From: Moniliella sp. 'wahieum'
Lineage: Eukaryota > Basidiomycota > Moniliellomycetes > Moniliellales > Moniliellaceae
Assembly (NCBI GenBank): GCA_003971905.1
Contig: RSEE01000054.1
Location: forward strand, 389,157 to 453,156
Direction: 5' to 3'
DNA length: 64,000 bases
The notes beneath the pieces are model-generated. The model had not been told where the DNA came from. It was given only the letters and a program-made list of their open reading frames with translations, and did no database searches. Both the position numbers and the translations under genes were made by a program. Shown here piece after piece: positions 1 through 64,000 of this stretch. Within the stretch, counting starts at the first letter, position 1. Each line of letters starts with the position of its first letter.

Positions 1-2155
1 TCAGCATCATGAAACGAACCCTTCAGTTTTTCTCGTCGCCTCGATCCATGCGAAACTGCGTCCATATTGGGCACGGACGCTTACCGCAGAGAAGACGTCT
101 TGTTGAACAGCACTTGCGCCCATCCCCGATCCTCCACGCCTGGCCAGATGATTTATTTCCTTTCCTCTTCGATGGTCCACGTGATCGACAGAGACGAGCC
201 ACTTCTCGTGCACAGTTCAGCATGAAGCCAATAGTATCCTCTCCTTGATGCAATAAACTGTGCGGTATCCCTTCCGACCAAAGCTGGCTTGGTGGGTCGC
301 TCACTCGTCCTCCGTGTTGGTCCGTCGGCATCCATGCGCGCATACGCAACGGATCTTATTGTTTGGGTATGATCCCACTCCAAATCGGTACTATAGGGAC
401 ATAATATAGTACAACGGCAGTTTCCCTCAGAATCTCCCCCTACTCTCTCTTACGGCACACCTATACCACCCTGTGAACCCATCTTGCCTTCGTCGGTGGT
501 TTGTGCGACTATTGCCATTACCCGACGTCCACACTCACGCTCTCCATAATACCCCCTCATGGCGACCCCTCAAGAGGACTGCCGAAGACGTGCTCACTCA
601 CGGGCAACAACGAACCAAATGCCCTGCAGTTAAACAGAGCCCCAGGATACGGTGGTCTGCTCCTGCAAAGCTCCCGCCATAATTGATAAAGGCTCTTTAT
701 CAACCTCCTACCCCCCCCCTGAGCCTTTTGAAAACCTCTCAGCTCGTATTGGATGGGGATGTTGCATTACATATGTGCCTCTGTGATGGATTTGTTCTCC
801 TCCTGCGTTACTCCCTTCTCTGTTGGCAATGCCTCCCTCCCCCAGGTCAGTTCTATGATCATAGTACGGCTTCTCAATGCTGCTGTCGAGGACGACGATG
901 GACACTCCATAATATTGCATGAGCAACGTCCGCATTACCAATGGCCAAAGCGCTGCCATCACAACGTGAGATGTTGGCTTTGGGATTGGGACTGTATCCT
1001 GGGCGCCACCCGAAGAAGCCATCGCGGCGTCAATGCTCAGAATATATCAACAGCAAACCGTTGTCCAGATAGATGAGTGTGTTTTGTTGTCTGCTGTCCT
1101 AAGGGGACTTGGGCCTGCTGGCTCCTCGACGGGGAGCAGTTGCAGCAAGGGGAAGAAGAGGTGGGACAAGGGGGACGGATGGATAAGAGGGAGGATTTCG
1201 GTGATGCTAAGGACGGTGGGTTCCGGTTTTGATGACGGGGAAAGTACGACTATTCTCACAATTCTCACGGTTCTACAGGTCTCATGGCGGCCATGCTGAT
1301 ATTAGGAGCTGTGGCCAGAAGTCGCCCCGATCGCCCCTCAACCCTTGTATTCGCCGTGCCAGAAAGGGAGGGTAAAGCCCGCCATCACCCGGGAAAGGGG
1401 AACATCGCTTACGAGCAATACAACAGCAACACGCCCCCCCCCCGCGCTCAGTCTCCTTAACAAAAGGGAGTTGAGGATGTTGACCGGTCAACCCCGGCGT
1501 TGTTGGAATTTCCCCTCCTGTCTAATCTCTATCCGACTGGTATAAACGTTGGCAAAGCGAAGCAGACGAAGCAACCGAGACGCCTGCGACTCAAGGCTGC
1601 AAAGCTCCGCGGCGCCAAAAGAATATGATCCACTGCGATATCACTTGTTCGTATATGTATACTATCCAAATCCACCATCTGCCTCCCGTTCCTATATCTC
1701 ACGTTTCGTTACTATCACATTAGTTCAAAAAGGGTGCCCGTTTTCCTTCTCACGCTCTTGGTCCATGTCAGATCCCCCCTGCTCGGATATACGTTCGATA
1801 TACCCTCTGTTGGACGGGGTAGATACCCTTGGCGCACGGGTCGCTGCGCTCTGCGCGGGAGGCGGGGCTTTTGAACGTGTGTGGAAGCCTGTTGAGAGGC
1901 CTGGGAGACTGGTGCCATTCCGTTTGGCTGAACCCAACGTTGAATAACGTATTCGTACGTTGAACGTATACGCGTGGAACGTGTGGAGAGTAGAAAACTG
2001 TGGACGCATGCTACTCACACGTGCATGTGATGCATGATGTCACCCGTGTCACATGACACAGGTCACAATCTCATTGCATTTTCAGGAGAGCCATCAGTGA
2101 GTGCATGAGATGCGTGACACTGTGACGGACCGCATGTCACCTGACCGGTGACATG

Positions 2156-2180
2156 CGACATGTGACATGTGACATGTGAC
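2156..2180. repeat. 7-bp palindromic array, ACATGT type
   Basis: The palindrome ACATGT occurs at 2158, 2165 and 2172, exactly 7 bp apart, separated by a single G. The surrounding 150 bp hold scattered degenerate copies built on the same GTGACA core. Confidence 0.9.
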
Positions 2181-2233
2181 AGGTGATCATCGTCAGCGCG
2201 TCAGCAATCATGTAATCACTATAGTACCTAGTT

Positions 2234-2260
2234 ACTGGTTACCGGTTACCAGTTACCGGT
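2234..2260. repeat. 7-bp array mixing ACTGGT, ACCGGT, ACCAGT, ACCGGT
   Basis: Four hexamers start at 2234, 2241, 2248 and 2255 with a T spacer between them. Two are perfect palindromes and two are one-base variants. The 7-bp phase is unbroken. Confidence 0.85.
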
Positions 2261-4808
2261 TTCGCTCAGACCCTCAGACCTCCTTCGACTCATCGATCCA
2301 TTACACAGTGAGCTGCGACGGCGACCGCCTATATAGGGCCCTAAGCACTACGCCCCACCCAGTATATAGTGTGTAGTATAGGATCAGTATGGGAGGAAGG
2401 ATGGGAAGTGACACCAAGTCGGGAGGGTGGACGGGAAATCTGGCATATATATATAGTGCACATAGTGCTACATGCTGAAAAGATGAGTGTGACGCGGGAC
2501 GTCGGATGTGGCTGGCCCCCCTCTGATGAGAGTGACCCGGTGATATCTTCCCGGTTGCCAGTACCGGTTACCCTTGGTCACCACGGTAACCCTTCCATCA
2601 ATGTGACGTTCAGGGTGTGGACCCCCTCTCTGCTATAGTGCGACTCGGGAGCACTCGGCAATCTTATGGATCAGCTGCAAAGCAGCTCTGAAGTCAGACA
2701 AGGCGTGTGAAGCATGAAGCTTGAAGGGTGGAGCCACAAAAAAAACCTTGAAGAAGCTCATTGAATATTGAAAACGTCTGAAGGGACAAGAGACGGACAT
2801 CTCATTAGAAATGAGGGAGTTGGAGCGAGTAGTGCAGGGGGTGCGCAGCCTGCGAGTGCAATTGTTCCTCCCGGATAGGCGAGCGTCACCGATCAATCTG
2901 GGGCCGTGCAGGGGAACTGCAGCACTATACTCCTGCACTCTCTTCTCTCCTCTCGTCCGTGTCAGGCGTCAGGCGTCAGGCCTGCTGAGTGGTCGCCCAA
3001 TAAAGCATCAGTGCATTAGCATATCTCTCCCTTTGTACGCCATCGCTTTCCTTCTGTGTCGTTTCATATCATTTGCAGAGCTTATTTTATATATTACGAG
3101 GCTCAAAGGATGGAAAAGAAGCACACACGCTTTTGAATAGTGAGGACACTATGGATATCTGAGTAATCTACAGCACCTATAAAAGCAAAGAACTACCGCA
3201 TAGCGATGTACAGGCATCTGTGTCACAAATGATCATAATTGATGCATTGAAGATAAGAAGGGCAGGGAACATGATATAGAGAAAAAGGTAGAGAATCAAT
3301 GAGATCAATAAGCGCAAGAGAAATTAATTGTGTAGAAGAGATAAACCAGATTCGTGTGCGGATGAGAGCACAAGAAAGGGAGAGAGAGATACAATAAACG
3401 AAGAGGAAGGAGCAGCGTTAAAAAAAAGACGTCTCCGGTGTGTCCCACAGTTGAGGGCTATACACAAGATTCGAGGGAGATCATCATGTTGAGACCCGCG
3501 GTCCCAGACATAGTAGGCAAAAAGAAACTGTCAACGAATGACTAAGCTTGCTCCAATTTCCATTCTGCATTCTGTGTCTCTCGCTCTTCCCCTTCCTTTT
3601 GCTTCCGTTCTCTGCCATGCCTTCTGTTTCCTTCCACGAACGAACTTGCCTTTCCCCTCGGCTTTGACAAGCACCTCATTACCCTATTTCCCCTTTTTGA
3701 CCGTCGAAGAAGCCTCCATGTGTAGACTCTCCACCTGTTCGAACCCATGCCTCTTCCAGATGGGGAAGAAGGGTTATATTACCCTAACCACCACCGTTAT
3801 TGCGATTGCATTGCTCTGCCTTTCCAGAGGTTCACTATCCAAATCCTTGGATTTCTGCGGTCTTACAGGAGACTATAGAATTGGTACAAAAAGGACGGGA
3901 AATGCAGCAATCACTGACCGGGAAAACGAACAGAGCATAAGGAGCGGCGTATAAAAGAGCAGGAAGGAAAAGTCGCTGGTATCCCACTAATATTATATAG
4001 TGTCCTTTGGGCTAGTGTCACTCCCCTTCCTTCTTCCTCTTCTCTTCCACAGTCTGGGCCGGAGCCAGCTCCCTTTACTTCCTTCATCCAATGTATAACT
4101 GCACTTAGGACATCTTTGTGGGGAACGAGTGTCACGGTCCTCTTAACTAATCAGGGGATTCTTCTCACCACTCGTCTTCCCGCCGATCCTGTTCTCCCTT
4201 CTCCCACCAGTGCATCTTTGGCTTCCCTTGGTACTTGGTCTCACTCGTATTCGCCCGACTCTTACAACAAGGGCCATTTTCATGACACCCGTCCCGGCAT
4301 CACTAGTGACTCCACCCTCTCTCAGACCCCATCATCAAAATGTCCCTCGAAGCATGAAGTAAACTGAGTACTGAGTGTTGAGTATCTAAGTACTGGGTTG
4401 TCGTGTCCCAACACGTTTTAAGCATCGAGCAACGATAAACGGAAAACGTTAAACCCCAACACAGCTCTCCATTATCCGGGAACGAATGATGCACGTCCCA
4501 GCTATTCGCAAAAAAAAACCACATCACAGCAACCGCGCGGCGTGTCTGTATAATTTCTCTGGGGTTGGTTCTCATGTGTGCCCTCGTGCTCTGGCCATCG
4601 CAGCAAAACAACAGAGGGGTCGGAGCAAATCCGTTTATCGTGGCATAGAACAAAAGGGATGGACAAGAGGCCGATGTGGAGGCCGAGACGGATTTTATAT
4701 GAGTGGGTGTGGCGCATTATACACTGTGTTCTGAAGCTATTATGGCGCTGACTTTCTTGGGAGATATCAGGATCACCGATCACAAATGTTAATGATAGGC
4801 GCATGGTG

Positions 4809-4828
4809 ACCGGTGACCGGTGACCGGT
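4809..4828. repeat. 7-bp palindromic array, ACCGGT type
   Basis: ACCGGT lies at 4809, 4816 and 4823, separated by one G each, giving the tandem heptamer GTGACCG. Confidence 0.9.
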
Positions 4829-5016
4829 GACCTGGGTCCGGGTGATACAGTGATGCATTTGGAGAAAGCGCGAAAATCAGGGACACAGTTACCGAATAAG
4901 GAGTGATGTTAATGCATAACGCATGGTGGTGCATAGTGGGAAGTGGTCCCATAGGGTCAAAACACGGCTAGTGGCTGCCTATGTTGGGGAATGGAGGCGA
5001 TTACTGTCTCGCCGTG

Positions 5017-5036
5017 ATGCATGATGCATGATGCAT
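5017..5036. repeat. 7-bp palindromic array, ATGCAT type
   Basis: ATGCAT lies at 5017, 5024 and 5031 with a G spacer. Confidence 0.9.
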
Positions 5037-5394
5037 CATTGATGCTGGGGTGGCAGCTGGTAACCGGTAACCGCCGGCGTATTGGCCTGTGGTGGATACT
5101 TGGGTTCCGCGCTTGGCATATCGCGACACGTCCAGCTATACCGCTCATGGCTCCAAAGAGACCTTAAGGCCTAATGTCCTAAGGCCTAAGGCTTAGGCCT
5201 AATGGCACGCTGTAGGGCCAAACAATCACGTCCTCACATGTTTTAAATCACACGTGTCACACATGTCACAACGCCTCTTCTTAGAAACCCTCAGACAGAA
5301 GGGGTCTTGTTGTTCTGAACACCATATGTCTTTTCTCATCGATATCATTTCGCCTCCGGCCTGAGCCTTTGGCATCAGGCCCCCAGGGACCTGA

Positions 5395-5470
5395 CCTCAG
5401 GCCTCATCGATATCCACCTCATCGACCTCATCGACCCCATCGAATCGGCCTCATCGATCTCATCGAGATC
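5395..5470. repeat. degenerate CTCATCGA-type tandem repeat
   Basis: CTCATCGA and close variants recur about seven times. Several copies contain ATCGAT or TCGA palindromic cores. The spacing here is 8-10 bp rather than 7. Confidence 0.75.
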
Positions 5471-5760
5471 GTCTTCTCTCTTCAGCGCATTCACAAATTG
5501 TCTCGGCGTTGTTTGCCCAACCGGAGCTTGAGGGATCAGAAAAGGGGGATATGACAGGGTGGACAGGGTGGGACTTGCAGCGGGGCCGAGGGGGGCCGAG
5601 GAGTGGATACCCCACTCAGAGGTTGTGGAAGCCGATGCATCACTGATGTGTCAAGTACAACGCTAATAGTAACGTTCGATGGACGTCGGACTTCGAGAGA
5701 GCTTAATGCCAAAAGTTGAAGAGGCGCTGAAGCTTTGAAGGTTGGATCAAGCCTGAAGTC

Positions 5761-5780
5761 ACTAGTCACTAGTCACTAGT
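5761..5780. repeat. 7-bp palindromic array, ACTAGT type
   Basis: ACTAGT lies at 5761, 5768 and 5775 with a C spacer. Confidence 0.9.
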
Positions 5781-6760
5781 CGACCTTGACTTCATCAAAG
5801 ACCTTCACGCTCTTGACGTGTCCTGTTCCTACTCAGTATGTCTAATTGGTTCTTTCATCCTGTGTGTGGTCCTTATACCCGCGCCTATTATTACTGAAGC
5901 GGAGAGTCCACACTACGATTTACTTGAAAGCCTAGGAACCTCTTTAACTATTTTCAGCACCTCGCCCTGTGCTCCTGCTACGAAGAGATCGCGATCCCTC
6001 CGTCAACAGATTCCGGGTGCACAGAGCGCGAAAATGTTTGGGGGAAAATAATGCAGGACTTTGGTGAAGGGCAGATGCGAGGAAAACAAAACATTAATAA
6101 GAGGCAGTCATGTGGCCACACCCCCGTAGAAAATGATGGGTAATCCGGTAGGGTAGTCTCCCGGTAACCCTCGGTAAGCCCAAAGCGCCATAATACCGGA
6201 AACCTTGTGAACAAACCATGAATCACATCCAGAAATGTATATCATCCTTTTACCTCGTCGACAACCCAAACGGCAGTCCTTTCCTCTTCTCCATGGAGGT
6301 GCATATATGTGAGGGTGGTGAAGCTGAAGCTTCATGCATGAAGCTTGCAGCAGAGAGGGTGAATAAGTGTGCCCTAAGGCTTCCCTACCATTAGTAGTTG
6401 GACAGTCGCGCTTTTGCGTTGGCTGGTTTGTGAAATGTGAATGGCCTCGGTCACCTGGGGCCTGACCGGGACCGCAGATGTGGCCAAATCTCCCTCCCTC
6501 CCTCCCCCATCCCTTTATGTGGTTCCTTCCATTCAATGTCATAATATGCAGGCGTTGTTGAATATTCAGCTGAAGCTTCAACTTGAAGCCTGAACCTGAG
6601 GCCCATCAGGGCTCAGCGCTGTTGAGGCTCAACGCTCAACGAGCGCTCAGCTGAGCCTCATGCCTCACGCCTCAGCCTGAGGCCTCAGGCTCCAACAGGC
6701 TCCAAGGCCGTTACATGCCGTTGCAGGAGGTTACATGCTACAGGTGACCGGTGGCTGTTG

Positions 6761-6795
6761 AACGTTGAACACGTTGAACGTTGAACGTTGAACGT
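6761..6795. repeat. 7-bp palindromic array, AACGTT type
   Basis: AACGTT lies at 6761, 6777 and 6784, and a broken copy (AACGTA) lies at 6791. The last three keep a 7-bp step with a G spacer. The region 6565-6720 just upstream carries degenerate CAGCGCT, CAGGCCT and GAAGCTT relatives. Confidence 0.85.
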
Positions 6796-6840
6796 ACTTG
6801 TGACATGTATGACATGTGACATGATGACAATTGATTGTGA

Positions 6841-6864
6841 TTATCACGGTAGTCACCGTGATAA
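6841..6864. repeat. perfect 10-bp inverted repeat with 4-nt loop
   Basis: The arm TTATCACGGT (6841-6850) is followed by AGTC and then its exact reverse complement (6855-6864). It stands alone in gene-free DNA with no T tract, so a terminator role is not indicated. It could be a protein-binding site or a cruciform/hairpin element. Confidence 0.85.
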
Positions 6865-9276
6865 GCTTCTATGACCCCTGTACCACATATACAAAAGCGT
6901 TAACTACTCTTTGAGAGACCAGCTTGGACAAGATGAGACTGTTCCTGGAAGTAATTTATTGGTGAAACCCGAGACCTTAAGGCTTTTCAACGTTGAACGT
7001 ATAGTAATGAGAACGTTGACGATGTTGAGAACATTGACTCCGCCTCACACAGCCCTCAACGTCCTCAACCCTCGGCCTCAACTCTCAGAACTCAATCTCA
7101 ACCCTCAGGCCTCAAGGCCTTAACGTTCAACCGTTCAACTTGAACCCTCAACCCTCTCAGGCCTCAGGCCTTAACCCTCAATCGTTGACACATTATAAGA
7201 CGAGGAAGTGCTATTGGATGATATTTTTAGCGCCTTGGCAGCCTTTTCGCTTGTGCTTCTGTTGGGGGGGTAGTGCTAGGCTTCACCTGCTCGTTATAAG
7301 ATTTTTTAGTTTATAGTACGGATGGCACCATACTGCATCGGTCGCTGTTACCCTGTATGGCTGCCATACGTGTGGGCGGAAGCCGTTGTGCACACACCAA
7401 TATGAGAGTTTCTTTACATATAAAAAGGGGTAAACGTTTAGGACGTTTAGGGGCTTAGATGCAATTGGCAGAGAGACAGCGTAGCAGCAAGTCGGTATCG
7501 CTCCAATCTCGATAATTATATCTCATCTGCATTATTTTAGTCGCCACCAAGTCCAGACTCGCTGGTGGTGGAACCTTCACAACTGAACTACCAATCGGAC
7601 GCGGAATGGGGTGGCGGCAATGGGGCTATAATAAAATGTATGGTGTTTCCATCAGGCCGGCACCAGGTGTGGCATGTGAGCGACGAACCATTTGAATAGC
7701 AGACGAGATCTTAGATCTTACTGCATAAAATCACTAGTGACTTCTGCACTTTTCCCCCCAGGTCTTACTGGTAGAATATATGGTGTTGTTTGCCGGTAGC
7801 CGCGCTTGTGCATCATTGACGAACTTTTGCTCATGTCATCATGTCATATGTCAGGCTCAGGCGCATCCCCGCTGAGACTCTTTTTCAGAGAAGGCTACTG
7901 TAGAACGATAGTGCGTTATCGTTTAGTACCGCTTGTGGTCGGTTCGACAAAATAGTTCGGACGGCCCAAAATCAAGAATAAGTGTTAGCCACAATAAGGC
8001 ACGGTTCAAGAACCGAAGTAGTCATGATCCCTGTCATGTTCCCTGTCAACGGAGGTAGGTTCGGCAGGATCGCCCTTCTCCTGGTTTATGCTGTCTTTCG
8101 GTGCCTTGTTTGATGTCAAACGGACATGTACTTGTAATTCGGTTCAGGGAAATGCGACAGAAAATCGGCATACTGGCAATGGTTATAATGATTCGATGAC
8201 GCGAATGAGGTATGGGTATAGAACAGAGCCATTCTACTATTATTTTTATTCAAGTTCTCTCGCTCTCGCTTCACATTTGCAGCAGTGCTCCAGCTCCATC
8301 TGAGCAACATCGAGACTCTCGTTCGGCACCGCTTCTCACTTGGGACTCTTCGAGTCGTTCGGATACATCATTGTTGTCTCTCGATTCCAAACAGGGCATC
8401 ATTGATGCATGGATATAGGAGGAGGACCACTGGGCCTACGGCCCGCCCAGCTTTTTGGTGCTTTGTCGCCACCTTAGCCACCGTTCCCCCTTCGCCACCG
8501 TAGCCACCGTTCCCCCGTCGCCAACACCGACATCGAAATAATATCACGGATACTTGCTGGCTGCGGGTGGCGTGAAATGTGGTACATTCATTGCATGTTT
8601 TCCCCCTATTCACGGTATACTGCTGGCCATAGGCCATTCTTACGGCGTGTATAGTCGTATGTGTCTTTGGCTTTTCGATGCAAAGTGTGTATATCGAAAT
8701 TGTTTTGCTTTCAGGTGTCCCCCACGACACGCTGAGCGGGGGGAGGCTCTGGCACATATGTAACCTCTTTCTATTTCGTGCAAACATATACGATTCGGAC
8801 CTGTAGAGAGAGCCGGTCTGGTACACGGCACTGGGTATATACTCACAGTGCCACTCAGTGTACACTGGTCCTGAAAAGCAACTTCCCGCTTCAACGTTCA
8901 ACGTAAACGCGTTACGCGTTAACATTCAACCTGCAAAGGACCTTCCACGTACAAGCCGGGGTATCTGTGGCGCATGTGGGGGAAAGGAGGGGAGCGTGCA
9001 CAGGTTACTAGTTACAAGCTGTTACATGTTACTGCTATCGTATAGTTTTGTGTGCGGACGCGTGTGACATGTGACATGCGACGCGTGTGATTGTGACGAT
9101 CGGCGATGTGACCGACACCATGCATGATGCACTGACTCCACCGGTGACCGGAGAGAAGTTTATTAATGTGTAACGTTTAACCGGGTAAGCTTGAGCCAGG
9201 ACGGCAACAGGCGGGAACCAGTATTTCGCAACGGGTAATGGTTACCGGTTAAGCTTTAAGTAACACCCGTTTTCAG

Positions 9277-9322
9277 GTGGCTGGTGGCTGGTGGCTGGTG
9301 GCTGGTGGCTGGTGGCTGGTGG
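9277..9322. repeat. GGTGGCT heptamer tandem repeat
   Basis: About six uninterrupted copies of the 7-bp unit GGTGGCT. It has the same period as the palindromic arrays, but the unit contains no 6-bp palindrome. Confidence 0.9.
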
Positions 9323-10677
9323 ACGTGGGCCACCCAGGAACAGGCTTGAAGCTTGAAGCTTCAATATTCAGTCCATCTACCTCCCTTTTGGGGGTGTTGG
9401 GATGGTCAATAGCCACCACGAGCAACCCATTGCCAGTGCCAAGAAGCTTCAAGCCTTCGAGCTTCGGCGGTGGAGACAGCTACGATACGCGATACACAGA
9501 CACCCTGTGCCCGCCATGCGTGGGATGTATGACCTGTGTTTACATATGTTCTTCTTCATTTTTGGCTGGCACAGGCCAGGGGCCCCATCACCACTTGAGA
9601 CAAAACCACCCCTCCAAAACAAACATAGGGACCCCTATACTGTTCCTACCTGGTGCCTACAGGTGCCTGTAGTGCTGGAGCCGAGCAACTAACCGCGTAC
9701 GGGTTGCACGTTGCCTGCGGGTCCGGGAGCCCTAGCCGTGTCTATTGGAGTTCTGGGCTTGGCGGCGCTTTCCTCTGTGGACGGGTCCGCAGACCCTACT
9801 GCCCTACTGCAGTCACCGCGAAGGGCCACACCCTGCCACTCCATGTAAAAGGACGAAAAACAACCACCCAGTTAACTATTGGCAACACAATGGACGTTAC
9901 GTGTTCCTCTATGAAACAGGCTGTCATGCAGTCATGTATTCGAACTCAAAGCTTAAGCGCTTGGGGCTTCAACGTGAACGTACGTGCCACAGAGAAGAAG
10001 TCTGTGGCATGCTCTGCGAGCGCTCACCCGCTCATCCGCTCAGCGCTGAGGCTCAGCGCTCATGCGCTCATGGGCCCAGCTTTGGAAACTTCAACCGCTT
10101 CAACACATCATACATCATGCGTCGTCATGCATCACCTAAACCATTCAATATTCCACGTTCGACCTATGCTCTCCGTATCCATATCCATTCCCCTTCGCCT
10201 TAGGCCTTACGGATGCGCCGGTCCATCAGTGGCTGCTCCTAATAGTGATCAGCGTCTAGAAACAACAGTGGCACTTATCGAAATCATTAACCGATGTGAG
10301 TGACATCTATCCTATATCTTACCCCCATTGGCGCAGAGAAAACGTGAATGTGTATCGTCAGCGTGTCAGCGAACTTATGAGCGCAGGACCATCTGTGGCA
10401 TCAAACTGGTTTAGCGGCGCCGGTAGCCCAAACCCGGATCCATTTCCGATGCATTCCTTCCAATATTCCGTCCAAGATGACAGGAATATTCTCTGGCCTC
10501 TGTAGCTCATACCTACAATGCAATGTACCATCAACTGCCTGCTCTCTGGTCTTCTCTACACCATCAATAACCAAATGCTGATGGGTGGCAAAAGAAGAAA
10601 CGTCAGCGCGTCAGCGTCAAGCTTCAAGTCGATTCGCCCCAATAGTTACTAGGTATTCATAGTCGCTATAGTCAGTC

Positions 10678-10690
10678 ACTAGTCACTAGT
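10678..10690. repeat. 7-bp palindromic pair, ACTAGT type
   Basis: ACTAGT lies at 10678 and 10685 with a C spacer. More single ACTAGT copies follow at about 10.7-11.0 kb. Confidence 0.8.
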
Positions 10691-10817
10691 CACATCGGTC
10701 CCGCTGGTCACACTAGTCACTTCTTGATTAGACTAGTCGCTCGCTAGGATCTAGTCAGCACTCGTACGTACTCAGTACTCGATACTCAGTGAGGTACTCA
10801 GGTGCTCGAGAGTACTC

Positions 10818-10883
10818 AGGCCTCAGGCCTCAGGACTCAGGTACTCAGCAACCAAGCTTCTTCAAGCTTCAAGCTTCAAGCTT
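10818..10883. repeat. composite 7-bp arrays, AGGCCT then AAGCTT
   Basis: AGGCCT lies at 10818 and 10825. AAGCTT lies at 10854, 10864, 10871 and 10878. Within each run the step is 7 bp with a C spacer, apart from one 10-bp step. Confidence 0.85.
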
Positions 10884-11532
10884 TAAGCCCAAAACCACTA
10901 GGTTCTAGACTCTAGTCACTTAAGTTACTATTTACTAGTCATTTGCCAAAGCGACCAAACTCGATCTCGTCGATAGTCACTCTAGTCACTAGTCACTTGC
11001 TTGCAGTCACATGTCACAGCGACCTGTCTTCCATCTGGAGCGAGTGGATGGAGTCACAGTGGGGCTAGGCGGAACCCGCGGAGCCCCGGGTTAAATACCG
11101 ATAAAACCACATCAACATAGGAAACGCGAGAAGTATAAGAAGCTGGGAGATAAATAGTAAGAGAAGTTGAGAATGTTGAGAGAAGCTGATGCGCTGATGT
11201 CGATGATGTCGATGATGGTCTATTGCAGTAACATGTAACAGTCAATGTTCATGTTTTTAACGTGATAGCCTAACCGCTTGACGCTACAAAGCCTGCAGAT
11301 GGTAGCCTCTGGTAGGCCGTCGTATAGGCTGGGGGGAGGGGGGGGGGGACTGATGCACTGATGAGACGCGGCGAGCTGCGCGGCGTATGCAAAACCAAGG
11401 CGCTATTAGCTACTACTTTCTAGTAGCTGTAGTTACTGATGGTTACTAGTTGCTAGTGACCGGTGACCTTCTCTAACTTTTCACTAGTGAGACTGTGACA
11501 TGTGTGACTAGTGACTGCATTATTAGCACGTT

Positions 11533-11552
11533 ACGCGTTACGCGTTAGGCCT
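11533..11552. repeat. 7-bp array switching from ACGCGT to AGGCCT in phase
   Basis: ACGCGT lies at 11533 and 11540, then AGGCCT at 11547, all 7 bp apart with a T spacer. This is a clear case of one palindrome replacing another without loss of register. Confidence 0.9.
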
Positions 11553-12989
11553 TAGGCCGGCCGGCTGAGGTGTCTCCGAGCCCTGTCGGAAAATAGGCGG
11601 CATGGTTCCCGGTACGCTTAGACCCTTAGGCTTCAGGAAAGGCCTTAGGTATCTTGGCATAGAGAAACGCAGTGTCACATTGCCGCCGGCACGGCGTCAC
11701 GCGCCACTGCGCCACCACCCAATACCCAGAAAAAGGTCGTCTTCTGGATGGCTTTTTTCAAGCTTTTGATGACCCTTGCCTCGGGGGTTCTGCGGTCACG
11801 CTCAAGGCTCACCGGTCGACAGTCATCCGCCACCAGTCACACGGTCACGGGCTACGCATCCTACATTGCATGTCACATTGTAGCAGATCCCAGACTAGTC
11901 GCGCCTATCCCACACCTCCATCATGTCACAGGGATCACATATGTTACACTCGGCGTCACATGCGTCACATGTCACAGCCATCCTGTCGTCACCACGTTAC
12001 TATTTGCTAACTGCTTGCCCTGTCCATGTCACTATCACTAGTCACTGTCACACTGTTGCACGAAGCTGCTGGTACGCTCGGTGGGCGGTGGTGCACTGGA
12101 AACTCGAGGGAACATAGTGAACATGGGAACGTACTCGAACGAACCGTCGTGATGTTCTGCCTGGGCACAGCAGTGCGTCAGTGACCGAGCGATCCGCCTA
12201 CCGCTGAGGCTCAGCGGTGATGCTCAACTCTCAATCTCACGCCTCCAACCTTCAAGCTGCAAGCTTCCCGGCCAACATTTCGCCCCAAGCGCACCCCTTT
12301 CGACATACTACGTAGCGGGAATACAAAGCCGTAAGCGGCAACAGGCAAGTACGGGTAAGGGGTACGCGCCACGCCCTGCACCGCAACGCCCCAGGCCGCT
12401 CAGTCTGAGCACTCAGTCAGTACCGGAAGTACTCGACCTGAGGCCTGTGGCCAAAGTGCTAACCGGTGCCACCATCCACAACACTCTCCCCTGCCCTGGC
12501 CGGCACACAACACACAATCCAGCACACGCCGCGCTGTCACCAAGTCACAAGTCACATGTGAGCCGGCGAGGCGCCTGAAGCTTGAAGGCAGGCCCACGTC
12601 CCTGCCCTCCCAGTCGCCCTACCTGACCACTCGGCACCACAGTACCTCCTTCCTCGTTCCCACCACCACCACCACCTCCTCTCTTACTTCGCTCCTCGCT
12701 CCTCCACTCGACCCTACACTCCCGTTCGAATTGGCTCCCGCCAGCGATTGGCTACAGCAGAACGCAGCGGCACCTTATACACCCACCGCTGCCTTTCTCG
12801 CTCCCTTGTCACTCGTTGGGGTCTGCTCTTCGTCTCCCTTTCTTTCACTCTACCCTTGCCGCTGTTTCGACTCGTCTCGTCTCGTCCCTACCCGACCCGT
12901 CTCTTCTTCTCTCGTCCCGTCCCGGCCCGTTCCGTCCCTTCTTGTCTTATCTCGTACTTTCTTGTTTCCCATTTTTCATTTTGTTCGCG

Positions 12990-15317
12990 ATGACGTTTTC
13001 GACTTCTCCTGCTCTCGCCACTTCAACTCTTGGCATTACCCCCATGGCACATCTCTGCAAGGTACCCCTCCCGTCTCTCCTCGGACTTCGCCCTCCCCAG
13101 ACACGCCGGGCGAATCCAAGGTCTCCAAGTCGACCACTCGCTCCCCCTCGTCCTCTCGCAAGGCTCAATCTGCCGGCCAACGCAAGAGATCGTCTATCGG
13201 TGGGGCCACCGCGTCCGCCAACCAGGCACCTGCACAATGTGAGCAGGAAGACGATGACCTGTCCACTACCGTCTCCATGGCATGTACTTTTTGCCGCCAA
13301 CGGTACGTTTCTCGTGTTTGGCTATTCATTGATTTTTTACAATCACACCTACTAACCGTCTTTCTTAACCCTTTTCGTCATTGTAGCAAGATCAAATGCA
13401 ACAGCGCCAAGCCGGTCTGCAGTGCTTGCCACAGCTATGGCCGCAAGTGCGTTTACCAGGCGGTTCACGGCTGAAGCCAACGCGGCATTGCGCCTTGCCA
13501 AGCGCACTCGTCGAGCCCGCCTGGCTGCCTCTTAATCCTGTGGCTCCGTCGCTGCAGTCGTGCTTGTTAGCCAAAAGGTTGTGGCTAACGTGACCACTCG
13601 GGTGCACCAGCACACAGCGCACTCAACCAGATTGACGAGTCGATGCAGGTCTGGCCTTGTACTCAGACAATGGCGAATCGCTCTCGCATCTTCACCACGC
13701 CGTTCGCTCGCCCGACGATGGTGTGGTGAACCGTGCCTCCACCCCAGTCAACTTGGATGAACTTCTTACCGTCGATTCCGATGTGCAGCCGTCAAGTCGA
13801 GGTGAATATACCTCGCTTCACCCTATGTACGCGATTCCAGGCGAGGCCAGTGCCGCCACCCCGTTTGCTCCCAGAGCTCATCATCAAGCTCAGAGTTACT
13901 CCCACTCCGCTGCCCCATCTATTCCATGTGGTAAGCTAGAGGGACCCGTAGTACCTCCCAACGAAATCCTCAGCTTGTCGGGGTACGTGCCTTCGGTCAA
14001 CCTTGGCAAGCCGATGTGCCTCCTGTCCCGTTACCGTCTCCTCTCGATTCGAGGTCTCCAAGCAACATGGGTTCGGCCATGCCCACCTTTATGCCCGTGT
14101 GGCCCGATACGCCGAATGCGGTACCGTTTACGTCCTCCAAACACCGTTTCCGGATCGCCATTGCCCATGCTGTTTACCCCGCAGCCCTCGATGGGACGGA
14201 CGAAGGAGTGGGAGGGTACTGCTTCCGAGACATGGTGGAGTGCCCCCTGCCCTTCGCGTTCGTTGCCTTCCTCCTTCTCTGCTCTATCGGGACCGGGACC
14301 GGACTCCATGTTCTGCGACCCCAACAACGTGTTGCGCCAGAACCGGTCGTGGATGGCGAGCAACCTAGGTATGGCAAACTCCCCGCTGCGAATTCCTCGT
14401 CCGAGGGTGGCACGGAGACCTCTTCATCAGCGGTGGGAGCCAATGGCAGCAAGTGACCCAGCTAGGCTCTTGTGTTGATCTTGACCTCTCCCTCCTGCCG
14501 GAGAAGATGGGGGAGGCCATGTCGACGTCCTCTGCTGCCCCCATGCAAGGGCTGTCTCAAGCTTGGACCAACAGCCACCCGGGTTGGCAAGCTGGTGCAG
14601 GGTTTACCCTCCCGAACACGGAGGCTACGACGGAAACGGTTGCGACGGAGATCAAGTCGAGGGAAGCGATGGAGTGGGACTTGTCCCGCACTCCTCCACT
14701 TTCTCCCTCGCTTTCTCCGTGGCCGTCGGAGGCAGGGACGGTTGATCAATCGGTAAGCACTCGGCGGGAGCTGCGCCGGCCCGTGGTTGTCAATCCTCGC
14801 CTATACCATGTGATTGAGGTCATGAAGCAGATCCAAACCCCCGCGCAAGTGAGTCCGCTGGCTCGCCGCCGCCTAGCACGGCAAGCGCAGTCGACCGCTG
14901 CACACTGGACCGGTCCGAGCGTTGGTCCGGGTTCGAACGACGGATCAAGTGTGCCAACCAAGACGGGCAGCACCTTGCTCGGCGATCCCAACCAACAGTC
15001 AGGCGCAGGGTTCTGTTGGAGTTGGACATGGCTGATTTGCTACCTAGCTCAACCCGTCTCAGTGGAGCACACCGTGCCTCGTTGAGCGTGGGCTGAGCTT
15101 TTGTCCCCTTTACTCCAACCACGGATGATCTGCTCACCCCCCCTCGCCTGAACGGCTGCCGGCTGGGTCAGATTATGCCCCCCCTCCCATACTGGGGCTC
15201 ATGGAATCGTCCTGCATGCCCACACAGGAGGAGCTGCTTGTGTCGGAGTTTATGGTGGACGACCCCTTTGCCATGTCGCTTAATCTTGGTGATCAAGCTA
15301 TGTCGGCGGGGGTATGA
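12990..15317 (+). CDS. Zn2Cys6 fungal transcription factor
   Basis: Probable nuclear sequence-specific regulator of RNA polymerase II genes. A binuclear zinc cluster with spacing C-x2-C-x6-C-x6-C-x2-C-x6-C begins at about 13280 (MACTFCRQR) and is split by an 84-nt intron at 13303-13386. Joining CG with CAAG restores Arg-Lys and continues as KIKC. Upstream is a Ser/Pro/Thr-rich basic stretch. Downstream are long Ser/Pro/Asn/Gln-rich regions in alternating frames, consistent with single-base slips after the zinc cluster, near 14 kb and near 14.4 kb. The C-terminus is an acidic-hydrophobic tail (EELLVSEFMVDDPF) ending at TGA 15315-15317, a plausible activation region. The start at 12990 (MTFSTSPAL) is my choice and needs one slip before the cluster. 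Target genes are unknown; it is not obviously tied to its neighbours. Confidence 0.8.
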
Positions 15318-16138
15318 TGTCCACAGGGCCTCCCGTGCCACAACGTCTGTGGAAACGCGTTGGAGGTTTATCTTTTTTTTGTTCTTTTGTCACCCCTGTC
15401 ACCATCTAACCAGCATCCTTGTTTGGGCTGGCCGATGTGGGTGCGGTGCTGATTGTCAGTTGTGATCCTATGACATGACTGTCTCTCCGGCATCCTTGCT
15501 TGCACCCTATCGTACTCTCCGCCCCATCACTTCCCCTAAACTGCTTTCTTTTATGTATGTCGACTCATATCATTCAAGTTTTTATGCTCCCATACGAGCT
15601 ACACCCCTGCCTTTTTGCCCGTTCCCGTTCCCATTCCCTTCTCTCTCTGTTGGTTGCCCGGCTGGAAAGATGGAGTATTCGAAACACGAACATGCCCTCT
15701 TCCTGGAAGAAATTCGGCATGGCTCCATCCTTTCCTGGCCCCCTTGCTCTTGTCCCGCTTTATCCCCCTTATATGACGGCCTTTTGCTGTCCATGGTTGT
15801 GTCTATTGTTAACATCCTGTCGCTTTACTCTGCGCATAGTTGACCCCTCCCCTCCCCCGCCCCGCACCTGTAGACCTATCAGGTCTGATGGAAACACTCG
15901 TACTAGTGCGGCCAACAAAGATATTTTGTCATCCTTTCCTAATATTGCCGCACATGTGTCTTCATATCGTCTCATCGCGCCGTATAGGATCGATCCACGA
16001 TCATTTTGACCGTCACTCTAGCCACTCCGACACGGAAACAATTCTCCTTGGTGCAGAGCAACAACAGCATGACGCATTGGGGGGAAACTGGTGGTGCTCA
16101 GTTGTAGTGACGGTAGTAACATCGCGTAGGTTGTGGGC
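15318..16138. other. convergent intergenic spacer
   Basis: Pyrimidine-rich spacer between the 3' ends of the zinc-cluster gene and TRM82. Nothing with coding or repeat character is seen. Confidence 0.5.
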
Positions 16139-17946
16139 CTATGGCGTGAACGTGGTCGAGCGCATGGCATAGCATGTGTATCTGCGGAGAGGACACTCTA
16201 TGGCCTCAGCTGGAGCGATAGATGCAACTGCACCGTGTGCTACAAATGCATATATTAAGCCATCCGTGGGCAAGTGATCCAATGCGAAGCGCCAGGGACG
16301 AACGATAGGATCTAGCTTATACCCCTGCTGCTTGGTCGCCAAACAAGGCGCGCAAGTTCTTTTCCCTTCCTGCTGCCCGACGACCAGGCGATGGCGGCGC
16401 GCATACGCGCCTCGGGCGAGTCTGTCTGCCGCCGACCCATCCGATGCGGTCTTGGGGAAGGAGGAGAGCGCAGGGTACAAGTCCAACGATGCTGGACCTT
16501 GGCGTCCCAGTACCTCCAAGGATGGCCGAGATTCGTCGTTTGCAGCTAGCATTGGCGCGAGACCAGCACAGAGAGGCGAACCACAGCCAGCGTTCCCTCC
16601 TTTAGAGCTGGAGAGCAAGCAAGTCCCGCCCTTGCGACTCGGTCCCAGGAGAGGGCCGACGCGCGTGTCCAGCGATAACGTACAGGTCTCCGCTACCACG
16701 GCAGCGTGGAGGATAGTTGGCCAAGGTCGAGGGTGGTCCCTCGTTGCTACCACTGAAGAGGGTGGACAGGAGGATTGAAGGGCGGTACTGGCCTCGAGAC
16801 GGAGGAGAACGTGGGTAGCCTGCTTCGAACCGGGGGCGGCCAGGAGGCTAGTTGGACAATGGCGAGATGGCCGTCCCTGGATGGAGTTGCCTCCTCGCAG
16901 GGAGCGCTCCGTCTCGTCCCAGAGGGGGAGGCGGAGCACGCGGCCGGGAGCAGGCAGGACGTCGGTGCGGACGTACTTGGCCAGCAAAGCCGAGTCCAGC
17001 TCAATGTGGCCAGGAAGGCGTGGGCCGCAGATGCGGGCGCAGGGGAGGAGGCGGGGTAATTGGGCAGGTAGTCGCTTAGGCGAAGCGTGCTGCCGCCATC
17101 GGCAGAGAGCAGCGCCGACTTGCGCGCGCCCTCGGATGGGTACGGGACAACCAGCAACGCCCCAATGAAGGATGCGCGCCCAGCACGTAGTTTCTACGAC
17201 CCATCCGGACCGTTGGGGCCCCCAGCGGGAGATGCGGATATGCTCGTCGCGGTCCGCAGTGATCACGAGTCGGGGGGACCGGGCCAGCGTACGTGGTTGA
17301 TACGGGCAAAGGGGCAAATACAGCGTCGGTAAGCATCCCCACGGCCGATGCGGGGACTAAGAGCATCAGAGGGGTCAAAGAGCCCATGTCGGCCGTCCCG
17401 TTGGGGGTAGCTTGGTAGTGGGGAGAGGGGAGCCGGCCTTGGGAACCGGGAAGGAACGTACACGCCATGCCGATCGCCCACCAGAAGGTGGAAGTCGCCC
17501 TTTGATGCCGCAGGCTCCAGAGGAAACGGCAGCGGCTTGGGCAGATGGAGGGAGATGGCTTCTTTGCCATAGGCAAGAGGGATGCTTGTCGCAGGCTCGT
17601 GAAGGGAAGGTCAACGGCAGGTACCAGACGCGCAGCGTCTTGTCGTCTCCGGCTACAGCAAGCGCCGAGGCATCGGGGGAGAAGGATGCGATTCTAGGAA
17701 AAGACAGCTGTGCAGAATGGGCTGCGTCCACCTGTTTGCCCTGGGGCTGGGATGCAGGCGCAGTGTAGGAGAGCGAGCAAGGCAGATGGGCTACTTGCAC
17801 CGCCTCGCCGGCCGTCGTGTCGAGGGGGACGGCCCAGAGCGCGAGCGAGGCCGCGGTAAGCAGCGCCAGGAAGCGGTAGCTGGATCCGGGGGCGCCAAGG
17901 GAGGCGCTGGCGGCGACGAGGGGACGGGGAGGCGGTCGGAAGCCAT
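16139..17946 (-). CDS. TRM82: tRNA (guanine-N7-)-methyltransferase non-catalytic subunit, WD40 protein
   Basis: Family role: partner of the Trm8 methyltransferase that makes m7G46 in tRNA; a WD40 propeller. Sequence support: after an N-terminal propeller blade comes FSPDASALAVAGDDKTLRVW (about 17.6 kb). Then follow MLTDAVF (about 17.35 kb), VITADRDEHIRISRW (about 17.25 kb), which matches the family hallmark TADRDEHIRVSRYP, and LLSADGGSTLRL with a following D-Y (about 17.1 kb). These blocks lie in three different frames, so several one-base slips interrupt the gene. I start at ATG 17946 (MASDRLPVP). The 3' limit is uncertain; 16139 is the end of the last plausible frame. The gene is divergent from RRP14, sharing about 235 bp of promoter. 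Confidence 0.8.
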
Positions 17947-18181
17947 GGCGGATGGGCCGGTGAGCGGTGCGGGAGGAAGGGGAGGGGTGGGGGCGGGCAG
18001 GCAAAATCACAGGCCGGCGGGGGCGAGATTCCGCGGGCAGAAAATTGGATTCCGCGGTGAGACGCAGGGCTGCCTCTGAAAAAAAATTATTGCCGCGGGG
18101 GCGCCTTTGCAGTTTCCTCTGCTCTCTCTGCCCTCTGTGCTGCCTGTCTGCTCTGCCGCCCAGCGCTCTCCCGCCCCCACC
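17947..18181. promoter_or_regulatory. shared divergent promoter region, TRM82 / RRP14
   Basis: About 235 bp separate the two divergent start codons. Both genes act in RNA maturation, so co-regulation is plausible. No known motif was identified with confidence; the RRP14-proximal half is C/T-rich. Confidence 0.45.
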
Positions 18182-19806
18182 ATGCCTCCCAAGCGCGGAG
18201 CAGTGCCCCGCACGCCCAACCGACCGCCGCCAAGGCTGTGGAAGAGGCGGTGCCCCGGGATCCTTCGCCGGCCCCTTCCCTGACCGTGTGCTGGTCCGTG
18301 GCGAATGGCGTATCGAAGCAGGCCAAGCCAGACTCCCCAACGGGGGCGCCCTTGCAGCCAGTTAGTCCTCCCTGTCCTCCTCCTTCCCGCTCACAAGCAA
18401 AGGTAACTGACGCGTTCGCTTCGCCTAGCCTCCTCTCCCTCTGGCACCTGTTCCGGCCGTGGCCGAGGCCAAGGCACTGCCGTTGCTCTCGGCCAGCTTC
18501 TCCTCTTGTGGCTTTGATCCCCCCGCGGCTCTACTTGGTCCAAGACGAGGAGGAGCACCTTTTGGTTGGCGATGGCCAGGCTTCTTCGCGCTTCCACAAG
18601 AACGTGCGTCCGGGCACGGCAAACAAGAAGGAGGCAGCCAAGGCGGCTCGGATGGCCAAGTTGAACCCGGCGAACCATGTGTCGGTAGAGGAGGTGGCTC
18701 TGGCCCGGGCCCAAGGCAACGACAGTTCGGAAGACGAGTACGAGGATGAGGAAGACAGCGATAACGAGTCTCTCCCCTTTGCTGTGGACGATGACGATGA
18801 GTCGGACATGGAGGACTTGAGCGGACGCAAGCGCAAGCGTTCCTCGGAAGAAGACGAGTCTGGGGACGAGGACGAGGTCCCGCCACCGAAGGGGCTGGCA
18901 ACTTCGATTGGCGACCTGCGTTCTCGCCTGCAAGATCGGATTGTTGCGCTACGGAAAAAGAGGGGTGTGGACGAGACCAAAATTGAGTCGGAAGAAGTGT
19001 TGGCCGAGCGGAAGCGGAGGGGTGAAATGCGGGATCGCAGGCGGAGGGAGAGAAAGGAGGCGCGGCGTGCTGCCGCTACGGCGGCTGCTTCGTCCTCAAC
19101 GTCGGCGCCGAGCTCCAGAAAGAACACAGATTCCCTTTTGCGTACCAACAACTCTGAAGGTGGGGAGGAACGGAGCTCCTGCCTTGTTGGTGACTGAGCC
19201 CAAGTCGGCCGCTTCCCAGGCCAGGGAGGAGGCCGCCAAAAGGCTCGGGAAGCTTATGAGGTTGACACCTCAGCTACGGATGTGCAATTTGGGGGAGAAG
19301 TGGATGAGCGGGTGGCCAAGTTGGCCGAACGCCACAACCTGCCCCGAGACCCCAAGGCAGCGTTGGCGACGCTCCAGGCGCGGAAGGCCAAGGCTGAGCG
19401 CATGGCGAGAAGAAGCAAGCCAACACGGGGACAAGGCGGAGAAAAACTACGGCTGCAGACGCAGCGTGGGATAAGGCCACGCGGCCGCGGCGGGCGTGCG
19501 CGTGCGGGACAATGAGGCAATGCTTCAGCAGGCAGCAGCGAGGAAGGACCGGGCCAAGGCCAAGGGCAAGGCCGCATGGGCGGAGCGTACTCAATCAATG
19601 AAGGACGCCCAAGCGGCGCGCCAGGCTAAGCGAGGGGAAGAGAACATTGCGCTCCGCCAAAAGTCGAAGAAGAGCCACAAGCCCCACCCGAAGGACACGC
19701 GCAAAACTTCTTCGTCCTCACGCCCGGCGCCGGGGGTAAGGCCAAGACCGCTCGTGGAGGGATGCAGAATAAGGCCCGGGGCAAGGGAAAGGGCGGACGG
19801 AAGTGA
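18182..19806 (+). CDS. RRP14: ribosome biogenesis protein Rrp14/SURF6
   Basis: Nucleolar protein needed for early 60S/40S pre-rRNA processing. It starts at ATG 18182 in context CACCATGCC (MPPKRGAVP). The N-terminal module reads LVALIPPRLYLVQDEEE (about 18.5 kb), as in Rrp14. It is followed by an acidic Glu/Asp block, then the SURF6 helix SIGDLRSRLQDRIVALRKKR (about 18.9 kb) and the basic RRRRERKEARR run. The C-terminal SURF6 helices (VRDNEAMLQQAAARKDRAK, then RQAKREENIALRQKSKKS) lie at 19.49-19.67 kb. A basic Lys/Gly tail ends at KGKGGRK and TGA 19804-19806. Frame changes between 18.24 and 18.5 kb, near 19.2 kb, near 19.5 kb and near 19.73 kb are needed to join these blocks. I see no convincing intron for any of them. 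Confidence 0.85.
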
Positions 19807-20212
19807 TTCCCCACCTGTCCAGTTAACAGGCTGATCTCGCCCAATCCATTAACGCTCGTTACACTCACCTTTCACGTTGGGTACTAAGTATATTTCCCCT
19901 GGCTCAGGTGGATGTCAAGTGGGCATCGTATAGGCTGGCATGACCTGTACCTGGTCAGGTGTCGAAGACGTTCATATTTTGGTAGACATGATGCTCGGAC
20001 AACGGGAACATTCCACTGGCAATGCGTACTAGGTATGCTACTCATCTCAGAAACACTGCCGCTGGCCTTTATTAATAGTCGTTGTGCTACTAGTGTTCCA
20101 CTAGTTGACCACGATCCTCCTAGTACTAAGTAGGCTGATCCTCTTTCTTTTCTCTGATACCTTGTGATACGCTGACACCCAATCCCTCCGAACATCGAGC
20201 GTCAGTTGAAAG

Positions 20213-22377
20213 TCATCCGTGCGAGTGACAACCACGCGGGCGCCTCAATTCAGCCCCATCAACATCATCAAATCGCTTCTGATATGATGCCCTACTTTCA
20301 TGTCCCCACCTGCCCCTTCTGCATTTGCATACTATCACTGTTATCGTCATACATAAACCCTTTCGAATCGCAGGACAATCAAGCCTAATCCGGACCAAAA
20401 TGTTCCTCAAGCCCAGGTGTCTCTTGCGGTTCACACTCGAGTAACTCTTCGTGGTTTGCGAAGGTACGGCACACAGTGTCGTTTCCAGCCACCGCATTTC
20501 AGGTTCCGTATTAGATGCGGAACTCCTCTGCCGGGCCATACCAAGCATCACAGCGTTCTGTCCGCCCGCCGATGCTGTGAGGCTGACCTGCGTACGCAGC
20601 GCAGCCGACCGCAGCACTTGTGGTGTCTCCACCGTCTCCTCTTCGCCCTGCCCCAGCTCCGACCGTTGTCCTAGCCCCCAGGTGTAGGCATTGCCATCCC
20701 GCGCGACTGCAATGGAAAAGCGCGGTCCCGCAGACACTTGCACAATATGCGGGTTGCCAGGGAATGGGATGTGGACTGGCTCGGTGAGGTACTCGTCTGG
20801 GGGTGGGCCACGGATCGGGGGCACATCTTCAGGGGAAAGCAAAGTGGCAAATGTGCCTTCGGTAACAAGAGCTTTCTTGGCCGCCATACGGGCCTCGTAG
20901 GCCCGCAACTCTTCCTGCAGTTGTCGCTCTCGTTCTGCTTCCCAGGCATGCCGCGCTTCCACGATGGTCAGCTTGGCTGGGTGTCATCCCCCAGCCCCAG
21001 TTCGTTACCGTCGCACCGCCCAGTGCCCCATACTTGGCCATTGTCCAGCAAAACAGACTAAAATGAGCCAGCGTCAATCTGGACGACCTTGGCACCGTTG
21101 TGCTTGGAAGGCAACAGGCCCTGTACCACCGGTTCTACCCTTGGTCCTCGGCTGTCTCGAGCCCGAGCTGGCCAAATGTGTTGAGCCCCAAGCATAGACA
21201 ATGCCCAGATTGTCGACTGCAAACGAATGGTATGCGCCACAGCCGACGGCGACAATGTTCTTAAGTGCGAGACGGGAGGGAGAGAGGGCGTTAAGTTTGC
21301 GCCGTTCGATCACCTTGCGGCCCAATTGGCATTGCTGCCGTTGCCCCATGCCCACACTTGACCCTGTACCGACAAGGCCAGTACATGGTCTCGCCACAGG
21401 CCACGGAACTGAACCGCACCTTATCCAGTCCATGTAGCGCACGGGGAGTAAACTGCAGCCGAGCCGCTTGGGCGATGGGTCAAAACCAAGAAGTCCTTCG
21501 TTGCTCTACCATCCACGTCAGTCATGTCAGCCACTAACGCCCCCCCCCGAACGGAGGAGAGACATACACGGAACGATCCCCACACTCGTAGTTGACCTTG
21601 ATCATCGAGGGCCAGTGAACACGAGCTTGATGCGGCCACACGGGTGGCACGGAACGTCTCTACTGGCCCGAGGGAACCTGCCCGAGGCCCGTTCCCGCCG
21701 ATCACACCATGGCCCGTGGGGGACAGGCCCTCAACGAGAGCGGGCGTTGTTTCCAGCTCCTCTGCTTGCTGGTCTGGGTTGCGCGTTGTGCTCCGTCCCA
21801 GGGCGGCATTGTCGTTGACGCCCCAGGACCAAATCTGTGGGGTTGTCACATCAGTACATGCTACCGTAGGAAGAAAAACGTGCCTACCCGTCCAGTCGAA
21901 TCCAGGGCCAACGAATGCATCCCGCCCGCCACCACTTGCACTAGGCCACCGGGGCCAAAGAGACCCTCTTTGGTTCCCTGCTCAGCCCACGCATGCAATC
22001 TCGGTCGCTGAATTTCTTCAAGCGCATCCATCCCAGGCCATGCTGGCCCATATCCCCGTTGCCCCAGACCAGGAGGGAGCGGACGTGGGCATCGGGCGCG
22101 GCATGGAGATGAGAAGGCGGTGCAACAGGGGCCGGGAGCGGGTTGAGGCGACCACTTCCCGCTTGATGCGCGGCCGCTTGGGGATCGCAGCCGACGGCGT
22201 GGAGCTGCGTCCTCGCTTGGCCCGGCTGGCTCGCAGGGGGTGCTGGCGGGGGGCGGGATGCGGGCGGGGGGGCGCTGCTGTGGCGGACGCCTCTCTGGGC
22301 GTCTGCATCGTCGCGTCGTCGTCTGGGTCGGAGGGGGGCGCCCTCGATGTGGCGCGGCTGCTGCTGCGGGGCGCCAT
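20213..22377 (-). CDS. RCC1: RCC1-type Ran guanine nucleotide exchange factor
   Basis: Chromatin-bound seven-bladed propeller that loads Ran with GTP. The N-terminus is basic with a nuclear-signal-like KRPRIKRE. The first repeat reads VWGNGDMGQHGLG (about 22.06 kb), then VQVVAGGMHSLALDSTGR, a 53-nt intron at 21835-21887, and IWSWGVNDNAALGR. A second, 61-nt intron lies at 21507-21567 (GSFR then SNEGLLGFD). Later repeats include VAVGCGAYHSFAVDNLGIVYAWG, and the last is GNAYTWGLGQRSELGQGEEE followed by SAGGQNAVMLG near 20.5 kb. An inserted Glu/Ala/Arg-rich helix (about 20.9 kb) lies before the last blades. At least three slips break the frame, for example at 21384-21389 where GETMYW becomes the expected GETHVLAL if one C is restored. 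The C-terminal end is uncertain. Confidence 0.88.
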
Positions 22378-22803
22378 GGGGGCGAGCGTGTGGCAGCGAG
22401 GAGGGCGCGGTGGGCTGCGCTGGGTGGGTGGGATGCATCCAACACGCCCCGACGCTCCACAAACCCAAGGCGCGGCTCTGTTTGTGCTGCCGCTGAAAAC
22501 GAAAAAAAAGTGCTTTGGTGCAACTTTCAACTGTCGCGTCGTTCCCTGCACGCGTCACGTGCCTCCCATTAGCCATTGCCGACTCCCTCCCGGCCTCATC
22601 TTGGCTGGGGAGCCACGGGCATCGGTCGTAGATAACCCCATGAAATTTCCATTTACGCCTGGCGCGAGCGACCACCACATCAGCACCACCATCAGCACCA
22701 CCATCACTGCGCTCTCCTCTCCGCCCCCCACCCCAGCACGCCCTCCCTCCCGCTGGTTTCTTTGCCCAGGTCGGCGCACTCCTTGCTCACTGCCCCACAG
22801 GGA
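22378..22803. promoter_or_regulatory. divergent promoter region, RCC1 / MFS transporter
   Basis: About 426 bp between divergent start codons. It contains a CACCACATCAGCACCACCATCAG-like stretch at 22672-22700 and a C-rich tract just before the transporter start. No defined operator was recognised. Confidence 0.4.
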
Positions 22804-25130
22804 ATGACACACGAGGAAGAGTCCATCCCGCTTGCAGATATGAGCACCCCCCGCCCCGCCTCGACCGCCGAGAGCGACACACTGGCCGCCACCAGTGACT
22901 TCCCCCCACCCTCACCTCCACCACAACCGGCATGGGTTCATCCTATGCACGCACCGACACTGCCTATACTCAGAGCTTGGACGGACTGGACGCACACTCC
23001 AAGCTCAGCCCCAAGTCGGACGACGAGGGCCGTTCGGACCTGGACCCCTTGGACGCGCATGCCCATTATCCCAGGAGAGAAGCGCATGGCGACCAAAACG
23101 ATGGCGATGGCGATGGCAATGGCGATGGCGATGGCGATGGAGATTCGTTCCTTGGCGACGAAATGGGAGAGGATACGCTGATTCCAGAAGGGGGTACACG
23201 TATTACCTCGACTGATCCGGGTTGTGCTCATCGCCTGCTTGAGCGGACTTCAATTTGGGATGGATGTAAGTGCGCTCCCCCCAGCCCCGGACTTGGACCC
23301 CATGCTGACGTCGCGTGTTGCTTGGGACTAGATGGTGCTGCTTCAGGCATGCTGGTTGCCATCCATGGTGATCTGGGCCATCCTTTGTCTGCAGGGAGCA
23401 AGAACTGGTGGTCTCTGCCACGACAGCGGGGGCGATTGTAGGCTCGCTCTGTGCTGGCCGTGTGGCCGATTGGGCAGGGCGCAAAAAAGTGATGGTGACA
23501 GCAGCGATCTTGTTCCTGTTGGGCGGACTGGAACAAGCGGCGAGCCAAGTGGTGCAAGAACTCGTGGTCGGGCGGGCAATTCAAGGGGTGGCCGTTGGGA
23601 TGGCCAGTATGGCCACGCCCCTGTTCTTGGCTGAAGTGGCACCAAGTGACATCCGCGGTCGCTTGGTAGGGATCAACTCGCTGCTCATCACGGGGGGGCA
23701 GGTGGTCTCCTACATCATCTCGGCAGTATTCTACCACACTTCCCATGGATGGAGGTGGATGGCCTTATCGGGGTGTGTACCAGCTGTTGTTCAGCTGGTC
23801 AGTTTGATCGCTTTGGACGAGTCCCCGCGCTGGTGATTCATCAGGGTCGGGTTTCGCAGGCCCGCCACGTCTTGAGCCGCATCTACCCTGTGCTCCCTTT
23901 CTGGTGATCGAAGAGGAGATTACGCGGATTACCAATACCTTTGGGCAGACGGCGTATGAAGCACGCGCCTCCGCGCGTGCCGCCGAGGCGAGCATCGGGA
24001 AACTCGACGCAGGAAGTTATGCTCACTCGTCTCCAGAGGTGGAGGTCCAACATGGCCGCGTCGATCAAGGAGTCGGTCCAGCCCGGAATCACACAGCTCA
24101 AGATGCTCTTTGGTGTGCCGGCCAATCGCCGTGCGCTCGAGCTGGCGCGGGCTGCTCTTTTTCCAACAGATGATTGGTTTCAACAGTCTCATGTACTTTC
24201 CTCCAAAATCCTCTTATGCCGGGTTTGAAAACCCCAACGCTATGGCAATCGGGATTGCGGTAGCTAATCTGGTAGGAACAATGGGAGCGATTCGCTTGGT
24301 GGATACCATCGGTCGCCGTCGCCTGTACTTCGCACCATTGCTCTCGCCGCCCTTTCCCTCGCTTCCTCGCGATTGCCCTGCACAACGTTAATATGAAGGA
24401 CGTGACGGAACAGGCCTCCTCCTCCCTTTCGGCTCGGGGACTGCCCCACCTCGCTCTGGTGGGCATGCGGGCTGGGCTTATGCCAGCTTGGCTGCCGTAC
24501 GTTGAGCGCATTGATCACCTTGTCGGGGTTGCTGATACTGACCCTCTCCTCCTCATTCTACTTTTTGCTCTCCCCAGATTATTCTCTTCACTTTGTTTAC
24601 GCTCTAGGACTCGGGATTATCCCCTGGCTCGTCTCGTCTGAAGTGTTTGCCTCGCCTGTGCGTGCCGTCGGAGGCGGCGTGGCTTCGGCGGTGAACTGGA
24701 TTGCCAACCTGATTGTGTCGGCTACCTTCCTCGACTTGGTCGTACGTACCCACTGCTCCCCTGCTACCCTACCACTGGATGGAGGAAAGTGACTGACATT
24801 ACCATTGTGCACAAACTGCCTCGCAGCGCGCGGTCACGGCGTCGGGGTCGTTTGGCATCTATACTGGCATGGCCGTCTTGGCCTGGTATTTACCTACTTG
24901 CGCCTGCCCGAGCTAAGTGGAGTGTCGATCAACGATGTCCAGCGTGCCTTTGGCGCTACGGAGGCTGGCGGGGGCGCAGGCGTACCAAGCGTTGCCGCAG
25001 CTGGCGTCGTGGTGGACCTGGGACGAAGCGCGATGGTGGCGAGGAGAGGCGGGCAGCTGCCGTGCAAGAACATGATGATGATGGTGATGATGAAGGTGAT
25101 GGTGATGATTATGATGATGCTGGTCGGTGA
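22804..25130 (+). CDS. myo-inositol-type MFS transporter (sugar porter family)
   Basis: Plasma-membrane proton-coupled polyol/inositol uptake is the usual role of this subfamily. It starts at ATG 22804 (MTHEEESIPLAD), followed by a cytosolic tail with an Asp-Gly repeat encoded by GATGGC repeats at 23099-23142. Membrane region: LIRVVLIACLSGLQFGMD, intron 23266-23331, then SATTAGAIVGSLCAGRVADWAGRKKV (loop-2 signature GRVADWAGRK). Next come FLAEVAPSDIRGRLVG (the PxxxRG motif), GWRWM and DESPRW. After the central loop are FFQQMIGFNSLMYF and DTIGRRR, intron 24497-24577, GLGIIPWLVSSEVF with VNWIANLIVSATF, and intron 24742-24826. The tail is uncertain; I end it at 25130. Multiple single-base slips occur, for example at 23391-23404 and 23827-23836. 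Substrate is inferred from family resemblance only. Confidence 0.8.
23099..23142 (+). repeat. GATGGC hexanucleotide repeat inside the transporter N-terminus
   Basis: About seven near-perfect copies of a 6-bp unit encode alternating Asp and Gly in the cytosolic tail of the MFS transporter. One copy carries Asn. Length polymorphism is likely. Confidence 0.8.
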
Positions 25131-25630
25131 GGTTGATCGAGGAGCAGGGCAGGGGAAGAGAGGGGTTCGTGGGACGGACGAGTGGGGTAGGCGGGTAGTT
25201 GGGCATGTCGAGTATCTACAGGGTGCGTACCTAGTGTGGGACAAGATGGATGCGATGCCTCCCATCGATGATCGGCGCAGCTGCTGCGAGTCAGGTACAC
25301 TTGCTAGCTGCGCATTGCATATTGATCGGTTGTTGATTGATCGCCCCCTGTTGGCCGCCGCGCCCATCGCCTCGCCCATCGCCTCGCTCACCACCACCAC
25401 CATCGCCACCACCATCGCCGTCCCCGCGCCCAGCGTGCAGCGTCCGTGTTGGCGTCCCCGCCGCTGTGCTCCATCAGCAGCGCCTTCTCAGACAGGCCGC
25501 CCCCCCGCCACCCATCCTGCTCACGCCATGCCTTCCCCGCCTCCTTCTCCCTAGCAGCAACCACCGCCACTCCAGCCTGTCCCACGGCATTCTCCCTGCC
25601 CCCGCCCCGCTCTCGGGCACCCTTCCATCC

Positions 25631-27889
25631 ATGTCGGCCGCCCACAGCTTTGCACCCTCCCTCTCCAGTCTAGCCGTCGCCGCTGCGGGCGACTCCCTCC
25701 GCCCCCCCGTCTTGGACCAGAGCGCTCTTTCGCCCGCCGAGTATGCTGCCTACATCCCCGCCCTGCTTGCTCTGCCGCCTTCCGAGGCCGGCATTGACGG
25801 CTTGTACGACGAGCAAAGCGCGCTCCAATATCTGCGCGAAAAGTGCAAACTCGAACTCAAGGACGAGGCCATGATCTTGGCCCTGTTCGAACGCACCCCG
25901 CTCGGCATCCAGCCCGGCCACTTTTTTGCCTGGCTCCGGCTCGTCTCGTGGGTCCAGCAGGGCAAGCTGCCCAGCAAAAAACTCCTCTTCACCCAAAGTA
26001 CGTTGAATGTTGGCTTCCTTCCCCGCCCCCCTTCCTTCCTGAGCCGTCTCTGACTCCTTCCCCCCACCCTCACCCGCATGGCGCCTACAGCCCAGCCAGC
26101 CCAGACGTTTGTTGGTGCCCCCTCCGAATATGAGGCAGGGCGGCACCCGGGCAAGACAGCCGCTTCGGCTTTGCGATCCCCCTGCCGCTCTCCTCCGATT
26201 ATCGTGCCTCCCGGCTGGGATACGGACCGGCACCACAACGACGGGGAAGGCGCGCCAAACGGCCTCGTCCTCGGCGGCCGCCATCCCGCCGTCGTCGTTG
26301 GCGAGTGTAGCCAGTGCCCAGACCGAGCAAGTGCCGAGCAAAGACGTGGCCCGGCCCCATCCACGTGTGGCCACCCAACCCTCATACCCACCCCCGCGCT
26401 TGCGTCGTCCACGGGCCAACAGCGAACCCATGCGGTGTCCCAGCCAGTACCCAATAGCAAAAATCCCTTCCGCCCCTCGCTTTCTCAGATCCCGTCCGAG
26501 ACTGAGGGCGTCGACTCGGTTCCCGCCTCGGTCCCCTCTCTTCCAGCTCCGGCGCCTGCCCCGCTACATCACCACCACCAGACCCAGCACCACCGCCATA
26601 CCCCCGACCCTTGCAGCAGCCCCTCCCCTCTCACCACCATTCGCATCGTCTGCCCCCCAGCGACCCGGTCCTGCCCCGGCCCCCGCACATCCCCTCTCCG
26701 GATCGCGGGCCCCTCCTGCCCCTTCAACCGTGTCGTCGACGCGTACCCTGCCTCTCGATGCATTGATTGGCTTCAATCCTAACCCGAACCCATTCAAGCA
26801 GCCCAAACCACGGCTGGTACGCCCCACGCCCGTTGTGGCCGCCTCTCGACGCCCGTGTCGCAAACGTTTGGCACGGGTGCCGAGGTGCGGGATGGAGAGC
26901 GGGACCTGAATGCGCCCACGCCTGCACCCCGTTGGTCTCTGGACGAAAGCAATGGGTATGCGGGGGGTACAAGCCAAACGACCGTTTGGGCGTGACGATG
27001 CCGTCACGTGCGCCCATCAGTCCCTTGATCCAGGCGGGCCTGGACGCTGCATCAGAGGTGCAAAGGGCCAAGCAAGCCTTGCCTCCCAAAACGTATACGA
27101 CCATCCAACGAAGTACCTTCATCCCTCCCCGTTCAAGCCCAAGGCGGCCAAGTCGGCGACGACCAAAAAGGCTGCGGCAGCGCTTCCGCCTCGCTCTACC
27201 GCCACTGGCACCTCGGCGACCGGGGCGGGACCCAAATTGGTGCCCCGCAACCGCGGGGCGGCTGCTGGGACCGATCTGAGCCAGCACCGGAAAAAACCAT
27301 CGTCCCGCTCGGAAGCATTGGACGAGGATGAGATCCGCTCGATGCGCAGCGTCAAAAGTGGTAAGAGCAAGCACAGTGCGATGGCGCGCCCGCCCCGCTG
27401 CCGCTTCCAGACCAAGGGTGGCGCCTGGGATGGGCGATCTGTTGGGCTCCCACCTGGCCAGTCTTGGCGAGGCGGACGTTCCCAAGTCGCGTGGCGCAGG
27501 CATGCCCAAGCTGCACATCCCTGACGAACTGCCTTCGGACGCGGCCATGGCCAACAGCGGCCGGGTCGGTGACCAACTGGCTGCGCGAGCAAGATACCTT
27601 AGTCCGTGCGCGCGTAACCAAGCGCCGAGTCGCATGGCCAAGTCGCCCGTGCCACTTTCGTCCGCCTCGACCCACAGTCCTCTGCCAGGGGGAGGGGGAC
27701 GAGGAGGGCGAGTCGAGTTTACTGGTAGATGGGGCAGATGGGATCAGTCGGCCAAGGAACCCATTTGATGCGCAGGCGACAGAGCCCCGTCCATCCTCGG
27801 CTTCGCCTGGGCCTGCACCGCCCGTACGGCCGACACTGGTGCTAAGCCACTCGCCTTCCGCCACCCCCACCCCTCTTCCCAGGGACTGA
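25631..27889 (+). CDS. proline/serine-rich protein with a conserved N-terminal helical domain, function unknown
   Basis: Starts at ATG 25631 (MSAAHSFAPS). Residues about 30-120 are compact and non-repetitive: YDEQSALQYLREKCKLELKD, then LALFERTPLGIQPGHFFAWLRLVSWVQQGKLP. The spacing of Phe, Trp and Leu suggests an EH-like or other small helical adaptor domain, but I cannot assign a family. A 93-nt intron lies at 25998-26090 (phase 1) and leads into TQPAQTFVG. The remainder is a long Pro/Ser/Thr/Ala-rich disordered region with NPNPFKQP at about 26.78 kb (an NPF motif of the kind EH domains bind). An LDEDEIRSMRSVKSGK segment lies near 27.3 kb. Frame changes occur at several C-runs. It could be an endocytic scaffold, but that is speculation from the NPF motif. 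Confidence 0.55.
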
Positions 27890-28525
27890 GGACGAGTCCT
27901 CGGGCCATGGGGACGACGGTCCCTGCGACGACACATGACGTCCCTTGCCAGCGACGGTCCCAAGCCGTCCCGAACTGACTTTCGCCCCCATTCAATGACA
28001 CACCTCCTCACGCCATACGACCCGCATACTCTTTATCGCTCTTTAGCTTTGACCTTTTGTGTCCCAGGACACGGGACACGCCGCCTTCCATCTCCTTGTT
28101 TCTAACCCTCTTCCTATCCATCTCACCAGAAATCCCTGTCCTTCCCATTGCTTGCTTCCCTCCTTCAGTTTTCTACTAGGCTGTGAACTGGCACTACTGC
28201 GGTACCTGTCGGCCTCGGAGGCGTAGAGGGGGGAGGGGGGTACCCTACTCTGTTGGGCAACATCCCTGCCTGTCCAGGGGTAAGAGTATGGCAGCGCTGA
28301 AATCTTGTGCGCTCATGTCCACTCCCTCGTTTTCAACTGATACCTCTTGTCTTTCCCATGTCTTTCTCCTTGATGTTAAAGTATGGCTTGATGTTAAAGT
28401 AGGGTGCCGTGGTACGCTCGATCGAGCTTAGGATAGGTGGTAGGTCAAACCCCAACGGGAGACCAATGAGTTGGCACCCCAGCTCGCCGTGTTTGGACCG
28501 TCCAACATGCAATCCTGTCCAGTAT
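27890..28525. other. convergent intergenic spacer
   Basis: Spacer between the 3' ends of the proline-rich gene and NUDC. It contains a short direct duplication of CTTGATGTTAAAGTA at 28369 and 28387. No coding signal. Confidence 0.5.
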
Positions 28526-29426
28526 TCACTTAAACTGGACCTTGCTCCAGTCGATGTTGTCGGGCAAGCCTGAGGCCGAGGGGGCGGCTGGCCGTCGCCA
28601 GCCTGGGCCAGTTGGGCCAGGACTTCCGGTGGCAAGGAGGCTGTGGGAGGGTCGGGTTCGGACTGCTTACCCATCGCCTTCATACGTTGTTCCCACATCA
28701 TCTTCTCCACCACCGCGCGTTCTTCGCCCTGCAAGTCGCTCAGACTCGATGCCTCGGGCACAATCTTGCGCACGTCAATCTCCGGGTCCTTGGTCAACAC
28801 GTGCGACCACCAGCCCGACTTGTCCACCTTCTCCAACACAATCGCAACCACCTTGGAATCCTCTGTCCGCCCGCCGCCCATCCCAGTCAGCACATACACA
28901 CACATACACACACATCACTCACACCTCACTTCACGTCACTTTCCCACACGTGCACGTACGTACCCAACGTCCAAAACTCTCCTCCTCCTTGATCGGGCCA
29001 GGAAGGTCGCCCTGCACCAGCGCCGGCTCGCCCTTGAACCCGACGGAAAGGTGGGTGCGCTTGATCACGACGGCGAGCTGCTTGGCGCGCGTGCCCTCGG
29101 GCACGGGAACATTGACCGACACTTGGTCCAGCGTTTGGGTCCACGAGTAGGCAGCGCCGCTTGCTCCGCTGCCTCGCGCGCAGCTTGGGCCGCGTCGTAC
29201 GCCTCGCGCTCCTCGGGGGAGAGCTTGTCGATGGCGTCCTGGGACAGGGGGCGGAGGAGGGCGCAGAGCTCATCGCGGTAGCAGCGAGGGATGGGGGGGG
29301 AAGTGGCGGTGGTGGTGGTGGCAGTGGGGCCGTGGCCGTGGAGGGGCGGCGCACGGGTGGGGCCACCGCTGTGGTTATTGGTGGCGCTCGAGCCGCCTCG
29401 AAGCTTTGGAACGGGTGCTTGAACAT
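28526..29426 (-). CDS. NUDC: nuclear movement protein NudC (CS-domain chaperone of the dynein pathway)
   Basis: Cytosolic CS/p23-fold co-chaperone that stabilises LIS1 and supports dynein/dynactin and nuclear migration. The N-terminus is Pro/Thr-rich. The helix [20 protein letters not shown] is at about 29.2 kb. The CS domain runs from [20 protein letters not shown] through [21 protein letters not shown] to [20 protein letters not shown]. The conserved C-terminus reads [14 protein letters not shown] and ends in [11 protein letters not shown] with stop at 28526-28528. A 101-nt intron lies at 28863-28963 (donor GTACGT, acceptor CAG), rich in CA repeats. Just before it, TTTTGG (28971-28979) reads FGRW where the family has F-W-T-L; one extra T restores it. 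Other slips lie in a C8 run near 29.3 kb and before the C-terminus. Confidence 0.9.
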
Positions 29427-29741
29427 TTCACGCGCAGGAGCAGCCAGGCGGTAGGGTTAGGGTCACGTGTTACTAGTAGCCCATGCCAGCCAGTCGAAGT
29501 GGTATTTGTGCTAAGGCACCGACGCCTGCCCCACCGCCATTCCCCAGCCGCGGCAGACTATCATACATCGCATCCGATTCCACAGCGGAGCCAAGCGCAC
29601 CCGAAAGCACGCCGCCGGCATGTACCCAGCACGGCGTCAGGCGGACAAGCCTGGGCACGCAGGGGGGACAGGCAGAGAGAGATATACAGAAGCCCTGCCG
29701 AGCGCGGCGATAGATAGCCCTGCTGGGAGCGAGGGGGGTTA

Positions 29742-32217
29742 TCAAGTGTAAGTATTCCAAGCGTTCCAGGGGTTATGCCTCGAGAAGGATGGGGCGTATC
29801 GGGACCTGCCACCGCCTGGCCCGGGCCGGCACTTTGTGGTGCCGACGACGGCGGAGCGAGCGAGGGTCCGGCCGCCAGACCGAGCGCCGCTGGCGAAAGG
29901 TCGGCGTCCAGTGCCCCCACCAACGTTCGTCGGGCGAGCAGGTGCGCCGCCGCGGCCCGGTCGACGCGCACCAACGCCGAGCATGCCCAGTCCCAGACGT
30001 GCACAATGGCCTGGCGCGTGGGCGGTCCGTCGGGCCGCAGGCTCAGGAGGTAGGCCGCGCACGAGGTTACTGCCACCGCCACACACGGTCGGCCGCGGCG
30101 GCGGCATAGAGGCGCTGCAAGATGCGCATCTGCGCGGCTTGGTACCAGGAGATACGGTGGTGGGACGCGTTGGATCGATGGTAATGGCCGCGGCTGTGCG
30201 CTTGTCGTTCGGGGTCGAGGGCACTTCGTCCGTCTTGCCTGCCTCGCTTGGCATGCTGCGCGTGCCCCCGCGCGGGATGGTACCCATTCCGAAGCGCCAG
30301 CAGCCAGGGTACGACGGGCGCCGTCGGATCAATGCGGCAGAGGGGTTGCGTGATCGGGCTTGGAACGAGGCGCGGCGAGCCAAGGCCGAGGAAGGGAGAG
30401 GCAGAGGAGGAAGTGAAGGTGGTGGCGGTGGAAGAAGATGCGACAGGGTGGACACTGGTCGTACTGGCTGGCCTCGGCCCGTGGGGAAATGGGAGATGAG
30501 AGGATGAAACCGAGGCAGAGCAGGAAGGTGGGACTGGGGCCGAGGCGAGCAGAGGCGAGACGTGGTGGTGTCCCAGGGGGTTTTGGCCCTGCTCAGGTCC
30601 ACCACGCGCACTTGGCTCGGTGGCTGGCTTGGGCATAATCGATGAGCAACGCGCGCCCAATGGGCGAGAGAGGAGCCCGTCCATCGCACGAGGCAAGATG
30701 GGCGATCCGACGCCGGGCCAGTAGCCGGTACCTCGCCCCACTCGTCGTCGCTGCCAAAATACCAGCACGGCGACCAAGGGTTGTGGGAGCGGGGCTGGGG
30801 AAGCCAAGCGAAGCCGCGTGCGTGCCCAAACAGCGTCGCACAGCCGCGGAGGATCAAGACGCCTTGCCCCGAAGCGACCAAGATGGCGTCGTGAGCCACG
30901 TCGCGGGTAAAGACCGTGTCGAGAGCGCCAAGTCCCTTGCCAGCGGTGGCCCTTGGTGATGCGAGCTTCCGCAGCCGCACATGCCGACGTGGGGGGCACG
31001 TCAAAGCAAGTGTTGAAGACAAATGTTGGCTCGGATCCAAACACGTTCCCGACGCCAACGCTGCGCCATCGCCCACACCAACGTAGCCGCCTCCCCCTCG
31101 CTGGGGACGAAGCACAACAAACAGATCGTCCCACGTTGGGGGCGGCCAGCCGTGCCGGCGGAAGGGAGGAGGTAGTGGACAAATAGATAAAGTGGTCATC
31201 GTATCAACGAGCGGGGATGGTGGTGCCTCTGTCGGCGGACAAAAGGTGGGCGAGAGAGAAAAAGTGGGTTTGGGTCATGGTGGGCAAGTGCCATTGGACA
31301 AACGTGCCGTCGCCTGCTACCAGGGCGGGCCGATAGACCGTTGACCTTGATGTTGGTACGAGGACCAACGTGCTGCACGCCGGGCGGCAAGGCAACTGGC
31401 CCATCAGTTTGAATTGGCCACGCCGATCGGATCCGGGAGTAGGATGACTGGAGCACGAAACAGGTGGACGGTACAGATAGCATGGCCCCCCACGTTTGGG
31501 CCGACAAATGAACTGGTCGCCATCCGACTCGAGCGCCGTGGACCGAAGCGCAAGCGGCCAGCCGACCAGGCGGCAGCCCCGGTTGGAAGCAAGTTCACCC
31601 GGGGGGGCGGAGGTGGCGTGCCCCACAGAAGCTCGTGCGACGACATCCACCACATGCGTCCCCTGCACACCGGGCACAAGCAAGGTTGGGGCGGGGCAAG
31701 GCGATCAGGCGCCGCTGGAGCGCGTTGGGCACACAGGTGCGGAAACGTGGCGACAAGCTCGCCAAGAGGGCCTGTGGCGCGGCGCACGTATTCGGCGGGC
31801 CATAGAGAGAGACGACGTGGCAATGGAAGGGAGCAAAACGGGTGTGCGAGCGCGACGGCCGAGGCCGGTGCCCCATTGGGGCCAAGGACATGGTGCAGCA
31901 CCACGAGCGAGCGCCAGGAATGCACCGAGGCAAAGGCGCCCGTCTCATCCGGCGGGGCAGCGCTGGCGCGCGTGGTGGGCGCAGGCGGAAGGAGGCCGTG
32001 GCGCTTGGCCAGGCCGTACCAGACAGCGTCAGCCATGGCCAGGTGGTACCACGCCTTGCACACCCGCGCGGCCACGGCCAGCTCGCGGGGGACAGCACGC
32101 CCGAGGCCAATACGTCGCAGGCCACCTCGAAGGAGAGGGCATGAGGATGTCCAGGGGGGGTGCGCGGGGGGGAGAGGCGGCGGCGGCCAGGAGGATGGAG
32201 ATGGGGGGGGGGGATGT
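29742..32217 (-). CDS. F-box protein with probable beta-propeller C-terminus
   Basis: Likely substrate receptor of an SCF ubiquitin ligase. The F-box is at about 32.14-32.03 kb: VACDVLASGVLSP, then LAVAARVCKAWYHLAMADAVW. These two halves join if one G is restored at 32079-32092. The middle has a CLCPVCRGRMWW motif (a C-x2-C pair, about 31.67 kb) and Trp-rich segments. The C-terminal half shows propeller-like hydrophobic strands ending in VHVWDWACSALVRVD (about 30.0 kb), as in F-box/WD proteins, but clear WD repeats are not visible. Several slips and possibly introns remain unresolved. Start and stop are approximate; I see no clear in-frame ATG upstream of the F-box because of a long C/G run at about 32.2 kb. 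Substrate unknown. Confidence 0.55.
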
Positions 32218-33057
32218 CCGCCCTAAGGAAACGAAGCGAGGCCCCTGCTTGGTAGGTACTACTTCGAGCGCCTACTCGTAGCCGGAGTGCACTTAGCCAC
32301 TCGCCACTAGTCAGGCTCAGCCCCTGTGTCAGCCACGGCAATCGGATCTACATTCGATCATCCGTCATCAATCATTAAGCTTAATCATCGATCCACTGGG
32401 CGAAATCTGGTTGGGGTTTAAATAGGCCTGAGACCTTGTTGGGCCCTGAAGCTGGCGAGTATCGACTATCGGTTCATACATGGCTCACGAGACGTTGAGC
32501 ACGTTGAACGTCGAACCTTCAGCAAACCCGCAAGGGTTGCTAAGTAACTGAGTTCTTCGGCATATCTCGTCGGTAGTCTGTCAGTTAGTTGCCACTGCCC
32601 CTTGTCAGCAGGTCCACAGATGCCTCTTCGTCGAAACACTGTGGCCTGTGCTCCCTCTCTGTCTACTGCACGTCTATGTCTCTACGCCATAGGAGGTCGT
32701 AAGGGCAGGCCTTGGTGCTCATGCGCTCACAATCCAAAGGTAAAGATGTATCTATCTGTCGTCGATCATCAGTTTCCGCCAAAAAGACCGACTGTTGCAG
32801 CTAATACACAAGGGAGACGCTCAGGACAAACCCTAATTGCAGCGAGGAACACAGAGACCAGATAGGATGGGAGTCGGAACCACCACAAGAACAGCAGACA
32901 ACGTAAACAGCAACACACGGGAGACATATAGGTGTTGCGCAAAAAGACAGAGGAAAAGGAGATTGGCAGCAGTGCAGCCAGACGAGGACAAGCGGGGCTG
33001 CTCGAGACCACCAAGATCAATCCGGACCAATCTCGGTAGTGGAATGCAGTGGTGAAC
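32218..33057. other. intergenic spacer
   Basis: Spacer with a single AACGTTG run at about 32.49-32.51 kb and ordinary mixed sequence. No gene recognised. Confidence 0.5.
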
Positions 33058-34981
33058 TCAGTTCATTCCATCTTGCGGGCTCTCAACTATCTCGTTGTGT
33101 GGCGTCGCATTCTTCGACGTGCCTGCACCTCGGCCAACTGCGCTCCGTTCGGATCCGTCGCCCAGCACGTCATTGCGGCCATTGGCAATCAAAATCTCGT
33201 TCCATTCGTTGTCTTGCTCTGTCAAATCAATCTTGGTCGTATCGGGAACAACAGGCGGCATACCACGCCCACCGCACCAATCCGGCTGCCCAGAAAACGT
33301 GGCATTCTTGCCCCACCGGTGCTGGATCGGCGGAAGGATTGGGTGCCGATGGCCGCACCGGCCTTGGCAAGGCCGCTGCAAAGCCATAGTGCGTCCCACG
33401 CAACGCCGTGGGAACGAAGACGCAGCCACCAACCCGCACGCAGCAGAGCCAGGCCGAGTTGCCGACGAGGCCAACAGACCATACAACACCACCATCGCAG
33501 CTGGCGCATGCAGCAGCTTGTCCCATGCCGCCCCGATGATCACACCTGTCCATCCAGCATTGATCAGTTACTCTCATCCTAACAGGAACCAACTGGGCGA
33601 GAAAGAAAGCAAAGGAAAAAACGAACCCAGAATGACGTAGCCGCCAAAGCCCAAGACGAGGAGCCGCTTGGTCCCAACATGGGCAGAGGACTGGGCCCAG
33701 GAAGGCACCGGGGAGAGAAAGTGCTCCGAGCAACAGCTGGTACTCTGCGGTCCTGCGCAGCGGCGGTTTGTGGAGGATAAGAGAGATGACCGTGCCAGAA
33801 AAGCCCGTTGGAAAAGCTGACAACTATGAAAGGAGGGGAACAAGCACAGAGGGTCAAACAGGAGGGTCGAGGCGTTGTGGGAGAGAGAGATAGGACCACA
33901 CTCACAGTCGTACAGGAACCAGGACATGGCGATACCAAACAGACGGGGCCAGTACTTCTTAAGTGCGAGCCAGTAGGGCACCTTGTGACGAATGGCATTC
34001 TTGCGATAGAGCTTCGAGTTGATCATGCGCCACCGGAAGTAAAACACCGTCAGGGGCAGAAGAGCACCAATGCCAAAGCAGATGCGCCAGGTAATGTGCA
34101 AGCTTGCGCATATCGCTTGGCCATGAGGGACAGGCGTGTCGCCATACCCGGTGGCGACAGAACGATGAGGAAAATCGAAGATGCCAGTGGCCGCCAAACG
34201 TGAGGACCACATTGGTGACCCAGATAAACACCGAGTCGCGCTTGGCCCGCGAAGAGCGTTCATCGGCCGCCTCGGAAGCGGAGACGGACGAGGCAGGGTA
34301 CTCGCCTCCGACGCCAAACCCAATAGCCCCGCGCGTGATGACAAGCCACCAGAACAGGTTGTTGGGGTTGCCATGAATGGGCGAGGCGGCAGTGGAAAAA
34401 ATAGCACCCAGGACGAGAATGACGGTAGTGATGACGATGGCTGACTTGCGGCCCACGCGGTCGGTAATGACGCCGACGATCAGTTGACCAAGAATGGCAC
34501 CCACAAGGAGCGCATTGCTCACGCGCGTGCTCATGGTCGATGTGTAGACGTTGGAGCCATACCGCTACTCGGGAAAAACCATCTTCCATCAGTATACAAG
34601 AGGAGCAACGCCAAGGCAGGGAGAGAGGGCGGGGCGTGGGTGCGTACCGTTCGAAGAGCACATTGCCAGGGTCATGCAGTTGTTCTGATAGCCGTCGCTA
34701 ATGAGAGCAGCGCCAGCGGCCAGAACAGTAAAGAAGGAGCTGTACTTGGCGATCCTGGCCTGCTTGGCCTCCTTGGCGGTCTGGATGGGATCTTGGTAGG
34801 GCAGGTTGGCGGCGGGGGACAACTCGCCTGAGGGAACTTCCTTCAGCGGCGACTTGATGCTGCTGCTCTGCCCGTCCGAGGACGAGACCTTGAGAAAGTC
34901 GGCTGGAGCGAGCATGTCGGGTGCAGGCGCAGGTGCTGGCGGGGGCCAGGACGGAGCGGTGGCCGTGGGGGGGGCGGCCAT
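33058..34981 (-). CDS. GIT1-type glycerophosphodiester / phosphate MFS transporter
   Basis: Plasma-membrane proton symporter of the phosphate:H+ family, nearest in motif to glycerophosphoinositol permeases. It starts at ATG 34981 (MAAPPTATAP), with a long cytosolic Pro/Ser-rich tail. TM1 contains AALISDGYQNNCMTLAM; an intron lies at 34565-34647. Next is TRVSNALLVGAILGQLIVG with VITDRVGRKSA (loop-2 signature), then ITRGAIGFGVGGEYPASSVSASEAADE, the subfamily hallmark. PLTVFYFRWRMINSKLYRK is followed by WFLYD, an intron at 33817-33905, and SFPTGFSGTVISL. Later come FLGPVLC, LGFGGYVILG and the C-terminal DLTEQDNEWNEIL, ending at 33058. The NAIRHKVPYWLALKKYWPRL loop also matches. Slips break the frame at several points. 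A role in phosphate or inositol-phosphate scavenging is inferred from the family. Confidence 0.82.
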
Positions 34982-37021
34982 GGTGCTGTGTGGGAGAGGA
35001 ATAAGGGGGGGGGAGGGGTGACGTGTGGGCGGGGTGCGGGGCGCGCGGGATGGGGCGGGAGGGGTTTTATGCAGATGGCTCCAGCACCAGGCGCGCAGCT
35101 GGAGGGGACGAAGGTGCGGGCGAGTGTAGTGGGGATGGGGGGAGAAAGGGCGCGGACAGACGGTGGGCGTGCATGGCGGGAGGCGAGCCTTCGTTGGCAC
35201 AGATGTGATCACACTGTTCTGGAATCGTCCAAGTGCCGCAGCGCTGGGGATGGGAAGCAGCCGCGTGCAAATCCTGTCCCCAAGACACGCGCCACGCCGG
35301 CCGCAATAGCGACGGAGCACGGCGTGTGTGTTCCTGCGAGCGCTGTGCCTTCTCCGCAGCTGCCCAGTCATTAATCATTAACCCGCATGATCGGCTTAGT
35401 CCGGCTAAACGTTTAACGAGAATCGAGCTAATCGAGCTAATCTGTGATCAGTACGCGGGCACTGCCGGGCACTTCCCCGCCAGCCGCGCCCCCACACGCG
35501 CCGAGCCAGCAGCAAAAATGTCCGCCCCACAGCCGCCGTGCTGGGCGATGTTGTCCCCGACCCCGCACGCACACCACTGGCCCCGTGCGGCGAGGCGCGG
35601 ACGCGGGGCAACTGCGAGCGCACCCTGGTACCTGCCTAGTCCCCACTGCTCGTGTGTGTCACGCAGCGGGCGGTGATATCGTGATGCTGGGGGCCCCGCA
35701 CCAGCGCACTGTCCTGCGCGCCGTATCGCCACGCCTGCCCAGGCGGCTGGGCCCAGGCTGGCCTGGCGCCAAGGCAGGCACCAGGCCAGTACCAGGACTA
35801 GTAACCTAGTAACCATGCCTGCCCGTCGGCCCGTCTCCGTGTGAGCAGCAGCAGTCGCACAGCACCGTCGCCACCCTCGTCCGCACACGAACGAAGCACC
35901 TAGCAAAAGGACAGTATATAGAAGGGCATTGCCCTGTATAGCGCCCGAGCCCAGAGCCTCCCAGTCCCTTCCCCCCACATCCATCCTCTAGAGAGCCGAG
36001 GATATATATGGCCCACCGGTTGGACCACATCCAATTGGGCCCATCTCGGCGGCAACCGTGGCTTGATGGGTGTTGGTTATATTATGTGGGCACAGAAGCG
36101 CAAGTCGCCTAGCGCACACACAGGTGAAACTCGAGTAGACTCCGATGGTTGCAACCGGGTGCCCAGGCACGCATTGGTAAGCATGTTGGCTGTTTCGTGT
36201 CCGCCCTTCTTTTTGTATCCAAGTTTACCTGGTATGTTTGGACACCTATGCTTTCTCTGTATAGGTATGCCAAAAAGCCAACAGGTCCCGAGCACAATCA
36301 GGTACAAAACAGGATCCACGTGTCTGGGGTAACTAGTGTGGAGTCGCGTGAATCATTAAGAAGGATCGACTTGGCCGCGGGCCCTTTTCACCGTCTCTCG
36401 CCCTCGCTCCCTTAGCTTGTTTTGGGTTGAAACCTCCCCCACAATGCATTTAGGAGAACTGTGTTGCAACCTGATTTTGTGCAACTGAGTGAGCGGCAGG
36501 TCTCCTGCCGCCTTCTCCCGAGTTGAAGCATATCGGTGTGAGACATATATAGAAACGTTGTATATGGAAGCAGCGCTGTAGGGTAGTCTCGCCCGTCGGC
36601 GGGGGCTCAACCCGCCCTTCCCCAGATGCCGGGGAAGCCTATTAGGTGGGTCACATGTCCGGTCATCAAAAGCTTTTATATACGTCTCTGCTGAGATGAT
36701 GCGTGGCGGATATAACCGTCGGTTTTCGCACCATAACTTGCATCCAAACCCAGCTGGACACACATCCAGTAGCATATTATACGCCAGAGCAAGATGGTTC
36801 TGTCTATATCGCACTTCGGCTTCATTGAAAGAGACGAGATAAAATGAATTTGACTTGGGTTTTTTTATCTGTTTTTTTGGTGGAGAGGGTGGATGGAAAC
36901 ATGGACGGGTGTGAGAGACAAGAGATGTTCAGGGATCATGGATCATGGATCATAGAAGATATGATGAGGTTGAGAACAACCAATCCAGGGCGATGACTGA
37001 AAAGAGATGACGGACGCCCAT
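34982..37021. other. 2-kb intergenic region
   Basis: No gene recognised. It holds a GC-rich segment with an imperfect structured element at about 36.57-36.65 kb, including the hairpin CTTCCCC / GGGGAAG at 36616-36636, and AT-rich TATATA patches near 36.0 and 36.55 kb. Small RNA genes were considered, but no tRNA or snRNA box could be matched. Confidence 0.45.
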
Positions 37022-38899
37022 TCAGGGGCGAAAACATGACGGATCCTGGAACCGAACCAAAACAAAGCGAGAGCGTCTGGCATCTCTCGGGGCGATTATA
37101 TTCACCCTAGATGTGGCCAAGCCCCGACGGGTGCCCGCCAAGAACGCCGCGCTCACCGCGGCCGAGCCCGGGTTGAGCATGTTGGCCATGCCCAGCACAT
37201 TCATCTCGTTAAATGCACCCTGCAGAACGGCGGCGGCAGCAATGGACGGGAGAGCGGCTGTGCCAAACTGCGCTGCCGCATTCGCCGCAATGGCCTGCGT
37301 CACGCTCGACTGGGCCGCCGCCGTAATCATGGCCTGAACACGAGCCTGCGTCAGGGCAATGGACTGGGCAGCTTGGATGCCCGACCGCGAGATGAGGTCC
37401 TGAGCAAGCATCTGCTTCCGAATGGCCGCAGTGACAATGGAGCGGAGGTAGGGTGCAGTGGAAGCTTGCTCAATCGCCTCCTCCACCAACGAGCCGGTTA
37501 CACCCACTGCCGCCGCCTTCTGCAGGGCCGACGCAATGGCGATCTGCTTGTTCGTCTCGACCAACGAAGACAGGCACGACTGGAGAATAGCCGAATAGGC
37601 CGCGGCCTTGATTTGTTTCGCCTCCTCATACGCGGCACCCTGCATCCTGGCAAACTCGAGAGCATTGGCCACTGCCGAACGGGTAAGAATCGACTCCTTA
37701 GCCGCCAGCATATAAGGCGCCACACTGGTGCCCGCTTCGAGCATGCCAGCCTGAACAAGACTGTCGGTGAGCAAGCTCTGGGTGGAGCGCGAAGAAGCCA
37801 CATCACGAAGAGCCGCCAACACCTCGGCCGACGAGGCCGTCGCCGCCTCTTCGGCCAACAGTGACGGGGCAATGATGCCATTAGCCAACCCATTCATCGC
37901 AGCCCACTGTAGCACGGCAAAATGCGCGTCAGTACATATACCCCTCACAACTGAGTCCCAACCTGATTTCCATGGCGCTGTCATCCGAAAATTAACGTAC
38001 CTTCACCATCCCATTCGTAGGGCAGGCGCCCATCATCATCATTCGGCTCGCCATCACGTCCTTGGCCGCGGCCTGGTCCGCGATAGCCGACTTGATCATC
38101 GCCGCCTCGACCGCCTGGTCTTCGGCGATTTTCGACTTGAACATCGCCTCGTCGATCGCCTGGGTTGCCATGGCCGACTTTTTCATCTCAGCCCACTGCG
38201 CTGCACCTTGCGCCCGCACGGCCGAGTCGAGCGTCGTGCGCCACGCCTCGTCGGCCAGGGTGGCCGAAGCGGCAGACAAGTAGGGCTGGTTGAACCAATT
38301 GACCGACTCGGCCGCCGCCATCTCGCCGGCAGCAGCCGTGGTCATCATAGCGGCTGACGAGAGCGGCGCAACGTGCAGGAACGGTGTCCACTGGGCAGCA
38401 GCGCGCTTCTTGGCCTCGGCCGTGGCAAGCCGTGCGGCCAGAATCTCAGCATGCGGCAAAGGCAAGGCGGAGCCATTGTAGATCATGTCAATCTCATTGG
38501 CCCAATGGCCGGCATGTCGGCCAAGACCTTGTGGTAGACCGTGTCCATCGCATCAATCGGTCCGTCAAGGGAGAGGATCGACGAGCTGATGCGGCTCGCG
38601 TCCAGGCCCATCTTGGATGCCAGCGCCATGTTGGCCTCGAGAATGTCGAGCGAGGGAGCAACGAGGTGCACGTTGGCGCCTTGCTGCAGCAGCTTCATGG
38701 CCATCGACGCACCCTGGCGGTTGTCACCAGTAAAGAACATGATCCGCGCGCCGGCCACGGTGGGGTCGGCCATCATGGACGAAGACAGAATCCCAGGGGG
38801 GGGACCAAACGCAGCAGACGCCGCGAGAGAACGACGGATTGCCAACGTGTCAGGCACAACGTGGCCGGGAAAGAGTTGGAGGCTGGTGGGGAAGGACAT
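37022..38899 (-). CDS. alanine-rich helical protein with a reductase-like (SDR/KDSR-like) N-terminus, function unknown
   Basis: Starts at ATG 38899 (MSFPTSLQLFPGHVV). Residues about 45-150 resemble a Rossmann short-chain reductase of the 3-ketodihydrosphingosine reductase kind: IMFFTGDNRQGASMAMKLLQ for TGxxxGxG, LQQGANVHLVAPSLDILEAN, and NEIDMIYNGSALPLPHAEI where NNAG is expected. A single slip at 38493-38507 (GGG for GGGG) separates the two frames. After that the protein becomes Ala/Met/Ser-rich and apparently all-helical: AIDEAMFKSKIAEDQAVEAA and later AALPSIAAAAVLQG. No YxxxK catalytic pair is visible. A 94-nt intron lies at 37907-38000 (GMVK then WAAMNGLAN). The end at 37022 (QDPSCFRP) is clean. 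Open frame is retained over about 1.8 kb, so it is probably expressed. The enzyme assignment is weak. Confidence 0.6.
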
Positions 38900-39547
38900 G
38901 TTGGACAAACAAGTGCTTGGGGGCAAGGGAAGTGGGAGTAGTGGGGAGCGAGAGGTAGTAGATGTGGGGAAGTGCGGGAAGGCAGAAGGGGGTGTGGTGA
39001 AGAAGAGAAACCCAGGGGGGTCGTCCGCTGGGTTTATATACGGTCGTAGCTCCGCTTCACAGCTATTAGAAGAAAATACTGCACCACACTGGAAACACGT
39101 CCGTGCGCCTTTGCTGATGCAATGGACCGCCGCTGCACCACCAAAAGTGTATATTTTCGGATGATCTGTGCTCGTTTGTACGCCCTGCGCAAAGGCCCCA
39201 ACCCCACCACCTCTCGAAGCTCTGATTTGACCGACAAGTGTCGTATGACACCTCCCGTCCTACTGGCCCTGCGCCTCCGCTCGACTTTCAGCCTTGCTCC
39301 GCCCGTCGCCTACTAGACGACGCGCTAAAACCTGTGCGCACAGGCAATCGTCCTAAGTAGCCGACGAGGTGGGACGCACGGGCGCTAGGGGTGGTTCGTT
39401 CCTCAGTTGCCGCCTCAATGACCGACTACTTTCCCGCGGTGCCACCCACCTTATTACCTTACCACCCGGCCACCTGACCACCCCACCACCCCACCACATC
39501 CCACCTCCACCGACTCCCTACGGAGACACGAAGCGAGAATGAATGGC

Positions 39548-42500
39548 TTAATTAAGCGCATGGTATACTAGCAGACTAACGCTACTCAGTAGGCTGCTGC
39601 CGTGGCAGTGAGCGGGGCCATCCGGGGATGCAGGCCAATGCGCCGCCCTCCTGCCCGGAACAGCAGAAGGCGCTACGGACGGACAGGTCAGGAGCCTCTC
39701 CTGGATAGCTTCGATTTTGGCGGCAAAACGGGCTTCGAGAGTGCTGACGCTCGGTCCAGCATTTGGTGGGCACAGAGGACGCTGCGCTCCAGCGCTTAAG
39801 CCGGACCAAGGTTGTAGGAATCGCCTCCGCTTCGCTAGGCGACACATGGGAAGCATGTTGGGGCGCGACTGGCTTGTCGGTACCTTCTCTCTCATCCGCT
39901 GGGTCCGAGCCCTTCTCGTCCGCAACCGGGCCAGCTCCCGAGGTGACCGACTGCCGCGCGAATGACGGTGGCCATGGCTCTGTGCGTGCGGTGCGAGCGA
40001 GGCGGCTTAAAGGTAGAGCAGGTAATGTCAAGCATCCGTGGCGTGGCAGCAAATTCGAGCGCTTGCTTCCGCACCATCTTGGCTTGGTACAAGAGTGATG
40101 GCAGATCCAACTCTCCCTCGGCCTTTTCCAAGGGCAGAAGCGTTGCCACCCTTCCCTCCTCGTCCTGTTCGGCCTTCTGCACCTCGCCCTCTTCAACCAA
40201 AGGCAACAGTGGGAGGCTGAACAAGGCGCTGCGCAGGTCGGCACTCTTGAGGTAGGCGTTCTCATTGACGACGTGCTGCAGCGGCGCGGAGCGACCGTAC
40301 CCGGTCCAAAAGGTAGGAGGTCTCGACGTCAATGGAAGAGTAGGTGAACTCGGTGTGTGTTTGGTTGTCTCCCTCTCGCACACCATCTGGGTTGTCGGCG
40401 TTGTTTGCAGTTGCAGCAATAGTGGCCTGTTTGCGTGCGATAGCCAAGTTTTTCTCCAGATCGTCAATCTCGGCTGGAGTGCGTCGTTGGCTTCTTGGTA
40501 AGTCTGGCTCTGTTTGAGCGTTTCTGCTAGTTCATGCTTCACAGCAACTATCTGGTCGGCCTGCTCGCTGGCCTTGAGCTGCCGGTTTAATCGCTCCACC
40601 CTAATTCCATCTTCTTGCAATCGCTCATCGCGCCACTTGAGCTCGCGGTACAAGTCGCGAATTTCATCTGTCAGCTTGGCCACCGTTCGTTCTGCTTCAA
40701 CGTTACGCATCGACTCGATCTTGACCTGCTCCACTCGGGCAAGCCATGGCTCGGCGCCCACGACTGAAGATGCGTTGGTCAGTGTCGTGGGAAAAAGGAA
40801 ACAGAGGGGAAATAGAAGCACGCACATTGCACAATGTTATCAGGTTCCTTGGCCACAATAAGCAAGAAGAGACAGTCGCCACCATAGACGTTGTGGACTC
40901 GAGGGGTTTGGCCAGGGCTCTGCGTCAAAGACATTGAACCCTTCCTTGGTTGCATCCAGAACCTGTTTGAGAAAGTTGGAAAGCAGGCACGGCATCTTGG
41001 ACATCTTGACCTCGTGGGCATAGGCCGCGGCAGAACGCGCCAACGCTGCAGCAAACTCTACCAGCTCCGAGCTGGTCTGGGTGAGAGTGGGCAAAGTGGA
41101 TGATACAGCGTCCATGCGGAGGGCCTCAGTGTTGGCGTGCAACCCCTCAAGGTGGCGGAGGAACTTATGTGAGGTAACCTTGGCCGCTTGAGCTTGTCCA
41201 CCAGTTCGTCCAGTGGCCCAAACATCGACCTGTCAACACTCTTACCCCCACCACCGAGCTCCCACTCGACCGAGCCATCGACATGGAGCGCAGCGATGAC
41301 TTGCCGGGTAAAGGTCAGGGCGGCAAATAGGGTGTCAAGGTCGTGTTCAAAGAGCGAAACACTGCCCACCTCCTTGGCCCAAAGGTCAGGCTCGGCATCG
41401 AGTTCGATTGCCATCCCGTCCGCAATGACGCCTTCTTGGTCGGCACCTGCAAGTGCCTCAGCAAAGTCCTCCAGCTGAGCGATGAAGCGTAGCAGGTCCG
41501 ATACGCACTCGGACTCCTTGAGTTCCTCTTTGCGTAGTGCTTCGATATACATATCCATCCTCCGCTCCACGGAGGCAAGCTCCTTGTACATCCGCACGAC
41601 GGATAAAGGCAGACGTGCTGCCATGGCCAGCAATAGCTGAAATCTGCCGCGAGACGGCAGTAACGTGGGCAAGATGGCGCCGCATTTGACAAATAGAAAT
41701 GAGCTTCTCGTTGGGTGTTGGTGAATCCGCGACCGTGATCTCGGAGTGTTCCAGTTGACGGGGAATGTCGTAGTGAATCTCAATTACATGTTTGATGATG
41801 TCCGCCTTCTGGTGAATGCGTTCAAAGAACAGCAAGGCGTTGACTGCATCCGCATCTTCACGGAAAAAAGCAGCTGGGAGGTAGGGACGCGTGACATCAA
41901 TGTGCATCTGGGCCTGCTGGGCAGCTAGCTTGCCCAACTCGAGCTCGATGGTCTTGGCTTGAGACTTGAGAATGGACGTTTGAAGCTTCATGTTAAGGTT
42001 GAGCATGGCCTGGGTCTGGTTGGCGAGTTTGCCATTCCCACTGACCGTTGTGAGTGCACTTGCATCGGCTCCCTCCGAATCCGATAGCCACTTTGCCTTC
42101 TCCTCCTGTAATCGCTCTAGCTCAGACTGAAGTTGGATGGTCACCTCGCGGAACTGAGTAAAGATCACTTGGTCTTCTGCCACATTAGCTTGAAGCGTCT
42201 CGTTGCGGTGGTGCTGCTCTGCAAGCTGGATCGCCTTGAGATCAATCTCCTCTTGAAGTTGCTTCTCTCGTCTCGATATGGGTCTCCTCGAGCTCATCGT
42301 TGAGCTCCCTGAGGGCATCGAGATCCTTGATCACAGCCTTCATCTCCTCCACCTTCTCGTTGAGAAAAGATTGCGTTCCGTCAGTTCTTCCAACATCTCC
42401 TCAGCATTAAGCGCATCATCCAGCTGCGCTTTGAGTTCTTCGATCAACGTCTCTGCACTCTCCAAACGCTCTGAGGTCTGCTCGTACTGAGTTTGGATGT

Positions 42501-44482
42501 TGACAAGTTGGGCAAGCTCCTTGTCCATCTCAGCAATCTTGCGCTGTTGCCAGCTCAACCTCGTTGGTGATATCACGGAAACGAATGAGGGCTTCCTTGA
42601 GCTTCTCGTTCTGCCGCTCCAATTGGGCGATGGTAGCTGCTGCGCGCATGTCGGTAGCGCTTGGGGTCCATCCCTGTTACCCTCTAACCAGTTGGGGAGA
42701 AAGAACCGTGGTCTTGGATGCGATCAAGTGCATCCTGCTGCTGCTCCTGCACACCTCGAGATCAATTTGGAGCTCATCGGCACGGAGTTTTCTTGCTCTA
42801 GCTGCTCTTGAAGCAGCTCTACTTGTTCTTCCGCCACTTCCTTATCAAGCGTAGACATCTCCAGCTGCTCGCTCAAATCTTGAATTTGGAGCTCCATCTG
42901 GTTACGCTGGCTCAACCATTCCTTTCCATCTTCTCGTAGTTGCGCACATCTTGCTCCAGGTCTTGCATTCGCTCTGCTATCTTTCCTTTTTGCGACAGGA
43001 ACTTGGCTGCATCCTCCTTGTATTGCTCCAGCTCCCGCAGACGATCACGATCCTCCTTCTGTCGCTCGAGCACTGTTACCTTTTGTATAAGTCGGTCACT
43101 TCGTGTGACGAGAGAACGTCTTTGACAGGCGAGGCTGCCATGCGTCTGTTGCGGAAAAGGACGCAGACACTCCGCCAAAGCGCGCCGAAGGCGACTCATC
43201 ATTCAGTTCCACCAGCGCATCCTCCTCATCTTCCTCTGACTCAGCAGAGAGCCCAGTCAAGAACTCAGACCTTCCCCCCCACGATCCCGCTCGCTAGGAT
43301 CAAACTCGGTCGAACGCGGTAAGACCAAGTCGTCTGAGCCCTCGTCGGGCGGGTCGCTGCGCTGGCCAAACTGAACTTGACGGTCGCCGAAGCCAGAAGT
43401 CCGAGCACGGGTCGATGGGGCGGAGATCGGTTGACGAGCAGGACGATCCGAAGGAATACGAAGCGGGTTGGTGCGGGGAGCCAAAGCGGAAGAGGAGGTG
43501 GTGGCCGCCGGCCCGGCGCGGCGCGTGGCAGGCGTGGTCATGGCAGCCCCAGATCTACGAGCTAGGGCCGTTGCAGGGGTCGTTGCGGGGTCGTTGCAGG
43601 GGTCGATGCAGGGGTTGTTGCTGTGGCCGTCGCACGCGTACGGACAGGTGCGGAAATGCAGGAGCAGGGCGAGTAGTAGTGGTAGGTCGGCGGGTCCCTG
43701 GACGGGTCGCCATCGAGGGACGGGCAGCAGGAGTGACGGCTGCGGTGGATGAGGCGCGAGAGGCTGCGGGAGAAGGAGATGGGCGAGCTGAGGATCGTGG
43801 CGTGACGATGGACGCAACCGGTCCGGCACCGTGCTAGCGCCCATAGTCTCTCGTTTCAACGGAGAACCACGCGAGGACGGAGGTGTAGGTCGTGTCGAGA
43901 CCGGGCGGCTCGCGATAGCGGAAGAACGTGTCCTAGGTTGGGAGATGCGGCAGCACCGATAGCAGAAGGGGATGAAGAAGTAGGGTAGCAGTCCTTACTC
44001 GGGGTAGCCGACGGGTTCGGCGTGTTGCCTGTGTGCAGCAAATGGTTTCATGTCAGAAGAGCCCTGCCACCAGGCCATGAGGAAGGCAGGACGTACAGTC
44101 GCTGTTCGCGCAGACACCGATGGCCGAGGGCTCCTGGCAGCAACAGTAGGTGGCGTACCGGAGGCACTTTTGCGTGCCGGAGAGGCTTATCAGGGTCGCT
44201 GGGGATGACGGACAACTCGTCGTCGGCACGCTTGATGATGCTAGCGCTGGTGGGAGAGCATGTACCTGGGTGGGGCGGACAAATACACCATGGTTTGGTG
44301 GGCAATCCTGGATGTACACCTGTCCCTGCACCGATCCGTCGTTCTTTCCGTTGGGAAGGTCGAGCACAACGCCGACCCACTGCCCCGGAGCAAAACGGGG
44401 CTGGCCAAGATACATAATCTTGCCCACCCCCGCTGACCTCGACGCGCTGCCCGACCCACAGCTGGGGCGCATTGGCGCTCAT
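39548..44482 (-). CDS. dynactin p150Glued-like large subunit
   Basis: Cytoplasmic dynein activator subunit that binds microtubule plus ends. It starts at ATG 44482 (MSANAPQLWVGQRVEVSG). The CAP-Gly domain follows: VGKIMYLGQPRFAPGQWVGV, GKNDGSVQGQVYI, PNHGVFVRPTQV (44.43-44.23 kb); the GKNDG groove motif is intact. Next is a Ser/Pro/Thr/Arg-rich linker (44.1-43.25 kb), as in p150. A long coiled coil follows (43.2-42.0 kb; for example LERQKEDRDRLRELEQYKED). A conserved dynactin region lies at about 41.9-41.1 kb (SEITVADSPTPNEKL; EPDLWAKEVGSVSLFEHDLD). A second coiled coil (40.8-40.5 kb) and ALEFAATPRMLDITCSTFKPPR (about 40.0 kb) come near the end. Many single-base slips; in the CAP-Gly the slip is at 44420-44438. 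Lies downstream of SEC13 on the same strand. Confidence 0.88.
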
Positions 44483-44954
44483 TGTGGAGACTGCTCTCGG
44501 GTACCGAAATGGCAACAGAAACGGAATGGATAGGAACAGGGGCAGGGGCGATGGCAAGAGACAAGAAGTGGTGGTGGTGGTGATGCTGGTGGTGGTCATG
44601 GCGTGAGCAAAGCAGCAAGAGATGAGTGAGACCCCGCAATAAGGACGCCCTCCCATCCCGCAGGGAGGGCGTTGGACGTTGGTACGAGGCAGACAAACCC
44701 TACGTACACCCTACCCTAGCGCCCCACGCTCAGCCTGAGCGCTCACGCTCCTATCCGACCTACCCAGCCTACCCCCGTTGTTCCCCATGGCCTCATCTAT
44801 CCGATCGATCATCATCAACCTCCTTGGCCATCCCGACTGGTCTCCTTCCGGCTGCACTCGCGCCTATCTCCCGAAGCCTTAGATGCCCCCAACCATCGAT
44901 TCGTAGTGCAGGATACCAGCAGGACCAGGCACCTTATGCGTCCATCCTGCCCAC

Positions 44955-46223
44955 TCAAACGTCAGTTCCCCTTTCATCCGGCGCAAAAAAACGGTCCACG
45001 TACTCATTCACACACTCCCACTCCCCCTTCAGGTTCTCCTTCCACAGCGTAATTTTGCCGTCGCCACACGACGGCCAATACGTTGCCCGATGGACCAGGA
45101 TACCTTCCAGACCGTGTCGGGGAACTTCCCTTGTCCATCGGAAGAAGGGTCCAGGGTGACTTTGGACCACTCGGACGACATTGCCTCTTGCGTCCAGATG
45201 AGCACGGTACGGTCCTGCGATGCGGTCGCCAGCTGTGTCCGGGGCAAGCCTTGACCGGGAGCAAAGGCCACATCACGCACCCAATCCGTATGTCCAGCAA
45301 GTGGGACGGCCTCCTCAACCCACCGGTTCTGCTCCTCGCTAAACTCCCACAGCTTGACCACATTGTCGCATCCGGCACTCGCAAACCTCCGCACGGGGGG
45401 CAGCGCCTGCGCCGCATCCTTGCCCACGCCAAGATGAGGGTTAACCAGGCTGCCGGGAACCACGGCCGGCGCCCCACGAGACGGCATTGGAGCCAATCGG
45501 ATGGGCAGTGACCATGTCCACTGCCCAAGTGCCATTGACTATCGGTCAAGGAAACATGTCAGTTTACTAACCTCGACATAAAATGAGAACAGGTCACGCA
45601 CAATTGAACGTCAATACCGACACGTTACCATCGGACGAGGCACAGGCCAGTACAGCGCCCAGTTCAGGCGGGGCCCAAGCCAGCGAGTTGACCGAGGCCG
45701 AATGCATGGCATGCTCCTTGATCTTTTGCCACGACCCAGTCGGTTGCTGGAGGTGTCGCCCGCCCCGTGCCGGCGCGGCAGCGGAGCCTCCTCGTACTTC
45801 CAAATCAAGACCTTGCCATCGTACGACGCGCTAGCCAAAATCGAGCCGAATTTGGGGTGGGCCCATGCGACCTGCCACACCGGCCCCTCGTGGCCGGTCA
45901 GAGACACACCTGGACCAGTCGCCGCGCCGTCCACAACATCAAAAATCTTGACACTCCGGTCTGAACTGCAAGTAGCCAATCGGCGCCCGTAAAAGTCGAG
46001 CTGGGCATCGTGTGAACAGAATCGCTCTCGTCAGTTCCGCTCCTCAACACAGAGGGGTGCAGGCCACGTACAATCATATCCTCATGGTGAGTTTCAATGG
46101 TTTGGGCTCCGAACGGGCGGGGCAACGGGAGGGGCAGCAAGAGCCTGTGAAGTAGCAAATAAGTGGTCAGAAAAGGCGGTCAGACAAGGGTTTCGAGCGG
46201 CGGGGCCAGTTGGAGCATACCAT
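44955..46223 (-). CDS. SEC13: COPII coat / nuclear pore WD40 protein Sec13
   Basis: Structural propeller of the COPII outer coat (with Sec31) and of the Nup84 pore subcomplex. The first exon is just ATG at 46221-46223, followed directly by a GTATGC donor; the 76-nt intron is 46145-46220. The next exon gives [12 protein letters not shown] and then, after a slip, [12 protein letters not shown] second intron runs 46014-46071. Then come [20 protein letters not shown] and [36 protein letters not shown] with [48 protein letters not shown], and [18 protein letters not shown]. The last blade is [20 protein letters not shown]. Stop at 44955-44957. The second intron's acceptor lacks AG as sequenced (TTCA then CACGATG); one missing G would restore it. 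Confidence 0.93.
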
Positions 46224-47277
46224 CGTTGGTGAGAAATAGCGTGGTGGTGGTAGAGGCTGAGAAGACGGCAGCGAGCACATGGACGTGGCGCCGGCGAGCT
46301 GGCCACGTTGCTCCAACGAACAGATTGACTGGCCTTGTGCGGCTGGGGTTATGTAATACAGGAAACGTTCAATTTTCCAGTGGCAGGTGCCTTCCACGTG
46401 TGTCATCATCGATCATGGATCATAGAGATCATCCGTTAGCCGGGTCATGCGTCACGCGTCACACTCATCATGCACCATGCGATGAGCCAGAAGGATGGCA
46501 TGATCATCGATCATGCATCATGCATCATGCGTGCACATTTTCACCAAAATGTGAGATGCTCCTCCTTGTTCAGGATCGATGGATGTGTCGCCTCGGGGCA
46601 TACGCGAACCAACCCGATCAAATGCTAGTAGCTACGGCCAGCTACAGCCTCTTGACATCCCATCCACCATGGGTATGCTGTAGCACCACTACATCATACT
46701 CCTCCCTCTCCCTCTTCTCTACGTTTACGCATACGCGCGAATTGTTATCAACAAAAGTTCACGCATTTCAGCAAAACTGTCATTGACAGTCAAGCTAGTC
46801 ACAGGCCAGCTCAAAACTGCGCGGGTCCCAGTATGGTATATAGTGTCGGGGACAGCTGCGCCTCCCAAAGGTATCCTCTGGGGCAAGGGAGGCAGATGCA
46901 AGCGGAGGGGGGGGGGGGGAGGAATTCACGTTTCTAGGCACCTTCAAGCGGCAAGTACCAAGCAAGATCACAAGGATGAACGGCCACTGCGCTCGTGCTC
47001 GTATGCACTGACAAAGGTCTCGATGCCCGTGAAAAATTGGCGAAATTGGCGAAAGTTATCATCCTCGCACATATAATCCGATACTCGTCCATGATCTCCT
47101 CACCACGGCGAAGCAAGTTAAGCAGTAGTTGTACGAGTCGGAGTTGGGGGTAATCTCCGACTGAACTGGGACTAAACGAGTAGTTCCCCTAGGGTCGACG
47201 CACCGACGAGCGCCGCTTCCCACGCTGAGCAGGTTGAGTCTCCCCAACATTCGACATCTGAGCGCGCTTCCTACCCG
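46224..47277. other. intergenic region with 7-bp palindromic repeats
   Basis: Contains a 7-bp array (listed separately), loose GATCAT repeats at 46.40-46.45 kb and an 11-bp G run at about 46907-46918. No gene recognised. Confidence 0.5.
46506..46532. repeat. 7-bp array switching ATCGAT to ATGCAT in phase
   Basis: ATCGAT at 46506, ATGCAT at 46513 and 46520, and the variant ATGCGT at 46527, all 7 bp apart with a C spacer. Confidence 0.9.
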
Positions 47278-48519
47278 CTACAACACACACAAACCAAGTT
47301 CCGTGGCAGACCAGGAGAGGCTGCAGGTCTCTCTGACCTCCGACGGATGCTCCCAGGTGCAGAAGAGCGTGGCAAGACGGAGCGGGTGCCGCAGCGGGAC
47401 ACAACAGCTTCGTCCTCGCCATCGTGCTCCAACAAAGCCTCCACCATGCCTTCGTCTGTGGCATCCCCCCGGCTCGGCCCCCATATCCATCGTCATGCCC
47501 GCTTCCGCATCAGTCTCATCTCCCGCATCCTCTTCTTCATCCCCCTCCTCGGTCGTCCCCATTTGCGCTCCAGTGGTACATGCTTCGTCCCCCTTCGCAT
47601 TGAGGGCAAATCATCCCGTGGAAGAGGGTAGTTGACGAGACTTGGTACGTGGGAGGAAGGGTGCCAGAGGGAATGCTCCACCTCAAGTCGATCACATGCT
47701 CGTCGTAGCGTAGGCGAAGATTGATATTGGAATGGCAAGCGAAACGTTGCGAATCGGACAATTCGGTGACCTGTTTGGGTCGATACGTGCTCACCGCATC
47801 CCACCGCTCGTCTTGCGCACAAAGACATTTGGCTGCCCACGTATCGCCCACACGCCATGTATTGCGCATATGGAAGCGGTAGCCGATCAGGCGATGAATT
47901 TCGTTCATCAGCGCCTTGACCGCGCGCGTGCGCCGGCTGGTATTGACTGTATCATCCGTCATGGCAGTTTCGAGGGGCGGAAAGGCGCTCATGGGGAGGC
48001 GGCGCGGTACACCAAGGGGGTTCCCGCCTTACGACTGGTGTCCACTGCCCTACAAACGCGCCCCAGCTGGATAACGACGTGGCGGCGCGATGTTTCCGGC
48101 AGGTGCGCAGCAAGCGGCCATTTTTGAAAAAGTGGACCTTGGGCAACGTTTCGTGGCATCTGGGACACCGGATAAATGCGGGGGCGATCTTGGGATCCAT
48201 CCACGTTTTTACGCTGGCGGACCGGAGGTCGACTCGATGGTAGTCGGGTTGGTGGAAGCATCCTGCTGTGACCCTCCCGGGTTCCTGGCCTTGGCTGTCC
48301 TGCTCATCGTCATGGTCATTATCATCATCATGGATCTGACCATGGTTGAGGTCTTGGCCATGGCCATGATTGCCTTCATCGTGTTCATATCCCCCAGCAA
48401 TCCGTTTGCGACTTCACTCGTCCCACCTAGATCCGGCTGCACGTTGCCAGCCTGGCTCGGGGCAGGAGACGGGTAAAGCGGCCGGCGAAAAGATCCTGCA
48501 TGGGCACAAAGGTTGACAT
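47278..48519 (-). CDS. zinc-binding protein resembling WRKY/GCM1-type DNA-binding proteins
   Basis: Starts at ATG 48519 (MSTFVPMQDLFAGRF). A His/Asp/Met-rich low-complexity linker (48.3-48.4 kb) precedes a zinc-knuckle-like unit, RCPRCHETLPKVHFFKNGRL, then RTCRKHRA (CPxC, then CxxH; about 48.15 kb). The next block has AKCLCAQDERWDAV, RFACHSNINLRLRYDEHVI and DLRW (47.9-47.65 kb). This Cys-Gln-Asp, then basic stretch, Phe-x-Cys, then beta-strand order recalls the WRKY-GCM1/FAR1-like domain of fungal orphan proteins. An acidic Glu/Asp tail follows (DEEEDAGDETDAEAG). Frame changes occur between blocks. It may be a transcription factor or a domesticated element-derived protein; the assignment is tentative and the C-terminus approximate. 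Confidence 0.5.
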
Positions 48520-50398
48520 GGTTGGAGAGATGGCCGCTTCCTAGCGCATTCAACCCAGGTCCAAACCGTGGGATGAGGAGTAGCTAGCAAACCGGAACGG
48601 TGTCTGTAGGTTGCTCCCTCCGCCGCTTGTTCTCGCGCCGATGCATGAAATTGGCCGAAAACCGTGATTACGTTTGAAACGTTTGAAACGGTTGGGGAAA
48701 ATACGACCCCCTGATTCGGAACATCATTAATCAGCGGTTCGATCGCTTACCTACGCAAATGTTGGGATTCGAACACTGGCATCATGCATGATGCATGCAT
48801 CATCGATCATCGATCATCTCTCTATTGTGCTGAGAGTGGCCAGGTTCGGGAGTGCGCGGCGAGTCCTGGATGGGTTTTCTGTGGATTTCCGTATCCCCCC
48901 CAGTCCATTTTGATGAGGGGTTAATTTGAGTATCCCCTCCGAACTGGTTTCTGGGAATACCTGTTACTACATTCCAGTGTCGACTGTTGCGACGCGCGCC
49001 ACTGGTGTAGTATGGCCTAGGGACCCAAGCCCGGTTTGCCTCTCGGGCACATTTCGTTCAGAAAGGATAATCGGAACCGTGTATTCGGATCTGTATACTA
49101 TAGCGCACACTACTATAATTAAACCCTCAACGCTTATTCCGTTGTCTCGAGATGGACGTCGGAGGATGGGAAACGTGGATGGGTTCTCTATAAAAGATAA
49201 GTGATGAGACCTGGTCCTGATGGTCCTCGAGGGTGATGCAATCGCACTGGTGGTGGTGGTGGTCTAAGCCAGCCAGCAACGCCTAATACAGAGGAACATC
49301 AAACATCGAGTCGCTATTATAGGGAAGAACGGAGAGAGAAAACAACGGAACTCCCAGACCTGCGGAGGAACTGAAGAAGGGACATTGGCCAAAGCACGCC
49401 GCCCGACGGCTCAACGACAACTGTTACGGACCAGAGGTGGATATATAGCAGGAGTAAGAAAGAGATGGCTCAAGGGCTGAGAGGTCGTTAAACTCAACAG
49501 AGCTGTAAGAGGCAATTAGGAAGCCTCTTTTTTCCATCGTTCGAAGTACTCTCGAATGTGGGAGAACTCGCAGCTGATGTGGCCGGTTCAATCAAAGGAT
49601 GATAGCGAGCGATAAAATTTGGTGTACCACGAGCGCCGATGCATCTCTCGGTTGCCCAACGTTTTTCAAAGCTCATCTTGAGCCAGAAAGGGCACTAGTA
49701 TAATACGCGACTACGTGGTCTTCCATGGATATTGGGTCCATTAATCGGCATATGCTGCTGTAGTAGTGATAGAAGTAAAGCGTTAACTTTTGTCCGTGGC
49801 AACTTTTGGAGAACTGAGTAACTCTGTCATGTGCGATGTCAAAACCAATCATGTCTTGCCTTGGCGCGTGGACAGTCGCGATTATTCATTCATCCGTCAC
49901 ATCAGCCACCCTCTTGTTGTGCAAAGGTCGTCAATCTACTGACGAATCTCTATATAGCTCTTGGTGGTAGATCATATCTTGTGTAGAAGTATTCGTTGGA
50001 AATCCTGTGTACAACCAGAGAGGGACAGAGAACTGAATCATTGCTATAATCCCACACTATCGAGTGGGTAGCCAAGCGAGCGGGAAAGGGTGGTGGGTGA
50101 TGGAGTGCGGTGGCTTTTTGTGCGATCGTGTTTGCTATGCGTACATAGGAGAGCCAAAAAGCGCGCATGGCCGAAGCGCATTTAAGCTTAATCGCGATCA
50201 CCTCGGGTGGGTGGGTGCCTCGCTTGAAGCTTGAAGCTTGACAAGCCCCCATCTCATTGTTTGGCGTCTCGTATATAGCCCTCTTTCGCCACAACCACCC
50301 CCACTCCTTCTTTTGTCTCCCGCGCCCACCCTCAACACCACCTCGCATCTATCCCAGCCCCCCCCGAGTGCCGTGCCAACCCCCACACCGCACCCAGC
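48520..50398. other. 1.9-kb intergenic region upstream of the P450 gene
   Basis: Mostly unstructured and AT-richer. It contains a 7-bp palindromic array at 48784-48814 and an AAGCTT pair at about 50226-50238. No gene recognised. The last 150 bp are C/T-rich, as expected of a fungal core promoter. Confidence 0.5.
48784..48814. repeat. 7-bp arrays, ATGCAT then ATCGAT
   Basis: ATGCAT at 48784 and 48791 with a G spacer, then ATCGAT at 48802 and 48809 with a C spacer. Confidence 0.9.
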
Positions 50399-52312
50399 AT
50401 GGACAGCATCCCACCTCACTGGGCTGCTCTTCCGCCTTCCCTTAGCTCCCCCGTGCTGGCTGCAGTGGCCGTCGGAGGCGTCTTGACACTCCTGCTGCTC
50501 CTGTGGTACCCTGACCGTCCCATTGGCGCCCACGCCAGGCCAACATTGGTGTCGTTCCCGGCGGATACCCTATCCTGGGCCATGTCGGCATGCTCTGGGA
50601 CTCGATCCGGCTCAAGACAAGGGACCGGTTCCTTGATGACATCTGCGATGCCCAGCGCGCCTTTGGTCCCGGGTTGCGCCCCTATGCTTTCCATCACCTT
50701 GCCATGGGCGGGACGACCATTGTCATCAACCGCCCCGAGTATGTCATGCACTGCCAAGATAACAAGTATGGCAACTTTCCCAACTACATTAAGGCGCGAG
50801 CATTCAGCGTGCCATGTCCGATTTTCTTTCGCCGAAGGGATCTTTGTTGCAGATGGCCAACCTTGGCGAACCCACGCAAGATCGCAGCCAACATCGTATG
50901 TCGCATCTCCTCCCCCCTTGTTGCGTGTGTTGGACTCGTGGAGCAGCTCTGTAGGGATCGTCGATCATCGATCAAGGCGCATGTGGGGTAGTATTAACAG
51001 GTTTCTTCCTGTTGACGCACAGTTCTCGGCTTCGAATTTCCGCACCCACTTTCAAGAAAGCATTCATGCCCACCTGAAGAAAATGGAAGCGCTTATGTCC
51101 ATCTGCGCCAAGGAGCGCATCGCCATCAACTTTCAGGACCTGATGTTCCGTTTTACCATGGACACATTTATGGACATTGCGTTTGGTTCTTCATTTGGGT
51201 CTCTTCCGTACGTCTGTGCTGTCACTCCGAGCGGCAGAAAGGATCAACAAACTAATCTTTACAAGCGAATGTGCCTCTGATTGTTTGACAGAAACCACCC
51301 CCGATGGCCTCAACCATACTAAGCCGTTTGTATCGCTTTCGATCATTTCAAGAGTGGCAAGGACGAGGGCGCAAACGCCGGCTATTCTTCTCAAACTTCA
51401 GCGGTATACTCCAGAAGGACGAAAGACGTCGGCCGCAGTCGCCACCGTCCTTTCTATGGCCAACAAGCTCATCATGGAACGGATCGACGCGCTGGCCAGG
51501 CGGGCGAGGATTCTGTTGGCAAGGATGCGTCAACTAAGGGAGTCAGACAAGCATGGCAGGACTTGCTCCAGCTTTTCCTGACCTTGACTTGAACCCTGAG
51601 ACGTTGAGCCAAGTGCTTCTCAACTATATCATTGCCGGTCGTGACTCGACGGCCCAGACCGTGGCGTGGTTGATGCTCGAACTGAAAGATCGGCCCGATG
51701 TGGTCCAGCAGTTCGTGACGAAATGGAGGCCGTGTTAGGCGATGGTGGTCCCGAGCAGCGTCTGGTTCATATGACGATATCAAAAACCTACCCTACATGA
51801 GCTGTAGTGTACGAGTCATCCGGTTGCATCCCACCGTACCCCCAAAGTCGTGGTGCGTAGAAGACGACGTGATGCGTCCCACCATCTTCCTGACGGAGCG
51901 TACAACCAGCTCCACCCCAACGGGCAAAAGTACGGCGGTACTGGTGCCGCGCGCGGACGCTGAGCCGCTTCCCGACATCTATGTGCTCAGGGCACGACGG
52001 TGATGGAGTGATTACGCCATGGCCGGAGTCCGGAGATTTGGGGCCCGATGCGGCCGAGTACCGCCCCTCACGTTTCTCAAGAGCGATGGCACGGCCAAGT
52101 CGTATTCGGCATACGTGTTTCATGCGTTCAACGCGGGGCCGCGGTTGTGTTTGGGCCAGACGTTGGCCACATTTGAAGCGATTGCCCTGTTGGCTATGAT
52201 TTTGAGCCGCTTTGATATGCACTATGACGAGGTGGCGTTGAAGAAGCCCCGCCACGTATCGCATTTCCATTACGCTACCTATCAAAAACCCTGCCTACAC
52301 TGTCCACCCTAA
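50399..52312 (+). CDS. cytochrome P450 (fatty-acid/alkane hydroxylase-like)
   Basis: Membrane-anchored haem monooxygenase. It starts at ATG 50399 (MDSIPPHWAALPP), with a hydrophobic anchor LAAVAVGGVLTLLLLLWY. The N-terminal half includes FGPGLRPYAFHHLAMGG and YGNFPNYIKA. An intron at 50896-51022 (127 nt) leads to FSASNFRTHFQESIHAHLKK and MDTFMDIAFGSSFGSLP. A second intron lies at 51208-51291. Helix I carries IIAGRDSTAQTVAW. The K-helix ExxR motif is split by a slip near 51.81 kb: GAG for Glu lies in one frame and IRLHPTVPPKS in the next. The haem loop FNAGPRLCLGQTLATFEA (about 52.13 kb) keeps the FxxGxRxCxG Cys. Stop at 52310-52312. Family placement near CYP52/CYP86-like enzymes is an impression only. 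Convergent with the MCT1-like gene. Confidence 0.85.
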
Positions 52313-53009
52313 GCCCACGGTCCAACTCGGTCGTTCTCTCTCCCGTCGCGAGCGACTCCACAATTGCCCATTTCCCCTGGGCACTAGATACACTGCGAAG
52401 AGACGTGATCAATTTGGGCCAGTTTCTGGTCAATTTTCCTCATATGATTCTCTTGTATCACTTCCAACCTGACCAAGAAAGTGCTTCACACCAAGTTTAG
52501 CAGTGCATAATACGCTACCCTTCGCATAATACTCGCCTGTACCTCTCCTTAGAAAACCACAACTTCCCTTCTCCTCCTCCCTCAAAAATATGGTTGTTTA
52601 AATGCTCTGGTTGGGTTGGGTTGAATGATAAGGTGGGCAAGCACAGAGAGGAAGGACTGAAACGAGAAAAGGCAGCTTTGAGATTCAGAACGGTGGTCTA
52701 GAGATGAAAGTGTGCCAAACAGGTAAAACGAATTGAGGATATTGAGGGGGCGTCCCACCATGCAATGGACGAAGGGAGAAAGGGTGCCGGAGTGCACCTA
52801 CGTGGAGCGGGTCCAAATGTATTCCGATTGAGAGGGAGCCAAGCACAGCGACCGAATCCGCCGGGGGCGGACGGCAAGTAAATGAGTTTTATGAGAGGGA
52901 TTGGGCGTCAAGAACATCACAGTCGTGGGAAAAGCGTGCGGGTCGTGAAGAAAGGAAAGAGAGAGGAGCGAAGGGAGTCAACGCTCCCCAGCCAAAGTCC
53001 AGCCGGCAG
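52313..53009. other. convergent intergenic spacer
   Basis: Spacer between the P450 and transacylase 3' ends. It contains a G/A-rich stretch; nothing else is seen. Confidence 0.5.
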
Positions 53010-54598
53010 TTAGATCATACTGTCGGGGTGCGGGGGGGGCACGGGAGCGGGCGGAACGGTGCTGGAGAGCGTTTGCAGCATGCCACCCACCTCGACCAGC
53101 TCTTCCGTCGAGGCGACGGACCAAACCTAGGGCTGGGCGCCGGGGAGCGGCCCAAGCCCACGCTCAGCCAGCCGATGTGCGGTTTGGTCGCGGTAGGCGA
53201 GTTCCTTGCGCAGCAGCGCGGCGCCTTGCCGGCCCGGACCGAGACAGACGAACCGTTCCACCCCTGCAGCCAGCGGCTCTCGATCGAGGGAGAGCCAATG
53301 GACCGGCCGAGCCAACGCGTTTTGCAAGTCGAGGCGAACGTCGCGTTGCGTGTCGAGCCATTCGCTGCTAAGGGCTGAGGATGCGGGGGCGCGCTGCGCG
53401 GGCCGAGGGGTAAGTTGGACACGGCCGAGCGAACGGTTTGGGCTGCGCCCTTCTTTGGTGGTATGGTACGGTCCCGAGGTGGGCAGCGTGGCCGCTTCGG
53501 TTGCCCATCCTCGTTGACCCAGCGCTGCGTGACGTACTGCACAGCCCTCTCTGTACCAGCCAGCACAACCTCGAGCGAAGAATTGATGCTGGCCACTTGG
53601 GCGTATTCGTCCGGTGCGATCCCGTGCACGAGACCATCGCGAATATCGGCCGCGGCCAACTCGACCTCCATCTGCGCCGAAAACAGATCGCCCGGCTTGA
53701 GTGCCACGCTGCACATGAGCGAGCGACGGTATCCGGCCTCGGCGTTGCTCACTGGGCCCGCGTTGAACCCCCACGTATCATACACACTCTGTGGAAGCGC
53801 CGTGCCAGGGGGATGAAAAACGGGGTGGGCACGTAGATGCAAGCTGGACGCCAGGCCATAGTGCCGCAACAGCCGAACGCCATCGGTAAACTCCAACGCG
53901 CCCGACGCAACGAGGGAGGGGAGGCTGCCCACCAAGCCGTGACCAAGCACCGCATCAACATGATCCCGAACCAAGTCGACTGCAAACTCGGAGCGCAACA
54001 CTTGTAGGAACGACATGGTCGCCGTAAAGATTGCAGGCCATGCGTTCTCGGCGCGGGTCAGGTTGAGCTGGTCGCCTTGAAAGACCATTTTGCGGAGCCA
54101 ATCCGGTTTCGCAGCACCAGCATCCTGTTGACGCATAGGATCGGCGGGGGCGGTAGTGGCCAGGGCAGACTCAAATGCGGCACGCTGGGCTGAGGAGCGA
54201 GCATGCTCGGGCAGGTCGCCGGTCGGTCGTTGGGATCAAACGAGCGCTGGAGCGCTTCCTCTGCATCGAGCCACACTTGTTCGGCCGCAGAAAACGTGCG
54301 AGCGAGGTTGTGGGCCATACCAACGTACTGCGATCCTTGTCCGGCAAACACAAGTGCCGTCCGCTTACGACGGATCGACGGATCGGTCCCAGTCACCGCA
54401 GAGACTGGGCGCAGACGAGGACGAAAGGAAGAGGTCTGTGCAAACGGCTGCCCCCCGCGAGGGACGACATGGACCGCGGCGCAGAGAGCAGGGAGGGCGG
54501 TGCAACGGCCGCCTGCAAGCCATGCTCCCTTCGGCCACAAGGGAAGCAATGAGCGGGTTGTGAACACGGAAGGCGCAGGCAAGGCGGGGGGCAAACAT
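53010..54598 (-). CDS. MCT1: mitochondrial malonyl-CoA:ACP transacylase (MCT1/FabD-like)
   Basis: Transfers malonyl from CoA to mitochondrial acyl-carrier protein in type II fatty-acid synthesis. It starts at ATG 54598; the N-terminus is rich in Arg, Leu, Ser and Ala and fits a mitochondrial presequence. Then RTALVFAGQGSQYVGMAHNLA (54.35-54.29 kb, the GQGSQ motif). The nucleophile-elbow region at about 53.95 kb reads VLGHGLVGSLPSLVASGALEF, where the family has GHSLGE. The active-site Ser is therefore Gly here, with one extra residue. Downstream blocks are LLRHYGLASS, an ALP.S-like LPTSGPYHTT with the conserved His (about 53.47 kb), ARPVHWLSLD and ERFVCLGPGRQGAALLRKEL (about 53.2 kb). Stop TAA at 53010-53012 after PPHPDSMI. 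Slips separate the C-terminal blocks and a C6 run affects the N-terminus. Confidence 0.82.
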
Positions 54599-55236
54599 GA
54601 GTAGGGCTAGGGGGGGTAATTGGCGCGATGGGAGGCTCTCGCAGTTACGGTAGATGAGTACTCAGTGCGGAACGCTAGTCGTGAGCAGAGAGAGGTGTGG
54701 ATGAGAGGCGAGATGGTGGGGTAAGGAATGCAGGGGCAGTAAATCGGCAGCGGCGCACCAAAGCCAGGGATGGCGGGCTGAACTGCTGTGTTGACTGTAC
54801 TATTATTATAGTGGGTTGGGCGCAGTCGGTGGGCGCAAGCGGCCAGTTGATCGTGGCTTCAAGAGCAAGAGTCGATGAGCGGGCAACGTTTGGCGAACAA
54901 TTCTGAGGATCTTGGCCTCAATCGTCCAACCTCGCTCTTGGAGAGTATATAGACTTCCGTCGGCTCCGACCATTCAGACCATTCACTAGCGACTAGTGAG
55001 AGCGCCTGGCTAAAACGTTGGTGCGCAGCGCCTGTTCATTTATGCGCACATTGTTCGCGCTCTTAGCTCCGCACATCTCAGTATTGCGACTGCGCCCTCC
55101 ACCCCCCTGGCGACCTGTGTGAGCGGCACTGTGTGGGTTTCCGTGGACCACGAGCGTTGGCGCGGCGCACCGAGTGGCCGTGCGGGGAGCAATAATACAA
55201 GGCACCGCGCTAGTTGTCGGAACTTTGGCTGCCTTG

Positions 55237-55262
55237 AAGCTTCAACTTGAAGCTTGAAGCTT
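55237..55262. repeat. 7-bp palindromic array, AAGCTT type
   Basis: AAGCTT at 55237, 55250 and 55257; the last two are 7 bp apart with a G spacer. Between the first and second lies a one-base-shortened copy (AACTT). Confidence 0.85.
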
Positions 55263-55985
55263 GATCCAAATCCCATCTACGCCACACCCCTGGACAGGGG
55301 ACCGCCCCCCGCCCTGCTGCTACGTATTGGGCGCGCCCCCACTCGGCGCTCCTCTGCGCCGCCAGCTCCTGCGCCACCCGTCTCAAAAGGAGCTCTTGCA
55401 ATACGGTCAATATTCGATAGGCAGGTGCTTCCCCTGTGTTTTCACCCTAGTTGTAGGGCCTCATCCGCCAATCATCGCAGGATGACTATAGATCGTTATC
55501 TCCACCATACGCGTCGTATAGCGTCCTTCTCTCTTCCTACTACTGGCACGTGCACCATGCTCCTCCTCCGTCCCCTCTGCCCGCCCTAAGCGCTAAGCGA
55601 GGCCACGCATCGGGCGCTGATGACGGACGTGATGCTACGGCATAGCAGGCCTCAGCCAGGCCCACCAGGGTTGTGAGTTGTTGTTGGTCAGTGGAGTTGG
55701 GCAGTGGCTGGGGTCGTAGAAGAGGTTGTATGGTTCGTCTCCCAGTCCACCTTAAGGCAATCTACCTCTCCGCCCAACCGCCGTTGCAACGACGACACGA
55801 CACACACGACCTGCGCAGCTGCCAGTGTTCCGAGCCGTGTCATTCGCAGGGCCGAGGCGGGTGGACCAGCGACGTGGAGAGAAGAGAGGCGAAGCGAGGA
55901 AGAATGCACGAGACAAAACGAAAACCGATGGCAGAACGAGTGTGGATTGAAAGACACGGGCTAGCAACCGCACACTAGACTATAC

Positions 55986-56014
55986 ACTGCACTGCACTGC
56001 ACTGCACTGCACTG
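55986..56014. repeat. ACTGC pentamer tandem repeat
   Basis: Five perfect copies of ACTGC plus a partial sixth, in gene-free sequence. Confidence 0.9.
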
Positions 56015-56673
56015 TCCTAGCCGTCCCGGGTCCCGAGGCGCCTTGTCGGTGATCACGATCGCATCACGTTGATCCGTACGTCAGAGGCGGGTGAGGCCGA
56101 GGTCAGATAGGCAGGCGCACTAGCCCCACGACGCCAGCACGGAGTGGCGGTGCGCGCACCGGCCTACGCTGCGGCATAGGAGCGTCGAAGGCAAAAGGGG
56201 AAAGGCCAAGTCCGTGGAGAAGGGGGGGGAAGGAAAGAAAGGAAAGGAAAGGAAAGGGGTAGAGGGTGTGGTCCGTAGGGAGAGAAGAATTATGGTGTCC
56301 ATGGGGGAGGTGGTAGTGTCCAATTCGTGGGGGTGCGGTGGGCTCCGAGCCCGAGCCCGCCAACGTGCAAAAGGAAAGTGGGGATCCCACGCGACCGTTG
56401 TCCGTAGGGGCAAGAGGTAAGAGGGGAGAGGGAGAAAGTGTCTTCGTCGTCCATAGAACAGGGGCAAGTGAAGGTGAAAACACACAAGATATAGGAATAC
56501 AGTACCGAGCCGAGCGCAGACAGGAAACGCAACCAAACAGGCAAAAAAAACGAAGAAAACAGTCCGTACAGCACGGTCGGCCAGAGGGCCGGCGACGTGC
56601 TGGATGCTAAAAAGGGATCAGGAGGGGGGAGGGGAAGAGAGCGGGAGCGGATGCGGGCGGATACGGAGCACGG

Positions 56674-58818
56674 TCAAGTCTTGGGGTCATCGGGTCCCGA
56701 TGGTGGCGAGTGGCTGTCCAAGCGTTTGGACGAGGCCAAGGGACCCTTTTGGGAGCGGATGCGTACCGCCAAGCGGAACCCGGAGCGGGCCGAGTCGAGA
56801 AGATCCTTACAGACGTGTTCGACGTGTTCGCGTTGGAGCACGCCAGCGCAAACGCCGTACGCTTCCGGGTGGTCCGAAACCAGTTCCATCCCGTGCTCCA
56901 TCAACTTTTCCATCAACGACGCATTGCTCGAGTAAAAATTCCGCGAGGAAAAATCGAGATTGTACACTTTCCTCTTCTCCAGCGGCCGTGGCATACGGCC
57001 CTGAACGCCAGGTACCATTCGCTCCACCCATTCCCCAGCCGGCGGCTGCTCGGTCAACTGACGAAACTCGGTTACGCCCAAGTAATAGTACAAGCGGGGG
57101 CGGAGATCCAGCTAGACGAGAGGGAAGGAAAGGGGGCGAGGGGAGAGGGTGAGCTGGTGCGACGCCAAGAGCAAAGAAAGGGGTAGGCAACGGCAGAGGG
57201 GGACATACCAAGAGTTTGCGGTTGCGGAAGCGTTTGTCCGATTCGGGAATAAACGTCATGAGGCCTTCCTCGTTAAGCAGGCCGGGAGGGTAGGTGGCCG
57301 AGTTGTTGGGATCGAACGCGACGGGGCCAAGTGGCGGGCGAGAAAGGAGTGGGCGAGTCGCATGGTACTTGCACTGGAAGTGGACAGAGACCGAAGCTCT
57401 GCCAGTCCCTCCAGTCGCGCCCGTTTGGTCGCAGGATGTACCAACCCGTCCGAGGAGAGGGGCGTTTGGTCGTAGCCAGGCTGGTCTCGGGCAATAGGTT
57501 GGACCGGCTGGACCGGCTGGACCAGCAGCCAGTCCGCCCGGTCCGGGCGCAGCAAACGGGTACACGGGCGTAGCCAGCGTCGGCATCGCAGCCGATCCTG
57601 GTACGCCGGATCCCCAGCTGACCGGCGTAGAGAGGGCCATACCGGGCGGAGGCATTCGCACCGTGCTGACACCCGGACGGGACAAGACGGGCCACATGTC
57701 GACTGTGCCAGCAAGGTGAGGCGCCGAAGGCGCCGAGGGAGGGAGGTTGAGACCCATCGACGGCGCCAGTCCTGCAGGGACCAGGGGGACTCGGCCACGC
57801 TGGCAGCCGAGGTGTACAGGCAGCGAGCCCCACGGAGTCGGCAGCGGCGCGTCGGTCATGCCTGCGGGAAAAGACATGGATTCTGCATGGCTCAACTGAC
57901 CAGCAGCTGGCGCAGACCACGAGGCTTGGGCAGGCAACAGATCCGACTCGGTTGACGTCGAGGCGGGCAACGGACTCAAGCCCATCATGTTGCACTCAAC
58001 GCCAAGGGAGGCATTAACGGTCCCTACTGGGGGTGGGGTGGGGCCAGAGCAGACGTCGCGGCGGCCGGCTGGGATCGGGGCGAAAGAGGCTCCTCTGCCA
58101 GGAGGCCCCCGGACAAGACAGGAGTCGTGCGGCTGTGGGAGACTGGCTCGACAGTGGCCGGAGAAAAGAGGGCAGGAGACCCACTCGGGTTCGCCATGGC
58201 ATGTTGCTCGGATGACGAGCCCAGTCCCGTCTCCTTGAGCGTCTGGAGCTGCTGCGAGTTGGCCTTGAGGCGGGTCGACAGGCTCAGCACGCGCTGTTCC
58301 ACCGAGTCTTCGGGAGACGCGGGCTTGCGGCTGGCCGCGTCGATGGCATTGGCACTGGGGGGGCGCTTCGAGGCGACCGACTGGGTCAAATCCTCGACAA
58401 ACTCCAACGCTTGCTCGGCCAGGTTGACCACTTCGGACGTGAAGCGCACGTTGAGGCCAAAGGCATCCTGGACACGGGCATCGTTGGGGGCGGAACGGTA
58501 GAAGCGGGCGCGACCACGTCGGGGCTGGAGGCCGAGGTGGGTGTGACAGGCGAGTCGTAGAGCAGGGCCGGGGACGAGGCGTTGGCTAGCGACGGCCAGA
58601 ACGGGAGCGAGGCGCTGTGCACAGAGGGTCGAGCAAGAGGCGGGTGGACAGGCCAGGGGTCGGCAGCCGGCTTGGCCAGACTGGCAGAAGGCAGAGGCAT
58701 GGGCTGGGGCGGGAGCGAATGGGCGTAGAGCCGTTCTGCGGCGATCGAGGTGTGGCTGGCAGTGCTGGTGTGGACGGGGGCGGCGAAGGACGGGGGTGCT
58801 GGGCAAGGTCGCTGTCAT
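56674..58818 (-). CDS. proline-rich protein with a conserved C-terminal domain, function unknown
   Basis: Starts at ATG 58818 (MTATLPSTP). The N-terminal third is Pro/Ser/Ala-rich. A conserved-looking helix follows at about 58.47-58.38 kb: VQDAFGLNVRFTSEVVNLAE, then QALEFVEDLTQSV; a further helix reads VLSLSTRLKANSQQLQTLKE. A Pro/Gly/Met-rich middle (58.0-57.4 kb) leads to FDPNNSATYPPGLLNEEGLM and TFIPESDKRFRNRKLL. A 97-nt intron at 57112-57208 then gives LDLRPRLYYYLGVTEFRQLT. The C-terminal domain runs to about 56.7 kb (EKRKVYNLDFSSRNFYSSNA; EHVEHVCKDLLDSARSGFRL) and stops at 56674. I do not recognise the family. Frame slips lie in C-runs near 58.04 and 58.75 kb. Disordered centre plus a folded C-terminus suggests a nuclear or scaffold protein, but this is not evidence of function. 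Confidence 0.6.
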
Positions 58819-58842
58819 GTCGCAAGACGACGCACCGCACGC

Positions 58843-58926
58843 GGGAGGGGAAGGGGGGCGGGGAGGGGGAGGGGGAGGGGGAGGGGAGGGGGAGGGGGAG
58901 GGGGAGGGGAAGGGAAGGGGAGGGAC
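58843..58926. repeat. GGGGGA purine tract upstream of the proline-rich gene
   Basis: About 80 bp of G4-5A repeats on the + strand, 25 bp upstream of the start codon of the minus-strand gene. Its 5' leader is therefore nearly pure pyrimidine. The plus strand could form G-quadruplexes. Confidence 0.85.
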
Positions 58927-60179
58927 GGAACGGGGTTTCTAGGCGTGGCGGCAAAAAGAGGGGCGACGGGTGGGACGGATGGATGGATGGATGCTGGCAA
59001 AGCGAGGCGGGGGCAATGAATGAATGGCTGGGCGACAGCAGAAGGGACGGGGGAGAGGGCGGGAGAAGCGGAGGAAGCGCCGTGGGTCTTGGAGCGTGGC
59101 GCCTCACTCCGGCCTCAAGCTTCAAGCGTGAAGGATGCAGCCGAAGGGTGAAGGGGAAGCTAGCGTGCGGGAAGCGTAAATAACACCAAACGCTGGTTTG
59201 GCCGCCTCACGTTCAAGTCGGCCGCTGGTACTGGCGGGGTATGCCGAGGGGGAAGGACAGGCCCCGGACGTTCAGTTCGAGTTGGACGCAAAACGTGCAA
59301 TCCTCGGCACACTCAGCCGGCGGCGAAGGCGACGGGAATTGAGCCGGCGTGCGGTTGGAGGGCGAGGGGCCGCCTGTCGGCGCTAATAGCAGCAGCGCTG
59401 GCCCTCCTGCCGATGCCCAGGACGGCTGACAAGGTGTCTTCCCTTGGCACGCAGCCAGCCGCCGCGGCGTCGATACGTATGTCTGTTCCCACCATCATCC
59501 ATCCGTAACTCAGTTGCCAGTAAGTACGACTGACGCGGGGCATCAGCCACTCGCGCCAGCCCACCCGCATCCTGTGATCAGCACCGCCAGCCCGCCGTCC
59601 GCGCCGTCAAATTTCAAACCCGACAGATCGAGCTCCCAGCGTCTCCCCCCTCCTGCCTCTCGCTACCACGTCCAAGCAGACGACTTGCCCCACGCTTTCT
59701 TTTGATCGTTCTCAGCAGACGCGGGGGTGCGCGCGCGCTGCATTGTACGGCATGTCTGGGCGCCTGGAAAATAATGAAAAGAGCCGTTTTGCATCGGTTT
59801 CCCGAGGCCATATCCGGTGTTCCAACCAGCACTGGAACGGAGGAGGAGGGTCAGGCTCTGACGTCCTGACCAATGGATGGATCGGTTGATGCGAATCAGG
59901 GGTCGGTGATCGGGTGATGGAGTGGTGAGATGGCGGCCAGGGTGGCGTTTGTCCGGCTCCCCGTTAGCGCGTAGCGCTGATAGCTGTACAGGATAGCTGG
60001 GTGGCGCGGAGCCGGTAGGGTTACGGGATGCGCTTGTGTTGAGGATGCTCACCGGTCAGCGGTCGCTATTCAATGGGGCCCCTGCCGGCCTGCACCGCCA
60101 GATCAGCCATCGCCGATCCCGATCATCGATCGGTGCGCCACCAGCCACTAGCTCGTCACACTCACACGTCACACGTCAC

Positions 60180-60219
60180 ACTAGTCCTAGTCACCGGTCA
60201 CCAGTCACTAGTCACTAGT
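60180..60219. repeat. mixed 7-bp array ACCGGT, ACCAGT, ACTAGT, ACTAGT
   Basis: Hexamers start at 60193, 60200, 60207 and 60214 with a C spacer. ACTAGT also lies at 60180, one base out of register. Confidence 0.88.
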
Positions 60220-63200
60220 CCTAGCACTAGTCAAGCAAGTCACCAATCGTTACTAGTACTCGCACTCATTCGATTCATGGAACGTTGAACGTTATGAACG
60301 TTTCTATCATCTTCTTTGAGCTTCTGCCACCATCCGCCACCCTCCGCCACCCTTACCAAACACGGCCGACGGCCGTTTGGCTGCCCAGGCTGCCCCTGGA
60401 GCATCATGTATCAGGCTTCAGATTGAAGCTTGACTCCAAGCTTCGGATCCCAGATGCTGGGGAGGACGGAGGGCTAGCGACCTAGCGCCCGGCCAGTGTG
60501 CAGGTAGGTTGTGCCGGGCGTGGATTCAATCAATCGTTGTGCAGTGGGTCGAGATTTGTGATGCATGGATGACGCTGTCGATGATCGCGCTGACTGCGCC
60601 GACTAGATGACTGTGTGCTCAGCGCGCTCACATGTCGCACGCTCACCGACCTCACCCTGGCTCGCGCTCACCCTGATACTCACACCCTCGGATCTTGAAG
60701 CTTGATCTCGATCAATGTTCCATGGTGTTACAGAGGTCGTTGCCAGCTGCCGCTGCCACTCTGAACTGTGAACACGGGGCCCCTGAAAACGTTAAACGTT
60801 TGAAAAGTGCGTCGAACGTGAACGTGTTGAACGTTGAGTGTTGGTACGTTGAGTTGTTGAATGAGTATGTGGAACGTGGCTGCCGAGTCGGCAGTGCCGA
60901 GTGCTTAGCTAAGGCCCATGCGCCCTAGACGCTAAGCTCTGGTAGACACGTACTGCTGCAGGGGCGGTGCGGGTGGTGGCTGTGACCTCCAACCTATCAC
61001 CTTGCACCATACATCATGCGTCATGCGTCGACGCTTTCTCAACTCTCAGATCTCAACCTTCTCACCAGCCTGAGGCTGTGCGGATGGCCGTCCCCCGCGG
61101 TCGGGCTCTTGGTCGCACTGTTGCTGGCGCCGCGTGGACATTGGCCATCCCGCACCTTGCCCCCCCACACACCCCGTAAGATCTGTGATGCAGCGCCAGC
61201 GTGCTGCCGCCGGTTCCGCCTTGGTGGTAGACAGTGGAGCAGCACATGCACCGCCACGGGGGAGCCAGGGAGAGCCACGAGAGCCCGCCGCGTCCTGTGT
61301 GGGATGGTTCTCAGGCTGTGATGCATGTGCCGTGATGCTCATGACCGCATGCGCATGACCATCATCGACATCATCCACATGATCTTTCGAATTCAAAAGC
61401 AGTACGAGAATGCGGTAAGTGGAATCGCCGGCTACTCTTCTCCTCACGAGGTGGAACCGTGTGGCCCCCCTTACCTGTTATTACCACAGCCTGCACGTAG
61501 GGGGAAGACGGAGCCCATGTTGTGATGCGCGAACGAACACTTGGTCGTTTTTTAGGAAACCTCAGTAACTATATTCGTGTTTGAGTAGTTCAGTACTGAG
61601 AGTGTGGTGCGGGGAGAGTACACAGTGTGAGTACACTGAGTCTCAGTACTGACGGCTACATTTCCACATCTGTGTACTGAGTAACTGAGCTCACTGTTTA
61701 ACTAAACTAACCCCGACCCAGGTGCATCTAGTGCGGACACTCGCCCGCGACATCGGTCCACGCGATATGCACCACGACAAACTGTTGCGAAACAACAATT
61801 AACGTTTTAACGGAGAAAGAACCGCCAGCCTCTCGTTCTCCTCCTGCGTCCCCTCACCCGGTCAAACTTGTTTTCGCTTTCGCGCCCCCAAAGCATATAT
61901 ATTTTGGCAGTATTAGGATAGTTGCACTATCGCCATTGTATCTCACTCATCGGCCGTGCATGTACTCTGCCATAACAAGTACCACTATATACTCTCGACT
62001 ATACTCGCGGTCAACTCCTTTCTTGGCCGAGAGGATGGGGTCGAAAAAGTAGCACCCAAAAAACCTAATCCATAAGCATCAAGGGGCCCAGTGTGCGCCC
62101 ATATCCTGCTGGTTGTTTATCTGAGAGAGAGAGGCGGGGCGAGACCAGTGCAGGCCCAACGGGGGTCGTCATCTCAGTTCTCATTGGTATTCCTTTAGCT
62201 CTGCGAAACATCTCGCACTTGCAAGCCTGTGCTGCGATAGTATACATCTTAGTAGTATACATTTTAGCAACAATTATAGAGAGAATGATATCCTAGCGAT
62301 CCCCCTGGTTCCTTGACCTTAGTGGCGCTTTCAAATAACCCCGCAAGATGAACAGTTCGGTTTAGACGTAGCGTTCCCCCTGTCCCAGCCTTAAGCTCTG
62401 TCAATATGATATGAATTCAAAAGAGAAAAGACACGGGACTGCTGGGTTAGGAAATCAATGGAGTCGCCATACAGCAAGTCGGGACCCTCTGGAGCCCGTC
62501 CGAATCTCGCATCAAAAAACCGGATCGCACGTGGTACACAAATGTAATAAACGGGTGAATCACCTCCAACGAGAGACTCTTCAGGTATTCTTTTTTTCAC
62601 AGTATAGTTAAGCATCTTCTTGGCCGTCTTGGTAGCATATAGTATCCGCGCGTCGTCTAATAATCAAGGAAGAATAGCTCTTTTGAGTGCCTCCCTAATA
62701 GTCCATCGTGTCTCTTGTGGCATTCCGCTTACTCCCGCAGTCGAAGCTCCTCTTTCTCGGGCGTTCCAGCGTTGCAGTTCTTTATATACCACCTCGCCTT
62801 CGGGTCCGTAACCATCACCCTCTTGTTGTGCACGAATCCGGCAAGGTGTGGTCCATCTTCATTTCTGATTCAGCGAAAGCTCCTGCCATCCGTTGCTCGC
62901 TAGTGTGTATGCCTCCCCTCCCTCACACGCCGCGTCCCGCCCTCTCTTGCCCACAGCAGTCGCCTCGTGTGGTGAATGTGGGTGTGGTGGAATACAACAC
63001 ACGATCTTATGAATAGGCGCTCGCACAGTCTTGTGTCATGGGCCAAAATTGGACTGGGTGCAGGAGCAAGGGAGAATGTACGCAATTGATGACATCTGAA
63101 CCACACTTTGATTGCATTTGCGGCACGCGGACGGCACACAGGGCTCAGAGCTGTAGGTCAATCTGAACCCCTGCTTGTCGTGAGCTCGATCGACCCCAAG

Positions 63201-64000
63201 GAACTTGGTTGCTGGCATTGAGGACAGCCAAATGGAGTTGAACGCCTCGCATTGATGGCTGCTGTATCTTGCATAAGCGGTGGTATAATGTGTTTGACCC
63301 ACCGCACAATGTAGTTACAGTCGCCCGGAGCTACTCCAACACCTCAAAAGGGACGAGGAGGGCCGATGATCGCAATAATGCGGTTGAGCACAGCACTTTT
63401 GTCGTTTACACGTAGGTATATACGTTTTTCCCACATATATCGGGATAAAGCCTCTTCACCAAACCGAAGAGAAGAGTGTTTTCTCTCTTGGATCCACCTC
63501 TAAGGGCATATATCCCTATCTCAACCTTTTGGAGCTGTGACTAATGCTTTCGCGAATTTCCACAGGTACTATAAAATCTGCAGGCCCATCATATAACTCC
63601 CGGGGAGATGGGCAACTGAGACCGCCATGACATCTTCGCATGTTTACAACCGTTAATAGAGGGAGGAAACCCTTGATGCTGTGTACTATTTGCACCATGG
63701 TGAGATCTAACCGCATTTTGACATTGTCGGGATGCTTCGGCTCTTATTCCAGAAGACGTTTTAATAGTAGTTGTAGAAAGAAATGAGGGAGGGTCCCTTT
63801 CATTCTGTGTCCACACTAATACGTTATCTTCATTCATTACCAGAGCTATTCCAGCCGTTGTGAAGGGGGACATTTGGTGCCTGATTCAGGATGTTGGCAG
63901 CATTGGATTCATCAATTTGCCGCGTGCGTTCAAAAATTCAAACTCTGGGAGATACCACTGTAGGTATTGAAGGTGATGGCGATGCCATTTGATGGCAAAG

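Follow-up and report, generated by a model that had tools for sequence, protein, structure and literature searches.

Tandem 7-bp units with mirror symmetry, a TNA core and freely varying letters in a 64-kb DNA window

A repeat rule based on symmetry

The arrays of the 64-kb window (the whole stretch of DNA that was analyzed) share one pattern, in which TNA recurs with a 7-bp step and the 4 bp enclosed by two successive copies are self-complementary. Read as units, they are 7-bp odd palindromes, NN-TNA-N'N', mostly present in two copies, in which the letters vary freely and the mirror symmetry and the T-any-A core are kept. We tentatively regard them as a tandem repeat class set by symmetry and the TNA core rather than by sequence, in which a symmetric copying or cut-and-join activity may write 7-bp units with arbitrary self-complementary arms, mainly in gene-poor DNA.

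The preliminary description of this DNA had read the arrays as palindromes of the form A....T followed by one spacer base. In the spacers, inner tetramers were palindromic in 206 of 1113 A-NNNN-T words, versus 77/1268 for C-NNNN-G, 81/1219 for G-NNNN-C and 65/989 for T-NNNN-A. Since A....T and, additionally, the outer T and A are fixed, TNA is the constant word. The nine palindromes listed at the time all occur, but the set was incomplete, all 16 palindromic tetramers being present between TNA copies in the window. Likewise, C, G and T are found as spacer base, but so is A (six occurrences of TAA-P-TAA with a palindromic P), and all four bases are used as N of TNA in the window. The three examples cited carry the letters as quoted (Table 1). 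The preliminary description had taken each unit to be a perfect palindrome; ACCAGT at 60200 is one mismatch off, and some units are therefore imperfect. In the spacers (n = 158), 97 tetramers were perfect, 39 kept one pair and 22 kept none. The TNA core, the full set of 16 tetramers, the flipped neighbors and the loss of periodicity beyond the first 2 bp that flank an array's outer TNA are additions to the earlier description.

Table 1. Array loci and array-bearing stretches of the window.
Position	Strand	Feature	Remarks
1921..12600		Gene-poor spacer in which TNA-palindrome units are densest	Autocorrelation z-scores 14.9 (lag 7), 5.1 (lag 14) and 4.1 (lag 21)
2163..2179	+	TGA-CATG-TGA-CATG-TGA	Core of the first array of the preliminary description
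2239..2248	+	TTA-CCGG-TTA	One-mismatch neighbors CTGG and CCAG
4807..4830	+	TGA-(CCGG-TGA)x3	
5015..5031	+	TGA-(TGCA-TGA)x2	Next is the flipped neighbor TGCA-TCA
5759..5775	+	TCA-(CTAG-TCA)x2	
6775..6791	+	TGA-(ACGT-TGA)x2	
9242..9258	+	TTA-CCGG-TTA-AGCT-TTA	In-register palindrome switch
10676..10692	+	TCA-(CTAG-TCA)x2	
10816..10832	+	TCA-(GGCC-TCA)x2	
10862..10878	+	TCA-(AGCT-TCA)x2	
11531..11554	+	TTA-CGCG-TTA-CGCG-TTA-GGCC-TTA	In-register switch; ACGCGTTACGCGTTAGGCCT at 11533-11552
46000..51000		Second stretch with arrays, comprising 46-49 kb and the 5' side of a gene with weak P450 likeness	Autocorrelation z-score of only 2.8 (lag 7)
46504..46527	+	TCA-TCGA-TCA-TGCA-TCA-TGCA-TCA	In-register switch; ATCGATCATGCATCATGCAT at 46506-46525
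48800..48816	+	TCA-(TCGA-TCA)x2	
50225..50241	+	TGA-(AGCT-TGA)x2	Precedes the P450-like ORF
50965..50974	+	TCA-TCGA-TCA	In a putative intron (read by eye) of the P450-like gene
55248..55264	+	TGA-(AGCT-TGA)x2	Flipped neighbor at 55235
59000..61700		Third spacer with arrays	Autocorrelation z-score 6.9 (lag 7)
60191..60214	+	TCA-CCGG-TCA-CCAG-TCA-CTAG-TCA	Two palindromes flank a tetramer with one mismatch; ACCGGTCACCAGTCACTAGTCACTAGT at 60193-60219

Specificity for spacing, center and period

Only TNA pairs whose two N were both C/G or both A/T were counted. At a separation of 4 bp, the whole window contained 202 such pairs, of which 108 enclosed a palindromic tetramer, versus about 13 expected. 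Independent loci numbered 69, and palindromy was found in 54/118 when a single pair was considered per locus. Other separations were near expectation (20/68 for 2 bp, 3/123 for 6 bp, 1/65 for 8 bp and 1/99 for 10 bp).

Perfect period-7 dimers were also in excess, with 51 exact tandems in the window versus 4.0 expected from 50 local dinucleotide shuffles, units with one dominant letter being excluded. The earlier observation is confirmed, and its rule is tighter than first described. Thirty-five of the 51 dimers were TNA-centered odd palindromes (0.02 expected), in agreement with the proposal that symmetry and period are what is preserved; in the window, no dimer had an ANT or a CNG center and one had a GNC center. 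Non-palindromic dimers were likewise above chance (15 vs 3.4 expected). The preliminary description had taken equal numbers of palindromic and non-palindromic heptamer arrays as evidence against the rule; the former outnumbered the latter (36 vs 15). At other periods, TNA-palindromic tandems of the window numbered one (period 5), one (period 9) and none (period 11). Among all 64 center triplets with palindromic 2-bp flanks in the spacers, TCA (z 12.0), TGA (z 9.0) and TTA (z 6.1) were the only ones clearly above the rest, the runners-up being TAG (z 4.5) and TCG (z 3.1). The spacer limits were chosen after the arrays had been seen and were changed once, from 1921-12400, 46001-49000 and 60000-61700 (used for the center-triplet z-scores) to 1921-12600, 46001-51000 and 59001-61700; whole-window figures are given for this reason. 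All window statistics derive from one 64-kb window.

Edges, flips and switches

In single-palindrome chains (n = 51), the period was continued for 2 bp outside the outer TNA (36 and 32 matches on the left, 33 and 33 on the right) and fell at the third base to 14/51 on the left and 20/51 on the right. Since positions 3 to 7 still matched in 14 to 22 of the 51 chains, the edge of an array is a drop rather than a clean cut. Roughly one in three flanking arm positions had no match.

Neighbors were the same word or its flip. In the spacers, the tetramer between neighboring TNAs was palindromic in 78/127 cases when the two N were equal, in 19/31 when they were complementary and in 4/28 for other combinations. 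In a separate count of palindromic pairs classed by N, 82 had identical N, 26 complementary N and six other combinations. In-phase switching between palindromes, described previously, does occur but is rare: uninterrupted same-TNA chains contained three palindrome-to-palindrome switches, in addition to 12 switches between palindromic and non-palindromic tetramers and six between two non-palindromic ones. When the first two bases of the following palindrome were required to differ, a different palindrome was found at offset 7 on 19/104 sides (18.3%, with five junctions entering twice, once per side), at offset 14 in 22/170 (12.9%), at offset 9 in 24/197 (12.2%), at offset 12 in 21/209 (10.0%) and at most remaining offsets in about 6-8%. 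The register effect is modest since offsets 9 and 12 were also raised. The in-register switches suggest that the junction tetramer, and not only the 7-bp unit, is kept.

Fold-back stability and genomic setting

The mean minimum free energy of three copies, based on nearest-neighbor DNA energies, was -3.20 kcal/mol for TNA units, -3.42 for ANT, -5.23 for CNG and -5.58 for GNC. Within TNA units, the trend with fold-back stability was weak (Spearman -0.24, p 0.052). GNA is a very stable triloop; among the 64 center triplets, no GNA center came near TCA, TGA or TTA, and GTA (z 1.7) was the only one in the best 14 of 64 with 2-bp flanks. Hairpin stability was therefore rejected as the selector of units, and an account by hairpin stability alone loses weight in view of the lower fold-back stability of TNA units relative to CNG and GNC units.

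Most arrays are located in gene-poor DNA. Palindromic cores also occur outside non-coding DNA, 10 of the 35 TNA-4-TNA pairs of gene-dense stretches being palindromic, and the core at 41981 lies within the dynactin-matching part of an ORF. The genes of the window are fungal-looking. No RNA gene was detected in the window at Rfam gathering scores or by ARAGORN. Comparison of the window with itself in 1-kb pieces returned 12 non-self matches of 20-62 bp at an E value of 1e-3, nine of them at array loci; the window contains no longer repeat match at this threshold and no many-copy family, and a dispersed element was among the readings discarded.

Origin of the arrays

The origin that we favor, with a probability of roughly 0.4, is a local duplication seeded at TNA that proceeds by strand switching or fold-back copying. 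Such duplication, in mostly non-coding DNA, would make or copy the 7-nt NN-TNA-N'N' units by pairing between their two arms (in a strand switch or in fold-back copying). Copying would be seeded, and the unit set at 7 bp, by a putative step specific for TNA, be it a nick, a pause, a loop or a cleavage. The sequence directly shows that TNA is constant, that the self-complementary interval is strictly 4 bp, that arms covary over all 16 tetramers, that periodicity falls 2 bp beyond the outer TNA, that neighbors are direct or flipped and that arrays concentrate in gene-poor DNA. We infer that the arrays were made by duplication rather than by selection for a function, and that their symmetry stems from strand copying. 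All 16 tetramers occur, so that the two arms of a unit covary, and pairing or copying would be the simplest account of this; because only TNA centers qualify although others fold more stably, a sequence-specific step is suggested as well. Several observations stand against strand switching: fold-back energies do not favor TNA, longer odd palindromes, which would pair better, are nearly absent as tandems, flanking arms are partly unmatched and the edge is not sharp, the in-register switches point to the junction tetramer as an element that is kept, cores are present in gene-dense stretches and in the dynactin-matching ORF, and the choice of T and A does not follow from the model.

It appears rather unlikely that a recombinase, a transposase or a nuclease-like enzyme cuts and joins DNA at two TNA half-sites 4 bp apart. 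The self-complementary 4-nt overlap of such sites would allow ends to rejoin in both orientations, so that sites multiply, flip and mix. The fixed half-sites, the strictly 4-bp self-complementary interval, the equal palindromic fractions in both orientations (78/127 and 19/31) and some switches that stay in register are in favor of such an enzyme, but periodicity drops in mid-tetramer rather than at the end of the overlap, and 3-bp half-sites are very short. Topoisomerase II, which produces 4-nt overhangs, prefers C adjoining the cut according to the VP16 maps in the available part of PMC6813358. Scars of its overhangs were considered and discarded, a preference for A adjoining the cut being unsupported by that part of the source. 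We hold it somewhat more doubtful that the units are selected binding sites, recognized either by a single dimeric protein that reads TNA or by a family of dimers that differ in their arm preferences. The clusters do sit in gene-poor DNA, words are reused locally (arms were identical in 48% of the 54 pairs of units separated by 8-20 bp and in 7.6% of the 9099 pairs separated by 3-10 kb), and the pentamers GTCAC, TTCAA, CTCAG, GTAAC and ATCAT are over-represented. However, most neighbors repeat a near-symmetric word in direct orientation, a separate dimer for each of the sixteen tetramers is implausible, and the plain dimeric-protein account is weakened because one dimer with loose, independent arm contacts gives no covariation over 16 tetramers.

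Scars left by transposon excision, TNA being the 3-bp target duplication of a PIF/Harbinger-like element and the tetramer 2 + 2 bp of its terminal inverted repeat, would fit a 4-bp inverted repeat between TNA direct repeats and the predominance of identical N on both sides. This explanation is improbable: it needs all 16 terminal dinucleotides instead of one terminal sequence per family, tandem trimers and tetramers are present, the period continues into the flanks, mPing excision was precise in 109/110 events in yeast (available part of PMC2836001), and repeat matches in the window stop at 62 bp, nine of the 12 being the arrays themselves. Least probable are ordinary 7-bp microsatellites generated by slippage and palindromic by accident, to which only the excess of non-palindromic dimers (15 vs 3.4) would lend itself. 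The preliminary description had judged slippage of a single motif insufficient, rightly so in view of the 35 TNA-palindromic dimers (0.02 expected), the lack of ANT and CNG dimers and the covariation of arms across 16 tetramers; in this window, the matched center and spacing controls speak against it. It had offered hairpin or template-switch copying and a dimeric protein instead: plain dimer binding and plain hairpin stability have lost ground, and copying combined with a sequence-specific step is still a candidate.

Comparison with known repeats

Sequence is the usual basis for classifying repeats. In these arrays it is free, and what stays constant is the symmetry, the period and a core of three bases; the statistics, taken from a single 64-kb window, are very strong. 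That the arms covary although no arm sequence is fixed points to copying by base pairing or to an enzyme needing only self-complementary joints; either would, if true, be a mutational signature, directly testable by comparison of strains. In the open-access literature searched, we found no description of it and, as the preliminary description had supposed, no named class of repeats that obeys such a rule.

CNG trinucleotide repeats are self-complementary except for one unpaired central base per unit, a feature shared by the units of the window (35/51 period-7 dimers, with a TNA center), so that each strand folds back on itself with N-N mismatches at regular intervals. The window units differ in their length (7 bp instead of 3), their TNA center, their many interchangeable arms and their usual number of two to four, and their choice does not follow fold-back stability, unlike what is expected of CNG-like hairpin repeats.

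Cyanobacterial STRRs are heptameric short tandem repeats. Bacteria are rich in heptameric repeats, according to the available part of PMC4692102. Like the window arrays, these have a 7-bp unit, run head to tail and are intergenic, but they are named by a fixed sequence, whereas the letters are free in the window. At least 120 stretches of CTTGAAG arrays were found in genome contigs, 49 of the 80 among the matches listed being named Pseudomonas. In the masked flanks of 166 loci, TNA-4-TNA pairs were palindromic in 92/1226 (viral collection) and 67/936 (bacterial genomes), versus 108/202 in the window. CTTGAAG arrays thus occur elsewhere, but the TNA rule is not shown there because palindromy in the masked flanks is at background. 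Matched-letter arrays of the viral collection numbered 10, 25, 1 and 12 stretches for TNA versus 4, 6, 0 and 3 for ANT; this bias (48 vs 13) is not relied on because it includes unrelated GCTTGNN heptads and near-identical contigs (L004/7/8/10; L012/16/19/21/34; L015/20; L024/32; L169/173/175; L172/178).

Organelle palindromes of Volvox carteri fill intergenic and intronic DNA and often have TTTA or TAAA loops; in the available part of the source (PMC2670323), they are mainly organellar, and the plastid ones share consensus sequences and span 14-79 nt (average 50), as opposed to 7 bp for the window units. REP and REPIN elements are likewise short, palindromic and present in many copies, but REPs are bacterial, 20-40 bp long and grouped according to a feature of one terminus, as described in the accessible portions of PMC3733652 and PMC3116915; the window has no shared 20-40 bp palindrome in many copies. 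PIF/Harbinger elements and Tourist MITEs resemble the TNA repeats of the window in their TNA-type 3-bp target duplication (TAA/TTA for mPing) and differ from them, as far as the available text of PMC2836001 goes, by precise excision and by an element sequence in place of tandem symmetric tetramers.

Results

Perfect dimers of period 7 numbered 51 in the whole window, against 4.0 expected from 50 local dinucleotide shuffles (units with one dominant letter were dropped). Thirty-five were odd palindromes centred on TNA (T, any base, A), for an expectation of 0.02; one was centred on GNC, none on ANT or CNG, and 15 were non-palindromic (3.4 expected). TNA-palindromic tandems at periods 5, 9, and 11 were found in 1, 1, and 0 cases, respectively, in the whole window. 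The preliminary description had reported 7-bp arrays of interchangeable 6-bp palindromes, and the letters of its three quoted examples proved exact on re-reading. It had considered that the rule would be accidental if 7-bp spacing of palindromes occurred at shuffle level or if non-palindromic heptamers were equally common; the arrays survive this test, since TNA-palindromic dimers far exceed the shuffles and outnumber the non-palindromic dimers.

The general form is T-n-A-PPPP-T-m-A, palindromic hexamers A-NN-N'N'-T tending toward an outer T and A, each separated from the hexamer by one base. Of 206 palindromic A-PPPP-T hexamers in the three gene-poor, array-bearing stretches (spacers), 68% had a T at -5 and 63% had an A at +5, versus 17-28% for hexamers closed by other base pairs. 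Whole-window counts are given for TNA pairs because the spacer limits were set after the arrays had been seen; n and m belonged to the same C/G or A/T class. At spacing 4 (TNA-4-TNA), the interval was palindromic in 108 of 202 pairs (12.6 expected). The corresponding values were 20/68 at spacing 2 (17 expected), 3/123 at 6 (1.9), 1/65 at 8 (0.3), and 1/99 at 10 (0.1). The 108 palindromic pairs represent 69 independent loci, 60 of them inside the spacers, and when each locus contributed one pair, 54/118 were palindromic (p = 7e-31 against 7%). Each of the 16 possible palindromic tetramers was used, AGCT being the commonest (16 loci) and AATT and TATA occurring once each.

Only three of the 64 centre triplets were clear outliers for palindromic 2-bp flanks in the spacers: TCA (80 versus 25.5 expected), TGA (57 versus 19.0), and TTA (28 versus 10.1). 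These were followed by TAG (25 versus 10.7, z 4.5) and TCG (z 3.1); the best triplet of the gene block was ATT (z 3.0). For non-TNA triplets recurring at a 7-bp distance in the spacers, 42/839 intervening tetramers were palindromic. The TNA-4-TNA test applied to the flanks of 166 fetched loci, after masking of the arrays, gave 92/1226 for the viral collection and 67/936 for bacteria.

Array anatomy

Of the 65 chains, 51 contained a single palindromic tetramer, 11 had two, and 3 had three. In the single-tetramer chains, each of the 2 bp outside the outer TNA kept the period in 32-36 of the 51 chains on either side; agreement dropped to 14/51 (left) and 20/51 (right) at the third base and lay at 15-22/51 at the following four positions. 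Because periodicity drops after 2 bp, chain edges are consistent with NN-TNA-N'N' units, beyond which lie some degenerate copies. Of 82 palindromic same-N pairs, 28 had two symmetric adjoining units, 43 had one, and 11 had none; in two cases, both units were symmetric but the junction between them was not palindromic. Both symmetry axes, at the unit centre and at the junction tetramer, matter.

In the spacers, 78 of 127 direct-neighbour pairs and 19 of 31 flipped-neighbour pairs were palindromic; other N combinations were rare (28 pairs, 4 palindromic). Of the spacer tetramers, 97 were perfect, 39 were half-kept, and 22 were unrelated. If the unrelated ones are background, so would be about 15 of the half-kept tetramers, leaving about 24 as decayed copies.

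In-phase switching between palindromes, also noted in the preliminary description, does occur, in three uninterrupted chains (table). Other in-register changes were palindromic/non-palindromic (12) or between two non-palindromic tetramers (6). When a damaged TNA was allowed, 19 of the 104 mismatching sides carried a different palindrome in register, with five junctions entering the count twice, once from each side; at offset 14 the figure was 22/170. Switches that hold the register are thus real, but their excess is only modest, because offsets 9 (24/197) and 12 (21/209) were likewise raised; most other offsets gave 6-8%.

Genomic setting

The window (GC 57.6%) is most likely nuclear DNA of a fungus. 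Eight of 20 scanned ORFs had Pfam matches at E 0.01, including a fungal Zn2Cys6 cluster, Rrp14, RCC1, and a dynactin domain (two ORFs); F-box-like, cytochrome P450, and acyltransferase matches fell below Pfam's cut-offs. No tRNA gene or Rfam match was found in the window. The 1-12.4 kb region has 32 stop-to-stop ORFs of at least 90 aa, one of which, at the right end of the region, continues into the Zn2Cys6 ORF; the two scanned against Pfam gave no match. The pattern is concentrated in gene-poor DNA but not confined there, since 97/158 TNA-4-TNA pairs were palindromic in the spacers versus 11/44 outside, the latter including 10/35 at 12.6-46 and 51-59 kb.

Pairs of TCA (29) and TGA (20) 9 bp apart were also frequent within 1921-12400, 46001-49000, and 60000-61700; 2/29 and 1/20 of their 6-bp intervals were palindromic, forming a second, asymmetric spacing.

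Features of the window
Position	Feature
1921-12600; 46001-51000; 59001-61700	Spacers
12.6-46 kb	Gene-dense block, marked by period-3 signal
9242; 11531; 46504	In-register palindrome-to-palindrome switches
41981	Palindromic core; residues 109-112 of an ORF whose residues 80-240 match dynactin
9276-9322	GGTGGCT x 6.7, longest exact 7-bp array, not palindromic
7040-7200; 10010-10140	Irregularly spaced CTCAA and GCTCA words, by eye resembling decayed heptad arrays
6324-6363 and 59114-59152	40-bp direct match (82.5% identity) around AAGCTT arrays, extending past the array
58843-58924	G-rich GGGAGG repeat tract

Discussion

A binding protein that chose its bases independently would not be expected to produce arms complementary in all 16 tetramers. 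Since the arms are complementary for every tetramer, pairing, copying, or ends forced to self-anneal are favoured as simpler sources. Our preferred reading is that units would be copied by strand-switch or fold-back duplication acting together with a putative TNA-specific step; its main rival is a putative cut-and-join enzyme with self-complementary overlaps. Enrichment showed a mild trend: A/T-only arms (19 versus 9.4 expected) were less enriched than those containing one G/C (124 versus 41.9) or two (53 versus 19.5). Folding energy does not account for the fixed T and A adjoining the tetramer and farther out, because three copies fold more stably with CNG (mean -5.23 kcal/mol) or GNC (-5.58) than with TNA (-3.20).

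Heptad arrays GCTTGNN / AAGCNNC with variable NN (AAGCTTC, AAGCTGC, AAGCTAC, AAGCGGC) recur in bacterial records and viral-collection contigs (loci L047-L126; L011-L035). Three-copy CTTGAAG occurs in at least 120 stretches of bacterial genome contigs, Pseudomonas accounting for 49/80 among the matches listed. In one viral-collection contig type (L004, L007, L008, L010), TCA-CTAG repeats turn in register into TCA-TTAA, resembling the switches of the window. One 18.4-kb viral-collection contig carries trimers of GTTGAAC in either orientation at a number of distinct sites (L169, seven matches; L175, one), and L173 has flanks in common with it.

Our results rest on one 64-kb window of one genome. 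No paper with the TNA-palindrome rule was found in searches of the open-access literature, nor any paper containing one of six array strings, in agreement with the earlier statement that no named repeat class follows this rule. The arrays come closest to heptameric short tandem repeats and to self-complementary CNG-type repeats; with each of these they have one defining feature in common, and they lack another.
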